Shown in pieces: positions 1 through 64,000 of a stretch of DNA of 64,000 bases (the first letter of the stretch is position 1; each line of letters begins with the position of its first letter). The notes beneath the pieces are model-generated. The model did not search any database and had not been told where the DNA came from. It saw nothing but the letters and a program-made list of their open reading frames with translations. This DNA is from Tropicibacter sp. R16_0 (GTDB lineage Bacteria > Pseudomonadota > Alphaproteobacteria > Rhodobacterales > Rhodobacteraceae), in NCBI RefSeq assembly GCF_017743935.1, contig NZ_JAGHRE010000006.1, positions 1 to 64,000 on the forward strand, given 5' to 3'. The translations under genes and the position numbers were made by a program.

Positions 1-2
1 TC

Positions 3-272
3 ATCGACAACGGGTCTTATGGCTCGACCGGGGATCAGCCGACCTATGCGGGGATGAAAACCTCGCTGGCGGCGATGGCGCGGGCGGCGGGCTGCGAGAA
101 CGTGGTCGAATGCCAGGCCGAGGAAACAGGCACGGTGCTGCAGGCGGCGCTGGACGCTGGCAAGATGACCGTGATCGTCAGCAAATGCGAAAGCGGCAAC
201 GCAAAAATGCCCGTCATAACTATGGACCCCGTCGTCATCAGAGACAGGTTCATGAAGGCTGTGCAGGCCTGA
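3..272 (+). CDS. Sulfopyruvate decarboxylase beta subunit-like protein (3' part only)
   Basis: Only the last 89 codons are in the window and the reading frame is open to the left edge. The fragment begins with IDNGSYGSTGDQPT, which resembles the C-terminal TPP-binding half of small ComE/phosphonopyruvate-decarboxylase type proteins, where a conserved Asn-Gly stretch binds the diphosphate. ComE works with ComD to decarboxylate sulfopyruvate to sulfoacetaldehyde, a step in sulfolactate and cysteate breakdown in roseobacters. The gene ends 57 bases before the convergent LacI gene, so it belongs to a different unit. Phosphonopyruvate decarboxylase is the main alternative, and the missing N-terminus would be needed to decide. 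The family call is moderately secure and the substrate is inference. Confidence 0.6.
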   Translation: MDNGSYGSTGDQPTYAGMKTSLAAMARAAGCENVVECQAEETGTVLQAALDAGKMTVIVSKCESGNAKMPVITMDPVVIRDRFMKAVQA

Positions 273-329
273 GGTCGGCACTGGTCACGCGCAGCCAAAT
301 CATGCGCGTGACCCAAAACCCGACAATCA

Positions 330-1349
330 CTAAGAAAATCGCTCGTTTGGTGCCGTTGAAGAACGCACGATCAGATGCGCCTCGAGCAATTGATTGTCGG
401 GACGCTTCTCGTGTTCGACCCAATCTGCCAATGCGCTCGCCGATTGTTCGCCCATGCGCTGCACAGGCAGATGAACCGTCGACAGCGAAGGCACGGAAAC
501 TGCGGATCCTGGCAAATCATCGATACCCATGAGTGATACATCTTTGGGCACCTCGATGCCCTGGCCTTGAAGTCCGAACTGCACGCCCATGGCCAACACG
601 TCAGACAGACATAAAATGGCGTCTGTTGCCCGCCCGTCGGCAAAAACGGCACGGGCCGCGTCTGCGCCACCCTGAAGTCCGATGGGTGTCTCGAACCACG
701 TCAGGTCCATGCCCTGTCCAAACGACGTCAAACCGGCGATGCGATCCTGAGTTCGGTCATTGTTGCGCGTCGGACCATGGACCACGGCAACACGTCTGTG
801 CCCCATGTCATGCAGGTGTCTCAACGCGGTTTGAGCCGCGGCGGCATTGTCATACCCGATGGTTGGAAGCGCGTAGGTTGGATCAAAATAAGAGGTCGCA
901 ATCGTGGGAACTCGGGTGCGTTCGATCAAGGCCGTGAACGCATCGCTGTGCGTGACACCCGAGACAATTAACCCTTCGGCGCCGATGTCGAGCAACCCCT
1001 TGGCCTTCTCGGCCTCTAGCTTTGGATCAGAGTTGGTGGTGGCCACAACGAGAGACAGTTGCCGTTCACCCAACGCCCGTTCGAGCGACGCCAGAAACCT
1101 TGCAAAGATTGCATTGTCGAGCGTCGGCACCAGCGCACCCACAAACCGCGTTCGACCCGAGTTGATCGCACGGGCCGCAGCACTTGGTACAAAGTTCAAT
1201 TGGTCGATCACGTCCTGAACGCGAACCCGCGTTTTTTCGGTTACGGCCTCAGGCGAATTCAGCACACGCGAAACCGTTGCAACGGATACACCTGCCGCTT
1301 TTGCCACGTCGCGCAGGTTTACACGTTTCTTGCCACTTTGATCTTTCAT
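330..1349 (-). CDS. LacI-family transcriptional regulator of the betaine locus
   Basis: This 339-residue LacI/GalR-type repressor has an N-terminal helix-turn-helix (VSVATVSRVLN, about residues 20-30) followed by the periplasmic-binding-protein-like effector domain (VGALVPTLDN onward). I chose the ATG at 1349 because the longer GTG-started frame (to 1400) adds 17 residues not expected in the family and would run up to the edge of the first operator. It is divergent from the DUF1989-GcvT gene, and two near-identical palindromes lie between the two starts, so it very likely controls both itself and the betaine importer/methyltransferase operon. The effector is unknown; a betaine or a catabolite of one is inferred from the neighbours. 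Confidence 0.88.
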   Translation of the reverse strand: MKDQSGKKRVNLRDVAKAAGVSVATVSRVLNSPEAVTEKTRVRVQDVIDQLNFVPSAAARAINSGRTRFVGALVPTLDNAIFARFLASLERALGERQLSLVVATTNSDPKLEAEKAKGLLDIGAEGLIVSGVTHSDAFTALIERTRVPTIATSYFDPTYALPTIGYDNAAAAQTALRHLHDMGHRRVAVVHGPTRNNDRTQDRIAGLTSFGQGMDLTWFETPIGLQGGADAARAVFADGRATDAILCLSDVLAMGVQFGLQGQGIEVPKDVSLMGIDDLPGSAVSVPSLSTVHLPVQRMGEQSASALADWVEHEKRPDNQLLEAHLIVRSSTAPNERFS

Positions 1350-1400
1350 ACCCAACCAAATACCGCCTCGGAACGCTCTTGCAAGATAAAATCTTGACAC

Positions 1401-1416
1401 ATGTAACTGGTTACAT
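1401..1416. promoter_or_regulatory. LacI-type operator, site 1
   Basis: ATGTAACTGGTTACAT is a palindrome with perfect 7-base arms around a central TG. A perfect -35-like TTGACA (1394-1399, plus strand) sits directly upstream, so the operator would fill the spacer of a rightward promoter and block RNA polymerase. The -10 region after it is a poor match, so the promoter itself is inference. Confidence 0.72.
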
Positions 1417-1422
1417 CAACGT

Positions 1423-1438
1423 GTGTAACTGGTTACAT
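1423..1438. promoter_or_regulatory. LacI-type operator, site 2
   Basis: GTGTAACTGGTTACAT repeats site 1 with a single change at its outer base. Its centre lies 22 bp from the centre of site 1, about two helical turns, so two repressor dimers could bind the same face of the DNA. It ends 21 bp before the ATG of the DUF1989-GcvT gene. Confidence 0.72.
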
Positions 1439-1459
1439 TTTGAATGGAGGCCGGATTCG

Positions 1460-3787
1460 ATGTCCGCTCCCACGGTCCTAAGAGAGTTTTCGAACATCGG
1501 GTTTTCGGGCCCTGGGCGGAGCTTTCCTGGCTTTCAAATCCCTGCAAGCGCGAGAGCTGTGGATCTTGCACCACGCGACGCCCTGCGGATTGAATTGCAG
1601 GCAGGTGACTTGCTGTCCGTGCATGGCCTGTCAAAGGACAATCAGGTTTGGCTGGCTGGCTTCGATGACAAAGGCCAAGATGCCCTGTCGGCGCTTGGCC
1701 TGACTGGACAAGACACCTTGGATCACGCGCTCATCGACGCTGGTGCGTTTTTCGGGTGGGTGGCCGCACATGGCGGGGATCCAACGCAGGAAACTCCGGT
1801 CTTCTCGGTGCAGGGACTGAGCGAACCTCTTGTCCTCAAAGCCTCTGCCACCTTGGCGGTCTGGGCGTTTTGCCCCGCGTCACGCCACCATTTGGTTACA
1901 GGCCACATCACCAATACAGTATCGTTGTTGCATCAACCCGCGCCCCGAACAGGCCCGGTCCTGCCCGCCCCCCTTGGCGACATACGTGACGAATTCACCG
2001 TCGCCCGCGGCACAGGGCAGGCCTATAAGGTGCGCAAGGGCGACATCATCCAGATCATCGACATCGACGGGCAGCAGTGCTCCGACTTCATGGCCCTGCG
2101 CGCGGATGGTTTGGACAAGGGTCAGGAGTGGATGATCGACAGCACCGCGACCCGCTCGATGGTGCGGCGCGCGTACCCAGGTCCCGGCCTGCTGGACAAG
2201 TTCTTTGACCGCGAGATGCGTCCAATGCTGAATGTCATACAGGACACATGCGGACAGCATGACACCTTTGGACTGGCCTGTACCGCGCGCGGCTACGAAG
2301 AGCGCGGCTTTCCCGGTCACGTCAATTGCTCGGACAACATGACGAACGCCCTTGATCCGTTTGGGGTGGGTCGTCGCGCTGCCTGGCCCGCGATAAACTT
2401 TTTCTGGAGCACCTGGATCGATCCCCACAGTCACCACATCCAAACCGAAGAAAGCCGTTCGCGCCCCGGCGACTATGTGGCGATGCGGGCACTGGATGAT
2501 CTGGTTTGTGTCTCGACCGCCTGCCCCGACGATCTGGACCCGATCAACGGCTGGAACCCCACAGATATTCACGTCCGCATCTACCGCCCTGACGCCCCAA
2601 TCCGGCGCGCGGTTGCCTATCGCGAAAAGGAAGACGCCCCGATGACCATCAGCCAGGAATCGGCCTTTCACGACCGGCTTGCCCCGTTGACCGAGCATTT
2701 CGCCCCGGCCCGCGACCTCTGGACGCCGGTCAGTTTCCCCAGCCACGGGACCTTGGGCGAATACTGGGCCTGCCGCGAGGCGGTCACGGTTCAGGACATG
2801 AGCGGGTTGCGCAAATTTGACATCGTCGGCCCCGATGCCGAACGCCTGTTGCAACAAGCCATGACGCGCAATATCGCTAAGCTGGCGGTTTGGCGCGGGA
2901 CTTACAGCCTGCTTTGCGATGACAGCGGCACGGTGATCGACGATGGCACCCTATTCCGCATGGGGCCCGAGCTGTTCCGCTGGTGCTGCGGGTCCGAGGA
3001 AAGCGGTCGCGTACTTGAGGCACTTGCCACTGAGATGGGCCTGCAGGTGCGCATTCATGCCATGCGTGGTGCTCTGCCAAATCTGGCCATTCAAGGACCG
3101 AAATCCCGCGAGTTGATCCGCAAAATCGCCTTCACCCAGCCACATGTACCGTCCCTGGATCAGTTGAAATGGTTCGGGGTAACCGTCGCTCGGCTGCACG
3201 ACCGCGAAGGCGCGCCCTTCATGCTGTCCCGCTCGGGCTATACCGGCGAACTGGGCTACGAGATTTTTTGTGCCAAGGCCGACGCCACCCGCATCTGGGA
3301 CGCGATCATCGACGCCGGGGCCGAATTTGGCGTGACGCCGATGGGCTCTGCGGCGTTGGAAGTGATCCGGATCGAGGCCGGCCTGGCCGCCGCCAATGCC
3401 GAGTTTGCGCCCGGTGTCGATGCTTTCGAAGCTGGACTTGGCTTTGCCGTCGACCTGACCAAAACGGACTTCACGGGCAAGGCCGCGCTGGAACGCAACA
3501 CCCGCGATCCGCGTCGCGTTCTAAAGGGCTTGCTTATCAATTGCGATGATGTGCCTGCCCACGGCGCTCCGGTCTTTGCGGGCGAGCGTCAGGTTGGTCA
3601 GGTCACTTCGGCCACTCGGTCCCCCAGTTTGGAACGGGCCATCGCCATCGTGCGGCTGGCCGTGGAACACGCCGAGGACGGCACCGAACTGGAGATTGGC
3701 CAGCTGGACGGGCGCATGAAACGTCTGACCGGCACCGTCACCGGCATCCCATTCATCGACCCACAAAGAAAACGCGCCCGGGCCTGA
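1460..3787 (+). CDS. DUF1989 - GcvT (aminomethyltransferase-like) fusion protein
   Basis: This 775-residue protein joins an N-terminal stretch (about 1-165), a DUF1989 domain (about 170-385, with Cys-Ser-Asp-Phe and several His/Cys positions typical of that urea-carboxylase-associated family) and a C-terminal GcvT/T-protein domain (about 400-775). GcvT-like domains pass one-carbon groups to tetrahydrofolate. The start at 1460 follows a good ribosome site (TGGAGG); a longer open frame upstream crosses the operators and is rejected. It is the first gene of the operon with the betaine importer and an MttB-type methyltransferase, so a role in taking methyl or methylene groups from a betaine to folate is inferred. 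DUF1989 function is not established. Confidence 0.85.
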   Translation: MSAPTVLREFSNIGFSGPGRSFPGFQIPASARAVDLAPRDALRIELQAGDLLSVHGLSKDNQVWLAGFDDKGQDALSALGLTGQDTLDHALIDAGAFFGWVAAHGGDPTQETPVFSVQGLSEPLVLKASATLAVWAFCPASRHHLVTGHITNTVSLLHQPAPRTGPVLPAPLGDIRDEFTVARGTGQAYKVRKGDIIQIIDIDGQQCSDFMALRADGLDKGQEWMIDSTATRSMVRRAYPGPGLLDKFFDREMRPMLNVIQDTCGQHDTFGLACTARGYEERGFPGHVNCSDNMTNALDPFGVGRRAAWPAINFFWSTWIDPHSHHIQTEESRSRPGDYVAMRALDDLVCVSTACPDDLDPINGWNPTDIHVRIYRPDAPIRRAVAYREKEDAPMTISQESAFHDRLAPLTEHFAPARDLWTPVSFPSHGTLGEYWACREAVTVQDMSGLRKFDIVGPDAERLLQQAMTRNIAKLAVWRGTYSLLCDDSGTVIDDGTLFRMGPELFRWCCGSEESGRVLEALATEMGLQVRIHAMRGALPNLAIQGPKSRELIRKIAFTQPHVPSLDQLKWFGVTVARLHDREGAPFMLSRSGYTGELGYEIFCAKADATRIWDAIIDAGAEFGVTPMGSAALEVIRIEAGLAAANAEFAPGVDAFEAGLGFAVDLTKTDFTGKAALERNTRDPRRVLKGLLINCDDVPAHGAPVFAGERQVGQVTSATRSPSLERAIAIVRLAVEHAEDGTELEIGQLDGRMKRLTGTVTGIPFIDPQRKRARA

Positions 3788-3817
3788 AACCGGGAACCCA
3801 ATAGGAGGAGAAGACAC

Positions 3818-4783
3818 ATGAAGACACTCACAACACTTGCCGCATCGCTGGCCCTGACCATTGGGGCAACCGGCGCCATGGCGCAGGAAAAGGTCATGGT
3901 TGGCGAACCCAGCTGGCCTGGCGCCAAGATCATGAGCCGTGTCATCGGTCAGATCATCGAAACCCGTTTGGGGGGCGAGGCCGGATATGCCCCAGGTGCG
4001 AACGCCGTCATCTTTGCCGCGATGGACGGTGGGCGCGGCGACATCGACGTGCACCCCGATGTCTGGCTGCCGAACCAGTCGTCCTTTACCGACGAATATG
4101 TCGACCAGAAAGGCACCGTCGCGCTGTCGTCGGGCAGCTATGAGGGCCGCGCTGGCTTCTGCACGCCCACCTACATGGCCGACAAGCACAACATGAAGTC
4201 GATCTTTGATCTGGCCACACCCATGGCGCAGGAGCTCTACGACACCAACGGCGACGGCAAGGGCGAGATCTGGGTCGGTGCCTCTGGCTGGGCCTCGACC
4301 AACGTGCACAAGGTCAAAGTGCGTGACTATGGGATCGAGACCTTCCTTGAGCCCTCGACCGAAGACGAAACCGTCTTTTATTCGCGCCTCAAGGATGCCG
4401 TGGATCAGGAACAGGGCGTGGTGTTCTATTGCTACAGCCCCCACTACGTGCATGCGCTGTATGACGTGACCATGATCGAAGAACCCGAGCATGATCCGGC
4501 GACCTACAAGATCGTGCAGCCTGATCAGGATGCCGATTGGTACAACAAATCGTCGATCACCACAGGCGATCAGGTCAAGACCGTGACCGTGGCCTATTCC
4601 AAATCGCTGGAAGAGCGGAACCCGGCGGCCGCCTCGTTCCTGAGCCAGATCGACATGGACGCAGATGAGCTGTCGCAGCTGACCTATCAGGTCGTGATCC
4701 AGGGCAAAGACATCGACGCAGCCGTGTCCGATTGGCTCGCCGCGAATGGCGATACCGTTGATGGCTGGTTGGGCTTGAACTGA
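3818..4783 (+). CDS. Glycine betaine-type ABC transporter substrate-binding protein (OpuAC family)
   Basis: This 321-residue periplasmic binding protein has a clear Sec signal peptide (MKTLTTLAASLALTIG..., cleavage expected after AMA at residue 22). The mature part has the OpuAC-type layout, with Trp residues in GEPSWPG, HPDVWLPN and GASGWASTN that could build the aromatic cage used to hold quaternary ammonium groups. A strong ribosome site (AGGAGG) precedes the ATG, and it lies 30 bases after the DUF1989-GcvT gene in the same operon. The ligand is probably a betaine; proline or hydroxyproline betaine is favoured by the downstream HpbD-like gene, but this is inference. Confidence 0.9.
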   Translation: MKTLTTLAASLALTIGATGAMAQEKVMVGEPSWPGAKIMSRVIGQIIETRLGGEAGYAPGANAVIFAAMDGGRGDIDVHPDVWLPNQSSFTDEYVDQKGTVALSSGSYEGRAGFCTPTYMADKHNMKSIFDLATPMAQELYDTNGDGKGEIWVGASGWASTNVHKVKVRDYGIETFLEPSTEDETVFYSRLKDAVDQEQGVVFYCYSPHYVHALYDVTMIEEPEHDPATYKIVQPDQDADWYNKSSITTGDQVKTVTVAYSKSLEERNPAAASFLSQIDMDADELSQLTYQVVIQGKDIDAAVSDWLAANGDTVDGWLGLN

Positions 4784-4851
4784 GCCAATCTCTGGCCGGT
4801 TCCCTCCCTAGGGGATCGGCCAATTCCACGCACCAAGATCAGGAGGGGACG

Positions 4852-5901
4852 ATGACAGCTGAGATCGCAATCGACGCACGCGGCGTTTGGAAAGTGTTCG
4901 GCGCCAATGCAGATGAGGCGCTGAAAGCCATCCATGCCGAAGGCCTGAGCAAGGCCGAAGTGCTGGAGCGGTTCAACTGCGTCGTCGGCGTTGCGGATGC
5001 CAGTTTCGAGATCGAAACAGGCGAGCTGTTCTGCGTCATGGGCCTGTCAGGTTCTGGCAAATCCACCCTCGTCCGGCATGTGAACCGGCTGCTGGAACCC
5101 ACCGATGGGCACATCTACATCGGTGGCGATGACGTGATGGGCCTCAGCGACGATGGGCTGCGTGACCTGCGCAACCGCCGCGTGGCGATGGTGTTTCAAA
5201 ACTTTGGCCTGATGCCGCACCGCACAGTCCGCGACAACGTGGCGATGCCCCTGGAAATTCGCGGCACCGGCAAGGCGCGCCGCTGGGAAGAGGCCGACCG
5301 CGTGCTTGATCTGGTCGAACTGTCAGGTTGGGAAGACAAATACGCGCATGAACTGTCAGGCGGAATGCAGCAGCGCGTGGGACTTGCCCGCGCCATCGCC
5401 GCCGACCCCGAGATTCTGCTGATGGATGAACCCTTCTCGGCTCTCGATCCGCTGATCCGCAAACAGTTGCAGGATCAGTTCATGGCGCTGTCGCGTGAGC
5501 TGAAGAAGACGACGATGTTCATCACCCATGATTTGGATGAGGCCATTCGCATCGGCAACCGGATCGCGATCATGAAAGACGGGCGCATCGTGCAGGTGGG
5601 TACGCCCGAAGAAATCATCCTGAACCCCGCCGACGATTATGTCGCCGATTTTGTAGCCGGGATTTCCAAGCTGCACATGATCTTTGCCCACGCGGTGATG
5701 CGCCCCGTGTCGGAATACGAGGCCGCAAACGGCCCTCTACCCGATGATTGCCACACCGCCCATCCCGACATGGATCTGTCCGACCTGATGGAGCTGAGCG
5801 TCAAGGGCCACGGGGTGATCGCGGTCAAACAGGACGGCAACACGGTCGGCATCATCGACCGCACCCGGCTGATTCAGGCCATTCAGGACAACCAGGCCTA
5901 A
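4852..5901 (+). CDS. Glycine betaine/proline-type ABC transporter ATP-binding protein (OpuAA family)
   Basis: This 349-residue ATPase energises the importer. Visible motifs are Walker A GLSGSGKST (about residues 64-72), signature LSGGMQQRVGL, Walker B ILLMDEPFSALD and the switch His in FITHDLDEA. As in other OpuAA/ProV proteins, the N-terminus carries an extension of about 35 residues before the ABC core, and the C-terminus has a short CBS-like tail (about 285-349). Its ribosome site AGGAGGGG lies just before the ATG. The next gene, the permease, starts 12 bases after the stop. No residues appear to be missing. Confidence 0.93.
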   Translation: MTAEIAIDARGVWKVFGANADEALKAIHAEGLSKAEVLERFNCVVGVADASFEIETGELFCVMGLSGSGKSTLVRHVNRLLEPTDGHIYIGGDDVMGLSDDGLRDLRNRRVAMVFQNFGLMPHRTVRDNVAMPLEIRGTGKARRWEEADRVLDLVELSGWEDKYAHELSGGMQQRVGLARAIAADPEILLMDEPFSALDPLIRKQLQDQFMALSRELKKTTMFITHDLDEAIRIGNRIAIMKDGRIVQVGTPEEIILNPADDYVADFVAGISKLHMIFAHAVMRPVSEYEAANGPLPDDCHTAHPDMDLSDLMELSVKGHGVIAVKQDGNTVGIIDRTRLIQAIQDNQA

Positions 5902-5913
5902 GGAGGGGCGGAC

Positions 5914-7431
5914 ATGAAACATGTGGACATGAAAGACATCCAGCCTGAGACCGCCGAACGCTTGTCCGGTCTGGTCGGTGATTTTGTTGGGCAAGGGCAG
6001 GACTATTACCGCCGGGTCTTTGCCTACATGATGGAGGCGCCGGGGTTCCGGTTCACCTTTAACTTTACCGCCGGTTTGCTCGGCCCGATCTGGTTCGGTG
6101 CACGGGGCCTGTGGTCCTGGTTCCTCAGCTTCATGGTCCTGGAAACGCTCGCCTGGATCCAAATCGGTCAAGGCCTGTTTGGCGATCTGGGGCGCGAGGC
6201 GCGCACCCGCGCCGATCAGATCGCACAGACGCTGGAACTACGTCGCCAGCAAATCGAGGCGGCCGAGGCCTCTGGCTCCGGCTCACTTGATGCATTGAAA
6301 CGCGCCGCAACCTCGCTTGAAAACGCGATGGCCGAGGCGCAAGCCACGGCCGCCGCCGCGGACGCCAGCGGGACAGTCTATCTGATCGTTGGCATCGTGC
6401 TGCTGCTTGCGGTCAAGGCTCTGGCAGCCTCCATCGCAAACTGGACGCTCGAGGGGCAGTTTGCCCGCTGGCGCTCGGATCGGTCGGTGGCCAGTGGCTG
6501 GTCTGTGCCCCGGATGCTGGTGTCCATTGCTGTCTTCGGTGCGGTCACAATCCTGTCGACCATCAAGTTCGCTCAACCCGACGCTATCGGTCTGCTGAAA
6601 CAATTCCCCACCAATCGCGATTGGCGTTTGAACGTGGGCGACGGCATTCAGGTGGCATTCGACTGGACCAAAACCGCCGGGCGCGGGTTCTTTGACGGGC
6701 TGACCTATGGCATGCGCACCCTGCTAGACTGGATCGAGGTTGTTCTGGTTGACACCCCGTGGCCTGTCGTGGCCCTCGTCATTGTCATGCTGGCCTGGCT
6801 TTCTGCTGGCCCGCGTGTCGCGATCTTTACCGGTGCGGCGCTTGCTTATCTCGGCCTGCTCGACTTCTGGGAAAAGGCGATGACAACGATTGCTCTGCTC
6901 GGGGCCGCAGCGCTGATCTCGATCACACTTGGCATTCCGCTTGGCATCTATTGCGCGCGCAGGCCAAAGGTCTTTGCCGTAGTGCGCCCGATCCTGGACT
7001 TCATGCAATCCATGCCGTCCTTCGTTTACCTCATCCCGGTTGTCGCTTTCATCGGGTCCGGCAAACCGGCAGGCGTCGTTGCGACCATGATCTTTGGCAG
7101 CCCGCCGGTCATCCGCTTTACCGTTCTGGGCCTGCAACAGGTGCCCGAAACCGTGCGCGAAGCTGCAATGGCCTTTGGCGCAACACCCCGCTATCTGCTC
7201 TGGCGCGTGGATCTGCCGCTGGCGCATAAGACAATCATGGCGGGCGTGAACCAGACGATCCTGCTGTCGCTGGCCATGGTGGTTGTGGCCTCGCTCATTG
7301 GCGCCAAGGGACTGGGCGAGGATGTTTTGGAGGCCCTGCAATATGCAGCTGCGGGTCAAGGTATCCTGGCCGGTCTGGCGATCCTCTTCTGTGCCCTGAT
7401 TCTCGACCGGATCGTGGCCGGCAAGCGATAG
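5914..7431 (+). CDS. Betaine-type ABC transporter permease (OpuAB/ProW family)
   Basis: This 505-residue membrane protein is longer than ProW (about 350). The N-terminal third has its own hydrophobic segments and a stretch rich in Ala, Glu and Gln (about residues 95-145) that looks coiled-coil. The C-terminal half holds the binding-protein-dependent permease core, with the EAA loop that contacts the ATPase (VREAAMAFGATP). It completes the importer with the two genes before it. A strong ribosome site (AAGGAGGGG) lies before the ATG. A hairpin follows the stop, before the methyltransferase gene. Confidence 0.9.
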   Translation: MKHVDMKDIQPETAERLSGLVGDFVGQGQDYYRRVFAYMMEAPGFRFTFNFTAGLLGPIWFGARGLWSWFLSFMVLETLAWIQIGQGLFGDLGREARTRADQIAQTLELRRQQIEAAEASGSGSLDALKRAATSLENAMAEAQATAAAADASGTVYLIVGIVLLLAVKALAASIANWTLEGQFARWRSDRSVASGWSVPRMLVSIAVFGAVTILSTIKFAQPDAIGLLKQFPTNRDWRLNVGDGIQVAFDWTKTAGRGFFDGLTYGMRTLLDWIEVVLVDTPWPVVALVIVMLAWLSAGPRVAIFTGAALAYLGLLDFWEKAMTTIALLGAAALISITLGIPLGIYCARRPKVFAVVRPILDFMQSMPSFVYLIPVVAFIGSGKPAGVVATMIFGSPPVIRFTVLGLQQVPETVREAAMAFGATPRYLLWRVDLPLAHKTIMAGVNQTILLSLAMVVVASLIGAKGLGEDVLEALQYAAAGQGILAGLAILFCALILDRIVAGKR

Positions 7432-7445
7432 TGTCGGATCATGTC

Positions 7446-7474
7446 GCGGGAACGGCGGTTTTTGCCGGTCCCGC
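7446..7474 (+). other. Intercistronic hairpin after the permease gene
   Basis: GCGGGA-a-CGGC, a 7-base loop ending in TTTTT, then GCCG-g-TCCCGC form a stem of ten pairs with one mismatch in the 140-base gap between the permease and the MttB gene. There is no T run after it, so it is more likely an RNA-stability or processing element than a terminator. Confidence 0.5.
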
Positions 7475-7571
7475 TTGATGACATGTCGGTTTTTGCATCC
7501 ACATTTCGGAAACCTGCACGTCAAACGACCCCTTCGGCGGGCATCCTGCATCCAAACAGGAGATCGTCGTC

Positions 7572-9128
7572 ATGACCCAAGCCGCCACTGCTCCGCGCGC
7601 CCGTTCGGGCGGACGCCAGGCCCGCCGCGCCCTGCGCACGGCCCCGAAATTCGACATGCTGCCCGGCCTGACCGGCAAAATCCCCTTGTGCGAAGTGATG
7701 GACGGGGCACAGGTCGAGCGTATCGACAATGCCTCGATGGACATCCTGGAAAACGTGGGCGTCCAGTTCCGCGACCCCATCGCGCTCGAGGATTGGAAGA
7801 AAGTCGGCGCCAAGGTCGAAGGCGAGCTGGTCTTTCTGGACCGGGGACTGGTGCGCGAGTTGATCGCAACCATCCCGTCGGATTTCACCTATCACGCCCG
7901 CGATCCCAAGAAGAACGTGCGCCTTGGCGGGCGTCATTCGATCTTTGTGCCGATGACCGGCGCGCCCTTCCTGCGCGATCTGGATGATGTGCGTCGCAAC
8001 CCGACGCTGGATGATCTGGCGATGTTCCACAAGCTGGCGCATATGATGCCCGCGCTGCACAGCTCGGCCCACCATATCGTGGAACCCTATGATCACCCGA
8101 TCAGCCAGCGGCACCTGCGCATCACCTATTCGTCGATGAAGCATTCCGACAAGACGTTCATGGGCATGACCACCTCGCCCAAGAACGCCGAGGATGTGAT
8201 GGATATGTGCGCGATCCTCTTTGGCGAAGAGTTCATGGAAACGCACCCGGTCACCACCGGCAACTGCAACGGCAACTCGCCACTGGTGTGGGATGAAACC
8301 ATGCTGGGCGCGATGCGCGCCTTCTGCCGCCGCAATCAGCCGGTGCTCTGCTCGCCCTTTGTTCTAGGTGGGGCCAACACGCCCGCATCGGTCCCGGCAA
8401 CGGTGGCGCAGCTGAACGCCGAAGCCTTGAGCGCACTCGCCTACACCCAGGTGATCCGCAAAGGCGCGCCAGCGATCTATGGTCACTACCTGTCGACCGT
8501 GTCGATGAAATCCGGCGCGCCCATGGCCGGCACGCCCGAGATTTCGCTGATGAACTTCATGATCGGTCAGATGGCCCGGCATTACGGTGTGCCGTGGCGC
8601 ACATCTAACACGCTTGGCGGGGCCAAGACATTCGACGCGCAGGCCGGGTACGAATCCGCCACCACGCTCCAGGCCGTCATGCATGCCGGCGCCAACTACA
8701 TCTGGCACAGTGCCGGCTGGAACGAGGCTGGGATGCACTGTTCGACCGCCAAATTCATCGTCGATGCCGAACAGTGCGCGATGGCCTATCGCATGGCCGA
8801 GGGTCCGAAATGGGACGACTTTGACACAGCCGTCTCGGCCGTGCCGGACGTTGGCCCGGGCGGTCACTATCTGGGGCATCCCCACACGCAAGAGAACTTC
8901 CAAGAAGCCTTCTTCATGCCCGATATGTTCGACAACAATTCAATCGAACAATGGGTGGCCGAAGGCGAGGTCGAAATCACCGAACGTGCCCTGAAACACG
9001 CCCGCAAGCTGTTGTCCGAATATCAGGAACCAACGCTCGACATCGCCAAGAACGAAGAGCTTCTGGACTACATCGCAAGGCGCGAACGAGAAATTCCAGC
9101 AGCTGATGAGCTGAACCAGGACTACTAA
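7572..9128 (+). CDS. MttB-family (trimethylamine/betaine) methyltransferase, non-pyrrolysine type
   Basis: This 518-residue protein matches the MttB superfamily, TIM-barrel enzymes that move a methyl group from a quaternary or tertiary amine to a corrinoid protein. The N-terminal GGRQARRALR stretch is typical of the proteobacterial branch. The frame has no internal TAG, so it is not a pyrrolysine protein; pyrrolysine-free members include glycine betaine and proline betaine methyltransferases in anaerobes. It lies at the end of the importer operon with a good ribosome site (ACAGGAGATCG). No MttC-like corrinoid protein is present in the window, which leaves the methyl acceptor open; the DUF1989-GcvT protein is a candidate partner. 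The family is sure, the substrate inferred. Confidence 0.9.
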   Translation: MTQAATAPRARSGGRQARRALRTAPKFDMLPGLTGKIPLCEVMDGAQVERIDNASMDILENVGVQFRDPIALEDWKKVGAKVEGELVFLDRGLVRELIATIPSDFTYHARDPKKNVRLGGRHSIFVPMTGAPFLRDLDDVRRNPTLDDLAMFHKLAHMMPALHSSAHHIVEPYDHPISQRHLRITYSSMKHSDKTFMGMTTSPKNAEDVMDMCAILFGEEFMETHPVTTGNCNGNSPLVWDETMLGAMRAFCRRNQPVLCSPFVLGGANTPASVPATVAQLNAEALSALAYTQVIRKGAPAIYGHYLSTVSMKSGAPMAGTPEISLMNFMIGQMARHYGVPWRTSNTLGGAKTFDAQAGYESATTLQAVMHAGANYIWHSAGWNEAGMHCSTAKFIVDAEQCAMAYRMAEGPKWDDFDTAVSAVPDVGPGGHYLGHPHTQENFQEAFFMPDMFDNNSIEQWVAEGEVEITERALKHARKLLSEYQEPTLDIAKNEELLDYIARREREIPAADELNQDY

Positions 9129-9142
9129 TTCACTCCCCTACT

Positions 9143-9173
9143 GGCTCGCCCCTTTCTTGGGCGGGCCTTTTTT
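9143..9173 (+). terminator. Rho-independent terminator after the MttB-family gene
   Basis: GGCTCGCCC, loop CTTTCTT, then GGGCGGGCC makes a nine-pair stem with one G-T pair, followed by six T residues. It sits 16 bases before the TTG start of the HpbD-like gene, so it either ends the importer operon or lets only part of the transcripts through. Confidence 0.88.
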
Positions 9174-9188
9174 CCGTGAGGGCCCCCT

Positions 9189-10292
9189 TTGAAGATCGCC
9201 GAAATTTACATTTATCAGCACGACCTGCCGGTCAAGAATGGCCCCTACACCATGGCAAACGCCGAGGTTTGGGGCCTGGACACAACGCTGGTCAAACTTG
9301 TCACGGACACGGGTTTGATTGGCTGGGGGGAAACCTGCCCTGTTGGCCCGACCTATGCCGAATCCCACGCAGGCGGCGCGCGGGCGGCGCTGGCACAAAT
9401 GGCGCCGGGTCTGATCGGGGCCGAGGTTGCACCGCTGATCCTGCATCGCACGATGGACGGGCTACTGAATGGGCACAACTACGCCAAGGCCGCCATCGAC
9501 ATTGCGGCGCATGATTTGCTGGGCAAACACCTGGGCGTCAGCGTCTCGGACTTGCTGGGTGGGGCCGCGACCAATTGTGTGCCGTCCTACTACGCCACAG
9601 GCGTCGGCGCGCCGGATGACATCGCGCGGCTGGCGCGCGACAAACTGGCCGAGGGTTATCTACGCCTGCAGATCAAGGTCGGTGGACGCCCGGTCGAGAT
9701 CGACATCGAGGTCATACGCAAGGTCTGGGAAATCATCAAAGGCACGGGCATGCGCCTGGCAGTCGATGGCAATCGCGGCTGGACCACGCGCGACGCGCTG
9801 CGGGTCAGTCGCGAATGCCCGGATGTGCCGTTCATCATGGAACAGCCCTGCAACACCATCGAAGACCTGCAAAAGATCCGCCCGCAGATCACCCACGGCC
9901 TTTACATGGACGAAAACAGCACCTCGCTGAACACTGTCATCACGGCCGCTGGAACCGGGTTGGTGGATGGGTTTGGAATGAAAGTCACCCGCATCGGCGG
10001 TCTGCACCCGATGCGCGCTTTCCGCGACATATGCGAGGCGCGCAACCTGCCACACACGTGCGATGACAGCTGGGGCGGGGATATCATCGCTGCTGCTTGT
10101 ACCCATATCGGTGCCACAGTCCGCCCCGACCTTCTTGAAGGGGTTTGGTTGGCCGCACCCTATATCGAAGGTCACTATGACCCCGATAACGGCATCCGGA
10201 TCGAGGGCGGACATATTGCAGTACCAACCGGCCCGGGCCTGGGCGTGACACCGGACGAGACGCTGTTTGGTCAACCTGTCGCACAATTCTGA
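9189..10292 (+). CDS. hpbD: HpbD-like 4-hydroxyproline betaine 2-epimerase (enolase superfamily)
   Basis: This 367-residue mandelate racemase/muconate cycloisomerase-type enzyme closely follows what I recall of HpbD, which epimerises trans-4-hydroxy-L-proline betaine and proline betaine at C2. The two acid/base lysines are visible in LQIKVGG and GMKVTRIGG, and the metal ligands in [14 protein letters not shown] and DENST. The start is TTG, which keeps the expected [10 protein letters not shown]-terminus; no in-frame ATG gives it. It follows a strong terminator by 16 bases, and two SDR genes follow closely. Epimerisation would feed the D-configured product to the oxidase/deaminase operon that converges from the right. 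The assignment rests on recalled similarity plus gene context. Confidence 0.8.
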
Positions 10293-10308
10293 CGCCAAGA
10301 GGATAAAC

Positions 10309-11043
10309 ATGGAATTCCAAGGAAAACGCGCCCTCGTGACCGGGGCTGCTGGTGGCATCGGCCTATCAATCGTTGCACGCCTGCGCGCCCAAGGGGCCAA
10401 GGTTGCAGTCGCCGACCGGGTGACGGATCAGATCAAGGCTGACGCCCACCTGCCGGGCGATCTCTTGGATGCAACCTACGCCGATACCCTACCCGCAGCG
10501 GCAATCGATGCTCTTGGCGGTCTGGATATCGTGATCAACAACGCCGGCGTCATCACCCGTGGACCGGTGACCGACACGTCAGACGAGGATTGGAAACTGT
10601 CGATGGGTGTCAACGTCGAGGCCCCGTTCCGCATCTGCCGCGCCGCGATCCCACTGATGGCGGAAACCGGTGGGGGCGCAATCGTCAACACCGCCTCTTG
10701 CTGGGGTGGAAAGGCGCCAGGTCCAAGTCACGCGCTTTACTGCATGACCAAGGCGGCGATTGCGTCACTCACCCAGTGCATGGGGATGGATCACGCTCAT
10801 CAGGGCATCCGCATCAACGCGGTCTGCCCGAACGAGGTGAACACACCCATGCTGCGCAGCGGATTTGAAAAGCGTGGGTTTGATCCTGACACAGCCGTCG
10901 CGGAATTGGGTGAATCTGTGCCTCTGGGTCGCATAGCCGAGCCCGAAGACATCGCCGATGTCGTGCTGTTTCTGGCCTCGGACGCCGCGCGTTACATGTG
11001 TGGAGCACTGGTCGAAGTAAACGGGGGCAAGCCGGTCTCATGA
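10309..11043 (+). CDS. SDR-family NAD(P)-dependent oxidoreductase
   Basis: This 244-residue short-chain dehydrogenase has the cofactor motif TGAAGGIG near the N-terminus, NNAG, a catalytic Ser in NTASCWGG and the YxxxK pair in YCMTK. The start at 10309 follows AAGAGGA; an upstream in-frame ATG inside hpbD is rejected. It overlaps the next SDR gene by four bases (ATGA), so the two are translated together and may act on successive steps or form a mixed oligomer. What alcohol or ketone they handle in a betaine pathway is not evident. Confidence 0.88.
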
Positions 11044-11774
11044 AACGGTTCGACGGAAGAGTTGCCTTGGTCACCGGCGGGCGCAGTGGCATCGGGCAAG
11101 CCATCGCCCGGCGCCTGCGAGACGAAGGCGCACAGGTCTTCACAGCGCAGCGCGGTACCGACCCTGAGTTCAACGGAATCTCAGCTGATTTCTTGGACCC
11201 GGCCGCGCCCAGTAAAGTGATCGCTGATGTGATTGTCAAAACAGACCGTCTCGACATTCTCGTGAACAACGCTGGCATGATGCAAGAGGCTCGGGTGGAG
11301 GACATGAGCCTTTCAGAATGGAACAGGACGCTCACCATCAACCTCACCGCGCCTTTTCTGATGATCCAAGCTGCGCTGCCCCACCTGCGCAAAGGCCAAG
11401 GCAGCATCGTCAACGTCGGTTCCATCGAGGGGTTGGGGAGCAACCCGGGTCACGCCGCCTATTGCGCCTCCAAAGCGGGGTTGCACGGGCTGACACGTGC
11501 GGTCGCGGTGGATCACGGGCCCGAGGGGATACGCTGCAACGCGGTGGCCCCCGGATGGATCGACACCGATTTGAACGAAGACTTCATTGATAGCATGCCG
11601 GACCCGCAGGCCTTTCGTCAGGATATCGCCGGCATCCATCCCGTTGCCCGCACCGGCAAACCCGAAGAGGTCGCCGCCCTCGTGGCGTTCCTCGCTTCAG
11701 CCGACGCAGGCTTTGTCACCGGGCAAGTCTACACCGTCGACGGCGGGCGCATGGCTCAACTCAGCCTGCCCTGA
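11040..11774 (+). CDS. SDR-family oxidoreductase, second of a coupled pair
   Basis: This 244-residue SDR has the cofactor motif TGGRSGIG, then NNAG and the catalytic YxxxK as YCASK. It starts inside the stop codon of the preceding SDR and has the same length, so the pair probably arose by duplication. The stop codon lies only four bases from the end of the convergent oxidase gene, so the two operons meet tail to tail with no room for a separate terminator on each side. The substrate is unknown. Confidence 0.88.
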
Positions 11775-11778
11775 CTCC

Positions 11779-13119
11779 CTATTCCTTGCCCGAGCGCCAT
11801 TCCTTCCACATCAGATAGGTATTGGCCCCCAAGGCCGCGAAGGGCTCGGGCGGCAGTTTCGGCATCTTGGGTTGGCCAAGGAAGTGATCAGCGATGTCCG
11901 ACGTACCTTGCACGATCAATTCGGCAATTCCCATGCCTTGCAAGGTGCCGCGTGCCGTGCCCAACCCGTTCTGGCAGCAGGCTGAGAAAATGCCTTGATC
12001 AAGTTCACCAAACGCAGCTGAACCATTCCGGCTCAGGCACAGCATCCCGGCCCACCGATGCTCCATCTTCACATCGGGCAAATGCGGGAAACGTTCGGCA
12101 AACTTGCGATCATGCACCCAACCTGCATTGCGCACCCGCATCGGGCTGGTTTCGATGGTGGGATGAAAACTGGCACAGGTTCGGATCAGGATACGGTCAC
12201 CATAACTGCCCGAGATACGCCGCACGGATGTGCCCATCGGATCGGCGGGTGTGACGCCCCAACGCGGTTGGCCACCCAGAGTTGTCACTTGTTCCTCGGT
12301 CAGCCGCTCTGTGATCGAGGCATAGAGACAGATGTGCATCAACTGCCGCTGGTAGAACCCGAAACTCTCCAAATGCCCGTTGTTTGCAAGCACGACAGAG
12401 CCAGTGGCGATCTTGCCCTTGGGGGTCATCACCTGCCAGCCGTTGCCTTGCCGCTCGAACCCGGTGGCGGGCGTATTCTCAAACACGTCGATCTGACCTG
12501 CCAAGAGCTGAGACAGCCCCCGAATGTAACCTGCCGGTTGCAGCATAACCGTACCGGGGCAAAACACGCCCGACGTGTAATGCGGACTGCCTGTGATGTC
12601 GTGGATTTGAACCTTGTCGAGGAACTCGCAAGGCTCCCCCAAACGCTTCAGATGCTCGACATAATCGCGGTTGTGCTTGTCGCCCACGCGGGTCGCTGCC
12701 GCGTTGTATTTGCCACAAGGATCAAAGATCTCGTCCGGCATTTGGCTTTCGGCAGCCACCTTTTTGGCAAAGCCAATGGCGCGCCGGTTCAGCGCAATCG
12801 CCGCGCGGTCAGCCTCCAACCCGTCGCCCGCATAGTTGTCCGACGACAAATCGTGTGGCAGGTCGATCATAAAACCCGAGTTGCGCCCCGCCGAACTGTC
12901 AGCAAAGCGACCCGCTTCGACCACCGCGATCTTAAGGCTGGGGTCCAACTGATGCAGTCGCCGGGCTGTGGTCAGCCCAGCAAAGCCGCCGCCGATCACC
13001 GTGATGTCGGCGATCAGGTCCTGCTCCAGCACCGGCAGTGCCGGTTGCTCCGGCAGGATGGCATTCCACCCCGCCGGTCCGGTTTGCCTGGGCAGACGTT
13101 TGGCGGTGTACTGGGTCAA
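11779..13119 (-). CDS. FAD-dependent amine/imino-acid oxidoreductase (DAO family)
   Basis: This 446-residue protein has the dinucleotide motif VIGGGFAGLTTARRL (about residues 40-54) and GRNSGFMIDLP, as in gamma-glutamylputrescine oxidase (PuuB) and related DAO proteins. It is the last gene of the GntR-led minus-strand operon and overlaps the aldehyde dehydrogenase gene by four bases. In hydroxyproline breakdown a DAO-type enzyme (HypO) oxidises cis-4-hydroxy-D-proline to the pyrroline acid, which would fit the HpbD-like epimerase across the convergent boundary and the DHDPS-family gene upstream. A PuuB-like polyamine oxidase is the main alternative, since the adjoining aldehyde dehydrogenase is also PuuC-like. 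Confidence 0.82.
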   Translation of the reverse strand: MTQYTAKRLPRQTGPAGWNAILPEQPALPVLEQDLIADITVIGGGFAGLTTARRLHQLDPSLKIAVVEAGRFADSSAGRNSGFMIDLPHDLSSDNYAGDGLEADRAAIALNRRAIGFAKKVAAESQMPDEIFDPCGKYNAAATRVGDKHNRDYVEHLKRLGEPCEFLDKVQIHDITGSPHYTSGVFCPGTVMLQPAGYIRGLSQLLAGQIDVFENTPATGFERQGNGWQVMTPKGKIATGSVVLANNGHLESFGFYQRQLMHICLYASITERLTEEQVTTLGGQPRWGVTPADPMGTSVRRISGSYGDRILIRTCASFHPTIETSPMRVRNAGWVHDRKFAERFPHLPDVKMEHRWAGMLCLSRNGSAAFGELDQGIFSACCQNGLGTARGTLQGMGIAELIVQGTSDIADHFLGQPKMPKLPPEPFAALGANTYLMWKEWRSGKE

Positions 13120-14612
13120 TCTACCGCCTCGTCTTCGTCATCGGCCAGATCAATCCAGATGGTTTTCAGCTGCGTGTATTGATCATGCGCATGGACCGAG
13201 TTGTCGCGCCCACCAAAGCCCGACTGTTTGTAGCCGCCAAAGGGTGTTGTGATATCGCCCTCACCAAAGCTGTTGACGGTCACAGTCCCCGCCCTGATCG
13301 CCCGCGCACCCCGGATGGCGCGTTTGGCATTGGCGGTAAAGATCGAGGCGCAGAGCCCATAGTCGGTATCATTGGCAATACTGATCGCCTCGTCAAAACC
13401 CGACACCTCGATCACGGACAGAACCGGGCCAAAGATCTCCTCACGCGCCAGAACCGCGTCATTGCCGGGAACTTCGACCACCGTCGCCTCGACAAACCCG
13501 TCTTTGGCCGCGCCGCCAATCAGCACGTTTTCGGCCTGCTCCAGGTAACCGCAGACCTTGGTGTAATGCCCCTCGCTGACCAGCGCGCCCATGCGGGTTT
13601 CGGGATCCAACGGATCACCGATGTTCCAGTGTTTGGCGTGATGCGCTATGCGCTCCAGCAGCTCGGCTTTGACGTCCTTGTGCACGATCAGGCGCGACGA
13701 GGCCGAGCAGTTCTCGCCCATGTTCCAGAACGCGCCGTTGACCACATGCGCCGCCACACGGTCCAGGTTTTCGGCGTCATCCATCACGATGGCGGGGTTC
13801 TTGCCGCCCATTTCCAGCACCACCTCTTTGGCGTTGCTTTCGGCGGAATAGCCCAGGAACCGCTTGCCGGTGACGGTCGAGCCGGTAAACGATACCATGT
13901 CGATATCCATGTGGCGCCCGATGGGTTCGCCCACATCGGCCCCGCCGCCAGGCACGATGTTCAGCACACCGCGCGGCAGGCCCGCTTCCATCGCCAGTTC
14001 GGCCAGACGCAGGGCGGTCAGGGTGGTCTCGGCGGCGGGTTTCACCACAACCGAGCAACCAGCCGCCAAGGCCGGGCCGATCTTCCACCCCAGCATCAGC
14101 AGCGGAAAGTTCCACGGCAGCACCAGGCCCACCACGCCAATCGGCTCGCGCACGACCATGGCGATGTGATCGTCGGATGCGGGCGAAACCTGATCATAGA
14201 TCTTGTCGATCGCCTCTGCGTGCCATTTGATGCAATGGATCGTTTCGGGCACATCGACGGTTTCGCAGTCATAGATCGTCTTGCCGCTGTCGATGCTTTC
14301 CATCACCGCCAGTTCGCGCGCGTTGCGGGTCATCAGCTTGCACAGGCGGATCAGCACGTCTTTGCGGTCCGATGGATGCATCCGCGACCAGCGACCATCA
14401 TCAAACGCCTCACGCGCTTTTTCGACGGCAAAGTCCACATCCTCGGCCCCGCAAGCAGCGATATCGGCCAGCTTCTCTCCGGTGGCCGGGTTCGACGTTG
14501 CGAACGTTTTGCCAGACATCGCCGGACGGTATGCGCCGTCGATGAAGGCCCCGGTTGGCAGGGTCAGATTGGCGGCGATGGATTTGTATTCGTCCTGAGT
14601 GAGCAGCGACAT
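13116..14612 (-). CDS. NAD(P)-dependent aldehyde dehydrogenase (PuuC/HypH-like)
   Basis: This 498-residue enzyme has the ALDH catalytic Glu in LEMGGKNPA and the nucleophilic Cys in GENCSAS, with the cofactor loop GSTVTGKRF before them. Its length and C-terminus are normal. It is second-last in the operon with the DHDPS-family gene upstream (start and stop separated by three bases) and the DAO oxidase downstream (ATGA overlap). In the hydroxyproline route this position is taken by alpha-ketoglutarate semialdehyde dehydrogenase; by sequence alone it also resembles aminobutyraldehyde or guanidinobutyraldehyde dehydrogenases. The aldehyde oxidised is therefore inferred. Confidence 0.88.
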   Translation of the reverse strand: MSLLTQDEYKSIAANLTLPTGAFIDGAYRPAMSGKTFATSNPATGEKLADIAACGAEDVDFAVEKAREAFDDGRWSRMHPSDRKDVLIRLCKLMTRNARELAVMESIDSGKTIYDCETVDVPETIHCIKWHAEAIDKIYDQVSPASDDHIAMVVREPIGVVGLVLPWNFPLLMLGWKIGPALAAGCSVVVKPAAETTLTALRLAELAMEAGLPRGVLNIVPGGGADVGEPIGRHMDIDMVSFTGSTVTGKRFLGYSAESNAKEVVLEMGGKNPAIVMDDAENLDRVAAHVVNGAFWNMGENCSASSRLIVHKDVKAELLERIAHHAKHWNIGDPLDPETRMGALVSEGHYTKVCGYLEQAENVLIGGAAKDGFVEATVVEVPGNDAVLAREEIFGPVLSVIEVSGFDEAISIANDTDYGLCASIFTANAKRAIRGARAIRAGTVTVNSFGEGDITTPFGGYKQSGFGGRDNSVHAHDQYTQLKTIWIDLADDEDEAVD

Positions 14613-14615
14613 GGT

Positions 14616-15533
14616 TTATCCCTCCGCCTCGATATCTGCGATTTTCTGTTTCAACACGCGCGTGACCTGTTCCAGCGCGCGCTTGTCATCTTTGTTCAGC
14701 CCCTTGAGCGGTGGCCGCACAACGCTAGCCTCGATCCCGTTCATGGTGACGCCATGTTTGATGGTCTGGATGAACTTGCCGCCCTGTTCCAACACCCGCA
14801 TCAGCGGCATCATCGCCGACATGATGCGGCGGCCCTTGGCAAAGTTCCCTTCGATCACGCAGGCATTGTAAAGCGCCACATGTTCACGCGGCAGGAAGTT
14901 CGACCCGCCACAAACCCAGAACGGCGCACCCCAGGCGAAGAATTCAAGAGCTTGGTCGTCCATGCCGCATCCCAGTTGGATGTGCGGATAATCGCGTGCC
15001 AGCAGGTGCACGCGGTTGATGTCACCCGAGCTTTCCTTGATGCCGCAGAAATTGCGCGACCGGCCGACGCGGTCCAGGAACTCTTCGCCCATCATCGTGC
15101 CGGTGCGGTGCGGATAGTTATAGAGCATGATCGGCAGATCAGCGGCCTTGTCGATGGCCAGAGCATTCAACGCATTCTCGCGATCGGTAGGCACCGAATA
15201 GGGTGGGCTCGCCAGCAGGATGGCCTCGGCACCCATGTCCCGTGCGCCGGAAGCAAGCGCAATGGAATCCTGTGTCAGCATCGCGCCGGTTCCCACAACC
15301 AGCGGCAAACGACCCTTGAGCTGGGCATGGGTGAATTTGGCCAGCTCCAGACGCTCTTCGACGGTCTGGGCATAATTCTCACCGGTCGAGCCGCCCGAGA
15401 TCAGGCCGTGCACGCCGTTTTCGATCAGGTATTCGATCACGGCGGCCAGGCCGTCCCAATGGACGCTGCCATCGGCGTGATAGGGGGTCACAACAGGCGT
15501 GTAGATCCCTTTGAATTCGAACAGGGGAGTCAT
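14616..15533 (-). CDS. DHDPS/NAL-family lyase or deaminase (HypD-like candidate)
   Basis: This 305-residue TIM barrel has the Schiff-base Lys in CGIKESSGD, the general-acid Tyr in YNYPHRTG and the substrate loop GGSTGENY. The start at 15533 gives the usual MTPLFEFKGIYTP-type N-terminus; an upstream frame inside the GntR gene is rejected. Family members include dihydrodipicolinate synthase, N-acetylneuraminate lyase, sugar-acid aldolases and 1-pyrroline-4-hydroxy-2-carboxylate deaminase. Because an oxidase, an aldehyde dehydrogenase and a FadR-type GntR regulator share the operon, and an HpbD-like epimerase is next door, the deaminase is the favoured role. It is not the lysine-pathway enzyme by context. 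Confidence 0.85.
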   Translation of the reverse strand: MTPLFEFKGIYTPVVTPYHADGSVHWDGLAAVIEYLIENGVHGLISGGSTGENYAQTVEERLELAKFTHAQLKGRLPLVVGTGAMLTQDSIALASGARDMGAEAILLASPPYSVPTDRENALNALAIDKAADLPIMLYNYPHRTGTMMGEEFLDRVGRSRNFCGIKESSGDINRVHLLARDYPHIQLGCGMDDQALEFFAWGAPFWVCGGSNFLPREHVALYNACVIEGNFAKGRRIMSAMMPLMRVLEQGGKFIQTIKHGVTMNGIEASVVRPPLKGLNKDDKRALEQVTRVLKQKIADIEAEG

Positions 15534-15541
15534 GATGGTCC

Positions 15542-16258
15542 TCAAGCAGGTGTTTTTCGGGTGACCGAGCCCAGTTGCACGTCGAGCCCGGCGGGCATAA
15601 CGAACAATTCGATCTGGTCTCGGGACAGGTTCCAATGGTCGATGGCGAGCTGCGCTGCTGCAGCCTCATCCCGTGCCTCGATGGCGGTGATGATGGCGTC
15701 GTGTTGGGCGCTGGCCTCGGACACGTTTTCAACCATCTGCGCGTCTTGCGGGCGGTAGAAGGTCATCGAGATGCGCGCATGGTCGATCAGCAGGCGCTGG
15801 AATGAGGGCAGCAGATAGATGTTGTCCGCCATCTCTCCAGTCACCTCGTGAAAGCGGTTGTTGGCCATGGCACGGTCTGCGCCAGACCCCGAACGCAGTG
15901 CGGATTTGAACACCTCTTGCGCGGCCTTCAGGTCTTTGACCTGTTCGGGACGCGCGTTTTGCGCCGCCAGTTGCAGCACCGCGCCATAGATCATCGGGGC
16001 GGCCAGAAAGAAGTCGCGCAGGGTCATATGGGACATCTCGCTGACCCGCGCACCGCGGTTTTCGCGCAGATCGACATAGCCCTCGCCCGCAAGCTGGCGC
16101 AGCACTTCGCGCAACGGCGTGCGCGACAGTTGAAACTCGTCCGACAGCCGACTTTCATCCAGATCGGCACCGGGCCGCAGATCCAAGGTCATGATCGCGG
16201 TCTTGAGCCAATCATAGAGTTCGGCTTTGCGGTTCTTCGCAGCGTCCTTCACCAGCAC
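15542..16258 (-). CDS. GntR-family (FadR subfamily) transcriptional regulator
   Basis: This 238-residue regulator has a winged-helix N-terminus (LSRTPLREVLRQLAGEGYV) and an all-helical FCD-type effector domain. The start codon is GTG at 16258. It is the first gene of the minus-strand operon, and the DHDPS-family gene starts nine bases after its stop. A TGTGTACACA palindrome lies 55 bases upstream of the start, so autoregulation of the whole operon is likely. The effector may be hydroxyproline, its betaine or a pathway intermediate, which is inference. Confidence 0.87.
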   Translation of the reverse strand: MLVKDAAKNRKAELYDWLKTAIMTLDLRPGADLDESRLSDEFQLSRTPLREVLRQLAGEGYVDLRENRGARVSEMSHMTLRDFFLAAPMIYGAVLQLAAQNARPEQVKDLKAAQEVFKSALRSGSGADRAMANNRFHEVTGEMADNIYLLPSFQRLLIDHARISMTFYRPQDAQMVENVSEASAQHDAIITAIEARDEAAAAQLAIDHWNLSRDQIELFVMPAGLDVQLGSVTRKTPA

Positions 16259-16312
16259 CTCCCTGAATCGGTTTTTCAGTTGTCGGGTGCTCTATTGCAT
16301 AAAAATACATAT

Positions 16313-16322
16313 TGTGTACACA
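16313..16322. promoter_or_regulatory. Candidate GntR (FadR-type) operator
   Basis: TGTGTACACA is a perfect ten-base palindrome in an AT-rich 200-base gap between the GntR operon and the GlxA-type regulator gene. FadR-subfamily regulators bind short TGT...ACA palindromes of this kind. A weaker TTGTGTGC repeat lies 12 bases to the right. Confidence 0.6.
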
Positions 16323-16462
16323 GTAAAAAAATGTTGTGTGCAAAAAATAAGTAGCGTACCCCGCATTATCTTGCCGCGCAGACGAATCTTGGCTTAGCCT
16401 GAGATATGCGTCGCAGGACAAAACAGACGCCACGCCCCGGTAACTTTGAATTGGGTCACGCC

Positions 16463-17413
16463 ATGTCCAAGACACAGCACTTTGTCTTTCTTCTGGTCGA
16501 AGAATTCTCGCATCTTGCGTTTTCATGCGCGGTCGAGCCGCTGCGCATTGCCAACCTTGTCAGCGGCGAGCAGCTCTATCGTTGGTCCTTTGCCTCTGAA
16601 AACGGCGAGACCGCGACCTGTTCGAACGAATCCGTGACGCTGGTGCATTCCGGGTTCAGCGGCCTGCCCCGGTGCGATCAGCTGTTTGTTCTGTCCGGCA
16701 TTCACATGCGCGATCACGTCACCAAACCCTTGCTGGCCACCCTGCGCCGTGAACGGGCGCGGGGCACCCCCATCGGGGCGTTGTGTTCAGGCGCCTGGGT
16801 TTTGGCCCAAGCTGGATTTCTGGAAGACATGCAAGCCGCGATTCATTGGGAATATCACGACAGCTTCATGGAGGCCTTTCCCGAGGTGAACCTGGTGCGC
16901 AGTGTCTTTGTCGCGGATGAGAAGTACATGACCGCCTCAGGTGGCACGGCCACCGCTGATCTGATCCTGCATCTGATCGAGCGTGATCATGGTCAGGACC
17001 TTGCCGTCGCAGTGGCCGATCAGATGGTTTACAACGCTGTCCGCAACTCCACCGCTGAACAGAAGGTATCACTGCAATCACGCAACGGGATGCGCAACGC
17101 CCATCTGACCAAGGCAATCCAGATCATGCAGGACCAGATCTCGGACCCGATCTCACCCACGATCATCGCGGAAAACGTGGGCATTTCGACCCGCCAGCTT
17201 GAGCGGCTTTTTGGAAAATACCTGAATGCGTCGCCCAAAAAGTACTTTATGGAAATGCGCCTGGAACGGGCCCGAAACCTGCTGATCCAGACCGAGTCCT
17301 CTGTGACCGAGGTCGCCTTTGCCTGCGGGTTCGAAAGCCCTGGGCACTTCAGCCGGGTTTACCGCGCGGCCTATGGCGTCACGCCCATGCTTCAGCGCGG
17401 CAAGATCTCGTGA
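16463..17413 (+). CDS. GlxA-family AraC-type transcriptional regulator (DJ-1/PfpI domain)
   Basis: This 316-residue activator has an N-terminal DJ-1/PfpI (amidotransferase-like) domain with Cys in GALCSGAWVLAQ (about residue 110) and a C-terminal AraC double helix-turn-helix (STRQLERLFGKYLN, then VTEVAFACGFESPGHFSR). This layout is that of GbdR, CdhR and ArgR-type regulators, which respond to glycine betaine, carnitine or arginine. I start at 16463 because the preceding 19 codons of the open frame do not resemble the family. It is divergent from the GntR operon and could link it to betaine availability. Confidence 0.87.
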   Translation: MSKTQHFVFLLVEEFSHLAFSCAVEPLRIANLVSGEQLYRWSFASENGETATCSNESVTLVHSGFSGLPRCDQLFVLSGIHMRDHVTKPLLATLRRERARGTPIGALCSGAWVLAQAGFLEDMQAAIHWEYHDSFMEAFPEVNLVRSVFVADEKYMTASGGTATADLILHLIERDHGQDLAVAVADQMVYNAVRNSTAEQKVSLQSRNGMRNAHLTKAIQIMQDQISDPISPTIIAENVGISTRQLERLFGKYLNASPKKYFMEMRLERARNLLIQTESSVTEVAFACGFESPGHFSRVYRAAYGVTPMLQRGKIS

Positions 17414-17483
17414 TCTGAGGCGTTGACAGAACGCGAATTCGGGCGTTGGGTTGCAGCGAATACAGACGACGCCCGAGGTTTTC

Positions 17484-18239
17484 ATGCACAAGATCATTGC
17501 GCTTTGGTCGCACCCCCGTTCGATGTCCACCGCTATGGAACGGATCATGCGGGAACGCGGCGATCTGGACTGCGCACATGAGCCGTTCATGTACGATTAC
17601 TACGTCAACCGATCGGTCCGCGAGATGCCGCATTTCGATGTGCAAGACGACCATCCGCAAACATATGAAGCAATCCGGGACATGCTGCTCACCCGCGCTG
17701 AGGATCAGCCGGTATTCTTCAAGGACATGAGTTACTACGTCATGCCCCATATTCTAAAGGACACGGCGTTCCGGGATTGGCTGGTGAATTGCTTTTTGAT
17801 CCGCAACCCGATGGCGTCAATCAAATCCTACTTCAAACTTGATCCAGAAGTGTCCTGTGACGAGATCGGGATCGAGCAACAATGGCGCCACTATCAGGCG
17901 TTGGTTGACGCGGGCCAAACCCCTGTCGTGATCGAAGCCGAAGCTGTGCGCCGCGATGATCGCGCAGCCTTGTCGGCTATGTGGGACCAGGTCGGCCTGC
18001 CCTTTGTCGAGGCCGCCTTTGACTGGCAGAACGAGCGCCCGGCAGACTGGGCACAGGTCGATGGCTGGCACGCAGACGCAGGCACGTCAAAGTCGATCCG
18101 CCCCCTGACACTTGAGGATCTTACCCGACAGGAAGAAGCGTTTTTTGCCGCCGCCGAGGTCGAACCCAAAATGCTGGCCTATCTGGAACATCACATGCCG
18201 TATTACCTGCGGCTCAAAGCTGCGGCGTTGCGGCAGTAA
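17484..18239 (+). CDS. Sulfotransferase-like P-loop protein
   Basis: This 251-residue protein begins MHKIIALWSHPRSMST, a sulfotransferase 5'-phosphosulfate-binding loop (Arg-Ser-Met-Ser-Thr instead of the usual Gly-x-x-Arg-Ser-Gly-Ser/Thr), and has a downstream 3'-phosphate segment FLIRNPMASIKSY that fits the RNP...S pattern of PAPS binding. It follows the GlxA-type regulator with a 70-base gap and ends at a strong bidirectional terminator. Many bacterial members of this family have no known substrate, and this one gives no further hint. The start at 17484 has CGAGG upstream; an earlier in-frame start would add 11 residues. Confidence 0.72.
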   Translation: MHKIIALWSHPRSMSTAMERIMRERGDLDCAHEPFMYDYYVNRSVREMPHFDVQDDHPQTYEAIRDMLLTRAEDQPVFFKDMSYYVMPHILKDTAFRDWLVNCFLIRNPMASIKSYFKLDPEVSCDEIGIEQQWRHYQALVDAGQTPVVIEAEAVRRDDRAALSAMWDQVGLPFVEAAFDWQNERPADWAQVDGWHADAGTSKSIRPLTLEDLTRQEEAFFAAAEVEPKMLAYLEHHMPYYLRLKAAALRQ

Positions 18240-18243
18240 ACAC

Positions 18244-18277
18244 AAAAAAGCGGCGCCATTTGGCGCCGCTTTCTTTG
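18244..18277. terminator. Bidirectional terminator between the sulfotransferase-like gene and yceI
   Basis: AAGCGGCGCC, loop ATTT, GGCGCCGCTT is a perfect ten-pair stem flanked by a run of A on the left and TTTCTTT on the right, so it can stop transcription from both convergent genes. Confidence 0.92.
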
Positions 18278-18297
18278 TGGGTCAACGTTTTATCGGG

Positions 18298-18897
18298 TTA
18301 TTCAGCCGCCTTCATCTCGGTCACGATCGAGATCGAAATCGGGCCGGTCGAAAACCCACCAACGCCAAACGCCATGTGATCGATTTCCGTTTCAGCGGTG
18401 AAAGCCACCCACTCGCCTTTGTAGTAGTCAATCACGCCGCCCAAGGGATGCGGCCCCATGTGCGTCAGTTCAGTGGCCAGGGTCACCGGCTGTGTCGTGC
18501 CGTGAATGGTCAAATCCCCCGTCACATTGGCGGTTTTGTCACCGGTCACCTCGACAGAGGTGCTGGTGAAGGTGATCTCTGGGTATGTCGCAACCTCAAG
18601 GAAATCCTTGCTTTTCAGATGGTCGTCCAGCGGGCCAAAGCCCGAGTTCACGCTGTCGGCCTTGATTGTCACGTTCAGTTTGGCATCGCCCGGGTTTTCG
18701 GGGTCAAGGTCCAGGGTGCCATCGGCAACGGTAAACTCGGCCGACTGCATCGAGACACCGGCGTGGCTCCAGCCAAAGTTCACTTCGGTGTGGCCTTGAT
18801 CGGTTTTGTACTGCGCTGCGGTTGCGCCACCTGCAGCTAGCAAAGCGGCAGCAGCACTGACAGAGAGGAGAGAGTGGAAGGAACGGAACATTGTCAT
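18298..18897 (-). CDS. YceI-family periplasmic protein
   Basis: This 199-residue protein has a Sec signal peptide (LLSVSAAAALLAAGGATAA then QYKTDQ) and a YceI lipocalin-like barrel: HTEVNFGWSHAG near the N-terminus, VNSGFGPLDDHLKSKDFLEV in the middle and GGVIDYYKGEW later. YceI proteins bind polyisoprenoid or other long lipids in the periplasm, and their biological roles are loosely defined. I start at 18897, although the ATG two codons later is possible. It shares a terminator with the convergent sulfotransferase-like gene and faces the TetR gene across about 250 bases. Confidence 0.88.
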   Translation of the reverse strand: MTMFRSFHSLLSVSAAAALLAAGGATAAQYKTDQGHTEVNFGWSHAGVSMQSAEFTVADGTLDLDPENPGDAKLNVTIKADSVNSGFGPLDDHLKSKDFLEVATYPEITFTSTSVEVTGDKTANVTGDLTIHGTTQPVTLATELTHMGPHPLGGVIDYYKGEWVAFTAETEIDHMAFGVGGFSTGPISISIVTEMKAAE

Positions 18898-19150
18898 AAC
18901 CCTTTGGTTCGCCGTATCGACAGGATGCAATTTACATGCATTTGCATCTTTTATTCTACCCCTGATGAAAGCAACCCGATTCTCCAGACCTCTCGGCATC
19001 GTGAGCATGTCTTTGCCATTGAACTGAGTGCCAGTTTGCCCAAACACCAAAACCCGCTGGAAACTGGCGTTGAGCTTATAAGCCCCTTTCAACACGGATC
19101 AGAGAAGGAAGGCTTGTCAATTCTGTACAGTTATGTACGTTCAGTGCATC

Positions 19151-19807
19151 ATGACGAACGCTGAAAAATCCGACAACGCCAAACCCCGCGGCCGCGGGCC
19201 AAGCCGCACCAGTCGCGAGGACTGGATACAAACCGCCTTGGACACGCTGATTTCAGACGGGGTGGACAGCGTCAAGGTTCTGACACTGGCCGAAAAACTG
19301 GAATGCGCACGGTCGAGCTTTTATTGGTTCTTCAAGAACCGCACCGACCTGTTGAATGCCCTGCTGGATCACTGGCAATCGACGAACACCAAGGCCCTGG
19401 TCGACAGCACGAAACGCTCTGCAGATACCATCAACCATGCGCTGGTTCAGGTCTATGGCATTTGGGTGGCCGATGGGTCGTTTGACACGCAATTGGATTT
19501 TGCCATCCGCGATTGGGCCCGCAGGTCCGGCAGTGTCAGGCGGGCGTTGGATATGTCCGACACCGCCCGGCTCGACGCCTTGACGGACATGTTTGAACGC
19601 CACGGTTATCCAAAATCCGAGGCCGAGACCCGGGCCAGGATCACCTATTTCACGCAAATCGGTTATGATGCGCTGGACCAGCGCGAAACTATGGAAACGC
19701 GGGCCGCGCGGGGATGGGATTACCTTTATTGCATCACTGGTGTGAAACCCTCGGATGAGGAGTTTGAGGCACTTCGCAACGTGGTCTGGAAAGATGAACC
19801 GGCCTAA
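19151..19807 (+). CDS. TetR-family transcriptional regulator
   Basis: This 218-residue regulator has the TetR helix-turn-helix (KVLTLAEKLECARSSFYWFF, about residues 38-57) and a variable helical C-terminus. The start at 19151 is preferred to an upstream ATG at 19133 that lies in the likely promoter. Its TAA overlaps the TAG of the convergent LuxR-type gene by three bases. It is divergent from yceI, and the 250-base gap holds a TGTAC-AGTTA-TGTAC direct repeat (19124-19138) that could be its site, but that is weak. The target is unknown. Confidence 0.85.
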   Translation: MTNAEKSDNAKPRGRGPSRTSREDWIQTALDTLISDGVDSVKVLTLAEKLECARSSFYWFFKNRTDLLNALLDHWQSTNTKALVDSTKRSADTINHALVQVYGIWVADGSFDTQLDFAIRDWARRSGSVRRALDMSDTARLDALTDMFERHGYPKSEAETRARITYFTQIGYDALDQRETMETRAARGWDYLYCITGVKPSDEEFEALRNVVWKDEPA

Positions 19808-20541
19808 GATCCGGTGTTGCACAACATGAACAGCGCCGATTTGGAATTGATCCCCAGCTTTTCATAAGCCCGCTTGCGGTAGGTCAGCACCGTGCTTGGC
19901 GCGACGTCCAACTCCCACGCGATGGCATCCGCGGTCAAACCCCGAAGCATCCCCTCGCAGATTTCCTTTTCCCGCGCCGACAACGAATTCAAAGGGCTAC
20001 GCACCTTGGCCCCGCTGCGTTCCGAGAAATGGAGTAACACGATCTGCGCAATTGCGTTCCAGAAATCCAGCCGCAGCCGGTTTTCGCTGATCGAGAAACG
20101 CCCATTTTCCTTGAACCGGAAAAAGTTCATGGCGATGACGTCTTCGTCTCGGCAGGCAATGATCGTCAGGCGATCACCCATACCCGCAGCTGCAAAGGGC
20201 TCGTCCCCGCCTGCTTCGGCCATCGTTGTGATCAACGTCTTTCCGGATTGGCGCACCTGCTCAATCGCGGCCCGTGAGGGGTCAGTTTTGAATCCGTCAC
20301 GCAGATAGGTTTGAACCATGTTCTGCACGCCTTTGGCGTGGCGCTCATTATAGGTCAGATAACACTGCGGCCTTGGGGTCTTGTAGGAAAAGACCATGCA
20401 TTGATCGGCCTTGATGACCTGTTCAATCAACTCCAGAAACTGCGCATTGAACCCTGGCGTGCCAATCGACTGCAAGCACGTCGAAAAGATGTGCAAAAAG
20501 TCCGGCGCACCGGGGCCGCTAAAGAAATCTTCCAAGGACAT
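19804..20541 (-). CDS. LuxR-type HTH transcriptional regulator
   Basis: This 245-residue protein has a C-terminal LuxR/GerE DNA-binding domain (LSAREKEICEGMLRGLTAD, then APSTVLTYRKRAYEKLGI). The N-terminal part (about 1-165) has no recognisable receiver Asp and does not look like a canonical acyl-homoserine-lactone domain to me. It is divergent from the aminotransferase operon (118 bases between starts when the 20659 start is used), so it may regulate that operon. The longer open frame up to 20679 would run into the aminotransferase start and is rejected. Confidence 0.82.
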   Translation of the reverse strand: MSLEDFFSGPGAPDFLHIFSTCLQSIGTPGFNAQFLELIEQVIKADQCMVFSYKTPRPQCYLTYNERHAKGVQNMVQTYLRDGFKTDPSRAAIEQVRQSGKTLITTMAEAGGDEPFAAAGMGDRLTIIACRDEDVIAMNFFRFKENGRFSISENRLRLDFWNAIAQIVLLHFSERSGAKVRSPLNSLSAREKEICEGMLRGLTADAIAWELDVAPSTVLTYRKRAYEKLGINSKSALFMLCNTGS

Positions 20542-20658
20542 GGGGGCACAATGCGCAGTCGGGTCCGCAAACGCAACGGCGCCCGTGTCCCCCCTGAATA
20601 AGGACAGACGAAAACAGCGCTCTGGGATAGACAGGCCGCAACGCAACCGAAATCGTGG

Positions 20659-21765
20659 ATGCCCCCAGACATGACCCAATCAGACACCGGTGGATATCAG
20701 GCAGGCCTGTCCGTGGCCGAGGTTCAAAGCCTTGCTGCCGACCAGCCCATCACCAAACTCAGCTCGAATGAAAACCCCTTTGGCCCCTCACCCGCGGCCG
20801 TCGCCGCCGCGCGGGATGCACTCGAGGGCGCCAACATCTACCCCGAACGCACCGACGCAGCCCTGTGCCAGAAACTGGCAGAGTTTCACGGCCAAGGCAT
20901 GAAGCCCGAACAGTTCTTTTCGGCCAACAGCGGGGTCGAGGTTCTGTCCCTGATCGAAGAGGCACTGACCGAACCCGGTCAACGCGCCATCATCTGCCCG
21001 CCCTGCTTTGGCGCCTACACCGGCTCGCTGATGAAAAAGGGTGTCGTGGTGGACAAGGTCGATCTGATCGGCGCGGGGTTTGACGTGCATGTCGATGGCA
21101 TCCTGAACGCAGTAACCCCAGACACACGGCTGGTGTATCTGTGCAACCCCAACAATCCGACCGGCACCTACTTTGGCCAGGACGTGCTTGATGCGGTTCT
21201 TGACGGTCTGCCGGATCATGTGACGCTGATCTACGACGAGGTTTATTTCCAGTTCGCGACCGAGTTCGACCTGCCCGACGCGCTGCGCCATGTGCGCGAT
21301 GATCGAAACATCGTCATCGTGCACAGTTTCTCCAAAGCCTATGGGCTGGCGGGCATGCGCGTCGGTTATGGCATCGCACCCGAACGGATCGCCGCCCAAA
21401 TCCGCAGGCGCAAACGCAGTTTTCACTTGAACTCGATGGGCATGGCCGCTGCCATCGCGGCGCTGGATGATGCCGCGCACCTGGATCGGACCGTAACAAA
21501 CAACACAGCCGAGCGCGCGCGTTTGTCTGATGCGCTGAAGGTGATGGGGTTCGAAGTCGCCAAAAGCCAAGCGAACTTCGTGATGTTCCGTTGCCCCGAA
21601 GGCAAAGATGCCAAAACGTTGACGAATGAACTGGTGACCCATGGTGTCATGGTCCGCCCTGCATTCGACCTGCCCAACCACATCCGCGCCACCGTTGGCC
21701 TGCCGGATGAAAACACCCGACTGTTGAACGCGCTCAAATCGCTGCAAGACAAGGCAAACCCATGA
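20659..21765 (+). CDS. HisC-like class I/II PLP-dependent aminotransferase
   Basis: This 368-residue enzyme has the PLP lysine in SFSKAYGLAGMRVGY, the phosphate and pyridine contacts in NPNNPTGT and IYDEVYF, and the N-terminal LSSNENPFGPSP typical of histidinol-phosphate aminotransferases. The gene is not in a his operon. It overlaps a TPP decarboxylase gene by four bases, which suggests it turns an amino acid into the 2-oxo acid that is then decarboxylated. The first start (20659) or the ATG at 20671 are both possible; neither has a strong ribosome site. Substrate unknown; arginine is one guess because the downstream aldehyde dehydrogenase resembles KauB. Confidence 0.83.
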   Translation: MPPDMTQSDTGGYQAGLSVAEVQSLAADQPITKLSSNENPFGPSPAAVAAARDALEGANIYPERTDAALCQKLAEFHGQGMKPEQFFSANSGVEVLSLIEEALTEPGQRAIICPPCFGAYTGSLMKKGVVVDKVDLIGAGFDVHVDGILNAVTPDTRLVYLCNPNNPTGTYFGQDVLDAVLDGLPDHVTLIYDEVYFQFATEFDLPDALRHVRDDRNIVIVHSFSKAYGLAGMRVGYGIAPERIAAQIRRRKRSFHLNSMGMAAAIAALDDAAHLDRTVTNNTAERARLSDALKVMGFEVAKSQANFVMFRCPEGKDAKTLTNELVTHGVMVRPAFDLPNHIRATVGLPDENTRLLNALKSLQDKANP

Positions 21766-23372
21766 CCCAGGAAGTGACCGGCGGCGAAGCAGCCGTCCTA
21801 TCGCTCCACAACCACGGCATAGACACCATTTTTGGCCTACCCGGCGTTCAGAACGATTGGCTTTACAACGCCTTCTACGATCATCGCGAGAAGTTCCGCA
21901 TCATCCACACCCGCCACGAACAGGGCGCGGCCTATATGGGGTTGGGGTATGCGCTGGCCAAGGATGATCCGACCGTATTCAACGTGGTGCCCGGTCCGGG
22001 GTTGCTGAACGCAACTGCGGCGATGTCGACAGCTTATGCTTTGAACGCCAAGCTGTTCTGCCTGACCGGCCAGATCAGTTCGCGCGCCATTGGCAAGGAT
22101 TGGGGTGAGCTGCATGAGATCAACGACCAGTTGGGCGTGATCCGCGGGCTGACAAAATGGGCAGATCGGGCCAATGCACCCTCTGATGTGCCCGGGTTGA
22201 TCCACGAAGGTTTCCGCCAGATGCTGTCGGGACGTCCCCGTCCTGTTGGGCTCGAAATCCCGATGGATGTTTTGGCCGCCAAAGCGCAGGTCGATCTGTT
22301 GTCCGGCAACGTTCAAGGCGACGAACCTGAGCTGGACGAAGATGCAGTCGAAGCAGCCGCCAAGCTGTTGGGACAAGCCAAATCGCCGATGATTTTCGTG
22401 GGCAGCGGCGCGCAATCATCGAGCGCTTTGGTCCGAGAGCTGGCCGAAACCTTGCAAGCGCCCGTGGTGGGCTATCGCACCGGCATGGGCGTGGTTGACG
22501 CGCGCAGCTATTTGTCGCTGCACCAACCGGCGGCCAAGGCGTTGTGGGACAAAGCGGATGTGGTGCTGGCCATTGGGTCCAACATGCGCGTTCCCGCCCG
22601 CAAATGGATCAAGGGCCATGCCCCGCAGATCATTCGCATCGACGTGGACCCCGACACGCATGAAAAGTTCTTTATCCCCGCATGCGCCATCACGGCCCGC
22701 GCTGAACGCGCATTGCCGGTTCTGATGAGCCGGTTGGAGCGCCACAACCACGTTCGCGCCTCGCGCAAAGACGAACTGCTGGAGGCCAAGGCAAAATGGG
22801 CCGAGCGGTCAGCGGTGCTGGAGCCCCAGCTCAGCTACCTCAAAGTGATCCGCGAAGAGCTGGGAGAGGATGGTGTCTTTGTCGACGAGCTGACGCAGGT
22901 CGGGTTTGCCAGCCGGATCACCTATCCGGTCTATAACCCGCGCACCTTCATCTCGACCGGGTATCAGGGCACCCTGGGATACGGCTTCCCTACAGCACTT
23001 GGCGTGAAACTCGCGCGTCCGGATGTACCGGTGATCTCGGTCTGCGGCGACGGCGGCTTCATGTTCGGGGTGCAGGAGCTGGCAACCGCCGTGCAACACA
23101 AGATCCCGCTGATTGTGCTGCTGTTCAACAACAACCAGTATGGCAACGTACAACAGATGCAAAAGAACAATTATGGCGGCCGGGTGATCGCAACCGATCT
23201 GCACAACCCAGACTTCTTGCGCATGGTCGACAGCTTTGGCGCGCAAGCTCTGCGGGCCACCACGTCGGAAGAGGTACGGACTGCCATCCAGCAAGGCAAG
23301 CGCACCACGGACGTGCCAACGGTGATCGAGGTGCCGTTCACCGAAATGCCAAGCGTTGATCAATTCCGCTAA
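21762..23372 (+). CDS. Thiamine-diphosphate-dependent 2-oxo acid decarboxylase/acetolactate synthase-like enzyme
   Basis: This 536-residue ThDP enzyme has all three domains. The catalytic Glu lies in TRHEQGAAYMGLGYA and the ThDP-binding motif runs GDGGFMFGVQEL...NNNQYGN in the C-terminal domain. No small regulatory subunit gene is adjacent, and its neighbours are an aminotransferase (ATGA overlap upstream) and an aldehyde dehydrogenase, so it is unlikely to serve branched-chain biosynthesis. A role as a decarboxylase of the amino-acid-derived 2-oxo acid, as in the AruH-AruI arginine transaminase route or Ehrlich-type degradation, is inferred from context. Confidence 0.85.
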   Translation: MTQEVTGGEAAVLSLHNHGIDTIFGLPGVQNDWLYNAFYDHREKFRIIHTRHEQGAAYMGLGYALAKDDPTVFNVVPGPGLLNATAAMSTAYALNAKLFCLTGQISSRAIGKDWGELHEINDQLGVIRGLTKWADRANAPSDVPGLIHEGFRQMLSGRPRPVGLEIPMDVLAAKAQVDLLSGNVQGDEPELDEDAVEAAAKLLGQAKSPMIFVGSGAQSSSALVRELAETLQAPVVGYRTGMGVVDARSYLSLHQPAAKALWDKADVVLAIGSNMRVPARKWIKGHAPQIIRIDVDPDTHEKFFIPACAITARAERALPVLMSRLERHNHVRASRKDELLEAKAKWAERSAVLEPQLSYLKVIREELGEDGVFVDELTQVGFASRITYPVYNPRTFISTGYQGTLGYGFPTALGVKLARPDVPVISVCGDGGFMFGVQELATAVQHKIPLIVLLFNNNQYGNVQQMQKNNYGGRVIATDLHNPDFLRMVDSFGAQALRATTSEEVRTAIQQGKRTTDVPTVIEVPFTEMPSVDQFR

Positions 23373-23382
23373 GGGGGGCAAC

Positions 23383-24249
23383 ATGAGCGACACTCAGATC
23401 ATCATACCCAAAGACAGCCCCATCAGAGCACAACTGGAACATGCGGTCTCAACCCGCCGCATGATCTTTGTCGCGGGTCTGCCGGGCACCGGCAAAAGCC
23501 TGATGTTGCAGCAGATCATCCTGCTCGCGGATCAGGCTGGACGCAGGGTTCATACCATGCAGTGGGATGCCGCGCGCCGTCCGTTTGAAACGCCACAGTG
23601 GCTGGAGAAATATCCCGAGGTCGACAACCTGACTCACCCCGGCATTCGCAAGGCCGTAGGGCTTTGGGTGCGCGATGGCGTGATGAATTGGCACGTGCAG
23701 AACAGCGACCCGGCCGAGCTTTTGGTGGCCGAGTTACCTGTCGTGGGCGGTCGATTTACCGAGTTGCTGCACCAGCTGGACGATGAAGCCGAGGCGCTGC
23801 TTGGCTCGGAGCAGGCCGTGTTCTTTGTCCCGATCCCGCGCGCCGAAATCCGCCGCGCCATAGAAGGGTTCCGGGCCGATACATTTGCCAACCCCCGCAA
23901 CGAGCAGGAGACCAAGGACGCCCCGCCCGAGATCGTTCAGAATGATTGGCTCGATATCCGCCGGGTGCATGATCTGTGGACCGACACGCAAAGCGATCCG
24001 GCCAATGCCCATGTCTATGACGCCGAGATTTATCGCAACGTGTATGATCGCCTGATGCGACACCGCAATTTGCAGATCCTCGACATCGACCGGACTTTTG
24101 AGACCAAAGGGTCGGCTTATGAACGCGCCGTCCCGGTGCAAGAGCTGACGGCAAGCGCCGAAGAAATCGATCAGAGCTATGACAAGCTTCAAAGACAGTT
24201 CCCGGGCGACAGCGTCGGCCCGGTGGTCGAGCGCTGGTATGACTTCTGA
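23383..24249 (+). CDS. P-loop NTPase/kinase-like protein of unknown role
   Basis: This 288-residue protein has one clear Walker A motif, GLPGTGKSLM (about residues 32-41). I do not recognise the rest: it contains TMQWDAARRPFE soon after the P-loop and many acidic residues towards the C-terminus. A good ribosome site (AAGGGGGG) precedes the ATG at 23383, ten bases after the decarboxylase stop, and an aldehyde dehydrogenase gene follows after 36 bases. Its place in the middle of a metabolic operon suggests a small-molecule kinase or a chaperone-like ATPase for one of the enzymes, but the sequence does not decide. Confidence 0.7.
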   Translation: MSDTQIIIPKDSPIRAQLEHAVSTRRMIFVAGLPGTGKSLMLQQIILLADQAGRRVHTMQWDAARRPFETPQWLEKYPEVDNLTHPGIRKAVGLWVRDGVMNWHVQNSDPAELLVAELPVVGGRFTELLHQLDDEAEALLGSEQAVFFVPIPRAEIRRAIEGFRADTFANPRNEQETKDAPPEIVQNDWLDIRRVHDLWTDTQSDPANAHVYDAEIYRNVYDRLMRHRNLQILDIDRTFETKGSAYERAVPVQELTASAEEIDQSYDKLQRQFPGDSVGPVVERWYDF

Positions 24250-24285
24250 CGTGCTGCCGGCGCTGACCCCGACAAAGGACAACAC

Positions 24286-25776
24286 ATGACCTTGGACCAA
24301 TCTCGTATTGATGAACTGCGTGCCCAACCCGTGGCACCCGGGCAGAACTTCATCGACGGCCAATCCTGTGCCGCAAGCGATGGCGCGGTAATGCCTGTGA
24401 TCTCTCCGATCGACGGAACAAAGCTGACCGATCTGGCCGCGTCCGGGACCGCCGACGTGGACCGCGCCGTTGCCACGGCCCGGCATGCGTTTGATGCCGG
24501 TCATTGGGCCGAAATGGCGCCGGTCGAACGCAAGCGTATCTTGCAAAAGTGGGCGGATCTGATTGAAGCGCAAGCGCTGGAACTGGCTGTCTTGGGCGCG
24601 CGCGATAATGGAACCGACATCCGCTCGGCACTGAAAGGCGAGCCGCTGTCGGCAGCCCAGACGATCCGCTTTTACGCCGAAGCCATCGACAAGCGAAATG
24701 GGGAAATCACGCCGACGCGCAGCGATGTACTGTCGCTCATCGACCGCGAACCGGTAGGTGTTGTGGGCGTCATTACGCCTTGGAACTTCCCGCTGATGAT
24801 TGGCGCCTGGAAACTTGCGCCTGCCTTGGCGGCGGGCAATTCGGTGGTGATCAAACCATCTGAAGAGGCCAGCCTGTCCACCTTACGCATCGTCCAATTG
24901 GCGCATGAGGCGGGGGTGCCGCCCGGAGTGCTGAACGCCATCACCGGACGCGGCATCGACGTGGGCGCAGCCATGGGCTTGCACATGGACATCGACGTTC
25001 TGGCCTTTACCGGATCTGGCGGCGTGGGCCGGCGACTGATGGAATATTCTGCCCAGTCGAATTTGAAACGGGTCTATCTGGAGCTTGGCGGCAAGTCCCC
25101 CAACATCGTTTTCCCCGATGCCCCCGACCTGGACCGCGCGGCGGCGGAAACAGCAGCCTCGATCTTTCGCAACAACGGGCAGGTCTGTGTCGCGGCCTCG
25201 CGCCTGATCGTGCATCGCGACATTCACGATGATTTTCTGGCCAAGGTGCGGGAACACGCGGTGGCATTGAGGGTTGGCGATCCCCTGGACCTGGGCCATT
25301 CAACCGGCGCACTCGCCAACGCCGCTCAGCTGAACAAAACCCAGTCCGCCGTATCCCGCGCGCTGAAAGAAGGGGCAACCCTTTGGACTGGAGGTCATCA
25401 ATTGCACGCCGACAGTGGAGGATTCTACCACGAGCCAACGGTGCTCACCGGTGTGACGTCGACCATGGACATCGCCCAGAACGAGGTTTTTGGCCCGGTG
25501 CTTGCCGCGCGCAGTTTCGAAACCGAGGATGAGGCCGTGACGATCGCCAACGAAACCGTCTACGGCCTGTCATCGGTGGTCTGGTCGCGTGATATCTCGC
25601 GCGCGCACCGGATGTCACGGCGCATCAAGTCGGGCACCGTTCAGGTGAACTGTTTCAGCGGCGCGGATGTAACCTCGCCGCTGGGGGGCGTGAAGCAATC
25701 CGGAAATGGTTCGGATCGTTCGCTCCATGCACTTGAGAAATACGAAAACCTCAAAGCGACCTGGATTCAGCTCTGA
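24286..25776 (+). CDS. NAD-dependent aldehyde dehydrogenase (KauB/PuuC-like)
   Basis: This 496-residue ALDH has the catalytic Glu in LELGGKSPN and the nucleophilic Cys in NNGQVCVAASR, with normal length. It resembles 4-guanidinobutyraldehyde and gamma-aminobutyraldehyde dehydrogenases. It is the last gene of the aminotransferase/decarboxylase/P-loop operon, and would oxidise the aldehyde made by the decarboxylase. Ten bases separate its stop from the end of the convergent ridA-like gene. It is clearly a different paralogue from the aldehyde dehydrogenase at 13-14.6 kb. Confidence 0.88.
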   Translation: MTLDQSRIDELRAQPVAPGQNFIDGQSCAASDGAVMPVISPIDGTKLTDLAASGTADVDRAVATARHAFDAGHWAEMAPVERKRILQKWADLIEAQALELAVLGARDNGTDIRSALKGEPLSAAQTIRFYAEAIDKRNGEITPTRSDVLSLIDREPVGVVGVITPWNFPLMIGAWKLAPALAAGNSVVIKPSEEASLSTLRIVQLAHEAGVPPGVLNAITGRGIDVGAAMGLHMDIDVLAFTGSGGVGRRLMEYSAQSNLKRVYLELGGKSPNIVFPDAPDLDRAAAETAASIFRNNGQVCVAASRLIVHRDIHDDFLAKVREHAVALRVGDPLDLGHSTGALANAAQLNKTQSAVSRALKEGATLWTGGHQLHADSGGFYHEPTVLTGVTSTMDIAQNEVFGPVLAARSFETEDEAVTIANETVYGLSSVVWSRDISRAHRMSRRIKSGTVQVNCFSGADVTSPLGGVKQSGNGSDRSLHALEKYENLKATWIQL

Positions 25777-25786
25777 GCCTATCGGC

Positions 25787-26128
25787 TCAGGGCATCGCCG
25801 CAATCACAAGGATTTCGACCTTCAGGATTTCACGCGCCAGTTTCGCCTCGCCGCAAGCACGCGCCGGGGCGAAGCCCGTGGGCACCCAATCGTTCCAAAC
25901 CAGGTTCATTTCAGCGAAATCCGCCATATCGGCCAGCCAGATCGTCGTCTGCAACAGGTGGTTTTTGTCAGTGCCAGCCTCGGCCAACAAAGCGTCAACC
26001 TTCGCTAGGCAATCGCGTGTTTGTTCGGTAACAGTGTCGCCCTCGGCAACCTGACCACTGAGGTAGACAACCCCATTGTGCTTGACGATCTTGCTGGCGC
26101 GCTCGGTGGTGTGAAAGCGTTCGATCAC
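25787..26128 (-). CDS. RidA (YjgF/YER057c/UK114) family protein
   Basis: This 113-residue protein has the RidA fold signature: VYLSGQVAEGDT near the start and a late Pro-Ala-Arg (PARACGEAKLA) that matches the Arg used by RidA to hold the carboxylate of enamine/imine intermediates. RidA proteins remove reactive enamines from PLP and FAD amino-acid enzymes. It converges on the aminotransferase/decarboxylase operon, which could produce such intermediates, although the two are on opposite strands. Confidence 0.87.
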   Translation of the reverse strand: MIERFHTTERASKIVKHNGVVYLSGQVAEGDTVTEQTRDCLAKVDALLAEAGTDKNHLLQTTIWLADMADFAEMNLVWNDWVPTGFAPARACGEAKLAREILKVEILVIAAMP

Positions 26129-26218
26129 GGAGTGTCTCCAATTCTGACCACGGGAAAGTTGTTGTGCTTACTCACCAACTCGCGGTCAAAAGAGCAACCC
26201 TGAATATTGCAGAGCCGT

Positions 26219-26731
26219 TCAGTTTTCCGCCTCGCTGCCGTCGAGGTTCTCTAGAAGCTTGCTCAAGAGCCGATTCAACTCTGCCACATCCTGACGTGAA
26301 AACCCGCGTAGCAGGTGTTTCTGTCGTTCCAGTGCCGCCACCAGAACATCATCATGCAGCTGTTGCCCTGCATCGGTCAAAAACCATTCCTTGCGGCGTT
26401 CATCTGGGCTGTTGCATTGGGCGCTGGCCAACCCGGCCTTTTCCAAGCGGGCCAGGCTGCGGCTCACCGCGCCCTTGTCGATACCAATCGTGGCGCTGGC
26501 ATGCGACACGCTGCTGCCAGGATTGCGCGTCAGGCTGACCAGCATCCGCCAGTCCATTGCCCCGATGCCGAATGAATTCTGGTAGTGGCGCGAAGCATTG
26601 CGAGTGAACCGGTTGGCGGCAAAGTTCAGTAATACCGTGGGAGAGCGCGAAAAGCTCAAGGTCTGGCGACCATCCTGGTCCAAACCGGTCAGGAACATCT
26701 CGTCCGGCAGATCGTCTTTTTCCGTCATCAA
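26219..26731 (-). CDS. MarR-family transcriptional regulator
   Basis: This 170-residue protein has a MarR winged helix (SVSHASATIGIDKGAVSRSL, about residues 76-95, and a wing rich in Arg-Lys after it). It is divergent from the P450 gene, with 93 bases between the two starts, and a strong 16-base palindrome lies in that gap. Control of the P450 in response to an aromatic or other small ligand is the obvious inference. Confidence 0.87.
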   Translation of the reverse strand: MMTEKDDLPDEMFLTGLDQDGRQTLSFSRSPTVLLNFAANRFTRNASRHYQNSFGIGAMDWRMLVSLTRNPGSSVSHASATIGIDKGAVSRSLARLEKAGLASAQCNSPDERRKEWFLTDAGQQLHDDVLVAALERQKHLLRGFSRQDVAELNRLLSKLLENLDGSEAEN

Positions 26732-26786
26732 AACCTCGCTTTGTCGCGACCCTAGCGAAATCGGATTGACTCAACAACATCCAACG

Positions 26787-26802
26787 TGTTGACATGACAA
26801 CA
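26787..26802. promoter_or_regulatory. Candidate MarR operator upstream of the P450 gene
   Basis: TGTTGACATGACAACA is an inverted repeat with 14 of 16 positions symmetric, of the size MarR dimers bind. It lies 22 bases before the P450 start. A second partial copy (TCAACAACATCCAACG) lies just upstream. The ribosome site GGGGAGG follows at 26810-26816. Confidence 0.62.
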
Positions 26803-26824
26803 TACCACAGGGGAGGCCAGCAAA

Positions 26825-28000
26825 ATGTCGAATGCGCCAGTCTACGAAATCGATGCACAAGCGTTCTGGAAAGACCCTTATCCGGATCTCAAACATCTGC
26901 GCGCGCATGCCCCTATTGCCTATGTTCCGCAGTTGGGGGCGGTGCTTGTCACTCGCCGTGACGACATCTTTGTGAACGAGAAAAAGATCGACATCTTTTC
27001 GTCAACCCAGCCCGATGGGTTGATGACCCGCCTCATGGGTCAGAACATGATGCGCAAGGATGGCAGCGCGCATATGGCTGAACGCAAGGCGATCTTTCCT
27101 ACCGTCTCACCCAAGACGGTCAAGAACACCTGGAAAGCACAGTTCATCGCCATGACCGATGCCGCTTTGACCGAATTGCACCCCAAAGGCCAGGCCGACA
27201 TGGTTCTGGATATCGCCAAGCGGATATCGGGGGATGCGCTGCGCGTCATGACAGGGCTGACCAATATGAGCTGGCAGGAAATGGACCGCACCAGTCAGGG
27301 TATGATCGACGGCTGCGCCAACTATACCGGCGACCCCGAAATCGAAGCCCGTTGCCATGATTGCACCGCATCCATCGATGAACATATCGCCGAGCGGAAA
27401 CCAGAGCTTGCGGCAAACCCGGATACCTCGCTGTTGTCTGTACAGATGCAAGCAGGTCTGTCGGACGGGCAGATCAGCGCCAATATCAAGCTTGCGATTT
27501 CCGGCGGGCAGAATGAACCCCGCGACGTGATCGCCGGGGCAATCTGGGCCTTGCTGACGCATCCCGATCAGCTTGCGCTTGTTCAACGGGGCAAAGCGTC
27601 GTGGATGGACGTGTTCGAAGAATACGCCCGCTGGATGTCCCCAATCGGCATGTCCCCACGCGAGATTGCGAAACCGCACGATCTGCATGGTGTGGCGCTT
27701 GCTCCGGGGGATCGAGTGTTCTTCATGTTCGGGTCGGGCAATCGCGATGAGCATGTGTTCGAACGGCCGGACGAATTTGACCTGACCCAGGATCACGGCC
27801 CCTCGATCGCTTTTGGCGCCGGTCCCCATTTCTGTGCCGGGGCCTGGGCTGCGCGATGCCTGATTGCCGATGTCGCTTTGCCAATGATCTTTGAGCGTCT
27901 TGGCAATCTGCGACTGGCAGGCGAAGTCCCCTTTGGCGGGTGGGCATTTCGTGGGCCGCTGACCATGCCCGTGGCCTGGGACGTCCAGCACGACGGTTGA
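26825..28000 (+). CDS. Cytochrome P450 (bacterial class)
   Basis: This 391-residue P450 has the haem-ligand loop FGAGPHFCAGAWAAR near the C-terminus and the ExxR-type segment FEEYARW, with an I-helix that reads SGGQNEPRD instead of the usual Ala-Gly-x-x-Thr. The missing Thr is often replaced in demethylating or otherwise unusual P450 enzymes. There is no ferredoxin or reductase gene beside it, so electron partners must be elsewhere. It is divergent from a MarR gene and is followed after 78 bases by a GlxA-type regulator. Substrate unknown. Confidence 0.88.
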   Translation: MSNAPVYEIDAQAFWKDPYPDLKHLRAHAPIAYVPQLGAVLVTRRDDIFVNEKKIDIFSSTQPDGLMTRLMGQNMMRKDGSAHMAERKAIFPTVSPKTVKNTWKAQFIAMTDAALTELHPKGQADMVLDIAKRISGDALRVMTGLTNMSWQEMDRTSQGMIDGCANYTGDPEIEARCHDCTASIDEHIAERKPELAANPDTSLLSVQMQAGLSDGQISANIKLAISGGQNEPRDVIAGAIWALLTHPDQLALVQRGKASWMDVFEEYARWMSPIGMSPREIAKPHDLHGVALAPGDRVFFMFGSGNRDEHVFERPDEFDLTQDHGPSIAFGAGPHFCAGAWAARCLIADVALPMIFERLGNLRLAGEVPFGGWAFRGPLTMPVAWDVQHDG

Positions 28001-28078
28001 TCTCCGCTCTTTTCCCGGGCGAAGGATTTGATTACCCTTTTGCGATTGCTTGCGCAGTCCTGTTCCAGAGAGTTGATC

Positions 28079-29101
28079 ATGTCCGATCCGACCAGCCAGT
28101 ACCAAAACCCGCGGATCACAGTCGGTTTCCTGCTGTTTCCTGGTTTTCCGATGTCCTGCCTGACGTCGGCCATTGAACCGTTACGCGCAGCCAACGACAT
28201 CACCGGAACGCAGACCTTTTCCTGGGTCTTGTTGTCGGAAGAGGGCGATGCCGTACAATCCAGCGCCGACATTCCGTTTCAGGCCAACTGCGCCCTGGCT
28301 GATGCCCCGGACCTGGACATGCTGTTCCTGATGTCGAGCCCTTCGGGTACTTTCACTTCACCCAAATCGTCAAACGGCCACCTGCGCAAGATCGCCCGAC
28401 ACGGGGCCATCGTCGGCGCCGTAAGCGGTGGTATCTTTCCGTTGGCCCATGCCGGGTTGCTGGATGGTTACTCTTGCTCTGCACATTGGTGCTATAGCGC
28501 CGCGTTTTCCGAGGCATTTCCCCACCTGCAACTGAGCGACAGCCTGATCCAGATGGACAAACGCCGCTATACCGCTTCGGGAGCGGGGGCGATGTTTGAC
28601 CTTATGCTGCATGTGATCGAAGACACGTTGGGCGCCACTCTGATGACCGAGGTCGCCTGCTGGTTCCAACATCCGGTGATCCGAAGCGAAGGCGTTCGCC
28701 AGAAAACACCCGCTTTTGCCTGCGACAGCACAGCGGACGGGTTGCCGCCCATCGTGTCCAAGGCCGTCGAACTGTTCGACCAGAACCTGGCCTACCCCCT
28801 GCCGATGAGTGAAATCGCCGACCAGCTTGGCGTTTCGGCGCGCCATCTGGAGCGCAGCTTCAAGGCGACGATGGGGGAAAGCCCTGGCAAGCATTACCGT
28901 GATCTGCGGATGCGGGCCGCGCGGCAGATGGTGCTGTATTCCAACGACCCGATAAGCCGCATCGCCCACGCGGTCGGGTATGAAACCTCAGCGACGATGA
29001 TCCGCAACTATCGCCGGTGTTTCGGCCTGTCCCCGCAAGAAGATCGCCGTAACATGAACCCGTTTCGGGTCACCGCAGCTGACAGAGTCTCGCGCCACTA
29101 A
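28079..29101 (+). CDS. GlxA-family AraC-type transcriptional regulator, second copy
   Basis: This 340-residue regulator has the same plan as the one at 16.5 kb: DJ-1/PfpI domain, then AraC HTH (SARHLERSFKATMGESPGKH and RIAHAVGYETSATMIRNYRR). In the domain's nucleophile position it has Ser (GAVSGGIFPLA) where the first has Cys, so it is a ligand sensor rather than an enzyme. The start at 28079 is chosen because the 17 codons before it lie in unrelated sequence. It precedes the Rieske oxygenase gene on the same strand by 195 bases and is a likely activator of it. Confidence 0.85.
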   Translation: MSDPTSQYQNPRITVGFLLFPGFPMSCLTSAIEPLRAANDITGTQTFSWVLLSEEGDAVQSSADIPFQANCALADAPDLDMLFLMSSPSGTFTSPKSSNGHLRKIARHGAIVGAVSGGIFPLAHAGLLDGYSCSAHWCYSAAFSEAFPHLQLSDSLIQMDKRRYTASGAGAMFDLMLHVIEDTLGATLMTEVACWFQHPVIRSEGVRQKTPAFACDSTADGLPPIVSKAVELFDQNLAYPLPMSEIADQLGVSARHLERSFKATMGESPGKHYRDLRMRAARQMVLYSNDPISRIAHAVGYETSATMIRNYRRCFGLSPQEDRRNMNPFRVTAADRVSRH

Positions 29102-29296
29102 ATCCAAAACCGGCTTACCCCGGCGCCCCTTCCATCGGGTCGCAAACGGGACCAATGATCCGGACTCGCCGCGTTTCCCTCACGCTTTGTTCTTGTCAGT
29201 CAAATTTTTTCTTGGTACGAAAATTTGGACGCGACGGACTTGGTCCGCTCAATCGTCTCCCTGAGTATCCAGATTGAACCAGGCAAACGGGGGCCC

Positions 29297-30358
29297 ATGA
29301 TGCAGAAAGATCTGACCGGAACCGGCGCATTTGTGCGCAATTGCTGGTATGTGGCTGGCCGCAGCGACGATTTTGACCGCTCGCTTAAGGCCATGACCTT
29401 GTTGGGCGACAGCATCGTTCTGTTTCGTGGCGAGGCCGACGAACCCATCGCGCTCGAAGACGCCTGCCCCCATCGTAAACTGCCGCTGTCCAAGGGCAGC
29501 GTCCAAGGCAGCACCGTCGTATGCGGCTATCACGGGTTGACGTTTGATTGCACCGGCAGCTGTGTTGCCGCTCCGACGCAGGAAAACGCGGTCCCCAAGC
29601 GTGCCGTGGTCCGCAGCTATCCGGTCGAGGACCGTTATGGGTTCCTGTGGATTTGGATGGGCGAGGCAGCGGATGCTGATCCGGCTGACATCATCGACAT
29701 TCCGAACTTTGACAACCCGACCTGGGGCAAGACCAAGCGCGGCGCGATGGAGATGAAGTGCCACTACCTTTACATCACCGACAACCTGCTGGACCCCAGT
29801 CATGTGGCCTGGGTTCATCTGACATCCTTTGCCGGAGCAGGCACCGACAACCGGCCGCTTGATCTGGAAGAAGGGGATGATTTCGTGGTCATTTCCCGTT
29901 GGATCGCCGAAGAGCCAGCCCCCCCCTACTACGCACAGATGCTGCCCTTTGGCGACAACTGCGACCGCAAGCAACACTATGAATGCCGGACTCCATCCAC
30001 CGCGATCAACATGTCCATCTACACACCTCCGGGTGAAGGTGGAGCAGACAAACCGGTGTCCGAAAACGCCTTCATCAACATCTCGTACAACTTCATCACT
30101 CCGGTGGATGAAGAAACCTCTCTCTATTTCTGGTTCCAGCACCGCAACATGTTTGCCGATGACACCGGTATTGACGAAAAGATGTTTGCGGGCGCCATAA
30201 TGGCATTCAACGAGGACAAAGAAGTGCTGGAAGAGGTGCAAATCGGGATGGCCAAACGCAAAACGCCATATCTGAACCTTGGCCTGGACGCAGGTGCAAT
30301 GCGGTTCCGCCACAAGGTCGCGCAGCTCAGCGCAGCAGAACAACCCGGAGGCGCATGA
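29297..30358 (+). CDS. Rieske non-haem iron oxygenase, alpha subunit (vanillate O-demethylase-like)
   Basis: This 353-residue enzyme has a Rieske [2Fe-2S] site CPHRKLPL...VVCGYHG (CxH and CxxH, about residues 50-75) and a mononuclear iron site DNLLDPSHVAWVH in the C-terminal domain. Its length matches VanA/PobA-type demethylases and oxygenases rather than the longer stachydrine or carnitine enzymes. No reductase gene is next to it. It overlaps the amidase-like gene downstream by four bases and follows the second GlxA-type regulator. A methyl ether, aromatic or quaternary amine substrate is possible; the sequence does not choose. Confidence 0.86.
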   Translation: MMQKDLTGTGAFVRNCWYVAGRSDDFDRSLKAMTLLGDSIVLFRGEADEPIALEDACPHRKLPLSKGSVQGSTVVCGYHGLTFDCTGSCVAAPTQENAVPKRAVVRSYPVEDRYGFLWIWMGEAADADPADIIDIPNFDNPTWGKTKRGAMEMKCHYLYITDNLLDPSHVAWVHLTSFAGAGTDNRPLDLEEGDDFVVISRWIAEEPAPPYYAQMLPFGDNCDRKQHYECRTPSTAINMSIYTPPGEGGADKPVSENAFINISYNFITPVDEETSLYFWFQHRNMFADDTGIDEKMFAGAIMAFNEDKEVLEEVQIGMAKRKTPYLNLGLDAGAMRFRHKVAQLSAAEQPGGA

Positions 30359-31458
30359 CCGACCTGATCCACCTTGGCGCTTGTGATCTGGCCGCGCGCA
30401 TCCGCGCAGGACAGGTCAAACCGTCCGAGGTGATGTCGGCCCACCTAACCCGGATCGCGCAAACGAACACTCGGGATGAAGTGTTCCAATTCAACGATCC
30501 ATCCCTCGCGATGATACAAGCCCAACTTGCTGATGCCATGCCCGCCACTGGGCCGCTTCACGGTGTGCCGTTTGCAATCATGGACACCATAAACACGCGC
30601 GGCATGCCCACCAGTTGGGGCACACAGCTTTACAGTGACCGCGTGCCCGAACGAAACGCCGCTTGTGTCGACGCCTTTTTGTCAGCCGGCGCCGTTCCGA
30701 TTGGCAAAACAAAGACAGCAGCTTTCGCAATCGGCGACAGTCCCAACGGCGCGGCCACTGCCGTCGCCAATCGTGTGGCGACCTTTGCTCTGTGCTCTGG
30801 GGCGCCCCCGGCAACGGATGTTGTTGTATTCAAACCCACGCGCGGCAGCTATAATTTGCGCGGCATCATGACGTTGTCGGAAAGTTTGGATACGCTCTGT
30901 ATTCTGGCCCGCGATCCACAAGACTTCAAAGTAGCTTTGCCCGCTATATGCGGCTTTGAGGGGGAGGGCTCTGTAAGCGCCGAACCTCGCATTGGCTATT
31001 TGCAAGGGGCAAGGTTCAACGAACTGCCTCAAGCGGTCGCGACCACCAGACGCGCGGTTCAAGAGGTTGCGCAGTTCCCGCTGTTAGGAAGCCTGCCACA
31101 AACCCAAGCTACGATTTTCGCCTACGAAATCGCCCGATTCCGCGCCGCCGAAGCCGCGCTTGGCCCTGCGCGCGTTGGCCAGCCAATTTGCGATCTGGTG
31201 ACCACCGGAGCCAACGTCAGCGAAACCACCTATTCCAAGGCGCTGGATCAGTGGCGCGACGCACACGACCGATTGGACGATATTCTCAAGGACATCGACG
31301 TCTTGCTTGCCCCCGGTGACCAAACACACTGGAGGTGGATGAACCACCCTTGCGTGACCCTTCCCGGCGGCCTGCAGATCATGGGGCGTCAAGGACAGGA
31401 CACCCAACTGCTGGACGTCGCCTGCCGCTTTTTTGAGCGCACACAAGCCACCACCTGA
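30355..31458 (+). CDS. Amidase-signature family homologue lacking the catalytic serines
   Basis: This 367-residue protein has an amidase-signature fold: PLHGVPFAIMDTINTRG, the catalytic-Lys segment VPIGKTKT and FKPTRGSYNLRG. The stretch between Lys and FKPT, which normally carries GGSSGGSA and TGGSIR with the cis-Ser and nucleophile Ser, is shortened and reads DSPNGAATAVANRV...CSGAPPATD, so both catalytic serines are absent. The frame is open throughout and coupled to the Rieske gene (ATGA), so this is not a simple sequencing break. It is shorter than usual amidases (about 450-500). It is probably a pseudoenzyme, or a decayed gene still translated. Confidence 0.75.
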   Translation: MTDLIHLGACDLAARIRAGQVKPSEVMSAHLTRIAQTNTRDEVFQFNDPSLAMIQAQLADAMPATGPLHGVPFAIMDTINTRGMPTSWGTQLYSDRVPERNAACVDAFLSAGAVPIGKTKTAAFAIGDSPNGAATAVANRVATFALCSGAPPATDVVVFKPTRGSYNLRGIMTLSESLDTLCILARDPQDFKVALPAICGFEGEGSVSAEPRIGYLQGARFNELPQAVATTRRAVQEVAQFPLLGSLPQTQATIFAYEIARFRAAEAALGPARVGQPICDLVTTGANVSETTYSKALDQWRDAHDRLDDILKDIDVLLAPGDQTHWRWMNHPCVTLPGGLQIMGRQGQDTQLLDVACRFFERTQATT

Positions 31459-31548
31459 CCGCGCGATCCAAAATCAGTTTCAATCAATCGCTTGCCTCGG
31501 CTAAGAAGACCGCAACCCTTGTTTGCACGCGCTGGTGTCGGAGGCCGC

Positions 31549-32547
31549 ATGTCATTGAAATCTGAAATCCTAGAGCTGTCCCGCCAATCCAAACTAGGCG
31601 CGCTGACGCCTTGGTTCGACGCCCAATTGGACGCGCGCATCGAAAGCGGTGCCTTTGCACAGGAAGAGACCCTGCGCGGTGACATGGCCCGCATTCTCGA
31701 TGATCTGACCGCTTACCGCGAAGAGAATGGCATCGGCGCCGCAGTCATCGGCATGTCCGGCGGCGTGGACAGTGCTCTGACAGCTGCACTGTTCAAGGCA
31801 GCCGGTTGGCGCGTGGTGGGTCACACCATGCCCATCGAACAGAACCCCGAGGAAACCGCGCGTGGCGAAGAAGCCTGCCATGCGCTTGACATCGAACACA
31901 ACAACATCGACCTGACGCCGCAGTTTCATTCGATGGTCGAGGGATTGACCAAGCTCGACCCTGCTCTGTCCAGCGGTGACGACGCAGGCCTGCGGATTCG
32001 TCGCGGCAATATGCGGGCGCGTTTGCGGATGATCACGCTCTACGATCAGGCGCACCGTTATGGCGGGATCGTCGCAAGCACCGACAACTTCTCGGAATTG
32101 GCGGCAGGGTTCTGGACGCTGAACGGTGACGTGGGGGATGTGGCGCCGATCCAATCCCTGCTGAAATCCTGGGAAGTGCCCTGGATGGCGCGCGAGATTG
32201 GCGTGCCCGAAAAGACCTGGCGCGCAACGCCCACAGATGGCTTGGGCATCAGCGCAGGGGACGAGGCACAGCTTGGCGTCAGCTATCTGCAATGGGACCT
32301 GATGGTGCTGGCAATGGCCGATGCGCTGGTCGCCGACCCGAATCTGACGCCTAATTCTTTGCCTGATGCATTGGGATTTGGCAGCGATGCCGAAGGCAAA
32401 CGGGTTCTGGACTGTGTTTCAGGTCGCTTGGGTCGGACATGGTACAAACGCGTCGGCACCTTCAACCTCGCCCACCCACGCGAGGCGCGGTACGAGGCCC
32501 TGGCCGGAATTGACCAGGCGCTTTTTGTGCCCAACCTGCTGAAATAG
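31549..32547 (+). CDS. nadE: NH3-dependent NAD(+) synthetase
   Basis: This 332-residue protein has the ATP-pyrophosphatase P-loop SGGVDSALT (about residues 66-74) and the family segment STDNFSELAAGFWTLNGDVGD. There is no glutaminase domain, so it should use ammonia directly. The start at 31549 follows GGAGG at a good distance. It stands alone after the amidase-like gene (90-base gap) and is followed by a GC-rich hairpin and the biotin operon. It performs the last step of NAD synthesis, adenylating and amidating nicotinate adenine dinucleotide. Confidence 0.9.
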   Translation: MSLKSEILELSRQSKLGALTPWFDAQLDARIESGAFAQEETLRGDMARILDDLTAYREENGIGAAVIGMSGGVDSALTAALFKAAGWRVVGHTMPIEQNPEETARGEEACHALDIEHNNIDLTPQFHSMVEGLTKLDPALSSGDDAGLRIRRGNMRARLRMITLYDQAHRYGGIVASTDNFSELAAGFWTLNGDVGDVAPIQSLLKSWEVPWMAREIGVPEKTWRATPTDGLGISAGDEAQLGVSYLQWDLMVLAMADALVADPNLTPNSLPDALGFGSDAEGKRVLDCVSGRLGRTWYKRVGTFNLAHPREARYEALAGIDQALFVPNLLK

Positions 32548-32569
32548 TTCTCATTTCCGACACCTTTGA

Positions 32570-32597
32570 AACGCCGGGTCGCAATCGATCCGGCGTT
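32570..32597 (+). terminator. Hairpin after nadE, weak terminator
   Basis: AACGCCGG and CCGGCGTT pair perfectly over eight bases with a 12-base loop. Only a short TTT follows later, so termination is plausible but not strong. Confidence 0.5.
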
Positions 32598-32699
32598 GCC
32601 AGTTTCTCCCTTCGCTGCTCTAAGCTCGGGAATCTGGCGACGCTGCGAAACTAGCGTCAATTCGCTGCACGGCAGCATTTCCACTTGCGCCGATGCAGT

Positions 32700-32709
32700 T
32701 TGTAGATAA
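32700..32709. promoter_or_regulatory. BioR box 1 upstream of bioB
   Basis: TTGTAGATAA differs at one position (third base G for A) from the alphaproteobacterial BioR consensus TTAT(A/C)(G/T)ATAA. Its centre is 41 bases, close to four helical turns, before the centre of the exact second box. Confidence 0.72.
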
Positions 32710-32740
32710 AAAAACACCTTATGCGTCAGGCAGGGAATTT

Positions 32741-32750
32741 TTATCTATAA
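32741..32750. promoter_or_regulatory. BioR box 2 upstream of bioB
   Basis: TTATCTATAA matches the BioR consensus exactly. It lies directly before the ribosome site (AAGGAG) of bioB, so the bound repressor would cover the transcription start or block elongation. The gene for the likely regulator is at the other end of the operon. Confidence 0.88.
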
Positions 32751-32763
32751 AAGGAGCACCGAC

Positions 32764-33741
32764 GTGCTGGATACAACAACGGTTCGCACGGATTGGACCC
32801 GTGAAGAGGCGGAAAAGATCTATAACCAACCCTTCATGGATCTGCTCTATCAGGCCCACACGGTGCATCGCACCCATTTCGACCCGAACCAGGTTCAGCG
32901 CTCAAAGCTTTTGTCGATCAAGACCGGCGGTTGCGCCGAAGACTGCGCGTACTGCTCACAATCTGCCCGCAACGGCGCCAAGCTGTCGGCCTCGAAACTG
33001 ATCGAGGTTCAGCGCGTGATCGCCGAGGCCCGTAAAGCCAAAGAAGGTGGCGCAACACGGTATTGCATGGGGGCGGCCTGGCGTTCCCCCAAGGACCGCG
33101 ACATGGCCGCGCTTGAGGCGATGATCAAAGGCGTCAAAGACCTGGGCATGGAAACCTGCATGACCCTGGGGATGCTGGACGACAACCAAGTCTTCCGTCT
33201 GCGCGATGCGGGTCTGGATTACTACAACCACAATATCGACACGTCCGAGCGCTACTACTCGGAAATCATCACCACACGCACCTTTGCAGACCGGATCGAT
33301 ACATTGAACCGCGTACGTGAGGCAGGGATGAAAGTCTGCGCCGGCGGCATCGTTGGCATGGGCGAACAGCAGATGGACCGCATCGACATGCTGGTCTCGC
33401 TCGCCACGCTGGACGAGCACCCGGATTCGGTACCGGTCAACATGTTGATCCCGATCGCCGACACGCCGCTGGCGGATGTCGAAAAGCTGGACCCGATTGA
33501 ATTTGTCCGCACCTGCGCTCTGGCCCGCATCCTGATGCCGAAATCGCACGTGCGCCTGTCTGCTGGCCGCACCGACATGACCGAGGAAATGCAGGCCATG
33601 TGTTTCTTTGTCGGCGCCAACTCGATCTTTGTCGGTGACACACTGCTGACCGCCGACAACCCCGAAGAGGATCAGGACGGCCAGCTGTTCGCGAAACTTG
33701 GCATCACGGCGATGGCCGTGGGGTGTGACGCCTCGAAATGA
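32764..33741 (+). CDS. bioB: Biotin synthase
   Basis: This 325-residue radical-SAM enzyme inserts sulfur into dethiobiotin. The SAM cluster motif CAEDCAYC (CxxxCxxC) is near residue 58, and the rest follows the BioB family to the end. The start is GTG with AAGGAG upstream, and the two BioR boxes lie in the preceding 65 bases. It is first in a six-gene operon in which every gene overlaps the next by one to four bases; bioF starts inside its stop. Confidence 0.95.
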
Positions 33742-34877
33742 CATTTTTTGCCCGGCAAGACCGCGCCCTGACTGCGTTGCAATCAAGGGGCCGTTACCGC
33801 ACGCTGATCGCGCGGGCCGGGCATGACTTTGCGTCAAACGATTACCTCGGACTCGCAGGGTCTGAGGTGCTGAACATCGCCGCGCGGGAAGCTTTGGAGC
33901 GTGGCGTTCCTGTCGGAGCCGGCGGCTCGCGCCTACTGCGTGGCAATGCGGATGAACACGTGCTGCTCGAGCAGGAGGCAGCTGCCTTCTTTGGTACCCA
34001 GGCGTCCCTGTTCATGGGTGGCGGGTTTCAGGCCAACACCGCAATTTTCTCGACCCTGCCGGGGGCCGAAGATCTGGTGCTCTATGACGCGCTGATCCAT
34101 GCCAGCACGCATGACGGGATGCGACTGGGGCGGGCTGAAACTCGCGCCTTTGCCCATAACGACGTCAACGGCGCCGAAGAGGCAATTCGAAACTGGCGCA
34201 GCGAAGGCAAGACCGGCCAAATATGGATCGCGGTCGAGAGCCTTTATTCCATGGACGGTGATCTGGCCCCTGTGGCCGATCTAATGGCACTGGTCGACGC
34301 GCATGACGCGGTTCTGGTCGTGGACGAGGCCCATGCCACGGGTGTTTTTGGTGACAACGGGCGCGGGTTGAGCCATCCCTATGCCGCGCGCGAGAACCTG
34401 TTGACCCTTCACACATGTGGCAAGGGACTTGGCGTTTCAGGCGCACTTATCTGTGGAGCCAAGACGTTAATCGACACGCTGATCAACAAGGCGCGCGGAT
34501 TCATCTTTGCCACCGCACCTTCGCCGCTCAACGCTGCGCTTGTGCGGGCCGCGATGAACGAATTGCGCGACAACCCGGACCGACAGGTGGCAGCGCAGGA
34601 TCTGATGGACCACGCGCACAAAGAGGCGTGGGAGCATCTTGGATTGGCCGGTTTTCAGAGTCAGATCATGCCGATCGTCATCGGTGCGGACAAACCAACA
34701 ATGGCACTGGCGCAATCCCTGCAAGACAGGGGCTATGACATTCGCGGCATCCGCCCCCCGACCGTTCCACGCGGGACCTCGCGCCTGCGGGTTTCCATCA
34801 CGCTCAACACCCCCGCCCCGGTGATCTCGGAGATGTTCCGCGATCTTGCCCAAGCAAAGAAGGCTCTGACCCAATGA
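33738..34877 (+). CDS. bioF: 8-amino-7-oxononanoate synthase
   Basis: This 379-residue PLP enzyme condenses pimeloyl-ACP (or -CoA) with alanine. The family marks are [10 protein letters not shown] and the PLP lysine in [11 protein letters not shown], with Gly-rich substrate loop [11 protein letters not shown]. It overlaps bioB upstream and bioD downstream by ATGA, so translation is coupled across the operon. Confidence 0.94.
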
Positions 34878-35503
34878 CCCAACCCGTCATCGTCACCGGA
34901 ACTGACACCGAGATCGGCAAAACCGTGTTTTCCGCCGGCCTGACCCGTGCGCTGAAAGCCACATACTGGAAGCCGGTGCAATCGGGCATCGAGGCGGAAA
35001 CCGACAGCCAGATCGTCGCCCGGCTGTCCGGCCAGCCTGTTCTGCCCGAGGGATATCTGCTGAACCTGCCCGCCTCACCGCACCTGTCGGCCGAGGCTGA
35101 GGGGGTCGAGATTGATCCGGCCGCCCTGCCCTTGCCCGAGGCTGATGGACCCTTGGTGGTCGAAGGGGCCGGTGGGTTGCTGGTGCCGCTGAACCGCCAG
35201 ATGCTCTATGCTGACCTGTTTGCCGATTGGCGGGCGCCTGTGATCCTATGCGCGCGCACCAAACTGGGCACGATCAACCACACGCTTATGTCGCTCGAAG
35301 CGCTGCGCGCGCGAGGCTGCACGGTTCTTGGCGTGGCTTTCATCGGTGAAGCCGAACCGTTGGTCGAACAGACCATCATCGACTTTGGGAAGTGTGCACC
35401 CTTGGGCCGCTTGCCCGTCATGGACGACGTCACACCCCAAACGCTGGACCAAGCATTTACCCACATCGACATGGACACCATCCGACAAGGTTTGGCCGCA
35501 TGA
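34874..35503 (+). CDS. bioD: Dethiobiotin synthetase
   Basis: This 209-residue ATPase closes the ureido ring of dethiobiotin. The P-loop [12 protein letters not shown] is at the N-terminus, and [13 protein letters not shown] is the Walker-B-like segment. Length and order fit the family. It starts inside the bioF stop and its own stop overlaps the bioA start. Confidence 0.93.
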
Positions 35504-36783
35504 CCCCGCTTGAATTCGACCAGAAGCACCTCTGGCACCCTTACACCAACGTGGAAAAACCCGGACCGACTTTTGTCGCGAAAGAGGCCGAGGGCGTTTG
35601 GATCACCTTGGATGACGGCACTCGCCTGATCGACGCCATGTCGTCTTGGTGGTGCATGTTGCACGGTCACCGTAACCCGGCGATCACCAAGGCCATTCAT
35701 GAGCAGCTCGACCGCCTGCCGCATGTGATGTTCGGCGGCATGACCCATGATCCGGCAATCGAGCTGGGGCAAAAGCTGCTCGAGATCACGCCCCCGTCGT
35801 TGCAACGGATTTTTTACTGCGACAGCGGTTCAGTCTCGGTCGAGGTGGCGATGAAAATGGCGGTGCAATATCAGCACGCCGTTGGCCACCCGGGCCGCAG
35901 CCAGTTTGTCACCACGCGCTCGGGCTATCACGGCGACACTTGGAAAGCGATGAGCGTTTGTGACCCCGTCACAGGCATGCACCACCTGTTTCAGGGCGCG
36001 CTGAGCCTTCAGCATTTTGTCCCCCAGCCCCCGATCGCGATAGATCAGAATTGGCCGGAAGACCCCGCCTTGAACGGCATCGCCGAGTTGCGAGCCATAC
36101 TGGAAAAGCATCACAAGCAGATCGCCGCGTTCATCCTGGAGCCGGTCGTGCAGGGCACCGGGGGCATGTATTTCTATCACCCCGAGTACCTGAACCAGGC
36201 GCGGGCTTTGTGTGACGAATACGGCGTGCTGCTGATCTTTGATGAGATCGCCACCGGCTTTGGTCGCACCGGGCGTCTGTTTGCCACCGACTTCACCGAC
36301 ATCGAGCCCGACATCCTGTGCATGGGCAAAGCTTTGACCGGTGGTCACATCAGCTTTGCCACCACCATGACCAACGACCGCGTGGCGACAGGGATCGGAA
36401 ATGGCGAGCCCGGCGTTTTCATGCATGGCCCGACCTTCATGGCAAACCCGCTGGCTTGCGTCGCGGCCAAGGCCAGCCTCGACCTGCTGGACCAGTCCGA
36501 CTGGAACGCCAACGTCAGCCGGATTGAGGCCGGTTTGACAGAACAGCTGGCCCCAGCCCGCGACCTGCCAAACGTGGCCGATGTGCGCGTGTTGGGTGCG
36601 ATTGGTGTAATCGAGATGGATCACCGCGTCAGCGCCGATCAAGCCCATGGCTTGGCACATGAGATGGGTGTGTTCCTGCGCCCATTTGGGCACAACATTT
36701 ATTGCATGCCGCCCTTTGTAACCTCGGACGAAGAACTGGCATCCATCTGTGATGGCATGCTGCGATTGGCGCGAGAGCTCTGA
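35500..36783 (+). CDS. bioA: Adenosylmethionine-8-amino-7-oxononanoate aminotransferase
   Basis: This 427-residue class III PLP aminotransferase uses SAM as amino donor. [10 protein letters not shown], the cofactor segment [25 protein letters not shown] and the PLP lysine in CMGKALTGG are all present. I start at 35500 because it overlaps the bioD stop by ATGA; a longer frame inside bioD is rejected. bioG begins on the last base of its stop codon. Confidence 0.94.
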
Positions 36784-37412
36784 TGCAGGTCGAGTGGTTG
36801 CAGCATTCGAGCACGTCGGATGAGGTGATCGTGGTCTTTGGCGGTTGGGCTTTGGGACCTTCGCCGTTTACGCATCTGCACGGGCCGCAGGACGTGCTGT
36901 TCGTTGAGGATTATCGCGACCTCTCTACCACCCTACCTGATTTGGGTGGCTATGCCCGCACCACGCTGATTGCATATTCCTTTGGTGTGGCCTCATACGC
37001 GCATTGGCAGGCCAGCAACCATGATCCGTTTGACGCCAAGATTGCCGTGAATGGCACGTTGACCCCGGTCAACCGGAAGACCGGAATCCCACCCGTGGCA
37101 ATGGAAAAAACCATCGAGACACTGTCGCCGCAAGCCTACCAGCTCTTCCTTGCCCGCTGTTTTGGCGCAAAGCAGGATCCAGCCGAGATCAACGTCGAAG
37201 CACGTAAGGCGGAACTGATGGCCATTGGCGAACGCGGGGACGCGCCGATGGTTGCGTTTGACCGTATCTGGATCTCGTCGGCAGACAAAATCATGCCCGC
37301 GGCCAATCAACTGCGAGGATGGCAGGCGCAATCGGATCGCATCACCCAGATCGACGCGCCGCATGTGCCACTTGCGCGCTGGTCCACCTGGCAAGAGGTC
37401 ATCGGCCTATGA
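36783..37412 (+). CDS. bioG: Pimeloyl-ACP methyl ester esterase, BioG type
   Basis: This 209-residue alpha/beta-hydrolase-like protein of the BioG family removes the methyl group from pimeloyl-ACP methyl ester and so ends the BioC-initiated route. VVFGGWALGPSPF and the nucleophile elbow AYSFGVASY are visible. It replaces BioH in many bacteria. It lies between bioA and bioC with a one-base overlap upstream and four bases downstream. Call rests on the family look and on position next to bioC. Confidence 0.87.
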   Translation: MQVEWLQHSSTSDEVIVVFGGWALGPSPFTHLHGPQDVLFVEDYRDLSTTLPDLGGYARTTLIAYSFGVASYAHWQASNHDPFDAKIAVNGTLTPVNRKTGIPPVAMEKTIETLSPQAYQLFLARCFGAKQDPAEINVEARKAELMAIGERGDAPMVAFDRIWISSADKIMPAANQLRGWQAQSDRITQIDAPHVPLARWSTWQEVIGL

Positions 37413-38173
37413 AATCCATTGTACTCGACCCCGATCAGCGCCGCGTCCGCCAAAGCTTTCGCCGGGGATTGGCCAGCTATCATGACAATGCCGAAGCACA
37501 GGCCCGTATCGCGCAAGAGCTGGTATCGGCTCTTGAAACCCACATCACAACGCCGGTCAAACGCACGTTCGAATTTGGCTGTGGCACGGGCCATCTGACC
37601 GAAGCGCTGCGTGGGCGAATTGTCATCGACTGGATGCTGGCCAACGATCTGGTACCCGAATGTGGCGATGCTGTGCGGGAAACTGTCGATGCCTTTGTTG
37701 CCGGTCCGATTGAAACGCTGTCCATTCCAACAGTTCTGGATCTGATCTGCTCGGCCTCGACAGTGCAATGGATCCCGGACCAAACCCAACTGCTGCAACG
37801 TCTCAGCGACCACCTGGCCCCTGGCGGCTTGTTGGCGCTCAGCGGTTTTGGGACAGGACAGTTTCGCGAATTGCAAGCTTTGGGCTCTTCCGCAGCCGCT
37901 CCTGGATATTGCAATGCCGAGGATTGGGCCGCCAAGGTGCCCGCCTCTCTGGACATCCTCCACCTCGCACAAGCGCCGATCGTCATGTGGTTTGACGGGG
38001 CCTTACCCCTGCTCAAGCACTTGCGCAAAACCGGGGTGAACGGGCAATCGCGGGAGCAATGGTCACGCGCAAAACTGACCGACTTTGAGCGCCGCTATGT
38101 CGAGCAATTCGGGCAAGACGGAAAACTACCCCTGACTTATGATCCTGTCTGGATGATCGCGCGAAAAGGTTAA
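37409..38173 (+). CDS. bioC: Malonyl-ACP O-methyltransferase
   Basis: This 254-residue SAM methyltransferase has the cofactor motif FEFGCGTGHLTEAL (about residues 51-64) and DLICSASTVQW as the post-motif. BioC methylates malonyl-ACP so that it can be extended to a disguised pimeloyl unit; with bioG it gives this organism a complete pimelate supply. The start at 37409 overlaps the bioG stop. Its TAA overlaps the TAA of the convergent GntR gene. Confidence 0.9.
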   Translation: MKSIVLDPDQRRVRQSFRRGLASYHDNAEAQARIAQELVSALETHITTPVKRTFEFGCGTGHLTEALRGRIVIDWMLANDLVPECGDAVRETVDAFVAGPIETLSIPTVLDLICSASTVQWIPDQTQLLQRLSDHLAPGGLLALSGFGTGQFRELQALGSSAAAPGYCNAEDWAAKVPASLDILHLAQAPIVMWFDGALPLLKHLRKTGVNGQSREQWSRAKLTDFERRYVEQFGQDGKLPLTYDPVWMIARKG

Positions 38174-38781
38174 CCCAAGCGCGACAAGTGACGACGCAGC
38201 ACTGCAACCGCGGTTTCCACGTCCCGCCTGTTGATCGCCGTCATGATCGCACGGTGATCGCGGTCCTCGCGCTGTGACCAGGCGCTGGAATACGTCGCCA
38301 ACAAGTGTCGCGCGCTGAGCATCTGCAGATCCGTAATCTCGGCTTTCAGACGCGGCATGGCGCAACCTGCTATGATTGCCATGTGAAAGCGCCGGTTCTG
38401 TGCCTCCCATGTGAACAGATCCTTCGCCTCGTCACAGGCAATGCGCGCCGCTTCGGCCTCTTGCCGCTGTTCCAGGGTCAGGTGCGCGACGGAATGGCCA
38501 AGCGCCAGAGGTTCGAGCGCCAGACGCATTTCTCGGATTTCGCGCATGTCCGCCGGATCAAAAGGCGCCACGCGCACCCCACGTCGGGATTGGCTGACTG
38601 CCAGTCCTCGTGCTTCCAATCGCAACAGAGCTTCGCGGACCGGAACATGGCTGGTTTCAAAGGTGCGCGCGATGTGGTCCTGGCGCAGCTTGGTGTCGGC
38701 CTGCAATTCTCCACGCACGATCTGATCGGTCAGCGACTGAACGATCTGGTCGGAAATGGTCTGCTTGATGGCCGATGTCAT
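38170..38781 (-). CDS. bioR: BioR-type GntR-family repressor of biotin genes
   Basis: This 203-residue GntR/FadR-type regulator has the winged helix (SHVPVREALLRLEARGLAV) and an FCD-type helical domain. BioR is the biotin repressor of many alphaproteobacteria and binds TTAT(A/C)(G/T)ATAA; one exact and one near-exact copy of this site lie before bioB, and this gene converges on bioC with the stop codons overlapping by two bases. The ATG at 38781 is preferred to a TTG 12 codons upstream. I see no BioR box in front of the gene itself, so it may not be autoregulated. Confidence 0.84.
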   Translation of the reverse strand: MTSAIKQTISDQIVQSLTDQIVRGELQADTKLRQDHIARTFETSHVPVREALLRLEARGLAVSQSRRGVRVAPFDPADMREIREMRLALEPLALGHSVAHLTLEQRQEAEAARIACDEAKDLFTWEAQNRRFHMAIIAGCAMPRLKAEITDLQMLSARHLLATYSSAWSQREDRDHRAIMTAINRRDVETAVAVLRRHLSRLG

Positions 38782-38873
38782 GTCGATACTGATAGAAACC
38801 GGGGGCCCAAAGGGCAAGCCGCTTTGGCCACTTTCGGGCTGTGACGTCAGGGGGTTGCCGCTCTGAATGGTGC

Positions 38874-39944
38874 CTAAAGCTGCGCCGCCCAGAACCGATA
38901 TCGATCCTGACCTGTGACTTCACGCACAAGATCAAGATCCGCAAAAATGTTGAGGTTCCGTCGCGCCGAGGGCCGCGAACACCCCGTATCCTCGGACACC
39001 ATTTCGACGGAGGCGATCGGGTATTTCATCATTGTTTCGATCAACGCAGCCGGCGTGCGCCCGGACAGATGGCTGGTCACCCGCTCGGCCCGGGCGCGCC
39101 AATCTGCCAGACGCTCCAGTTCCATATTCGCATTCAAGGCCCCCTGCCGAATGGCGGTGAAAAAGACCTCCAGCCGCGCCTCGGCTCCGCCCGCGTTTTC
39201 AGTCAAACCGTGGCGGTCAAACCGGTGGCTGTCCGCGAGCGGCAAAAAGGTGGCGGCATCGTCCAACCCTTCGCGGCCCAGAATGACGGCTGCGATTGTC
39301 GGCTCGAGCAGTTCGTCCCAAGGGGTGATGTCGCGGGAGCGCCATTGGGCAAAGGCAAAGGCTGCACGTGTCAGTGGATGCGCCGCGTGAAGCGAGGCCA
39401 CTGCGTCAGACCAATCCTGTCCTATCGCCTCAAGCTCGAACCCGGTTGGGCGCCCGTCTCCGGGCAGGTCTTGCGCGTCTGCCTGATGGGCGCGGCCCAG
39501 AAAGTGATGAACACCGTCCGAAGGACCCCCACCCTGTACCGGACGCGCCATAAGCCGACGCATCGCCCAACTGGCCCGGGACAGATCACGGGCCGTGTCA
39601 CCCGTGGCAATCCGCAGCGCCTGATAGAGCGCGATGCGCTCCGGCCCCAACCAAACGCCTTCGCTTCGCAGAACCGATGAAACCGTTGCAAGCGCAAGCC
39701 GTTCCTTCACCTGTCCAGGAAAATGTCGCAACCGCTCGGCAAATCGTTCAACGGCCTGAGCCGTCGACAACAGCGCACGGTATTGCACACGTTCAGCCTC
39801 AAGCCAGACGGTCGGATCAAGGCTCATCTGTCTGGGGGCCAAGGGCCAGGGGGTATCGGCTGCATCGCCTTCGTCTAGCGGCCCGGGCAGGAACCACAGA
39901 TCCTCATCCGAGGGATCTTCGTCTGGATCGTAAGGTGATTGCAA
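38874..39944 (-). CDS. RHE_PE00001-like protein with DUF1612 and HTH
   Basis: This 356-residue protein resembles the RHE_PE00001/DUF1612 family found in rhizobia and roseobacters: an acidic N-terminus (about 1-35), a central helical region and a C-terminal winged-helix-like segment (SEDTGCSRPSARRNLNIFAD). Members have no established function and are thought to bind DNA. It stands alone between bioR and ilvD on the minus strand, so context gives little help. The family label is from memory. Confidence 0.65.
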   Translation of the reverse strand: MQSPYDPDEDPSDEDLWFLPGPLDEGDAADTPWPLAPRQMSLDPTVWLEAERVQYRALLSTAQAVERFAERLRHFPGQVKERLALATVSSVLRSEGVWLGPERIALYQALRIATGDTARDLSRASWAMRRLMARPVQGGGPSDGVHHFLGRAHQADAQDLPGDGRPTGFELEAIGQDWSDAVASLHAAHPLTRAAFAFAQWRSRDITPWDELLEPTIAAVILGREGLDDAATFLPLADSHRFDRHGLTENAGGAEARLEVFFTAIRQGALNANMELERLADWRARAERVTSHLSGRTPAALIETMMKYPIASVEMVSEDTGCSRPSARRNLNIFADLDLVREVTGQDRYRFWAAQL

Positions 39945-40000
39945 AAGGTTCGATCCCTCAAGGTCAGCGTATCACAGCGGTCCCTCAGTGGTACCAAATG

Positions 40001-40028
40001 AAAACGGCCCCGCCAATTGGCAGGGCCG
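40001..40028 (-). terminator. Terminator after ilvD
   Basis: Read on the minus strand, CGGCCCTGCC, loop AATT, GGCGGGGCCG makes a ten-pair stem with one mismatch followed by TTTT, 22 bases past the ilvD stop. It is a standard intrinsic terminator. Confidence 0.88.
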
Positions 40029-40049
40029 CGACACGCAAATGGTGCAACC

Positions 40050-41885
40050 TTACTTCAACCGGCGCACAGCACCCTTGGCCGCGCTGGTGGTCAGGGCAGC
40101 ATACGCCTTGAGCGCGGTGGACACGGCGCGCTGACGCGGCTCGGCCGGCCCCCAGGGCAGCGGCCCCATGGCTTCTCGGCGTTGCTCGAGCACCTCATCG
40201 GACACGGCCAGGTTGATGGTCCGGTTCGGAATGTCGATTTCGATCAGATCGCCGGTTTCCACCAGACCAATTGCACCACCTTCAGCCGCTTCGGGGCTGG
40301 CATGGCCAATCGACAAACCGGATGTACCGCCCGAGAAGCGACCATCGGTCAACAGGGCGCATTTCTTGCCCAAGCCTTTGGATTTCAGGTACGAGGTCGG
40401 ATAAAGCATTTCCTGCATGCCGGGGCCACCTTGCGGGCCTTCATAGCGGATGATCACCACCTCTCCTGCCTGAACCTTGCGGGTCAGGATGCCTTCGACG
40501 GCTGCGTCCTGACTTTCGAACACACGTGCAGGGCCCGAGAACTTGAGAATGCTCTCATCGACCCCGGCCGTTTTCACGATGCAACCTTCCAGCGCGATGT
40601 TGCCGAACAGAACCGCCAGACCGCCGTCTTTCGAAAACGCAGCATCGACCGAACGGATCACGCCGCCTTCGCGGTCGGTGTCCAGTTCCTTGAACCGGTT
40701 CGACTGGCTGAACGCCTGTGTGGTGCGTACACCACCCGGCGCGGCCTTGAACAGCTCTTCGGCCTCAGGGTTATTGGCGACCTTGATGTCCCATTTGGCA
40801 ATGGCTTCGCCCATCGACGCGGTATGCACGGTTGGCACGTCGTCGTTGATCAACCCACCGCGGTGCAGTTCACCCAGGATCGAGAAGATCCCGCCGGCGC
40901 GGTGCACGTCTTCCATGTGGACGTTGTGGATGTTGGGCGCAACTTTGCACAGGCACGGCACCTTGCGGCTGAGCCGGTCGATGTCGTCCATGGTGAAATC
41001 GACCTCACCCTCTTGGGCGATGGCCAGCAGGTGCAGAACCGTATTGGTCGACCCGCCCATGGCGATGTCCAGGCTCATGGCGTTTTCAAAGGCCGCAAAT
41101 GATGCAACCTCACGCGGGAGCAGCCCGGCCTCATCGCCCTCGTAGTGACGCTTGGTGATGTCGACGATCTTGCGGCCAGCCTCGAGGAACAAGTTCTTCC
41201 GGTCCGAGTGTGTGGCCAAGGTTGACCCATTGCCGGGCAACGCCAAACCCAGAGCTTCGGCGAGACAGTTCATCGAGTTCGCCGTGAACATCCCCGAGCA
41301 CGAGCCGCAAGTCGGGCATGCGTTTTCTTCGATATGCTTCACCTGTTCGTCGGTGAAGTTTTCGTCCGCCGCCGCGACCATTGCATCAACAAGGTCCACC
41401 TTGTTCATGTCCAGATCAGCGATGTCGATCTTGCCGGCCTCCATCGGGCCACCCGAGACAAAGATGACCGGGATGTTCAGGCGCATGGCGGCCATCAGCA
41501 TGCCGGGCGTGATCTTGTCGCAGTTCGAGATACAGACCATCGCATCCGCACAATGGGCGTTGACCATGTATTCAACCGAGTCCGCAATCAGTTCGCGCGA
41601 GGGCAGCGAATAGAGCATCCCGTCGTGGCCCATGGCGATGCCGTCATCAACCGCGATGGTGTTGAACTCTTTGGCGATACCGCCAGCGGATTCGATCTCG
41701 CGCGCAACCATCTGGCCCAGGTCCTTGAGATGGACGTGGCCGGGCACGAACTGGGTGAACGAGTTCACCACAGCAATGATCGGTTTTCCAAAATCCCCTT
41801 CGCCGACGCCTGTTGCACGCCACAGGCTGCGCGCGCCTGCCATGTTGCGGCCGTGGGTAGATCTACGAGAGCGGTATTGCGGCAC
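40050..41885 (-). CDS. ilvD: Dihydroxy-acid dehydratase
   Basis: This 611-residue Fe-S dehydratase makes the 2-oxo acids of valine and isoleucine. The cluster cysteines lie in [11 protein letters not shown] and [11 protein letters not shown], and the C-terminal [12 protein letters not shown]-type segment appears as [12 protein letters not shown]. Length is normal for the family. It is monocistronic, with its own terminator, and starts about 226 bases from the end of the RraA-like gene. It appears to be the housekeeping copy rather than part of the catabolic operon next to it; sugar-acid dehydratases are related but usually differ around the LTDGRFSGG region. Confidence 0.92.
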
Positions 41886-42111
41886 AGCTAGAGCCCCTCT
41901 TTCAGAATTATGTCCGAAGAACCCTTAAAGACCCCAAAGCCCCGTTCCAAGCCATAACCAACGGATTCCCGCTTTGGTTTGGAAGATTCTTGCTGCCTGA
42001 CCCAACCCCTTAATGTTTCTGCCACTCATCGGAATTGTCCGGCAGAACTCAACCCGCGATCCACGGTTGGTTTGCATTGCGCTCGACAGTCTGTGCGCTG
42101 GAAAACCACAG

Positions 42112-42807
42112 TTACGTGCGCGATTTCTCAAACGATGTCCATGCTTGTTCAAAGGCATCAAAATCGAACCCATCGGCACGGGCCGGATCCAGGATCAGCT
42201 TTTCGGTTTCAAGCAACCTGAAGATCGCTTGCTCAAGGTCGCCCAGCACCTCGGACGGAATCACTAGAGCACCGTGTCGGTCGGCATGAACCAGATCTCC
42301 GTCTTGTATGCGCAGACCGAAGATCGTCACCGGTGTGCCAATCTCTTTCACGTGGACGAAACCATGGCTTGGTCCGACAGAGCCCGCCACAACGGGAAAC
42401 CCATCCGGCAGATCGCCGAGGTCCCGCATCACGCCATTTGTCAACGCGCCGCTGATGCCAAAGCCCTTGTGCACCGTCGTATTGATTTCGCCCCAATACG
42501 CGCCGATGCAGTCGGGAAAATCCACATCCTCGACCACGGTCACGGCCGGGCCGGTTCCGGTGGCCATGTGCCGATAGTAATCCATGCGGCGTGCACGGAT
42601 CACATCAGGCGCCTCACTTGGCGGGTTCACGGCGGCGATCTTTGCTGTACGGGCGTAACCCACCATCGCACCAGCACCGGGATCAGAACACAGCATTGTG
42701 CCACGTGTAAAATCGTTGAAACCACGTTTGCCCTGGGCCACTTCGATGGCGTTGCAAACGGTTGGAGTGTCGACTTTACGCAGCAGGTCCAACAGGGATT
42801 GGTTCAT
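42112..42807 (-). CDS. RraA-like (HMG/CHA aldolase fold) protein, last gene of the 14-gene operon
   Basis: This 231-residue protein has the RraA-family GVMRD motif and a later HADRHGALVIP, which together bind the metal and 2-oxo acid in 4-hydroxy-4-methyl-2-oxoglutarate aldolases and oxaloacetate decarboxylases. In a catabolic operon such a protein usually splits a 2-oxo acid at the end of the pathway, so it may release pyruvate or a C1/C2 unit. It overlaps the alpha/beta hydrolase gene by ATGA, and no strong terminator was found after it. Confidence 0.85.
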   Translation of the reverse strand: MNQSLLDLLRKVDTPTVCNAIEVAQGKRGFNDFTRGTMLCSDPGAGAMVGYARTAKIAAVNPPSEAPDVIRARRMDYYRHMATGTGPAVTVVEDVDFPDCIGAYWGEINTTVHKGFGISGALTNGVMRDLGDLPDGFPVVAGSVGPSHGFVHVKEIGTPVTIFGLRIQDGDLVHADRHGALVIPSEVLGDLEQAIFRLLETEKLILDPARADGFDFDAFEQAWTSFEKSRT

Positions 42808-43499
42808 ATCATCTCCAGCCAGCGGGTCAGGGCCGCCGTGGTTTGTTGTGGTTGTTCCAGGGTCGGCAGGTGGCCAGCCTGTTCAATGATCTCCAACCGG
42901 CTCTGCGGCATAAGATCATGCATCAGTTCGTGCCTTGAAACCGGGCACAGGACATCGTCGCGCCCACAAAGAACCAGCGCGGCGCCGTTGAAGTCGCGCA
43001 GTGTATTGCTCTGGTCCGGGCGATCACGCAGGGCTTTGGACTGATTGGTGAAAACACCCGGTCCCAGGTCCATCGCCATTTCCATGCAAAGGTCCAGAAT
43101 GGCGGCGCGGCGTGGGCCATCCGTCAGATAGTTCGGCTTCATCTCTTCGGCCATAACTTTGCGCAGGTCGCCGCGCTGAACGGCATCAATCTGCGGGCCG
43201 CGTTTTGACCTGATCTCCTCCACCTCGGCGAGTGGGTTTGTATCCATCAAGGCCAGACCCATCACACGGGTCGGAGCTTGACGCAGGATTTCCATTGCCA
43301 CGATTCCGCCCATTGAGAGCCCCGCCAGGGCAAAGCGAGACGGGGCACAAGCCAACACCTTTGCGGCCAGTGCCTGCATCGTGTCATGTCCGCCGATCGG
43401 AACGGACAGGATGGGATACTTGCCAGACAAAGCGGCAATTTGCGGGGCAAACAGCCGCGCATCGCACATCATACCGGGCAGAAGAACTAGTGGCGTCAT
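42804..43499 (-). CDS. Alpha/beta hydrolase
   Basis: This 231-residue hydrolase has the nucleophile elbow GLSMGG (about residues 81-86), an oxyanion segment LLPGMMCD near the N-terminus and a late His in EQAGHLPTLE, so the Ser-His pair is intact, with Asp probable in CGRDDVLCP. It starts inside the stop of the MetE-like gene and ends inside the start of the RraA-like gene (both ATGA). Ester or lactone cleavage in the pathway of this operon is inferred. Confidence 0.86.
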   Translation of the reverse strand: MTPLVLLPGMMCDARLFAPQIAALSGKYPILSVPIGGHDTMQALAAKVLACAPSRFALAGLSMGGIVAMEILRQAPTRVMGLALMDTNPLAEVEEIRSKRGPQIDAVQRGDLRKVMAEEMKPNYLTDGPRRAAILDLCMEMAMDLGPGVFTNQSKALRDRPDQSNTLRDFNGAALVLCGRDDVLCPVSRHELMHDLMPQSRLEIIEQAGHLPTLEQPQQTTAALTRWLEMI

Positions 43500-44620
43500 C
43501 TGACCAAGGCGGCCCCTTCGGCAAGCGCCCCCAACTTGGCATAGGCGATATCCGGGTCCACCGCGCCAAAGCCTGCAAATGTGCCAAAACCACAATCAGA
43601 TCCAGCAATCACACGATCGGCACCAACGATACTTGCAAACCGTTCCGTACGCTGCGCGATCAATTCAGGATGCTCGACAAAATTGGTCGTGGTGTCGACC
43701 ACGCCGGGCACCAGAACCTTGTCATCTGGAATTTCCGCCTTGCGATCATGGAACACTGTCCATTCGTGCGCGTGTCGTGGGTTCGAGGTTTCGAACAGCA
43801 CATAACGGGATTTGGTCGACATCAATGTCCCAAACACCTTGTCCATGCCAATGTCGCAGCAATGCGGCCCCTCGTAGTTGCCCCAGCAAATGTGAACGCG
43901 CACCTTGTCTGACGGGACGTTTTGCAGCGCGTGGTTCAATGCCTCAACATGCATGTCCGCGATTTTCACGAACTCGTCGTCGGACAGATCTGTGAACAGC
44001 ATATGGCGCGACAGGGCGAGATCGGGGCAATCCAGCTGCAGATCCAGACCCGCCGAAACGATCGTTTCGTATTCTTCTTTCATCGCATCCGCGAGAGCGG
44101 CCAGATAGGCCTCGCGCGTTGGGTAGAAGTCATTTTGCAGAAACAGGGAAATCACCCCGGGGCTTGCCGCATTCATAAACCCGCGTTCAACCCCATGTTC
44201 GACCATCGCGGCCTTGAGGTTGTCGATGTCCTTCTGCAGCTCGCCCTGCCCTTTCGAGCGCACCTCGCCCACGCACATGGGTCGTGCATATTGCGGAGTT
44301 CCGCCGTCATCTGCCAAGCGTTTCAGAAAGCCAGGAAACATCTTGAGGTCCGCAGGCGCATTGCGTGGGCTGTCGCCGTCAAAGCCGGTATAGCGGTCCT
44401 TGACGTAGGTCGCATATGAGATCTTGGACGTTTCGCCGTCTGATACGATGTCTACTCCGGCCTTGGCCTGCTTGCGAACGGTCTCGGACACGGCTGCGGT
44501 CATAGAGGTATCAAATGCGGCTTGATCGAAGGGTTCCCCTCGCTCGCGCGCAAAGATGAAATCAACGACTTCCTGACTGCGTGGCAGGCTTCCTACATGG
44601 GTGGTTGCAATGCGGGTCAT
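43496..44620 (-). CDS. Short cobalamin-independent methionine synthase-like protein (MetE C-domain)
   Basis: This 374-residue protein covers only the catalytic half of MetE. The zinc ligands are visible as HICWGNYEGPHC and GSDCGFGT. Full MetE is about 750 residues with two related halves, so this belongs to the short MetE-like group, which includes folate-independent methionine synthases and enzymes such as epoxyalkane:CoM transferase that activate a thiol at zinc. The start at 44620 follows AAGGGAG. Sitting in a substrate-import operon, it more likely transfers or removes a methyl or thiol group of the substrate than makes methionine. Confidence 0.85.
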   Translation of the reverse strand: MTRIATTHVGSLPRSQEVVDFIFARERGEPFDQAAFDTSMTAAVSETVRKQAKAGVDIVSDGETSKISYATYVKDRYTGFDGDSPRNAPADLKMFPGFLKRLADDGGTPQYARPMCVGEVRSKGQGELQKDIDNLKAAMVEHGVERGFMNAASPGVISLFLQNDFYPTREAYLAALADAMKEEYETIVSAGLDLQLDCPDLALSRHMLFTDLSDDEFVKIADMHVEALNHALQNVPSDKVRVHICWGNYEGPHCCDIGMDKVFGTLMSTKSRYVLFETSNPRHAHEWTVFHDRKAEIPDDKVLVPGVVDTTTNFVEHPELIAQRTERFASIVGADRVIAGSDCGFGTFAGFGAVDPDIAYAKLGALAEGAALVR

Positions 44621-44691
44621 ATCATCATCTCCCTTCAAGTCTTGTTCCCCTACCGGACAAGAGGCCCGGTAGGGCGCATGCAATGTCGGCG

Positions 44692-45654
44692 TTACGCCCC
44701 CGTCCAGGTCGCGCCCGCCGGATCGTCGGTTGCGGTGATCCGATAGAGGCCAGCTTCGCCAGTCATCGAAGGCGCGGCACTATAGCTCTCGCCTGTCAAA
44801 ACCAGCGCGGTATCGCCGTTGGACAGGGTCACCTCAACCTCGTTGATCGTGATGCGCCAATGGCCGCTGGCAGGCATCAGAACCACAGGTTTGTCCGCCT
44901 TGACCTGGTCATCCACAGCTGAGCCTCGCGTGAGGAAATCAACCTCGAAACCGGGCTTGTCCTTGATCAAACCGTTTTCCCCGATCACAACGGCGGGTTC
45001 GTCCGCCGACAGTGCCATCAGGTCCCAGTAGCGGGCGACATATTTGCCGATCACCGCATCAACGGGAACCTCGGGGTAGGCTTTCAACTCGTCCTCGGTG
45101 AGCAATGGCATGGGTTGCACATTATGCGGCAACTCCTGCCCCTTTTTACTGTCGTACAGCACACCGTTGTTGCCCAGAACCAGGCCATGCGCCTGCGCAT
45201 CCTGAATGACCTGCGGGGCCCAGGTCACGCCGCCACCTGCGTCATCGCCACCCAGCATCGACATGATCATACCATAGTCCTGGCCGACATTTTCAAACCC
45301 GCGAAAGATGCCGGTCGGGATGTTGAAGATGTCACCCTCCTCGGCGATGAACTCTCCTGCGGTGCCATGCAGCCCCCAGAAGAACCGCCAGCGGCCTTTG
45401 GCGACAAAGAACACCTCGGCTGTGGTGTGGCTGTGCAGCGAGTTGCGGCATTTCGGTGGTTGCCCTGCCGCACCAATGTTGAACCCGATCTTGTCGGTGA
45501 TGTGGACGTGCTGATCGGGGCTTTCACTGACGCCGCCACCGATGATGGTAAAGTTCTCTTTCTGGTCCGAGCCCGGTGTATGGGCGTCGATGAACGCGGT
45601 TTTACAAGGTTTCAAATCGCCATAGCGGACGATGCGGCTTTCGATTGTGCTCAT
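44692..45654 (-). CDS. Two-domain cupin protein
   Basis: This 320-residue protein has a metal-type cupin motif (HSHTTAEVFFVAKGRW, about residues 73-88) in its first barrel and a second, more degenerate barrel (about 210-310) lacking the His pair. It could be a dioxygenase, isomerase or lyase; DMSP-lyase cupins have a different spacing of the same residues, so I do not make that call. A strong ribosome site (AAAAGGAG) precedes it. It lies 71 bases upstream of the MetE-like gene in the operon and just after an intercistronic hairpin. Confidence 0.8.
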   Translation of the reverse strand: MSTIESRIVRYGDLKPCKTAFIDAHTPGSDQKENFTIIGGGVSESPDQHVHITDKIGFNIGAAGQPPKCRNSLHSHTTAEVFFVAKGRWRFFWGLHGTAGEFIAEEGDIFNIPTGIFRGFENVGQDYGMIMSMLGGDDAGGGVTWAPQVIQDAQAHGLVLGNNGVLYDSKKGQELPHNVQPMPLLTEDELKAYPEVPVDAVIGKYVARYWDLMALSADEPAVVIGENGLIKDKPGFEVDFLTRGSAVDDQVKADKPVVLMPASGHWRITINEVEVTLSNGDTALVLTGESYSAAPSMTGEAGLYRITATDDPAGATWTGA

Positions 45655-45669
45655 ATCTTTTCTCCTTTT

Positions 45670-45699
45670 GATTTGGGTTTGATCAGATCAAACCAAATC
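45670..45699 (-). other. Long palindrome between the third SnoaL-like gene and the cupin gene
   Basis: GATTTGGGTTTGATC and GATCAAACCAAATC are inverted repeats of 15 and 14 bases with a single bulged G and almost no loop. No T run follows. It may set different mRNA stability on the two sides, or be a protein site. Confidence 0.5.
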
Positions 45700-45805
45700 T
45701 CCCGGCGGGCGATTGTTCAGCCGTCGGGCGCGCAGGCTGGCGCGGTGCGCGTGGTACCGCCGCACCGCCTGCCCGGCATCCAGATTTGAGATACGGAGAG
45801 ACACG

Positions 45806-46780
45806 TTAGAGATCACCGGTTTTCAGCAGGATCTGTTTCCAGATCGAGGTTTCATCAAACAGGGTGTATTCTTTACGCAGACCCCAGGGGCCAAATTCAG
45901 CCTGGCTGATGCCCAGCACAAAAACCTCGGCCCCGGTCGGCACGCCAAAAACGCCCCAGCCATCGTGTTTTCCGTGCAGCGTCCAACGGATCGCGGCGCG
46001 CGGCGGCATCATCGGATCGTCGCGGCCAATCTGGTGCTGGATCTTGAATTCTGCATTCGGGAAAGAAGCACGCAGCCCCATCCAAAACCGATCCACCGGA
46101 CCCCAGCTGTGCCCGGTTGTGCCACCGGGATATTCGGACAGGACGGCGCGGTCATACTCTGCCTGGATCGTGCCCATGTCGGCATTCATGATCCGGGTCA
46201 GAATGTCCGCGTATTTCTGGCCCCATTCGTTGTCATTGCCGTTGCCTTCATAGGGCCCAGGCTGCTCGTTTTCCGGCGTATATGGCTGAACACAGGCATC
46301 GGGCCCGCCCTCGCGCGCGATCAGGTCGCGGGCATAGTCCTTGGGATCCCAACCCATCTGCTGCACGATGGCGCTCTGATCGCGAATCAACCATTCGTCG
46401 TTGATCTGGTTGTTTATGGCGTGGCAGTCGGCAAGGATGCGATACACAAGCTTTTTGCCGGTCGCTTTACCATAAACACCGTCACCCATATGCGTCGCGG
46501 TGGACAGCAGGCGGTGCGACGAAAGCATGCCTTCTTCGGGAGTGCCCGACCAGATCACATCTTCACCCAATAAGGTACGATCCGGAAACTCGGCAAGGGT
46601 CGCCATCGTGGCAGCAATAACCCCCTGATTGCCAACCACCACCGATGCGGGTGAACGCACCACAATATCCGGCGCGTAGTAGTGGTGCAGGGTGGCAATA
46701 CCACGATCCTCCCAAATCTCTTTGGTAATCCCGATGATATAGTCCGGGAAATCTTTGAATTTGGGATCAAATCCCTTCAT
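45806..46780 (-). CDS. NTF2/SnoaL-like protein 1 (two domains)
   Basis: This 324-residue protein has two SnoaL-type (cone-shaped alpha+beta) halves, the second with VFGVPTGAEV in the place of the GIAPTGK motif of its relatives. SnoaL-like folds hold cyclases, isomerases, dehydratases and hydroxylases. The ATG at 46780 is preferred to one three codons upstream because it has a proper ribosome site (GAAGG) and overlaps the LacI stop by ATGA. Its function in this operon is unknown; three further relatives lie in the same locus. Confidence 0.78.
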   Translation of the reverse strand: MKGFDPKFKDFPDYIIGITKEIWEDRGIATLHHYYAPDIVVRSPASVVVGNQGVIAATMATLAEFPDRTLLGEDVIWSGTPEEGMLSSHRLLSTATHMGDGVYGKATGKKLVYRILADCHAINNQINDEWLIRDQSAIVQQMGWDPKDYARDLIAREGGPDACVQPYTPENEQPGPYEGNGNDNEWGQKYADILTRIMNADMGTIQAEYDRAVLSEYPGGTTGHSWGPVDRFWMGLRASFPNAEFKIQHQIGRDDPMMPPRAAIRWTLHGKHDGWGVFGVPTGAEVFVLGISQAEFGPWGLRKEYTLFDETSIWKQILLKTGDL

Positions 46781-47796
46781 GTCTTCCATCCTTCAGGTAT
46801 GCGGGCCGAGCCGCGAACAATCAGCGGTCCGTCAATCTCAACCCTGCGGGGGCGAGCATCGGCGTCCTCGATCTTGCTGAGCAGAATATCCACCGTTTCC
46901 GCGACCATGCGGTTGGCAGGCTGTCGAATTGTGGTCAGGTTGTAGGCTGGCCAAGAGGCAACGGTTACGTCGTCGTATCCAATGACTGAAACGTCCTGAG
47001 GAACCTTCAAGTCCATTTCGAACCGCAGCGTGTCCATCACGGAAATGGCCATATGATCGTTGGCCACAAAAACAGCATCCGGCGGGTCGGTTTCGAACAT
47101 CCTAAGCGTGGCTTGTCGGGCTTCTTCGGACAGAAAATTCCCGACCTCGCGGGCGTGCAACTCAACGCCAGCTTCATTCAGCGATGCAACGAACCCGGCT
47201 TCGCGATCCCGCTGGGTCGATGCACCTTCCCATCCGGCGATGTAGCCGATCTTCCTGTGCCCACCAGCCAATAGGAATTCGGCGGCCTTTCGTCCCCCGG
47301 CGATGTTGTCTGATGTCACCGACGACATCGCAGTGTCGTCTTGGGCTCGGTTGAACAGCACCATCGGTACGCCAGCGGTGCGGCAACGGTCAGACAGGTC
47401 CGATGACAATGCGACAGAAGCCGCAATGATGCCATCAACCTGGAAATCGAGAATTTCCTCGACCACATTGTCAATATTGCCCGCTTGGTGCGACGCCATG
47501 AAGATCAGCACGTGATAGCCACGCTCTTGCAGCGCGTTTGTCAGCTTTTCTAGCGCCTCGGGGTAGAACTGGTTGTTCAGATAAGCCACGACGAGGCCGA
47601 TGATCCGGCTTTTGCCAGACACCACGGCACGGGCCAAAACGTTTGGGCGATACCCCAGTTCCTTGGCCGCCTTTCTTACTTTTTCCACTGTTTTCTTGGA
47701 CGCTGACGCCCCGGGCGTGAAAACACGACTGACCGCCGATTGGCTGACCCCTGCAAGGCGGGCAACTTCCATGGATGTAACTTTCTGCGTCGCCAT
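46777..47796 (-). CDS. LacI-family regulator of the SnoaL/ABC operon
   Basis: This 339-residue LacI/GalR-type protein has the HTH (VSQSAVSRVF) and a full PBP-like effector domain ending in GLIVRGSARIPEG-type sequence. It sits inside the operon it probably controls, overlapping the SDR gene upstream and the SnoaL gene downstream by ATGA. Two palindromes of the form TGCANNCGNNTGCA stand between the operon and the divergent SnoaL/amidohydrolase pair and are likely its operators. The effector is unknown. Confidence 0.88.
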   Translation of the reverse strand: MATQKVTSMEVARLAGVSQSAVSRVFTPGASASKKTVEKVRKAAKELGYRPNVLARAVVSGKSRIIGLVVAYLNNQFYPEALEKLTNALQERGYHVLIFMASHQAGNIDNVVEEILDFQVDGIIAASVALSSDLSDRCRTAGVPMVLFNRAQDDTAMSSVTSDNIAGGRKAAEFLLAGGHRKIGYIAGWEGASTQRDREAGFVASLNEAGVELHAREVGNFLSEEARQATLRMFETDPPDAVFVANDHMAISVMDTLRFEMDLKVPQDVSVIGYDDVTVASWPAYNLTTIRQPANRMVAETVDILLSKIEDADARPRRVEIDGPLIVRGSARIPEGWKT

Positions 47797-48563
47797 CAGT
47801 CTGCCGTCCAACCTCCGTCCACCATCAAGGCCGTACCGGTCACCAATGCAGACGCATCAGATGCCAGATAGACGACAGCCCCCATGATATCCTCGATCTC
47901 TCCAGGGCGGCCCAGCTTGATCTTGTCCAAAATCCACGAGCGCTTGTCAGGGTCGTCAAACGTCGATCTGGTCAGGTCTGTCAGGATAAAGGTGGGGCAG
48001 ATCGTGTTGACGCGGATTTTTGCAGGCCCGAATTCCAGCGCCATCGCCTTGGAGAACCCTTCGACCGCGAACTTCGACGCGCAATAGACCGCACGCTCGC
48101 GACCACCGACATGGCCCATCTGGCTGGAGATGTTGATCAGTGACCCTGGGCGTCCTGCATCGAGCAAACCTTTGGCAACGGCCTGGGTCAGAAAATAGGC
48201 ACCTTTGACATTCACCCCCATAACGGCGTCGAAATCCTCCGGCTGCGTATCGACCGCCTTACCGTGACGGGCCAGTCCCGCCGAGTTCAGCAGAATGTCG
48301 AACGGCCCATTCTGCGCCACGGCTTCAGTTGTTGCGGCCACGTCCGAAACATCCAGCTCCAGAGCCTCTGCCAACCACCCCCGCGCCGACATTTCCTGCG
48401 CGATGTCTTGCAGCGCATCTTTGCGACGCGCTGCCAATGTGACCTCAGCACCATGTTCCGCCAGCGCCACGGCACAGGCCATGCCGATGCCGGACGAAGC
48501 TCCGGCAACCAACGCGCACTTGCCGCTCAAGTTGAAACTGGGGGTGCTGGGGAATTGGGGCAT
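47796..48563 (-). CDS. SDR-family oxidoreductase of the SnoaL/ABC operon
   Basis: This 255-residue SDR has the cofactor loop GASSGIGMACAV, then NSAGLARHG in place of NNAG, and the catalytic YxxxK in YCASK. The start at 48563 sits one base after the TGA of the second SnoaL-like gene. It overlaps the LacI gene downstream by ATGA. It probably acts on a hydroxyl or keto group of the operon's substrate, but which one cannot be read from the sequence. Confidence 0.87.
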   Translation of the reverse strand: MPQFPSTPSFNLSGKCALVAGASSGIGMACAVALAEHGAEVTLAARRKDALQDIAQEMSARGWLAEALELDVSDVAATTEAVAQNGPFDILLNSAGLARHGKAVDTQPEDFDAVMGVNVKGAYFLTQAVAKGLLDAGRPGSLINISSQMGHVGGRERAVYCASKFAVEGFSKAMALEFGPAKIRVNTICPTFILTDLTRSTFDDPDKRSWILDKIKLGRPGEIEDIMGAVVYLASDASALVTGTALMVDGGWTAD

Positions 48564-48564
48564 A

Positions 48565-49617
48565 TCAGACCTCGCCGACCGGGAACGGAATTGAGCCCTG
48601 AACGCGCGCCTTGTTGAATTCGCGCAGTCGGGCAAAGACATCTACGCCCAATTGCCGATAAGCGTCCAGAATGTCGACAGTGACCCAGTTTTCACGGATC
48701 TTGCCGTTTTCCAGTCGCCAGAAATCCAAGCTGCGCATGGTGATCCGCTTGCCCGAAGGCGCAATACCCATCCAGCCGTCGTGGGTCACGGTCTGGATCA
48801 TGTCAGGCCAACCCGTCACGGCGGCGTATTCGCCATCGCCAAAGAAGTGGTATTCGATCTCGTCGATATACTGACCGCGATCCGGCATCCCGTTCAGGAA
48901 CGGGATCTGGTGCCAATTTCGGAAGCCCGAAATGCCGCGCCCGGTGCCGATGCCCGCGGGCCCGTACCAGTTCATCCGTTCATGCCAGAACTTCGGCATC
49001 TCCATCACCTCGGGTCCACCCTGCGAGGGATGTTTCTTGAGGTGTTCCAGCATCGACACGATGTGATCGCACGAGGTCTGCGCTTGCGCCTCGTTCCACG
49101 GACCCGGCACCAGACCGTCATGGGTCGCAGGCCCCGGAATGCAGTATTCCAGCCCCAGCGACGGCGCCATGGGCCAGGTTTTGGCCTGGATCATCACCTC
49201 GGGGATGTCCCAGATGGTCTGGATCTCGACCACCTTGCCGCCTTCGAACCGGTAGAACTCGTGGAAGCGCATATGGGTCAGGTGTCCGGTGGGCGGAATG
49301 TCCAGCCAGGGCGCAACGAGCGTGCCGTAGTAGTGGCCGCCACAACCGATCCAGTCGCCGCCATGTTCGGTGCGCCCGCCCATCACGATCCAATCGCGCC
49401 GCTCTAGATCTGGCATCGACGCCAGCAGCGGCGCATAGCAGTGCTCATAGAGTTCATTCGGCCCGGTCAGATCGCCAAAAGGATGGCACATATGCACCAC
49501 CGCATCCGGTGCAATCAGCGCCTCCAGCGCGGCGCGCACGCCCGCTTCGTCAAAGTCATACATCGCCGCTCTCAGCGGGGCGATCAGCTCTTTGTGTTGA
49601 GTATGGATATCACTCAT
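48565..49617 (-). CDS. NTF2/SnoaL-like protein 2 (two domains)
   Basis: This 350-residue protein has two SnoaL-type halves. The second half carries WYGPAGIG, GIAPSGKRI and NWVTVDILDAYRQLGVD, and similar segments occur in SnoaL-like proteins 3 and 4 of this locus, so the three are related copies. Acidic and aromatic residues line the expected cone. It is coupled to the SDR gene downstream with a one-base gap, and the HpsN/HisD-like gene lies 66 bases upstream. The reaction is unknown; cyclase, dehydratase or isomerase activity is possible. Confidence 0.78.
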   Translation of the reverse strand: MSDIHTQHKELIAPLRAAMYDFDEAGVRAALEALIAPDAVVHMCHPFGDLTGPNELYEHCYAPLLASMPDLERRDWIVMGGRTEHGGDWIGCGGHYYGTLVAPWLDIPPTGHLTHMRFHEFYRFEGGKVVEIQTIWDIPEVMIQAKTWPMAPSLGLEYCIPGPATHDGLVPGPWNEAQAQTSCDHIVSMLEHLKKHPSQGGPEVMEMPKFWHERMNWYGPAGIGTGRGISGFRNWHQIPFLNGMPDRGQYIDEIEYHFFGDGEYAAVTGWPDMIQTVTHDGWMGIAPSGKRITMRSLDFWRLENGKIRENWVTVDILDAYRQLGVDVFARLREFNKARVQGSIPFPVGEV

Positions 49618-49683
49618 GGTCTTCTTCTGATTACAAATGTCCCGAGGCGCGCGAGGGGATGACCCCTCGCCCCAAACCTGTCT

Positions 49684-51015
49684 TTATTCGGCGGCATCGC
49701 GATACGGTGCGCCTTCGCCGTAGGGGACGTTGATCCCGCCATAGCGACGCACCCGAACGTTGCATTGTTCCGCGTGACCCACGAACCCTTCCAGCATGCA
49801 TAGACGCGAGCCGTATTCGCCGATCATGGTCGCCGCCTCATCGGTCAACACCTTCTGATAGCTGTGCGTTTTCAGATACTTGCCAACCCAAAGCCCACCG
49901 GTATAACGCCCCGCCTTCTTGGTCGGCAGGGTGTGGTTGGTACCGATCACCTTGTCGCCGTTGGACACATTGGTCCGCGCCCCCAGGAACAGCGCGCCGT
50001 AGCAGGTCATGTTCTCAAGGAACCAATCGTCGCGATCGGTCATCACCTGCACATGCTCGGATGCGATATCGTCTGCCACCTGCAGCATCTCGTCATAGGT
50101 GTCGCAAACGATCACTTCGCCGTATTCCTCCCAGCTGACGCGTGCGGTGTCGGCGGTGGGCAGGATGCCCAAGATTCGATCAACCTCGGCCAGTGTCTCT
50201 TCGGCCAGCTTGCGCGAATTGGTCAGCAGCACGCAGGGTGAGTTGTATCCATGCTCGGCCTGTCCCAAGAGATCCGTTGCGCAAAGCTCGGCATCGGCGG
50301 CAGTCTCATCGGCGATCACCATGGTCTCGGTCGGACCGGCAAACAGGTCGATGCCCACACGACCAAAGAGTTGGCGCTTGGCTTCGGCCACAAATGCGTT
50401 TCCAGGGCCAACCAGCATATGAACCGGCTCGATGGTCTCAGTCCCGATGGCCATTGCGCCGATGGCCTGAATGCCACCCATCACATAGATCTCGTGCGCG
50501 CCACCCAGATGCATGGCCGCGATAACAGCCGCATTGGGCTTGCCGTTGAATGGCGGAGTGCAAGCAATGATGCGCGGCACGCCCGCCACCGAAGCCGTTG
50601 CCACCGACATATGGGCCGAGGCCACCATCGGGAATTTGCCACCTGGCACGTAACAACCCACCGACTGCACTGGAATGTTCTTGTGGCCCAGGATCACGCC
50701 TGGCAGGGTTTCCACCTCGATATCCAGCATCGAGTCTCGCTGTGCCTGGGCGAAGTTGCGCACTTGCTCTTGGGCAAACTTGATATCTGCCAACTCGCGG
50801 TCGGTCAGCGAGGCGATCAGTGCATCGATTTCGCTCTGGCTCAAACGAAAGCTTGCAGGGGAGTAGTTGTCGAACTTCTCCGACAACTCGCGCACGGCTG
50901 TGTCACCCCGGGTTTCGATGTCTTTCAGCGTCGCCTCGACCACAGCCCGGGTCTTGGCGTCGTCCTCGGCACGCTCTGCCTGGTCCTTGCCACGTTTCAG
51001 ATATTCGATGGTCAT
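49684..51015 (-). CDS. Histidinol-dehydrogenase-family NAD-dependent dehydrogenase (HpsN-like)
   Basis: This 443-residue enzyme keeps the HisD zinc and catalytic residues: Gln and His in GQAEHG, Glu-His in ASEHVQV, Asp in NGDKVIG, and the late His in EGFVGHAEQ. It also has [15 protein letters not shown], which fits the HpsN branch (sulfopropanediol 3-dehydrogenase, which oxidises DHPS to sulfolactate) better than HisD. The start at 51015 follows GAGGACGAG. The operon has no his genes, so it oxidises an alcohol to the acid in two steps on an unknown polyol or sulfonate. Which one is inference. Confidence 0.82.
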
Positions 51016-51038
51016 TTTCTCGTCCTCGTTTGTCGGGC

Positions 51039-51569
51039 TCAATTTTCGGGCCGCGGCGGGGTCTTCTCGCCACGGTCAAATGCTTCCCAGCCCTGGCCGT
51101 TGAACAGATCAACGCCAAGCTGAGCGGCAACATGGGCGAAATCGACGTTCACCCAGTTGTCGACAATCTTTCCATCCACGACTTTCCAAAAGTCCATGTA
51201 CCGGATTTCCACCCGCTTTCCGGTGGGCGCGATGCCAAGAAACTCGCCTGAGTGGGTGGCTTCCTGACGGCCAAAAGCGGCGGCCCATTCGCCCATGTAA
51301 AGGCGCGCCTCATCGATGCAGGTCTTGTCGCTGAATGCCGCCTGAAACGGACGCTGCCAGTTGTCTTGGAACTCTTGCAAGCCGGTCTTGGTGCCGCAGC
51401 CCTGGTTCCCCATCCAGCGGAAACCCTGAGTGAAGAACTCGCCGATGTCATCGATACGGTGGTCATTCAGACCGTCCACCATGCCTTCGATCACGGCGCG
51501 GGTCTCTTCGGTTTTGCTCATGTCCGTGTCGCGGGTTAACACGGCCTGTTCGGGGCGGGATCCTTTCAT
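51039..51569 (-). CDS. NTF2/SnoaL-like protein 3 (one domain)
   Basis: This 176-residue single-domain protein matches the C-terminal halves of SnoaL-like proteins 2 and 4: [18 protein letters not shown] and [17 protein letters not shown]. Its start at 51569 has an excellent ribosome site (GAAAGGAG). It lies between the permease genes and the HpsN/HisD-like gene (23 bases apart). It may be a partner subunit or an independent enzyme; no function can be fixed. Confidence 0.78.
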
Positions 51570-51693
51570 CGGGATACTCCTTTCAAGATGCGTTGGGATT
51601 GGTCTGGGATCAGCTCGCACCGATCCAGAAAATCCCTGGGCATCCTGTTGAGAGCAGGGTGGCGCCCCATCGCGCCATGCCGGGCGGTTGAAC

Positions 51694-52575
51694 TCATCCC
51701 TTCACTGCCCCTGCGGTCAGACCAGATACAATCTGGCGCTGGAAAAACAGGATCAGCACGAACAGAGGCGCTGTCACCGAGACCACCGAGGCCACCGCAT
51801 ACATTACCTTGCCTTCAACCTGGGTGGTGCCCATGAAGCTGTTGATGGCCGGGATGATGGTCTCGTTCTCTTCGCTCAACAGCATCACCGCGACGGTAAA
51901 GTCGTTGTAGGCGAGCAGGAAGCTGAACAGACCAGTGGTGATCACGCCGGGCCACATGACCGGGACGATCACATGCCAGAAGGCCTGGAACCGGGTGCAG
52001 CCATCGACCATGGCGCTTTCGTCCATGTCCTTGGGAATGTTCTTGAAGAACGAATGCAGCATCCACAGGGTGAACGGCTGGTTGATCGCCACAAGCACAA
52101 TGATTGTTGTCGGCAGGATGCCCCAGACGTTCCACTCAAAGAACCAAAGCAGGTAACCGGATACGAGCGTCATATGTGGCATTGCACGAAAGATCAGCGC
52201 GGCCATCAGGATCCAAAAGGCATATTTGAACCCCGACCGCGCCAGCGCATATCCACCCAGCGTGCCGAAGGTCAAAGAGATCACCACCGTAAAGAACACG
52301 ACGATGCCGGTGTTCTTGAAGTTGAACCAGAAATCTTCGAGCACCCAGGCACCATAGTACCCTTGGCCGGTAAAGGCCCCGCCTGTTTGTTCGATGGTGT
52401 TGGTTCCCCACAATGCATTCGTCCAGTCCGCCTTGGACAGGAAGTCCGCCTGCACCTTGAAGCTTCCCCAGAAGGTCCAGAAGAAAGGGAATGCTGCGAG
52501 GATCAACCAGAATGCAACAAAGGCGTAAGAGAACAGTTTCAGCGGTGTCATGCGGGATTGTGCTTTGGTCGCCAT
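51694..52575 (-). CDS. ABC transporter permease, MalG type
   Basis: This 293-residue membrane protein has six expected transmembrane segments and the EAA loop in SAMVDGCTRFQAFWHVIVPVM, where Gly-Cys-Thr stands in the usual ATPase-coupling position. It pairs with the MalF-type permease gene ten bases upstream. It belongs to carbohydrate-type (CUT1) importers, which bring in sugars, glycerol-3-phosphate and small polyols. The gene ends about 125 bases from SnoaL-like gene 3. Confidence 0.9.
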   Translation of the reverse strand: MATKAQSRMTPLKLFSYAFVAFWLILAAFPFFWTFWGSFKVQADFLSKADWTNALWGTNTIEQTGGAFTGQGYYGAWVLEDFWFNFKNTGIVVFFTVVISLTFGTLGGYALARSGFKYAFWILMAALIFRAMPHMTLVSGYLLWFFEWNVWGILPTTIIVLVAINQPFTLWMLHSFFKNIPKDMDESAMVDGCTRFQAFWHVIVPVMWPGVITTGLFSFLLAYNDFTVAVMLLSEENETIIPAINSFMGTTQVEGKVMYAVASVVSVTAPLFVLILFFQRQIVSGLTAGAVKG

Positions 52576-52585
52576 GATCTTGTCC

Positions 52586-53617
52586 TCAGTGAGATTTGCG
52601 GGTGAAGTCGCGCCAGGTGCGGATCAGCACAGGCATCATCAGGATGACCACAAGGAAGATGGTGATCAGGGACGTTGCACCGGCTGAACCATAGAGTGGA
52701 TTGCCGCTTTCGCGCAGGTCGTTGAAGATGATCCAGCTGAGCGAGCGGGCATGCGCCTCGGCCGAGAAACTGACGATCGGCTCAAAGACCCGTAGGTTGT
52801 CCATGATCAGCATCAGCGTCACGAAGGTGACCAAAGGCATCAGGTGGGGCACGATCACATGGACCATGCGCTGCCACTTGCTGGCACCATCGATCTGAGC
52901 CGCTTCCATTGTGTCTTCGGGTACGGTCTGCAGCCCGGCATAGAAGGTGATGAAGCTGAACGGCAGCGTGTGCCAGACACCATAGACCATCAACATGAAC
53001 CACATCAGCGGTGTCGACGCCTTGAGGCTGAGCGACGGATCATCAAACACGTTCTGAATCGTCGCACCAATGACCCCGTCGCCATCAACCATCCAGAACA
53101 GGATCAGCGAGCCAACCAGCGGAGTGACCAGGAATGGCAACAGCGAGACAAATATCGCGGGCCCTTTCAGAACGCGCGGCAGATTGTTTACCCCAACCGC
53201 AACGGCCATCCCAAGGATCAGCACAAGCGGGGTCACGATGAAGGTATATGCCAGGGTAAAAGCAAGGGCATTGTAGAACGGAAGGTTGTAAACCTTGTTC
53301 CCAAACTCGCCAAAAGTCTCTGAGTTTGCCCAGGCCTCTCCGATATCCGCGATCGCCAAATGAGAGCGGTTGAAATAGGTCCCGAGCCCGTTGAACCTGC
53401 CCAAAGGTGCCTCTTCACGAAGCTTTTGAGTGGCTTCGACGTCGACGGCTGTCGACTCCTTGCATCCGAACGGTCCGCAGTTTTCGGAAACGACAAGGAC
53501 CTGTTCGTGCTCGACATAGAGCGATTGAATGAAGACCGAGACAATTGGCAGAGCTATGAAAAGGATCATCGCTGACAGCGTTGGTAGGATGAACCAGAAA
53601 AAGGTGCGATGCTTCAT
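52586..53617 (-). CDS. ABC transporter permease, MalF type
   Basis: This 343-residue membrane protein has a large loop after the first membrane segment (residues about 35-95, holding CGPFGCKESTAVD) and the EAA motif EAAQIDGASKWQRM. The extra cysteines in the loop may form a disulfide in the periplasm. It is upstream of the MalG-type gene and downstream of the binding-protein gene, with a perfect hairpin in between. Family is clear, substrate not. Confidence 0.9.
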   Translation of the reverse strand: MKHRTFFWFILPTLSAMILFIALPIVSVFIQSLYVEHEQVLVVSENCGPFGCKESTAVDVEATQKLREEAPLGRFNGLGTYFNRSHLAIADIGEAWANSETFGEFGNKVYNLPFYNALAFTLAYTFIVTPLVLILGMAVAVGVNNLPRVLKGPAIFVSLLPFLVTPLVGSLILFWMVDGDGVIGATIQNVFDDPSLSLKASTPLMWFMLMVYGVWHTLPFSFITFYAGLQTVPEDTMEAAQIDGASKWQRMVHVIVPHLMPLVTFVTLMLIMDNLRVFEPIVSFSAEAHARSLSWIIFNDLRESGNPLYGSAGATSLITIFLVVILMMPVLIRTWRDFTRKSH

Positions 53618-53654
53618 GGTTATGTTCCCGGTCGATCATTCGAATTGAAAAGAG

Positions 53655-53676
53655 GGAGGCCGCTATGGCGGCCTCC
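53655..53676 (-). other. Hairpin after the binding-protein gene
   Basis: GGAGGCCGC and GCGGCCTCC form a perfect nine-pair stem with a four-base loop, 11 bases after the binding-protein stop and before the permease. No T run follows. Such hairpins often keep binding-protein mRNA more abundant than permease mRNA. Confidence 0.65.
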
Positions 53677-53686
53677 AACTGGGGCG

Positions 53687-54931
53687 TTACTGAAGGAAAC
53701 CCGCTTCTTTTGCGGCGGTGACATAAGCCGCTTCGACATCCGCCAGCGCCTGTTCTGCGCTTTCGTTGCCTTTCAGGAAGTCCGTCAGCTCGTTGCCCAA
53801 TGCACCGTGCATCAGACCGATCTGCGGGATCATTGGGTAAGGCGCGGCGCCACCGCTGGCCGTTTGCGCGACACCCGCTGCCGCCGCTCCGGGCTTGAAC
53901 CCTTCGAGCAGCCAGACCGCATCGTCATTATTTGCTGCCACCATTTCCGGTGTCAGTGCGCTGGCCAGTGCGGCAAAGGAAGCTTCTGCTTCCTCGTCCG
54001 ACACATTGGACGAGATGGTGAAGCCATCCCACCACAGGGTCGCACCGGGCCTACCACCGGGCTCAACCGACGGGGCCGCAGACAAAACAGTGTTCGAGGT
54101 CACGGCTTCGGTCGAACCTTCGTCGTCCAGAATTGGCGCACCGCGGGATCCCCACATGATACCCAATGCGGCCTTGTCAGCCTCCCACAGACCCTGGGTC
54201 TCGTTCGAGGCCTGGGTCAGGTGATCCGGATGAGCATATTCCGCCATCGCCTTGAGCGTGTTCAGAGCAGCGATCCCTTCGGGGCTGTTGACCGACGGCT
54301 CGGCGGTGCCGGGTTTGAAGAACTGACCGCCATGCGCCATGAACACCATGTTAAAGGATTCACCCACGTTCCAACCGGTCTTCATGTTCATCACAATCGG
54401 ATGCTCCATGATACCCGCCTCGCGAATGGCTTTTGCGGCAGCAATAACTTCGTCGTAGGTGGACGGAACAGTATCGATACCAACCTGCGCCAGGATATCC
54501 TTGCGCGAGAACAAGTGCTGCGAGTTGGCCATGAACGCAATCGCCATGACGTTGCCGTCGATTGTGACCTTAAGGTTGTCAGGAATATTTTGACCGTACT
54601 TTTCAACAAGGTCATTGAGAGGGCGCACAAGCCCGTCGTTCATCAACTGTGTAAGGGTCGCGTTTGCCACGATCACGCTGGTGTATTCAGCCGGGTTCGG
54701 TGTCAGGGCAGCGTTCATGATCTGACGTGCTTCGGTCGTGTGGTTGCGGCTGAACTCGGACGCAGCGCTGCCGCAGTTTTCTTCGGCAGTTCCAGCAACC
54801 GCGTGGATCGCGGGAAAGTCCGAGGCCAAGATGCGGATCGACTGCCCCTCAGGGCCGCAACCGGCTGCGAATGCCGTACTTCCCATGAGTGCCGTGGCGA
54901 CTCCTGCAAGAGCAATTTTCTTCAAGAACAT
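53687..54931 (-). CDS. ABC transporter substrate-binding protein, carbohydrate type
   Basis: This 414-residue periplasmic protein has a Sec signal peptide (MFLKKIALAGVATALMGS..., cleavage after AFA). The mature chain begins AGCGPEG and has the layout of CUT1-type solute-binding proteins (SBP_bac_1 type), with a hinge Trp-rich segment GATLWWDGFT. Two cysteines (in GCGPEG and ENCGS) could pair. The leader before the start contains two mutually exclusive hairpins, one next to the ribosome site GGGAGG. It should deliver the substrate of this locus to the permeases; the ligand is unknown. Confidence 0.9.
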   Translation of the reverse strand: MFLKKIALAGVATALMGSTAFAAGCGPEGQSIRILASDFPAIHAVAGTAEENCGSAASEFSRNHTTEARQIMNAALTPNPAEYTSVIVANATLTQLMNDGLVRPLNDLVEKYGQNIPDNLKVTIDGNVMAIAFMANSQHLFSRKDILAQVGIDTVPSTYDEVIAAAKAIREAGIMEHPIVMNMKTGWNVGESFNMVFMAHGGQFFKPGTAEPSVNSPEGIAALNTLKAMAEYAHPDHLTQASNETQGLWEADKAALGIMWGSRGAPILDDEGSTEAVTSNTVLSAAPSVEPGGRPGATLWWDGFTISSNVSDEEAEASFAALASALTPEMVAANNDDAVWLLEGFKPGAAAAGVAQTASGGAAPYPMIPQIGLMHGALGNELTDFLKGNESAEQALADVEAAYVTAAKEAGFLQ

Positions 54932-54941
54932 TAGATTTCCT

Positions 54942-54979
54942 CCCGTTAGAGAACGGGTGCATCTTCGAAGTCTGCACCC
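54942..54979 (-). promoter_or_regulatory. Overlapping hairpins in the leader of the binding-protein gene
   Basis: On the mRNA (minus strand) GGGTGCA pairs with TGCACCC (54979-54955), and CCCGTT pairs with AACGGG (54957-54942). The CCC of the two is shared, so only one can form. The second ends directly on the ribosome site GGGAGG of the binding-protein gene and would partly hide it. This is seen in the sequence; regulation by it is inference. Confidence 0.45.
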
Positions 54980-55015
54980 AATTGAGACCCGCTTTGGCGG
55001 ATTTTGCTTCAGGGG

Positions 55016-56065
55016 TTAGCCCCCCAAACGTGCCCCGGTTTGCGCATCAAACAGGTGGCAGTGATCGGAATTGACCTGGATCGAAACCTGATCGTCGATC
55101 TCGGCGCGGTACGCTTTGTCGGCTTTGACCGACACCAATGCGCCATTGATACGGACCGACACCATGGTGCTGTCGCCCAACAGTTCCTGCGTATAAATCG
55201 GCGCGTTTATCTCGCCGCCGCTATCGACGACACTTGCGTCCTCAGCCCGGAAGCCCAGGGTTATTGGACCATCTGGTGCGTTCAGTCCTGACACTTCGGT
55301 GTTTTGCGCACGGAACACGCCGCCCTTGATTTCACCATCGATGAGGTTCATCGCCGGGTTGCCGATGAAGCTGGCGACAAAGGTATTGGCGGGGGCGTCA
55401 TAGATATCCGTGGGCGAGCCGACTTGCTGGACCACGCCCTGCTTCATGATGACCACACGATCGGCCAGCGTCATCGCCTCGATCTGGTCATGCGTAACGT
55501 AGATGGTTGTCACAGCCAGTTCGTGGCTGAGGTTTTTGATCTGCGCACGCGTGGACACCCGCAGTTTGGCGTCGAGATTCGACAGCGGTTCGTCCATAAG
55601 AAATACGTTGGGTTCCCGCACGATGGCGCGAGCCAGTGCAACGCGCTGGCGCTGACCACCCGACAGTTCCGCGGGCTTCCGATGCAAGAAGTCATCCAGT
55701 TCGACCATTGCCGATGCGCGCCGCACTTTTTCGTCGTGCGTCGCGGGATCAATGCCGCGAACCTTCAATGGAAAGCGGATGTTCTCGTAGACATTCATGT
55801 TCGGATACAAAGCGTAAGACTGGAACACCATCGCAACGTCGCGATCCTTGGGTTCCATGTCGTTGACCCTGTTGCCGTCGATCAGGATGTCGCCCTCGCT
55901 GGCGTCTTCGAGGCCAGCGATCATGCGCATGGTCGTTGTTTTGCCGCAGCCTGACGGACCAAGCAGAACCAGAAATTCCTTGTCGGCAATAGTCAGGTCA
56001 AAGTTGTCGACCCCTACAAACGAGCCCCACCTTTTTCCGACGTTGCGAAGTTGAATCTCGGCCAT
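55016..56065 (-). CDS. ABC transporter ATP-binding protein, MsmK/UgpC type
   Basis: This 349-residue ATPase has Walker A GPSGCGKTTTMRM (about residues 37-49), signature LSGGQRQRVALARA, Walker B FLMDEPLSNLDAKLR, switch His in YVTHDQIEAMTLADR, and a C-terminal OB-type regulatory domain. It serves CUT1 importers. The start at 56065 follows GGGAGGG; a longer frame upstream crosses the operators. It is the first gene of the 14-gene operon, which is unusual, since the ATPase gene is more often last. Confidence 0.92.
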   Translation of the reverse strand: MAEIQLRNVGKRWGSFVGVDNFDLTIADKEFLVLLGPSGCGKTTTMRMIAGLEDASEGDILIDGNRVNDMEPKDRDVAMVFQSYALYPNMNVYENIRFPLKVRGIDPATHDEKVRRASAMVELDDFLHRKPAELSGGQRQRVALARAIVREPNVFLMDEPLSNLDAKLRVSTRAQIKNLSHELAVTTIYVTHDQIEAMTLADRVVIMKQGVVQQVGSPTDIYDAPANTFVASFIGNPAMNLIDGEIKGGVFRAQNTEVSGLNAPDGPITLGFRAEDASVVDSGGEINAPIYTQELLGDSTMVSVRINGALVSVKADKAYRAEIDDQVSIQVNSDHCHLFDAQTGARLGG

Positions 56066-56088
56066 TGAATCCCTCCCTGATGGGTCGC

Positions 56089-56106
56089 CGTGCATACGCT
56101 TGCAAA
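56089..56106. promoter_or_regulatory. LacI-type operator in the shared promoter, site 1
   Basis: TGCATACGCTTGCA (56091-56104) has the TGCANNCGNNTGCA form with the LacI-family CG centre. It lies 25 bases before the ATPase gene start. Its centre is 54 bases from that of site 2, about five helical turns, so a looped complex is possible. Confidence 0.65.
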
Positions 56107-56142
56107 AACATAGACAACAACGGAAACATCTGGCAAGCTTTT

Positions 56143-56160
56143 TTTGCATGCGTTTGCAAA
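56143..56160. promoter_or_regulatory. LacI-type operator in the shared promoter, site 2
   Basis: TTTGCATGCGTTTGCAAA is a perfect six-base-arm palindrome (TTTGCA..TGCAAA) around CG, the usual centre of LacI/GalR operators. It lies 63 bases before the SnoaL-like gene 4 start. Both directions of the divergent promoter region can be blocked by the LacI protein encoded in the operon; that link is inferred. Confidence 0.72.
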
Positions 56161-56223
56161 CGTGGAATCCCCGCTCGAAAACTCATACCAATGAAACAGT
56201 TAAGACACTGAAAGAAATAACGA

Positions 56224-57225
56224 ATGTCCTATGATGCCGAGAAAGAAATCGTTCTTGAGTACTACAAGACGCTAGACAATGCGGCAGAATCGGATGTCGC
56301 GCGCGTGGTGTCTCAGCACTGTGCGAAAGAGTACCTGTGGCGCGGCTTCCATCCGTTTGATGAACTGCACAGCGCCGAAGATGTAGCGCAGCAATTCTGG
56401 CGCCCCTTGAAGCACAGCCTGCAGCACCTGCAGCGCCGGATGGACGTGTTCATGGCCGGCAAAAACGAGATCGACGGATTCGCCTCGGTCTGGGTTGTGT
56501 CGCTGGGACATCTCATGGGTTTGTTCGACAACGCGTGGCTGGGTATCGCGCCGACAGGAAAGATGGCGTTTCTGCGCTATTGCGAATTCAACAAGGTCGA
56601 GAACGGAAAGATAACTGAAACGGCGATGTATTTCGACATCCCGCATCTCATGATGCAGGCCGGGTTGCAGCCCTTCCCGCCTCAGACCGCGGCGCACCTG
56701 GTTCAACCCGGACCTATGACGCATGAGGGGTTGATGATCAGCGCGCAACCCGCCGAAGAAGGCAAAAAAACGCTCGACACAATCAACACCATGATCTCCG
56801 ACCTCGGCCAGTGGAACAGCGACCTGAGCCTTGAGGATGAATTGCGCCGGACCTGGTGCGAAGACATGATTTGGTGGGGGCCTGCCGGAATCGGGGCGAC
56901 CTATACGATCGAGCGCTATGCAGAGCAGCACTCGGGTCCCTTCCGCGCATCCTTTGCGGATCGTTCAAAGACCAATCACATCTGCCGCATGGCCGAAGGG
57001 CATTATGGCGGCTTTTTTGGCTGGCCGAATTTCACTGCGCGACCCACTGGCGGGTTCATGGGGATGCCCGCCACAGACAAGGCAGGTGAATTTCGTGTTA
57101 TCGACATCTATCGACGCAAGGGTGACAAGCTGGCCGAGAACTGGATTTTCATTGACCTGCTGCATTTCTGGAAACAGCAGGGCGTTGATATCTTGGGGCG
57201 CATGGCAGAGGTACCACGCACATGA
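56224..57225 (+). CDS. NTF2/SnoaL-like protein 4 (two domains)
   Basis: This 333-residue protein is related to SnoaL-like proteins 2 and 3 of the locus: WWGPAGIG, GIAPTGKMAF and NWIFIDLLHFWKQQGVD. Like protein 2 it has two SnoaL-type halves. It is divergent from the ATPase gene across the two LacI-type operators, and its stop overlaps the amidohydrolase start (ATGA), so it belongs to the same system. The ribosome site (GAAAG) is weak. Function is unknown. Confidence 0.78.
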   Translation: MSYDAEKEIVLEYYKTLDNAAESDVARVVSQHCAKEYLWRGFHPFDELHSAEDVAQQFWRPLKHSLQHLQRRMDVFMAGKNEIDGFASVWVVSLGHLMGLFDNAWLGIAPTGKMAFLRYCEFNKVENGKITETAMYFDIPHLMMQAGLQPFPPQTAAHLVQPGPMTHEGLMISAQPAEEGKKTLDTINTMISDLGQWNSDLSLEDELRRTWCEDMIWWGPAGIGATYTIERYAEQHSGPFRASFADRSKTNHICRMAEGHYGGFFGWPNFTARPTGGFMGMPATDKAGEFRVIDIYRRKGDKLAENWIFIDLLHFWKQQGVDILGRMAEVPRT

Positions 57226-58106
57226 CCGGCTGGATCGACGCGCATCACCACCTTTGGGATCTTGAGGCCGTACACTATCCTTGGCTGATGGCGCGCGGGG
57301 TCGAACGGTTTTTTGGCGACCCGACGCCAATTCAACGGAACTATCTGTTGCACGAATTCCGATCCGAAGCTGCGCCTTGCGGCATCAATGCCTCGGTCCA
57401 TATCCAGGTGGGGGCCGAGAGTGGTCTGGACGAAGCCAAATGGGTTCAATCCATCGCGGATGCCAACCCGGACTGGCCGATTGCGCAGGTTGTGTTCTGT
57501 GACCTGACATCCGTTGACCTATCTGCCCAGCTAGACACGTTTCAGACCCTTCCGACCGTCCGAGGCGTACGTCAGATCGTTGGCCGAGCCCCCGGCGAAG
57601 ATGCACAAACAGGCACCAATACCCTCCTGGACGATCCCCAGTTTCTGGTCGGCCTACAGGAAGCCGGGCGACGCAACCTCAGCTTTGATCTTCAACTCAT
57701 TCCCGGATTGATGGAAAAGACGGCCGCAGTACTGGCGCAAGCTCCGAATACACGGGTCGCGCTGTGTCACGCGGGCTCGCCACACGACCGAAGTGCTGAA
57801 GGATTGGAACAGTGGACCAAGCAGTTGCGGCACCTGTCTGACCTTCCCCAGGTTACTTGCAAACTGTCCGGTCTTGGGATGTTCGATCACACTTGGACCG
57901 CAGACAGCATTCGCCCGATTGTGGATGAGTGCCTTGTGCAATTCGGCGCGGATCGTGTCATGTTCGGGTCGAACTTTCCCGTCGACAAGCTTTACAGCGA
58001 TTATGCATCCCTGATGAGGGCTTACCGTGATCTGGTTCCCGCCAAGGTACAATCGGCGGTGTTCAAGGAAACAGCTGCAAGTTTCTATGATCTTGCGGTG
58101 AGTTAG
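57222..58106 (+). CDS. Amidohydrolase-family (lactonase-like) metal-dependent hydrolase
   Basis: This 294-residue TIM-barrel protein has the metal ligands of the COG3618/Amidohydro_2 group: DAHHHLWD near the N-terminus, a middle His in VALCHAGSP and the late Asp/Asn in FGSNFPVDKL (usual Asp replaced by Asn). Relatives are sugar-acid lactonases and 2-pyrone-4,6-dicarboxylate hydrolase-like enzymes. It is coupled to SnoaL-like gene 4. The TAG stop is the last three bases before an IS5-family remnant, and TAG is also the duplicated target, so the natural end may have been kept or a few residues lost. Confidence 0.83.
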   Translation: MTGWIDAHHHLWDLEAVHYPWLMARGVERFFGDPTPIQRNYLLHEFRSEAAPCGINASVHIQVGAESGLDEAKWVQSIADANPDWPIAQVVFCDLTSVDLSAQLDTFQTLPTVRGVRQIVGRAPGEDAQTGTNTLLDDPQFLVGLQEAGRRNLSFDLQLIPGLMEKTAAVLAQAPNTRVALCHAGSPHDRSAEGLEQWTKQLRHLSDLPQVTCKLSGLGMFDHTWTADSIRPIVDECLVQFGADRVMFGSNFPVDKLYSDYASLMRAYRDLVPAKVQSAVFKETAASFYDLAVS

Positions 58107-58517
58107 GCTCTGGGCTTATTGAGTTTCAAAGCCAGTAGACGACAGTGGCTGCGAAAGCGATGGCCGATAAGAAGACTTTTGGACATCGGTCGTATCCCGT
58201 CGAAACACGCCGCCCGACCGATCATCATCTGAGCGAAGATACCCCTTGTCACTCCATCGCTTCCAACGGTTGTAGAGTGTCTTGTGCGGGGCATACTCCC
58301 TGGGTGCGTCCCGTCACCGTAAGCCGTTGCGGTTGATGAAGATAATCCCGCTCAGAACCTGCTTGTCATCGACGCGAGGTTTGCCGTGGGGTTTGGGAAA
58401 GTAAGGTTCAAGACGCGCCATCTGGGCATCCGTTAATCAGAAAAAATCAGACATGTTCACCGCTCGTTTTTCGAACCGTGAATCACGCTGCCAGACGGAA
58501 ATCAATGGGTCCTGACC
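58107..58517 (-). mobile_element. IS5-family remnant, copy 1 (internally deleted)
   Basis: This 411-base element has both ends of the IS at 61.1-61.95 kb, in the opposite orientation. The left end GGCTCTGGGCTTATTGAG and the right end TCAATGGGTCCTGACC match the outer and inner ends of copy 2. About 430 bases of the transposase gene are missing, with the join at a GCCGCC that occurs at both deletion borders in copy 2. The three bases TAG flank both ends, a target duplication of the TNA kind used by the IS427 group of IS5. No intact transposase remains. Confidence 0.85.
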
Positions 58518-58686
58518 CTAGGCCGCGAAGACATTCCAATTGAAGGCGGAGCTCATTGCAACGAAAGGCCTATTGCCTATTTTCCTGCGACTGGCGGTTT
58601 CGCTTAGATGACAAAATACCCAAAATCTGCTTAAATACTGAAAAATAGGAACGTCCATTGGAGTTAAAATTTAGGAGATTTTTGTT

Positions 58687-60780
58687 ATGCCGACAGCTGT
58701 TGCACCCACCGGAAATCCAAGCATTGACGGAATACTTTGGGGTTGGAAATGGGATACAACGCAGCTGACGGTCAGCTTCCCGACATTTAGCAATGTGTAT
58801 GGCGGCTATTCCAATATTGTAAATTTTCAACCATTTACGCAGTTTCAAGCCAACCAGATTATCAACTTCGGCCTCAATAATCTGAGCGTGTTTACAAATC
58901 TCTCGTTCTCGAATGCTCCGCAGGGAAATGGGCATCTAAGGTTTGCTCAGGCCGAGCGGATTGATTATGGTCCCCAGCATTTCAACAGCGGCCTCCACAT
59001 CCCGGGGGGGCGTGGATCCGCAGAGGCAAATCCACCGGACCCAAATCTGGTTCCGGCTTATGCGCAAGGAGACAACTGGTTCACTCTCGGCCAGTATCAG
59101 AACCCCGTTCTGGGATCATTCCAATACGCGGCGGGCCTGTTGCATGAAGTCGGCCATTCCCTGGGCCTGAAGCACGGGCATGCAACACAGGGGTGGTCGA
59201 ACAACAATCAGGTCACTTTCCCTGTCCTGCCTGCAGATCAGGATAGCCAGGAATTCTCGGTTATGACCTATCGTTCCTATCCCGGAGTTAACCTGAGCAA
59301 TGGTGCATCTGGGCAGGAGGAGTATCCCTGGACATACATGATCAACGATTACGCGGCGTTGCAACATATGTATGGGGCGAACTTTGGTCAGGGGTCGAAC
59401 GAAACCGACACGATATATCAGTTCAATCCGAACACAGGAGAGATGTCGATCAACAATTCTGGATTCGGCGCGTCCTATAACGCCAAGATCCTGCTTTCCA
59501 TCTGGGATGGCGGCGGCACCGACCTGTTCGACTTCACCAATTATTCGAATGATCAGACTATCGACTTACGGCCGGGCGAGTTCAGCACGTTTTCAACTGC
59601 ACAACTTGCGAACCTGTCGAATGGCCATGCCGGGGACCCGAATTTTGCCCGGGGTAATATCGCCAATCCTTACCTTTATCAGGGCGATCTGCGATCATTG
59701 ATCGAAAACGTGGATACCGGCAGCGGCAATGACCGTATCACGGGCAATCAGGTCGATAACCGAATACGCTCTGGCGACGGGAATGACGTGCTGTTAGGCG
59801 GGGCAGGAGATGACACGCTGGAAGGCGGACTTGGATCCGACTGGATCACACCGGGTTCAGGTGCAGACAGCGTTGATGGCGGTGACGGATCTGACATGGT
59901 CAGTTTCGCGGATCTGGCTCAATTCGTTCGGGTCGAGCTTGATGCGGGTACGGCGGTAACCGGAGGTGAGACAAATACGCTGACCGGCATCGAAAACGTC
60001 ACAGGGTCGATTTTTGGTGATGTCTTGCAGGGCGACGCCTCCAGTAACCGGTTGCGTGGTCTAGGCGACTATGACTGGTTCCTCGGTTCTGGCGGCAATG
60101 ACAGCTATGATGGCGGATCGGGTCGGGACATGATGTCTTATGTCTTTTCGCCCGATGCTGTTACCCTGAACCTCGGGACGGGCCGTGGTACTGCAGGACA
60201 GGCAGCAGGAGACACCTACACATCCATCGAGAGGGTTACGGGGTCGGTGCACGGGGACCTGATTTATGGCGGTACCGGGGAAGAGGATTTTCGCGGCGTC
60301 GGCGGTTATGACTGGTTCATTGGCTCGACCGGCGGCAAGGACCGGTATGACGGCGGTTCGGGGCTAGACACCGTCGCCTATTGGAACGCGGCGGCCGGTG
60401 TCACAGCTTCGCTATTACTTGGCCGGGGATCCGCAGGCGAGGCGGCTAGAGATCTTTTCACATCCATCGAAAATCTTGGCGGATCCAACCATGATGACCA
60501 CCTGACGGGCGACAACGGGCGAAACTACCTGCGTGGTTATAGCGGCGATGACCTGCTGGAGGGCGCCGGGGGTGTGGACCGCCTGTTCGGGGGGCGTGGC
60601 AATGACACGCTCGATGGCGGCAACGGATGGGACTACGCGCTCTTTTCCGGAAACCGAGCGGAATACACAGTCTCGACGGTTGGTTCGCGAACGACGGTCA
60701 TGCACTCTGGCGGAGACGGGACCGATACGGTTTTGAACGTTGAGGGCCTGCAATTCGCAGACGACCTGCTTTATCTCTGA
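58687..60780 (+). CDS. Serralysin-like M10 metalloprotease with RTX repeats
   Basis: This 697-residue protein has the zinc site HEVGHSLGLKH at residues 153-163, the Met-turn VMTY near 192-195, and many Gly/Asp-rich RTX nonamers from about residue 345 (GSGNDRITG, GDGNDVLLG, GAGDDTLEG) to the end, ending in a hydrophobic ...LLYL. There is no signal peptide, as expected for type I secretion. The calcium repeats fold outside the cell. A clear ribosome site (TTAGGAGA) lies 8 bases before the ATG. No ABC exporter, adaptor of HlyD type for RTX proteins or TolC gene is in the window. It sits alone between two inverted IS5-family copies, a sign of recent movement. Confidence 0.9.
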   Translation: MPTAVAPTGNPSIDGILWGWKWDTTQLTVSFPTFSNVYGGYSNIVNFQPFTQFQANQIINFGLNNLSVFTNLSFSNAPQGNGHLRFAQAERIDYGPQHFNSGLHIPGGRGSAEANPPDPNLVPAYAQGDNWFTLGQYQNPVLGSFQYAAGLLHEVGHSLGLKHGHATQGWSNNNQVTFPVLPADQDSQEFSVMTYRSYPGVNLSNGASGQEEYPWTYMINDYAALQHMYGANFGQGSNETDTIYQFNPNTGEMSINNSGFGASYNAKILLSIWDGGGTDLFDFTNYSNDQTIDLRPGEFSTFSTAQLANLSNGHAGDPNFARGNIANPYLYQGDLRSLIENVDTGSGNDRITGNQVDNRIRSGDGNDVLLGGAGDDTLEGGLGSDWITPGSGADSVDGGDGSDMVSFADLAQFVRVELDAGTAVTGGETNTLTGIENVTGSIFGDVLQGDASSNRLRGLGDYDWFLGSGGNDSYDGGSGRDMMSYVFSPDAVTLNLGTGRGTAGQAAGDTYTSIERVTGSVHGDLIYGGTGEEDFRGVGGYDWFIGSTGGKDRYDGGSGLDTVAYWNAAAGVTASLLLGRGSAGEAARDLFTSIENLGGSNHDDHLTGDNGRNYLRGYSGDDLLEGAGGVDRLFGGRGNDTLDGGNGWDYALFSGNRAEYTVSTVGSRTTVMHSGGDGTDTVLNVEGLQFADDLLYL

Positions 60781-61107
60781 TCCGCGGCCTGCGCAGGGCG
60801 CAGGCGCACTGAATGAAAGGATCGCGATAATACGGATGTTCCTGTACCGCGACCTTTCTGCAGCGGTCGTTGCTTCTGACCGCGACGTGCCAAGGACGGT
60901 TGGCAGCTCAGGGGCCACTCACAAGGGTTCAATGAAGATCTGGCACTTCGCCCCACACCTGCGGCCTTCAATCCCGACCTAAAATCGCCAATGAAGTAAC
61001 CCCGCGACCAGAGGACCGAAACATAGGTTAGAAGAAAGTGGAAAGAGGAATCCCACTGCGGGGTGATCATTTAGCTAAAATTCCGTAAAAATATCGCAAA
61101 AGACTAG
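60781..61107. other. Gene-free stretch between the protease gene and IS copy 2
   Basis: About 330 bases with no convincing gene. Just after the protease stop the sequence GCGGCCTGCGC, loop AGG, GCGCAGGCGC can fold into a hairpin but has no T run. The last 60 bases are AT-rich. Nothing else recognisable is seen. Confidence 0.6.
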
Positions 61108-61950
61108 AGTCAGGACCCATTGATTTCCGTCTGGCAGCGTGATTCACGGTTCGAAAAACGAGCGGTGAACATGTCTGATTTTTTCCGACTAACGGATGCT
61201 CAGATGGCGCGTCTTGAACCTTACTTTCCCAAACCCCACGGCAAACCTCGCGTCGATGACAAGCAGGTTCTGAGCGGGATTATCTTCGTCAATCGCAACG
61301 GCTTACGGTGGCGGGACGCGCCCAGGGAGTATGGCCCGCACAAGACACTCTACAACCGTTGGAAGCGGTGGAGTGACAAGGGGCATCTTCGCTCAGATGA
61401 TAATCGGCCGGGCGGCAGATGACAGCGAAGAGAAGACCGTGATGATCAATGTAACCTATCTGAAGACCCACCGAAAAGCGACCAGTTTGGGGGCCAAAAA
61501 AGGGGGCTGGACGTCTGATCGGGCGAACCAAAGGCGGCATGAACACGAAACTGCACGCCATCTGCGACAGCCAGGGGCGCCCTCTGAACCTGTTTGTGAC
61601 CGCCGGGCAGATCAGTGATTACATCGGGGCACGGGCCTTGCTGAGAAGACTGCCCAATGTCGAGTGGCTTCTCGGAGACCGTGGCTATGATGCTGACTGA
61701 CTCACAAAAAAACATTGAAAGACAAAGGTATACGCGCCTGCATCCCTGATCGGAAACAGCGAAAGTCGACAGTTGGTTATGACAAGCGTCGCTAAAAGAG
61801 GCGCAACAGGATCGAGATCATGTTCGGCCGCTTGAAAGACTGGCGGCGTGTTGCGACGAGATACGACCGATGTCCAAAAGTCTTCTTATCGGCCATCGCT
61901 CTCGCAGCCACTGTCATCTACTGGCTTTGAAACTCAATGACTCCAGAGCC
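61108..61950 (+). mobile_element. IS5-family insertion sequence, copy 2 (degraded)
   Basis: This 843-base element has imperfect inverted ends (AGTCAGGACCCATTGA on the left; GGCTCTGGAGTCATTGA read inward on the right). Length fits the IS427 group of the IS5 family. Flanking bases are TAG on the left and TAA on the right, so no clean target duplication remains. It is in the opposite orientation to copy 1 with the protease gene between them. Its right end supplies the G of the SapC stop codon. Confidence 0.85.
61171..61930 (+). pseudogene. IS5-family transposase, broken
   Basis: The first part, starting MSDFFRLTDAQMARLEPYF, is the usual N-terminal domain. The frame then shifts by +1 near 61383 (possibly the natural orfA/orfB shift), where GIFAQMIIGRAADD begins. 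It shifts again after KKGG near 61508, and a stop follows GDRGYDAD near 61700. The first DDE Asp is changed to Asn (TVMINVTYLKTH, usually MID); the second Asp (LLGDRGYD) and the Glu (NRIEIMFGRLKDW) remain. It cannot make an active transposase. Confidence 0.88.
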
Positions 61951-62708
61951 TAATGCATGCGCGAAACCAAAGTTGCAAAGTTCTCTAAACTCGCAAGCTG
62001 CGCATAAACGAGTTCCAGAGCATTTGATCGCGTGAGTTCCAACAACTCTTTATCTTTTAGCGACATGAGTTTCTCACGTTTGATCGATTGAAAACCGTGT
62101 AGCCGAAAGGGTCCGCTGTTCAGATTGAAATTGGCATGGGCAGTTTCCAACAACTCCAACTCCTCAAGACGCTGCGCAAACTTGCGGGTACGGAGAAAGT
62201 CCCTTTGATAGGCTTCTGTAAACTTCACCACACCCTTTAAGTATTCAGATTGCTCGCCTGTTTGAGAGAACAGCCTCTCTCCGCGACCTTCGTAGTTCAG
62301 TCCCTTAAATCCTTCGTCGATGCAAAGTGTTAGTTTTTCGTTGTCAGAATGCCCAGCCAATACAAAGGGGTACTGTCGCAGAAATGCAGGTACGTATGTG
62401 CCGCGCCATTCGCCCTTTTCGTCAATCATAAGATTTTGGTTATCTTTGATCCCTAACACCGCAACCGGCATCGCTGGTCCTTCTCCCGCGAGCACAATTG
62501 GAAGTTCTCGACTGATGCGGGTGAATTCTGAAGACATCACTGGAACTGCGTTTACGCCAACCGCGCTTGACAGGTGTTCTGCGACATCTACCGATAGTTC
62601 CGCGTGCCGACGAAACGTAACCGGAACCGCCCGCTCGTAGATCATCAATTGACGTTGATGCTGGTTCGTCTGGCTGCCGTTCTTTTCTGCGTCCTCTGAA
62701 CCGCTCAT
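61950..62708 (-). CDS. SapC-family protein
   Basis: This 252-residue protein matches the SapC family: VPVMSSEFTRISRELPIVLA, AVLGIKDNQN, GTYVPAFLRQYPF and LCIDEGFKG in order. SapC was named from the Campylobacter fetus S-layer export operon, but the biochemical role of the family is not settled. It has no signal peptide or membrane segment that I can see. It starts inside the stop codon of the membrane-fusion gene (ATGA). Its stop codon TAG is formed by target bases TA plus the first base of IS copy 2, so the natural C-terminus has been cut and perhaps shortened slightly. Confidence 0.83.
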   Translation of the reverse strand: MSGSEDAEKNGSQTNQHQRQLMIYERAVPVTFRRHAELSVDVAEHLSSAVGVNAVPVMSSEFTRISRELPIVLAGEGPAMPVAVLGIKDNQNLMIDEKGEWRGTYVPAFLRQYPFVLAGHSDNEKLTLCIDEGFKGLNYEGRGERLFSQTGEQSEYLKGVVKFTEAYQRDFLRTRKFAQRLEELELLETAHANFNLNSGPFRLHGFQSIKREKLMSLKDKELLELTRSNALELVYAQLASLENFATLVSRMH

Positions 62709-63505
62709 TTTGAAACTCCAAAATCCACTTCGCAACGTTGACCTGCAGGAAGAGATGCATCTGGATTAGCAAGCTCCAGCCGAACGCCAAAGGTATCCGA
62801 AGTTGCATCGAAAACCCTATCCACAATCACGATCTTTGCTTCCCGGGGTTCCGACCCTGCGAGATTTGGATAAACAGTCGCCATTTGACCAATCTCAACG
62901 TCACCATAAAGGCTGGTCGGTACAAAAGCCTCGACATAAAGAGGGTCGAGCCGAGAGATTGTCAGAACCCAATCATCCGAGCTTAGATACTCACCCGGAC
63001 TGAGGAACCTCTCAGTCACAAATCCTGCGATCGGTGCACGAATATTTCGATCCTCCACTGAAATCTGGGCCCGCTGCAGCTCCAATTGAGCAAGACGCTG
63101 ACGCAATTGCGCTTCCGACAAACCTCTGGTGGCCACTTCGAGAGCAGCTTCTCGCTCTTCCAACGCTTCCCGTGTACTGATGCGTTGACTGAACAATTGC
63201 ACCACACGTTCGTGAGCTTGTTGCGCCAATCTAAGTCGCGCCTCCTGAGCGGCAACCTCGGCATCGCTTTCGGCGCGCGCCTTCATCAAATCGACCGTCG
63301 CGCTTTCTAATCTGGACCACAGACGGGCGACAGTTTGCCCCTCTTCAACCCAATCACCTCTGTCGACCAGCACTTCATCAAGCAACCCGGTGAATGGGCT
63401 GGACAGATTGACAGTAAACGAAGGGTCAATGACGCAAGCATGACGATCTTGAGCCGCCGCAATGGAAGCGCACACCATAAGACTGGCAGTTAAGAAAAAT
63501 TTCAT
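62705..63505 (-). CDS. Periplasmic adaptor (membrane fusion protein, RND/HlyD type)
   Basis: This 266-residue protein has a signal peptide ([19 protein letters not shown]), a biotinyl-lipoyl-like half ([20 protein letters not shown]), a long coiled-coil hairpin (about residues 75-150, rich in Glu, Arg, Ala) and the second lipoyl half and beta-barrel ([20 protein letters not shown]). It is short for an RND adaptor (usually 350-450), lacking much of the membrane-proximal domain. It is translationally coupled to the SecA-like gene upstream and the SapC gene downstream, with ATGA at both sides, so the three probably act together. Confidence 0.84.
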
Positions 63506-64000
63506 TCTCTTACTCCGGTAAAGGCAAGAGTTCGATCCAAGTTTGCCTCGGACTGCAAAAGTTGAAACCGGGCCTTTCCATGCGCCCTTTCAATTCGCCG
63601 TTGAGCCATCCGCAAAACACCAGACCGCAACAATGGGAAAACCTTTGCAAGGGATTTTGCCAGCTTCAGCATGCGTGGCAAGCGACCAGAAGCCAAGAGC
63701 TGATCTTCCAATGAGAGATAGGCTTCGCAGGTTCCGGGGTCACCCTGGCGCGCGCACCGACCTTGCAACTGCCGATCAATTCGGCCGGAGTCATGACGCT
63801 CTGTCAATATCACATGCAGCCCGCCCATGTTCCGCACTTCGTCATCGAGCTTAATATCGGTCCCGCGCCCCGCCATGTTGGTTGCAATCGTAATATGCCC
63901 TTTTAATCCCGCATTCGCGATAATTTCCGCTTCATATTCGTCTGTCTGAGCGTTCAACAGGGCATGATCGAGCCCCCTCTCAGACAGCTTTGATGACAAG
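63502..64000 (-). CDS. SecA-like ATPase (3' part only)
   Basis: The last 165 codons are in the window; the frame is open to the right edge. The segment [33 protein letters not shown] and [10 protein letters not shown] are the helicase motifs of the second SecA nucleotide-binding domain (with Gln and Arg finger), and the following helical part fits the scaffold/wing region. The C-terminal zinc/SecB-binding tail is absent and the protein ends soon after, so it is a divergent SecA rather than the housekeeping one. It is the gene before a periplasmic adaptor and SapC, with ATGA overlap. Confidence 0.82.

What the first reader, a model, noticed from the sequence alone, without database searches (positions are those of the whole stretch)
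42112..58106. Sixteen-gene catabolic locus with four SnoaL-like proteins and no known substrate
A 14-gene minus-strand operon and a divergent gene pair share one promoter region with two LacI-type operators. The mix is unusual: a CUT1 ABC importer, an HpsN/HisD-like dehydrogenase, an SDR, a short MetE-like protein, a cupin, an alpha/beta hydrolase, an RraA-like protein, a lactonase-like amidohydrolase and four SnoaL-like proteins. Most neighbours overlap by ATGA or lie within 100 bases. Three of the SnoaL proteins share GIAP(T/S)GK and NW...D...Q.GVD segments. I know of no described pathway that uses this set.
Basis: partly seen in the sequence, partly recalled or inferred. Interest (0 to 1): 0.85.

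Follow-up and report, generated by a model that had tools for sequence, protein, structure and literature searches.

The report
Possible sunscreen-degrading gene cluster
This is a conserved, locally regulated 16-gene uptake-and-breakdown locus common in marine bacteria; related loci carry genes for using serine, threonine or ethanolamine, so it may be how bacteria eat the mycosporine sunscreens of algae, which has not been tested.

Summary
Sixteen genes (14 minus, 2 divergent) encode a CUT1 importer, LacI regulator, HpsN/HisD-like dehydrogenase, SDR, MetE-like protein, cupin, alpha/beta hydrolase, RraA-like protein, amidohydrolase and four SnoaL-like proteins, with two LacI-type operators. The set is conserved: 59 of 65 full-length close relatives hold hisD plus at least three SnoaL genes; 136 of 292 Rhodobacterales genomes hold its marker.

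It is probably not a DHPS pathway: HpsN's sulfonate-binding His126 is Met here, and the genome has separate HpsN-type copies.

New evidence on the substrate: among 194 SnoaL loci, some carry amine-using genes: L-serine dehydratase (17, all Vibrio-type), threonine dehydrogenase-Kbl (4 places), ethanolamine ammonia-lyase (1), and a HisD2-type gene with an amide hydrolase (11). Methyl-transfer enzymes recur. This fits mycosporine-like amino acids; a review says Vibrio harveyi was suggested to strip hydroxyamino acids from two of them. I propose mycosporine catabolism (about 0.5). No step is shown biochemically; papers listed in my searches described no such genes.

The parts
42112..42807 (-). rraA: RraA-like aldolase/decarboxylase candidate (231 aa)
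   Evidence: PF03737 56.8 bits; below all listed NCBIfam cut-offs; an HpcH/HpaI-type aldolase stands in its place in other loci
42804..43499 (-). abh: alpha/beta hydrolase, start at the ATG overlapping the metE stop
   Evidence: PF12697; nearest NCBIfam is 3-oxoadipate enol-lactonase type, below cut-off
43496..44620 (-). metE-like: short cobalamin-independent methionine-synthase-fold protein; H-x-C and a later Cys align with 1ypx
   Evidence: PF01717; aligned with 3rpd and 1ypx
44692..45654 (-). cupin (320 aa)
   Evidence: PF07883; no PDB relative at E <= 0.01
45806..46789 (-). snoC: tandem SnoaL-like protein (marker gene used in searches)
   Evidence: PF07366, PF12680; SnoaL-type fold by Foldseek on a model of pLDDT 68
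46777..47796 (-). LacI-family regulator
   Evidence: PF00356 and PF13377
47796..48563 (-). SDR oxidoreductase
   Evidence: PF13561
48565..49617 (-). snoB: tandem SnoaL-like protein
   Evidence: PF07366 83.8 bits
49684..51015 (-). hisD1: HpsN/HisD-like dehydrogenase; His126 of HpsN is Met; E318, H319, D352, K353 kept
   Evidence: PF00815 440 bits; HpsN 8v35 E=2.4e-113; alignment
51039..51569 (-). snoS: single-domain SnoaL-like protein (open frame to 51620)
   Evidence: PF07366; SnoaL 1sjw E=1.7e-10
51694..52575 (-). permG: CUT1 permease
   Evidence: PF00528
52586..53617 (-). permF: CUT1 permease
   Evidence: PF00528
53687..54931 (-). sbp: solute-binding protein
   Evidence: PF01547; weak PDB relatives, mostly sugar-binding proteins
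55016..56065 (-). atp: UgpC/MalK-type ATPase; start at MAEIQLRNVG
   Evidence: PF00005; NF008653 over its cut-off; start checked
56089..56106 (.). LacI-type operator 2
56143..56160 (.). LacI-type operator 1, 54 bp from operator 2
   Evidence: consensus of palindromes in relatives TTTGCATACGTATGCAAA
56224..57225 (+). snoD: tandem SnoaL-like protein, divergent
   Evidence: PF07366; its Vibrio-type homologue sits near L-serine dehydratase
57222..58106 (+). amh: lactonase-like amidohydrolase, 4-base overlap with snoD
   Evidence: PF04909; NF052480 119 bits, below its 400 cut-off; amh next to snoD also in Ruegeria conchae L002 and L233; in L123 it lies near other SnoaL genes

Best explanation
The locus imports and breaks down mycosporine-like amino acids (MAAs), the UV sunscreens of algae, corals, cyanobacteria and fungi. 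Proposed working order, all inferred: (1) the CUT1 importer takes up the compound and LacI is released from the twin operators; (2) SnoaL-like proteins, which have the fold of enzymes working on cyclic enolised ketones, hydrolyse the nitrogen substituents off the cyclohexenone ring (snoD the hydroxyamino acid, others the second amine), freeing serine, threonine, glycine or ethanolamine and 4-deoxygadusol; (3) the HisD-like enzyme oxidises the ring's CH2OH, which is next to a C-OH, to a carboxylate, the same local geometry as in DHPS and histidinol; (4) the MetE-like protein (a corrinoid methyltransferase in an anaerobe) removes the O-methyl group; (5) SDR, cupin and alpha/beta hydrolase open the ring; (6) the RraA- or HpcH-type aldolase splits the resulting tertiary hydroxy acid into central metabolites. 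Shown: gene content, conservation, operators, variant gene content. Inferred: substrate and every reaction. The MAA ring chemistry (2-methoxy, CH2OH on a tertiary carbinol, ethanolamine in asterina-330) is from recall.
For: Amine-using genes sit beside the same core. L-serine dehydratase (TIGR00720, 655 bits against a 345 cut-off) is in 17 of 194 loci, all Vibrio-type: 17 of 26 wide snoD-MFS loci (in one of the other nine the stretch ends too early), also annotated with the same neighbours on a Vibrio europaeus plasmid. In L175 and L180 that block is contiguous with the hisD/snoC/snoB or ABC/SnoaL genes. Kbl-Tdh (threonine) is at four places: L202, a snoD-MFS-SSS locus without SdaA; L206, between two SnoaL/ABC modules; L020/L235, where the genes look broken; L075, further off. 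Threonine was on my list of expected amines before that scan. In the anaerobe locus L070 EutB starts 34 bases after snoC, and a URO-D/B12-binding protein shares an apparent operon with snoB. A HisD2-type gene and an amide hydrolase occur together in 11 of 194 loci, either alone in 2 and 2, neither in 179, across Alpha- and Gammaproteobacteria, Deinococcus and Priestia; 10 of the 11 also hold HisD1. Mycosporine-glutaminol (amino alcohol plus amide) would need both. In Ensifer L008, with no HisD in its 33 kb, 3-oxo-tetronate kinase and its partner appear. A review states that Vibrio harveyi was suggested to hydrolyse the hydroxyamino acids of shinorine and porphyra-334 (PMC3083659, passages).
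Against: No biochemistry. The SdaA link may be one evolutionary event in one family, and 9 of the 26 loci do not show it. Kbl-Tdh is a common pair: if every genome had one copy, about 0.9 would be expected in the 3.98 Mb scanned (P of 4 or more = 0.0135), so it is modest; L020's copy is broken, L075's is 4 kb beyond rraA on the other strand. EutBC rests on one MAG. Glycine is the commonest MAA amine (recall), yet GcvP and LtaE gave 0 of 194. Sarcosine oxidase (L007, L210: one species) and a DMSO-reductase-like complex beside snoC (L106, L110, L114, L243, L244) are not predicted by it. References for the amidase and HisD2 counts came from these same loci, and the Deinococcus second HisDs do not fall with the other HisD2 proteins in the tree. 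A V. campbellii chromosome-size record in the plasmid collection has no snoD hit. NTF2-fold enzymes hydrolysing such C-N bonds are not known to me.
Confidence: 0.5

Rival explanations
1. It degrades another amine-bearing cyclic polyol or sugar conjugate (for example an Amadori-type compound or aminocyclitol), by similar logic: remove the amine, oxidise CH2OH, cleave by aldolase.
For: The amine genes beside SnoaL loci only require variable nitrogen substituents; importer and LacI families usually serve sugars.
Against: Does not by itself explain the methyl-transfer enzymes (MetE-like; URO-D/B12) or SnoaL-fold proteins; no sugar kinase or deglycase is in the window locus.
Confidence: 0.2
2. It degrades a sugar acid, lactone or polyol without nitrogen; the amine genes nearby are coincidence.
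For: Fucono-lactonase-like amidohydrolase, RraA/HpcH aldolases, 3-oxo-tetronate kinase in L008, SMP-30 gluconolactonase beside L005, MR/MLE enzyme downstream in 10 loci.
Against: SdaA near snoD is kept in 17 Vibrio-type loci; EutB is in line with snoC; 11 of 13 HisD2 loci hold an amide hydrolase.
Confidence: 0.2
3. It handles phospholipid head groups (glycerophospho-serine, -ethanolamine, -choline), hence the serine, ethanolamine and sarcosine genes.
For: UgpC-type ATPase and UgpA-like permease; sarcosine oxidase in L007/L210.
Against: No phosphodiesterase family among the 16 proteins; nothing named UgpB among binding-protein relatives at E <= 0.001; HisD, RraA, cupin, amidase and threonine genes are unexplained.
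Confidence: 0.05
4. It is a DHPS (sulfonate) pathway built on HpsN.
For: HpsN is the nearest solved relative of the HisD-like protein.
Against: His126, reported to distinguish HpsN, is Met; the genome has HpsN-type copies elsewhere (C11 with His; C16 64% identical to it, its residue 126 not read); no sulfolyase family in the locus.
Confidence: 0.02

Closest known systems
DHPS catabolic cluster hpsRNOUP-suyAB (HpsN)
   Same: HisD-fold dehydrogenase with conserved E318, H319, D352, K353, plus an SDR gene
   Different: Lacks the His126 signature; no sulfolyase; SnoaL, cupin, MetE-like and aldolase genes are extra
SnoaL / AknH / IdmH polyketide cyclases
   Same: Same Pfam family and fold
   Different: Three of four are tandem two-domain proteins; they lie in an operon with an importer, not a polyketide cluster
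Bacterial hydrolysis of shinorine and porphyra-334 suggested for Vibrio harveyi (PMC3083659, passages)
   Same: Release of a hydroxyamino acid is what a snoD + L-serine dehydratase module would serve
3-oxo-tetronate (OtnK/OtnC) pathway
   Same: One variant locus, L008, carries a kinase over the NF043035 cut-off and its partner
   Different: The window locus has neither

Membership tests
DHPS 3-dehydrogenase (HpsN) | His126 recognising the sulfonate | tested here: not met
   Met in the window protein; Met or Leu in the nine other HisD1 proteins aligned; His in the own-genome C11 copy and CpHpsN
DHPS 3-dehydrogenase (HpsN) | Catalytic Glu318, His319, Asp352 | tested here: met
   All aligned
Biosynthetic histidinol dehydrogenase | Closer to the genome's own HisD than to HpsN | tested here: not met
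   A separate 553-bit copy exists at C14; the window protein is nearer HpsN in the PDB search and in the tree (one branch of that tree is void)
SnoaL/NTF2-like superfamily | Family profile and fold | tested here: met
   PF07366 over cut-off in all four; Foldseek on the snoC model (pLDDT 68)
SnoaL polyketide cyclase | Aldol cyclisation activity | not testable with these tools
   Context is an importer operon
Methionine synthase MetE | Equivalog score | tested here: not met
   Best 88.7 bits against 406
UgpB glycerophosphodiester importer | Binding protein related to UgpB | tested here: not met
   None of the 12 PDB sequence hits at E <= 0.001 is named UgpB; some names are generic
L-fucono-1,5-lactonase | NF052480 cut-off | tested here: not met
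   119 bits against 400
4-carboxy-4-hydroxy-2-oxoadipate aldolase (RraA type) | Equivalog cut-offs NF006731/TIGR02798 | tested here: not met
   25.4 and 24.3 bits against 179 and 304.5; fold family met
MAA catabolic pathway (proposed) | Consumption of an MAA dependent on the locus | not testable with these tools
   Context evidence only

The most novel reading that the evidence does not exclude
These loci are the genetic basis of bacterial mycosporine catabolism: a modular pathway in which SnoaL-fold enzymes strip the amino acid or amino alcohol from the sunscreen ring, a HisD-fold enzyme oxidises the ring's CH2OH, and a HisD2-type enzyme plus amide hydrolase in soil, plant, freshwater and some marine versions process the glutaminol-type side chain of fungal and terrestrial mycosporines.
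Probability: 0.4. Interest if true: 0.9.

Novelty: new variant of a known kind. Interest (0 to 1): 0.78.

Why it matters
If true, it would give genes for the turnover of UV sunscreens made by many phototrophs of the sea, corals and many fungi; bacterial MAA hydrolysis has been suggested (PMC3083659, passages), but I found no genes described in the papers my searches listed. Even if the substrate is different, the locus is a common uncharacterised catabolic system: 136 of 292 Rhodobacterales genomes hold its marker.

Tried and rejected
DHPS pathway: rejected on His126 and separate HpsN-type copies in the genome. Glycerophosphodiester uptake: considered because of the UgpC-type ATPase and the serine/ethanolamine/sarcosine genes; disfavoured. 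Betaine-lipid head groups and branched sugars: considered from recall only, not pursued. Taurine: Xsc lies near snoC in L106 and L114 and a TPP enzyme 27% identical to it in L211, but in L106/L114 it lies with a DMSO-reductase-like operon; left unexplained. Glycine: GcvP and LtaE references gave 0 of 194 loci, against the reading.

Controls in full: UbiI, Hcr and YibQ gave 0 of 194; PoxB gave 3 (24-25%, TPP-enzyme paralogues at the Xsc places); GcvT gave 4 (23-27%, paralogues such as SoxA). All are E. coli references, so diverged copies may be missed. Kbl also hit L043 at 35%, not counted as Kbl.

Literature: ten searches; I saw listings with abstract starts only, cut at 12 to 25 papers where more held the terms; none listed describes this gene set or genes of MAA catabolism; (mycosporine with SnoaL) returned 0 papers; bioRxiv is not held. 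Two papers were read in passages only.

The operator palindrome count (51 of 65) includes some unrelated palindromes and has no background estimate. The snoC model is poor over residues 1-90. In one search the ORF picked for the C16 copy (L215) was a wrong frame, so its row and branch there are void; one search gives its class instead. One search scanned a meaningless 20-residue stretch by mistake. ORF-based gene counts are slightly low (direct tblastn: abh 44, sdr 61, snoS 64 of 65); amh is near 0 there because the stretches mostly end before it. After checking against the calls I lowered the novel case from 0.45 to 0.4, because the Deinococcus second HisDs do not group with the other HisD2 proteins.
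Full report
What is there. The region 42112-58106 holds 16 genes in the orientation described. Family scans confirm the assignments. Fourteen minus-strand genes run atp-sbp-permF-permG-snoS-hisD-snoB-sdr-lacI-snoC-cupin-metE-abh-rraA; snoD-amh is divergent. Short overlaps and gaps are consistent with operons; the largest internal gap is 151 bases between snoC and cupin. Two LacI-type operators lie between atp and snoD. Genome-wide, the 18-base pattern with no mismatch occurs only here; two of the 10 places with up to 2 mismatches are in this promoter, with 0 for the reversed control. A palindrome of this design lies upstream of atp in many relatives (51 of 65 with any CG-centred palindrome, some unrelated; consensus TTTGCATACGTATGCAAA). 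The regulation is therefore probably local.

It is conserved. Among the 65 of these at least 20.9 kb long, hisD is present in 62, snoB 63, cupin 60, metE 58, snoS 57, sdr and rraA 55, abh 40, and hisD plus at least three SnoaL ORFs in 59 (direct tblastn gives slightly more for some). These are the closest relatives, so high synteny is expected. In a sample of 292 Rhodobacterales genomes 136 hold snoC (57 of 113 genera); in 398 genomes of the phylum 26 hold a relative. Annotated plasmid copies in Ruegeria, Paracoccus, Marinovum and Octadecabacter show nearly the same set, with one or a few genes missing or moved in some (for example no MetE-like gene in Paracoccus, no RraA in Ruegeria SCSIO 43209).

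It is probably not DHPS metabolism. The HisD-like protein is nearest to HpsN among solved structures. The paper on CpHpsN (PMC11382572; passages read) names His126 as the residue that distinguishes HpsN from HisD. In the window protein it is Met, and in the nine other aligned proteins of its clade Met or Leu, while Glu318, His319, Asp352 and Lys353 are kept. The genome carries four HisD-family genes: one with the strongest HisD score (C14), one with His126 (C11), one 64% identical to that (C16), and the window's. So this looks like a competent relative with a different substrate.

Variant loci point to an amine. I mapped relatives outside the close group. In an unnamed family whose snoD is up to 94% identical to named Vibrio plasmid copies, hence called Vibrio-type, 48 of 197 genomes hold a snoD-type gene. 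Of 26 wide loci around a snoD-MFS module (L124, L125, L127; L175, L179, L180; L186-L205), 17 carry an L-serine dehydratase, with full equivalog support for the one scanned; the L179 stretch ends too early to tell. A Vibrio europaeus plasmid is annotated with the same symporter, L-serine ammonia-lyase, MFS transporter, NTF2-family protein and porin. In L175 this block runs straight into abh-cupin-sdr-hisD-HpcH-lacI-snoC-snoB; in L180 it abuts ABC-snoS-snoB-snoC. L202, one of the loci without SdaA, carries Kbl-Tdh, the threonine pair, just beyond its LacI gene; the other loci without SdaA show neither. Ensifer L206 has Kbl-Tdh between a window-type locus (without a MetE-like gene) and a second lacI/snoD/ABC/snoC module. 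In Halomonas L020/L235 the pair lies past snoD but tdh is split over two ORFs and kbl is interrupted. In a Desulfosarcinaceae MAG, L070, EutB follows snoC after 34 bases, then EutC. In one Vibrio species sarcosine oxidase lies beside the SnoaL/ABC genes. Controls UbiI, Hcr and YibQ gave 0 of 194, as did GcvP and LtaE; PoxB gave 3 and GcvT 4, all paralogues at 23-27%.

A second variant carries a HisD2-type gene and an amide hydrolase. Over 194 loci the two occur together in 11, HisD2 alone in 2, hydrolase alone in 2, neither in 179 (Fisher P 2e-14; loci are related by descent and the references came from them, so this is descriptive). Ten of the 11 also hold HisD1; in Priestia the HisD2-type gene is the only one. 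In the tree the proteobacterial and Priestia HisD2 proteins fall together, but the two Deinococcus second copies do not join them. The loci span Pantoea-type bacteria, Novosphingobium, Roseibium, Alloyangia and other Rhodobacterales, Deinococcus and Priestia. An amino-alcohol side chain with an amide, as in glutaminol, would need these two activities.

A methyl group is also indicated. The MetE-like gene is in 58 of 65 loci. In L070 a protein with URO-D and B12-binding domains, the make-up of corrinoid methyltransferases, shares an apparent operon with snoB. Fifteen relatives insert a SAM-dependent methyltransferase between cupin and metE.

Reading. From established chemistry (recalled): mycosporine-like amino acids have a cyclohexenone or cyclohexenimine ring with a 2-methoxy group, a tertiary carbinol bearing CH2OH, and one or two nitrogen substituents: glycine plus serine (shinorine), threonine (porphyra-334) or ethanolamine (asterina-330); terrestrial ones may carry glutaminol. 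The review PMC3083659 (passages only) states that Vibrio harveyi was suggested to hydrolyse the hydroxyamino acids of shinorine and porphyra-334 to mycosporine-glycine, with 4-deoxygadusol also formed by bacteria, and that mycosporine-glutaminol occurs in terrestrial fungi and cyanobacteria. This one class of compound explains the serine, threonine, ethanolamine and glutaminol-type variants, the methyl-transfer enzymes, a HisD-type enzyme acting on CH2OH next to C-OH, and an aldolase for a tertiary hydroxy acid. It could also explain why one locus without HisD in its 33 kb (L008) has the 3-oxo-tetronate kinase pair instead: if CH2OH is not oxidised, cleavage would leave a 4-hydroxy-3-oxo acid for it. 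That last point is a single case.

Limits. The serine dehydratase may be one acquisition in one family. Threonine genes near SnoaL loci are only modestly above expectation: about 0.9 expected at one copy per genome in 3.98 Mb, 4 places seen, P 0.0135; P 0.0036 for three or more if 0.3 are expected close by (the 0.3 is my rough estimate). No glycine-cleavage gene is linked. Sarcosine oxidase and a DMSO-reductase-like complex beside snoC in L106, L110, L114, L243 and L244 are unexplained. V. harveyi itself was not tested; a V. campbellii record of 2.06 Mb in the plasmid collection has no snoD hit, but its other chromosome is not known to be held. Role assignments within the four SnoaL proteins are guesses guided by which one stands alone in Vibrio-type loci (snoD). 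The snoC structure model is confident mainly in its second half.

Verdict. A real, widespread, locally regulated catabolic locus; none of the papers listed by my searches describes its pathway. Mycosporine catabolism is the best-supported reading at about 0.5.

Noticed in passing
L106, L110, L114, L243, L244: A DMSO-reductase-like operon (molybdopterin, FeS, anchor) is followed directly by a snoC homologue, and in L106, L243 and L244 lies beside the same kind of LacI/ABC importer genes; Xsc is nearby in L106 and L114.
   Followed up: partly
window:58687-60780: RTX-repeat protein with a serralysin C-terminal domain and a readable HExxHxxGxxH motif, probably a secreted metalloprotease.
   Followed up: partly
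window:40050-41885: Dihydroxy-acid dehydratase (IlvD/Edd family) just downstream of the locus; probably unrelated.
   Followed up: partly
L026, L027, L029, L032, L038, L044, L046, L048, L052, L053: A mandelate racemase/enolase-superfamily enzyme lies just downstream of rraA on the opposite strand in these 10 loci.
   Followed up: partly
L038, L050, L057, L069, L079, L080, L102, L106, L109: A GMC oxidoreductase is inserted among the importer/SnoaL genes of some loci; solved relatives of the L079 copy include choline dehydrogenase and alcohol oxidases.
   Followed up: partly
L020, L235: In Halomonas the tdh-kbl pair beyond snoD appears broken: tdh over two ORFs, kbl interrupted.
   Followed up: no
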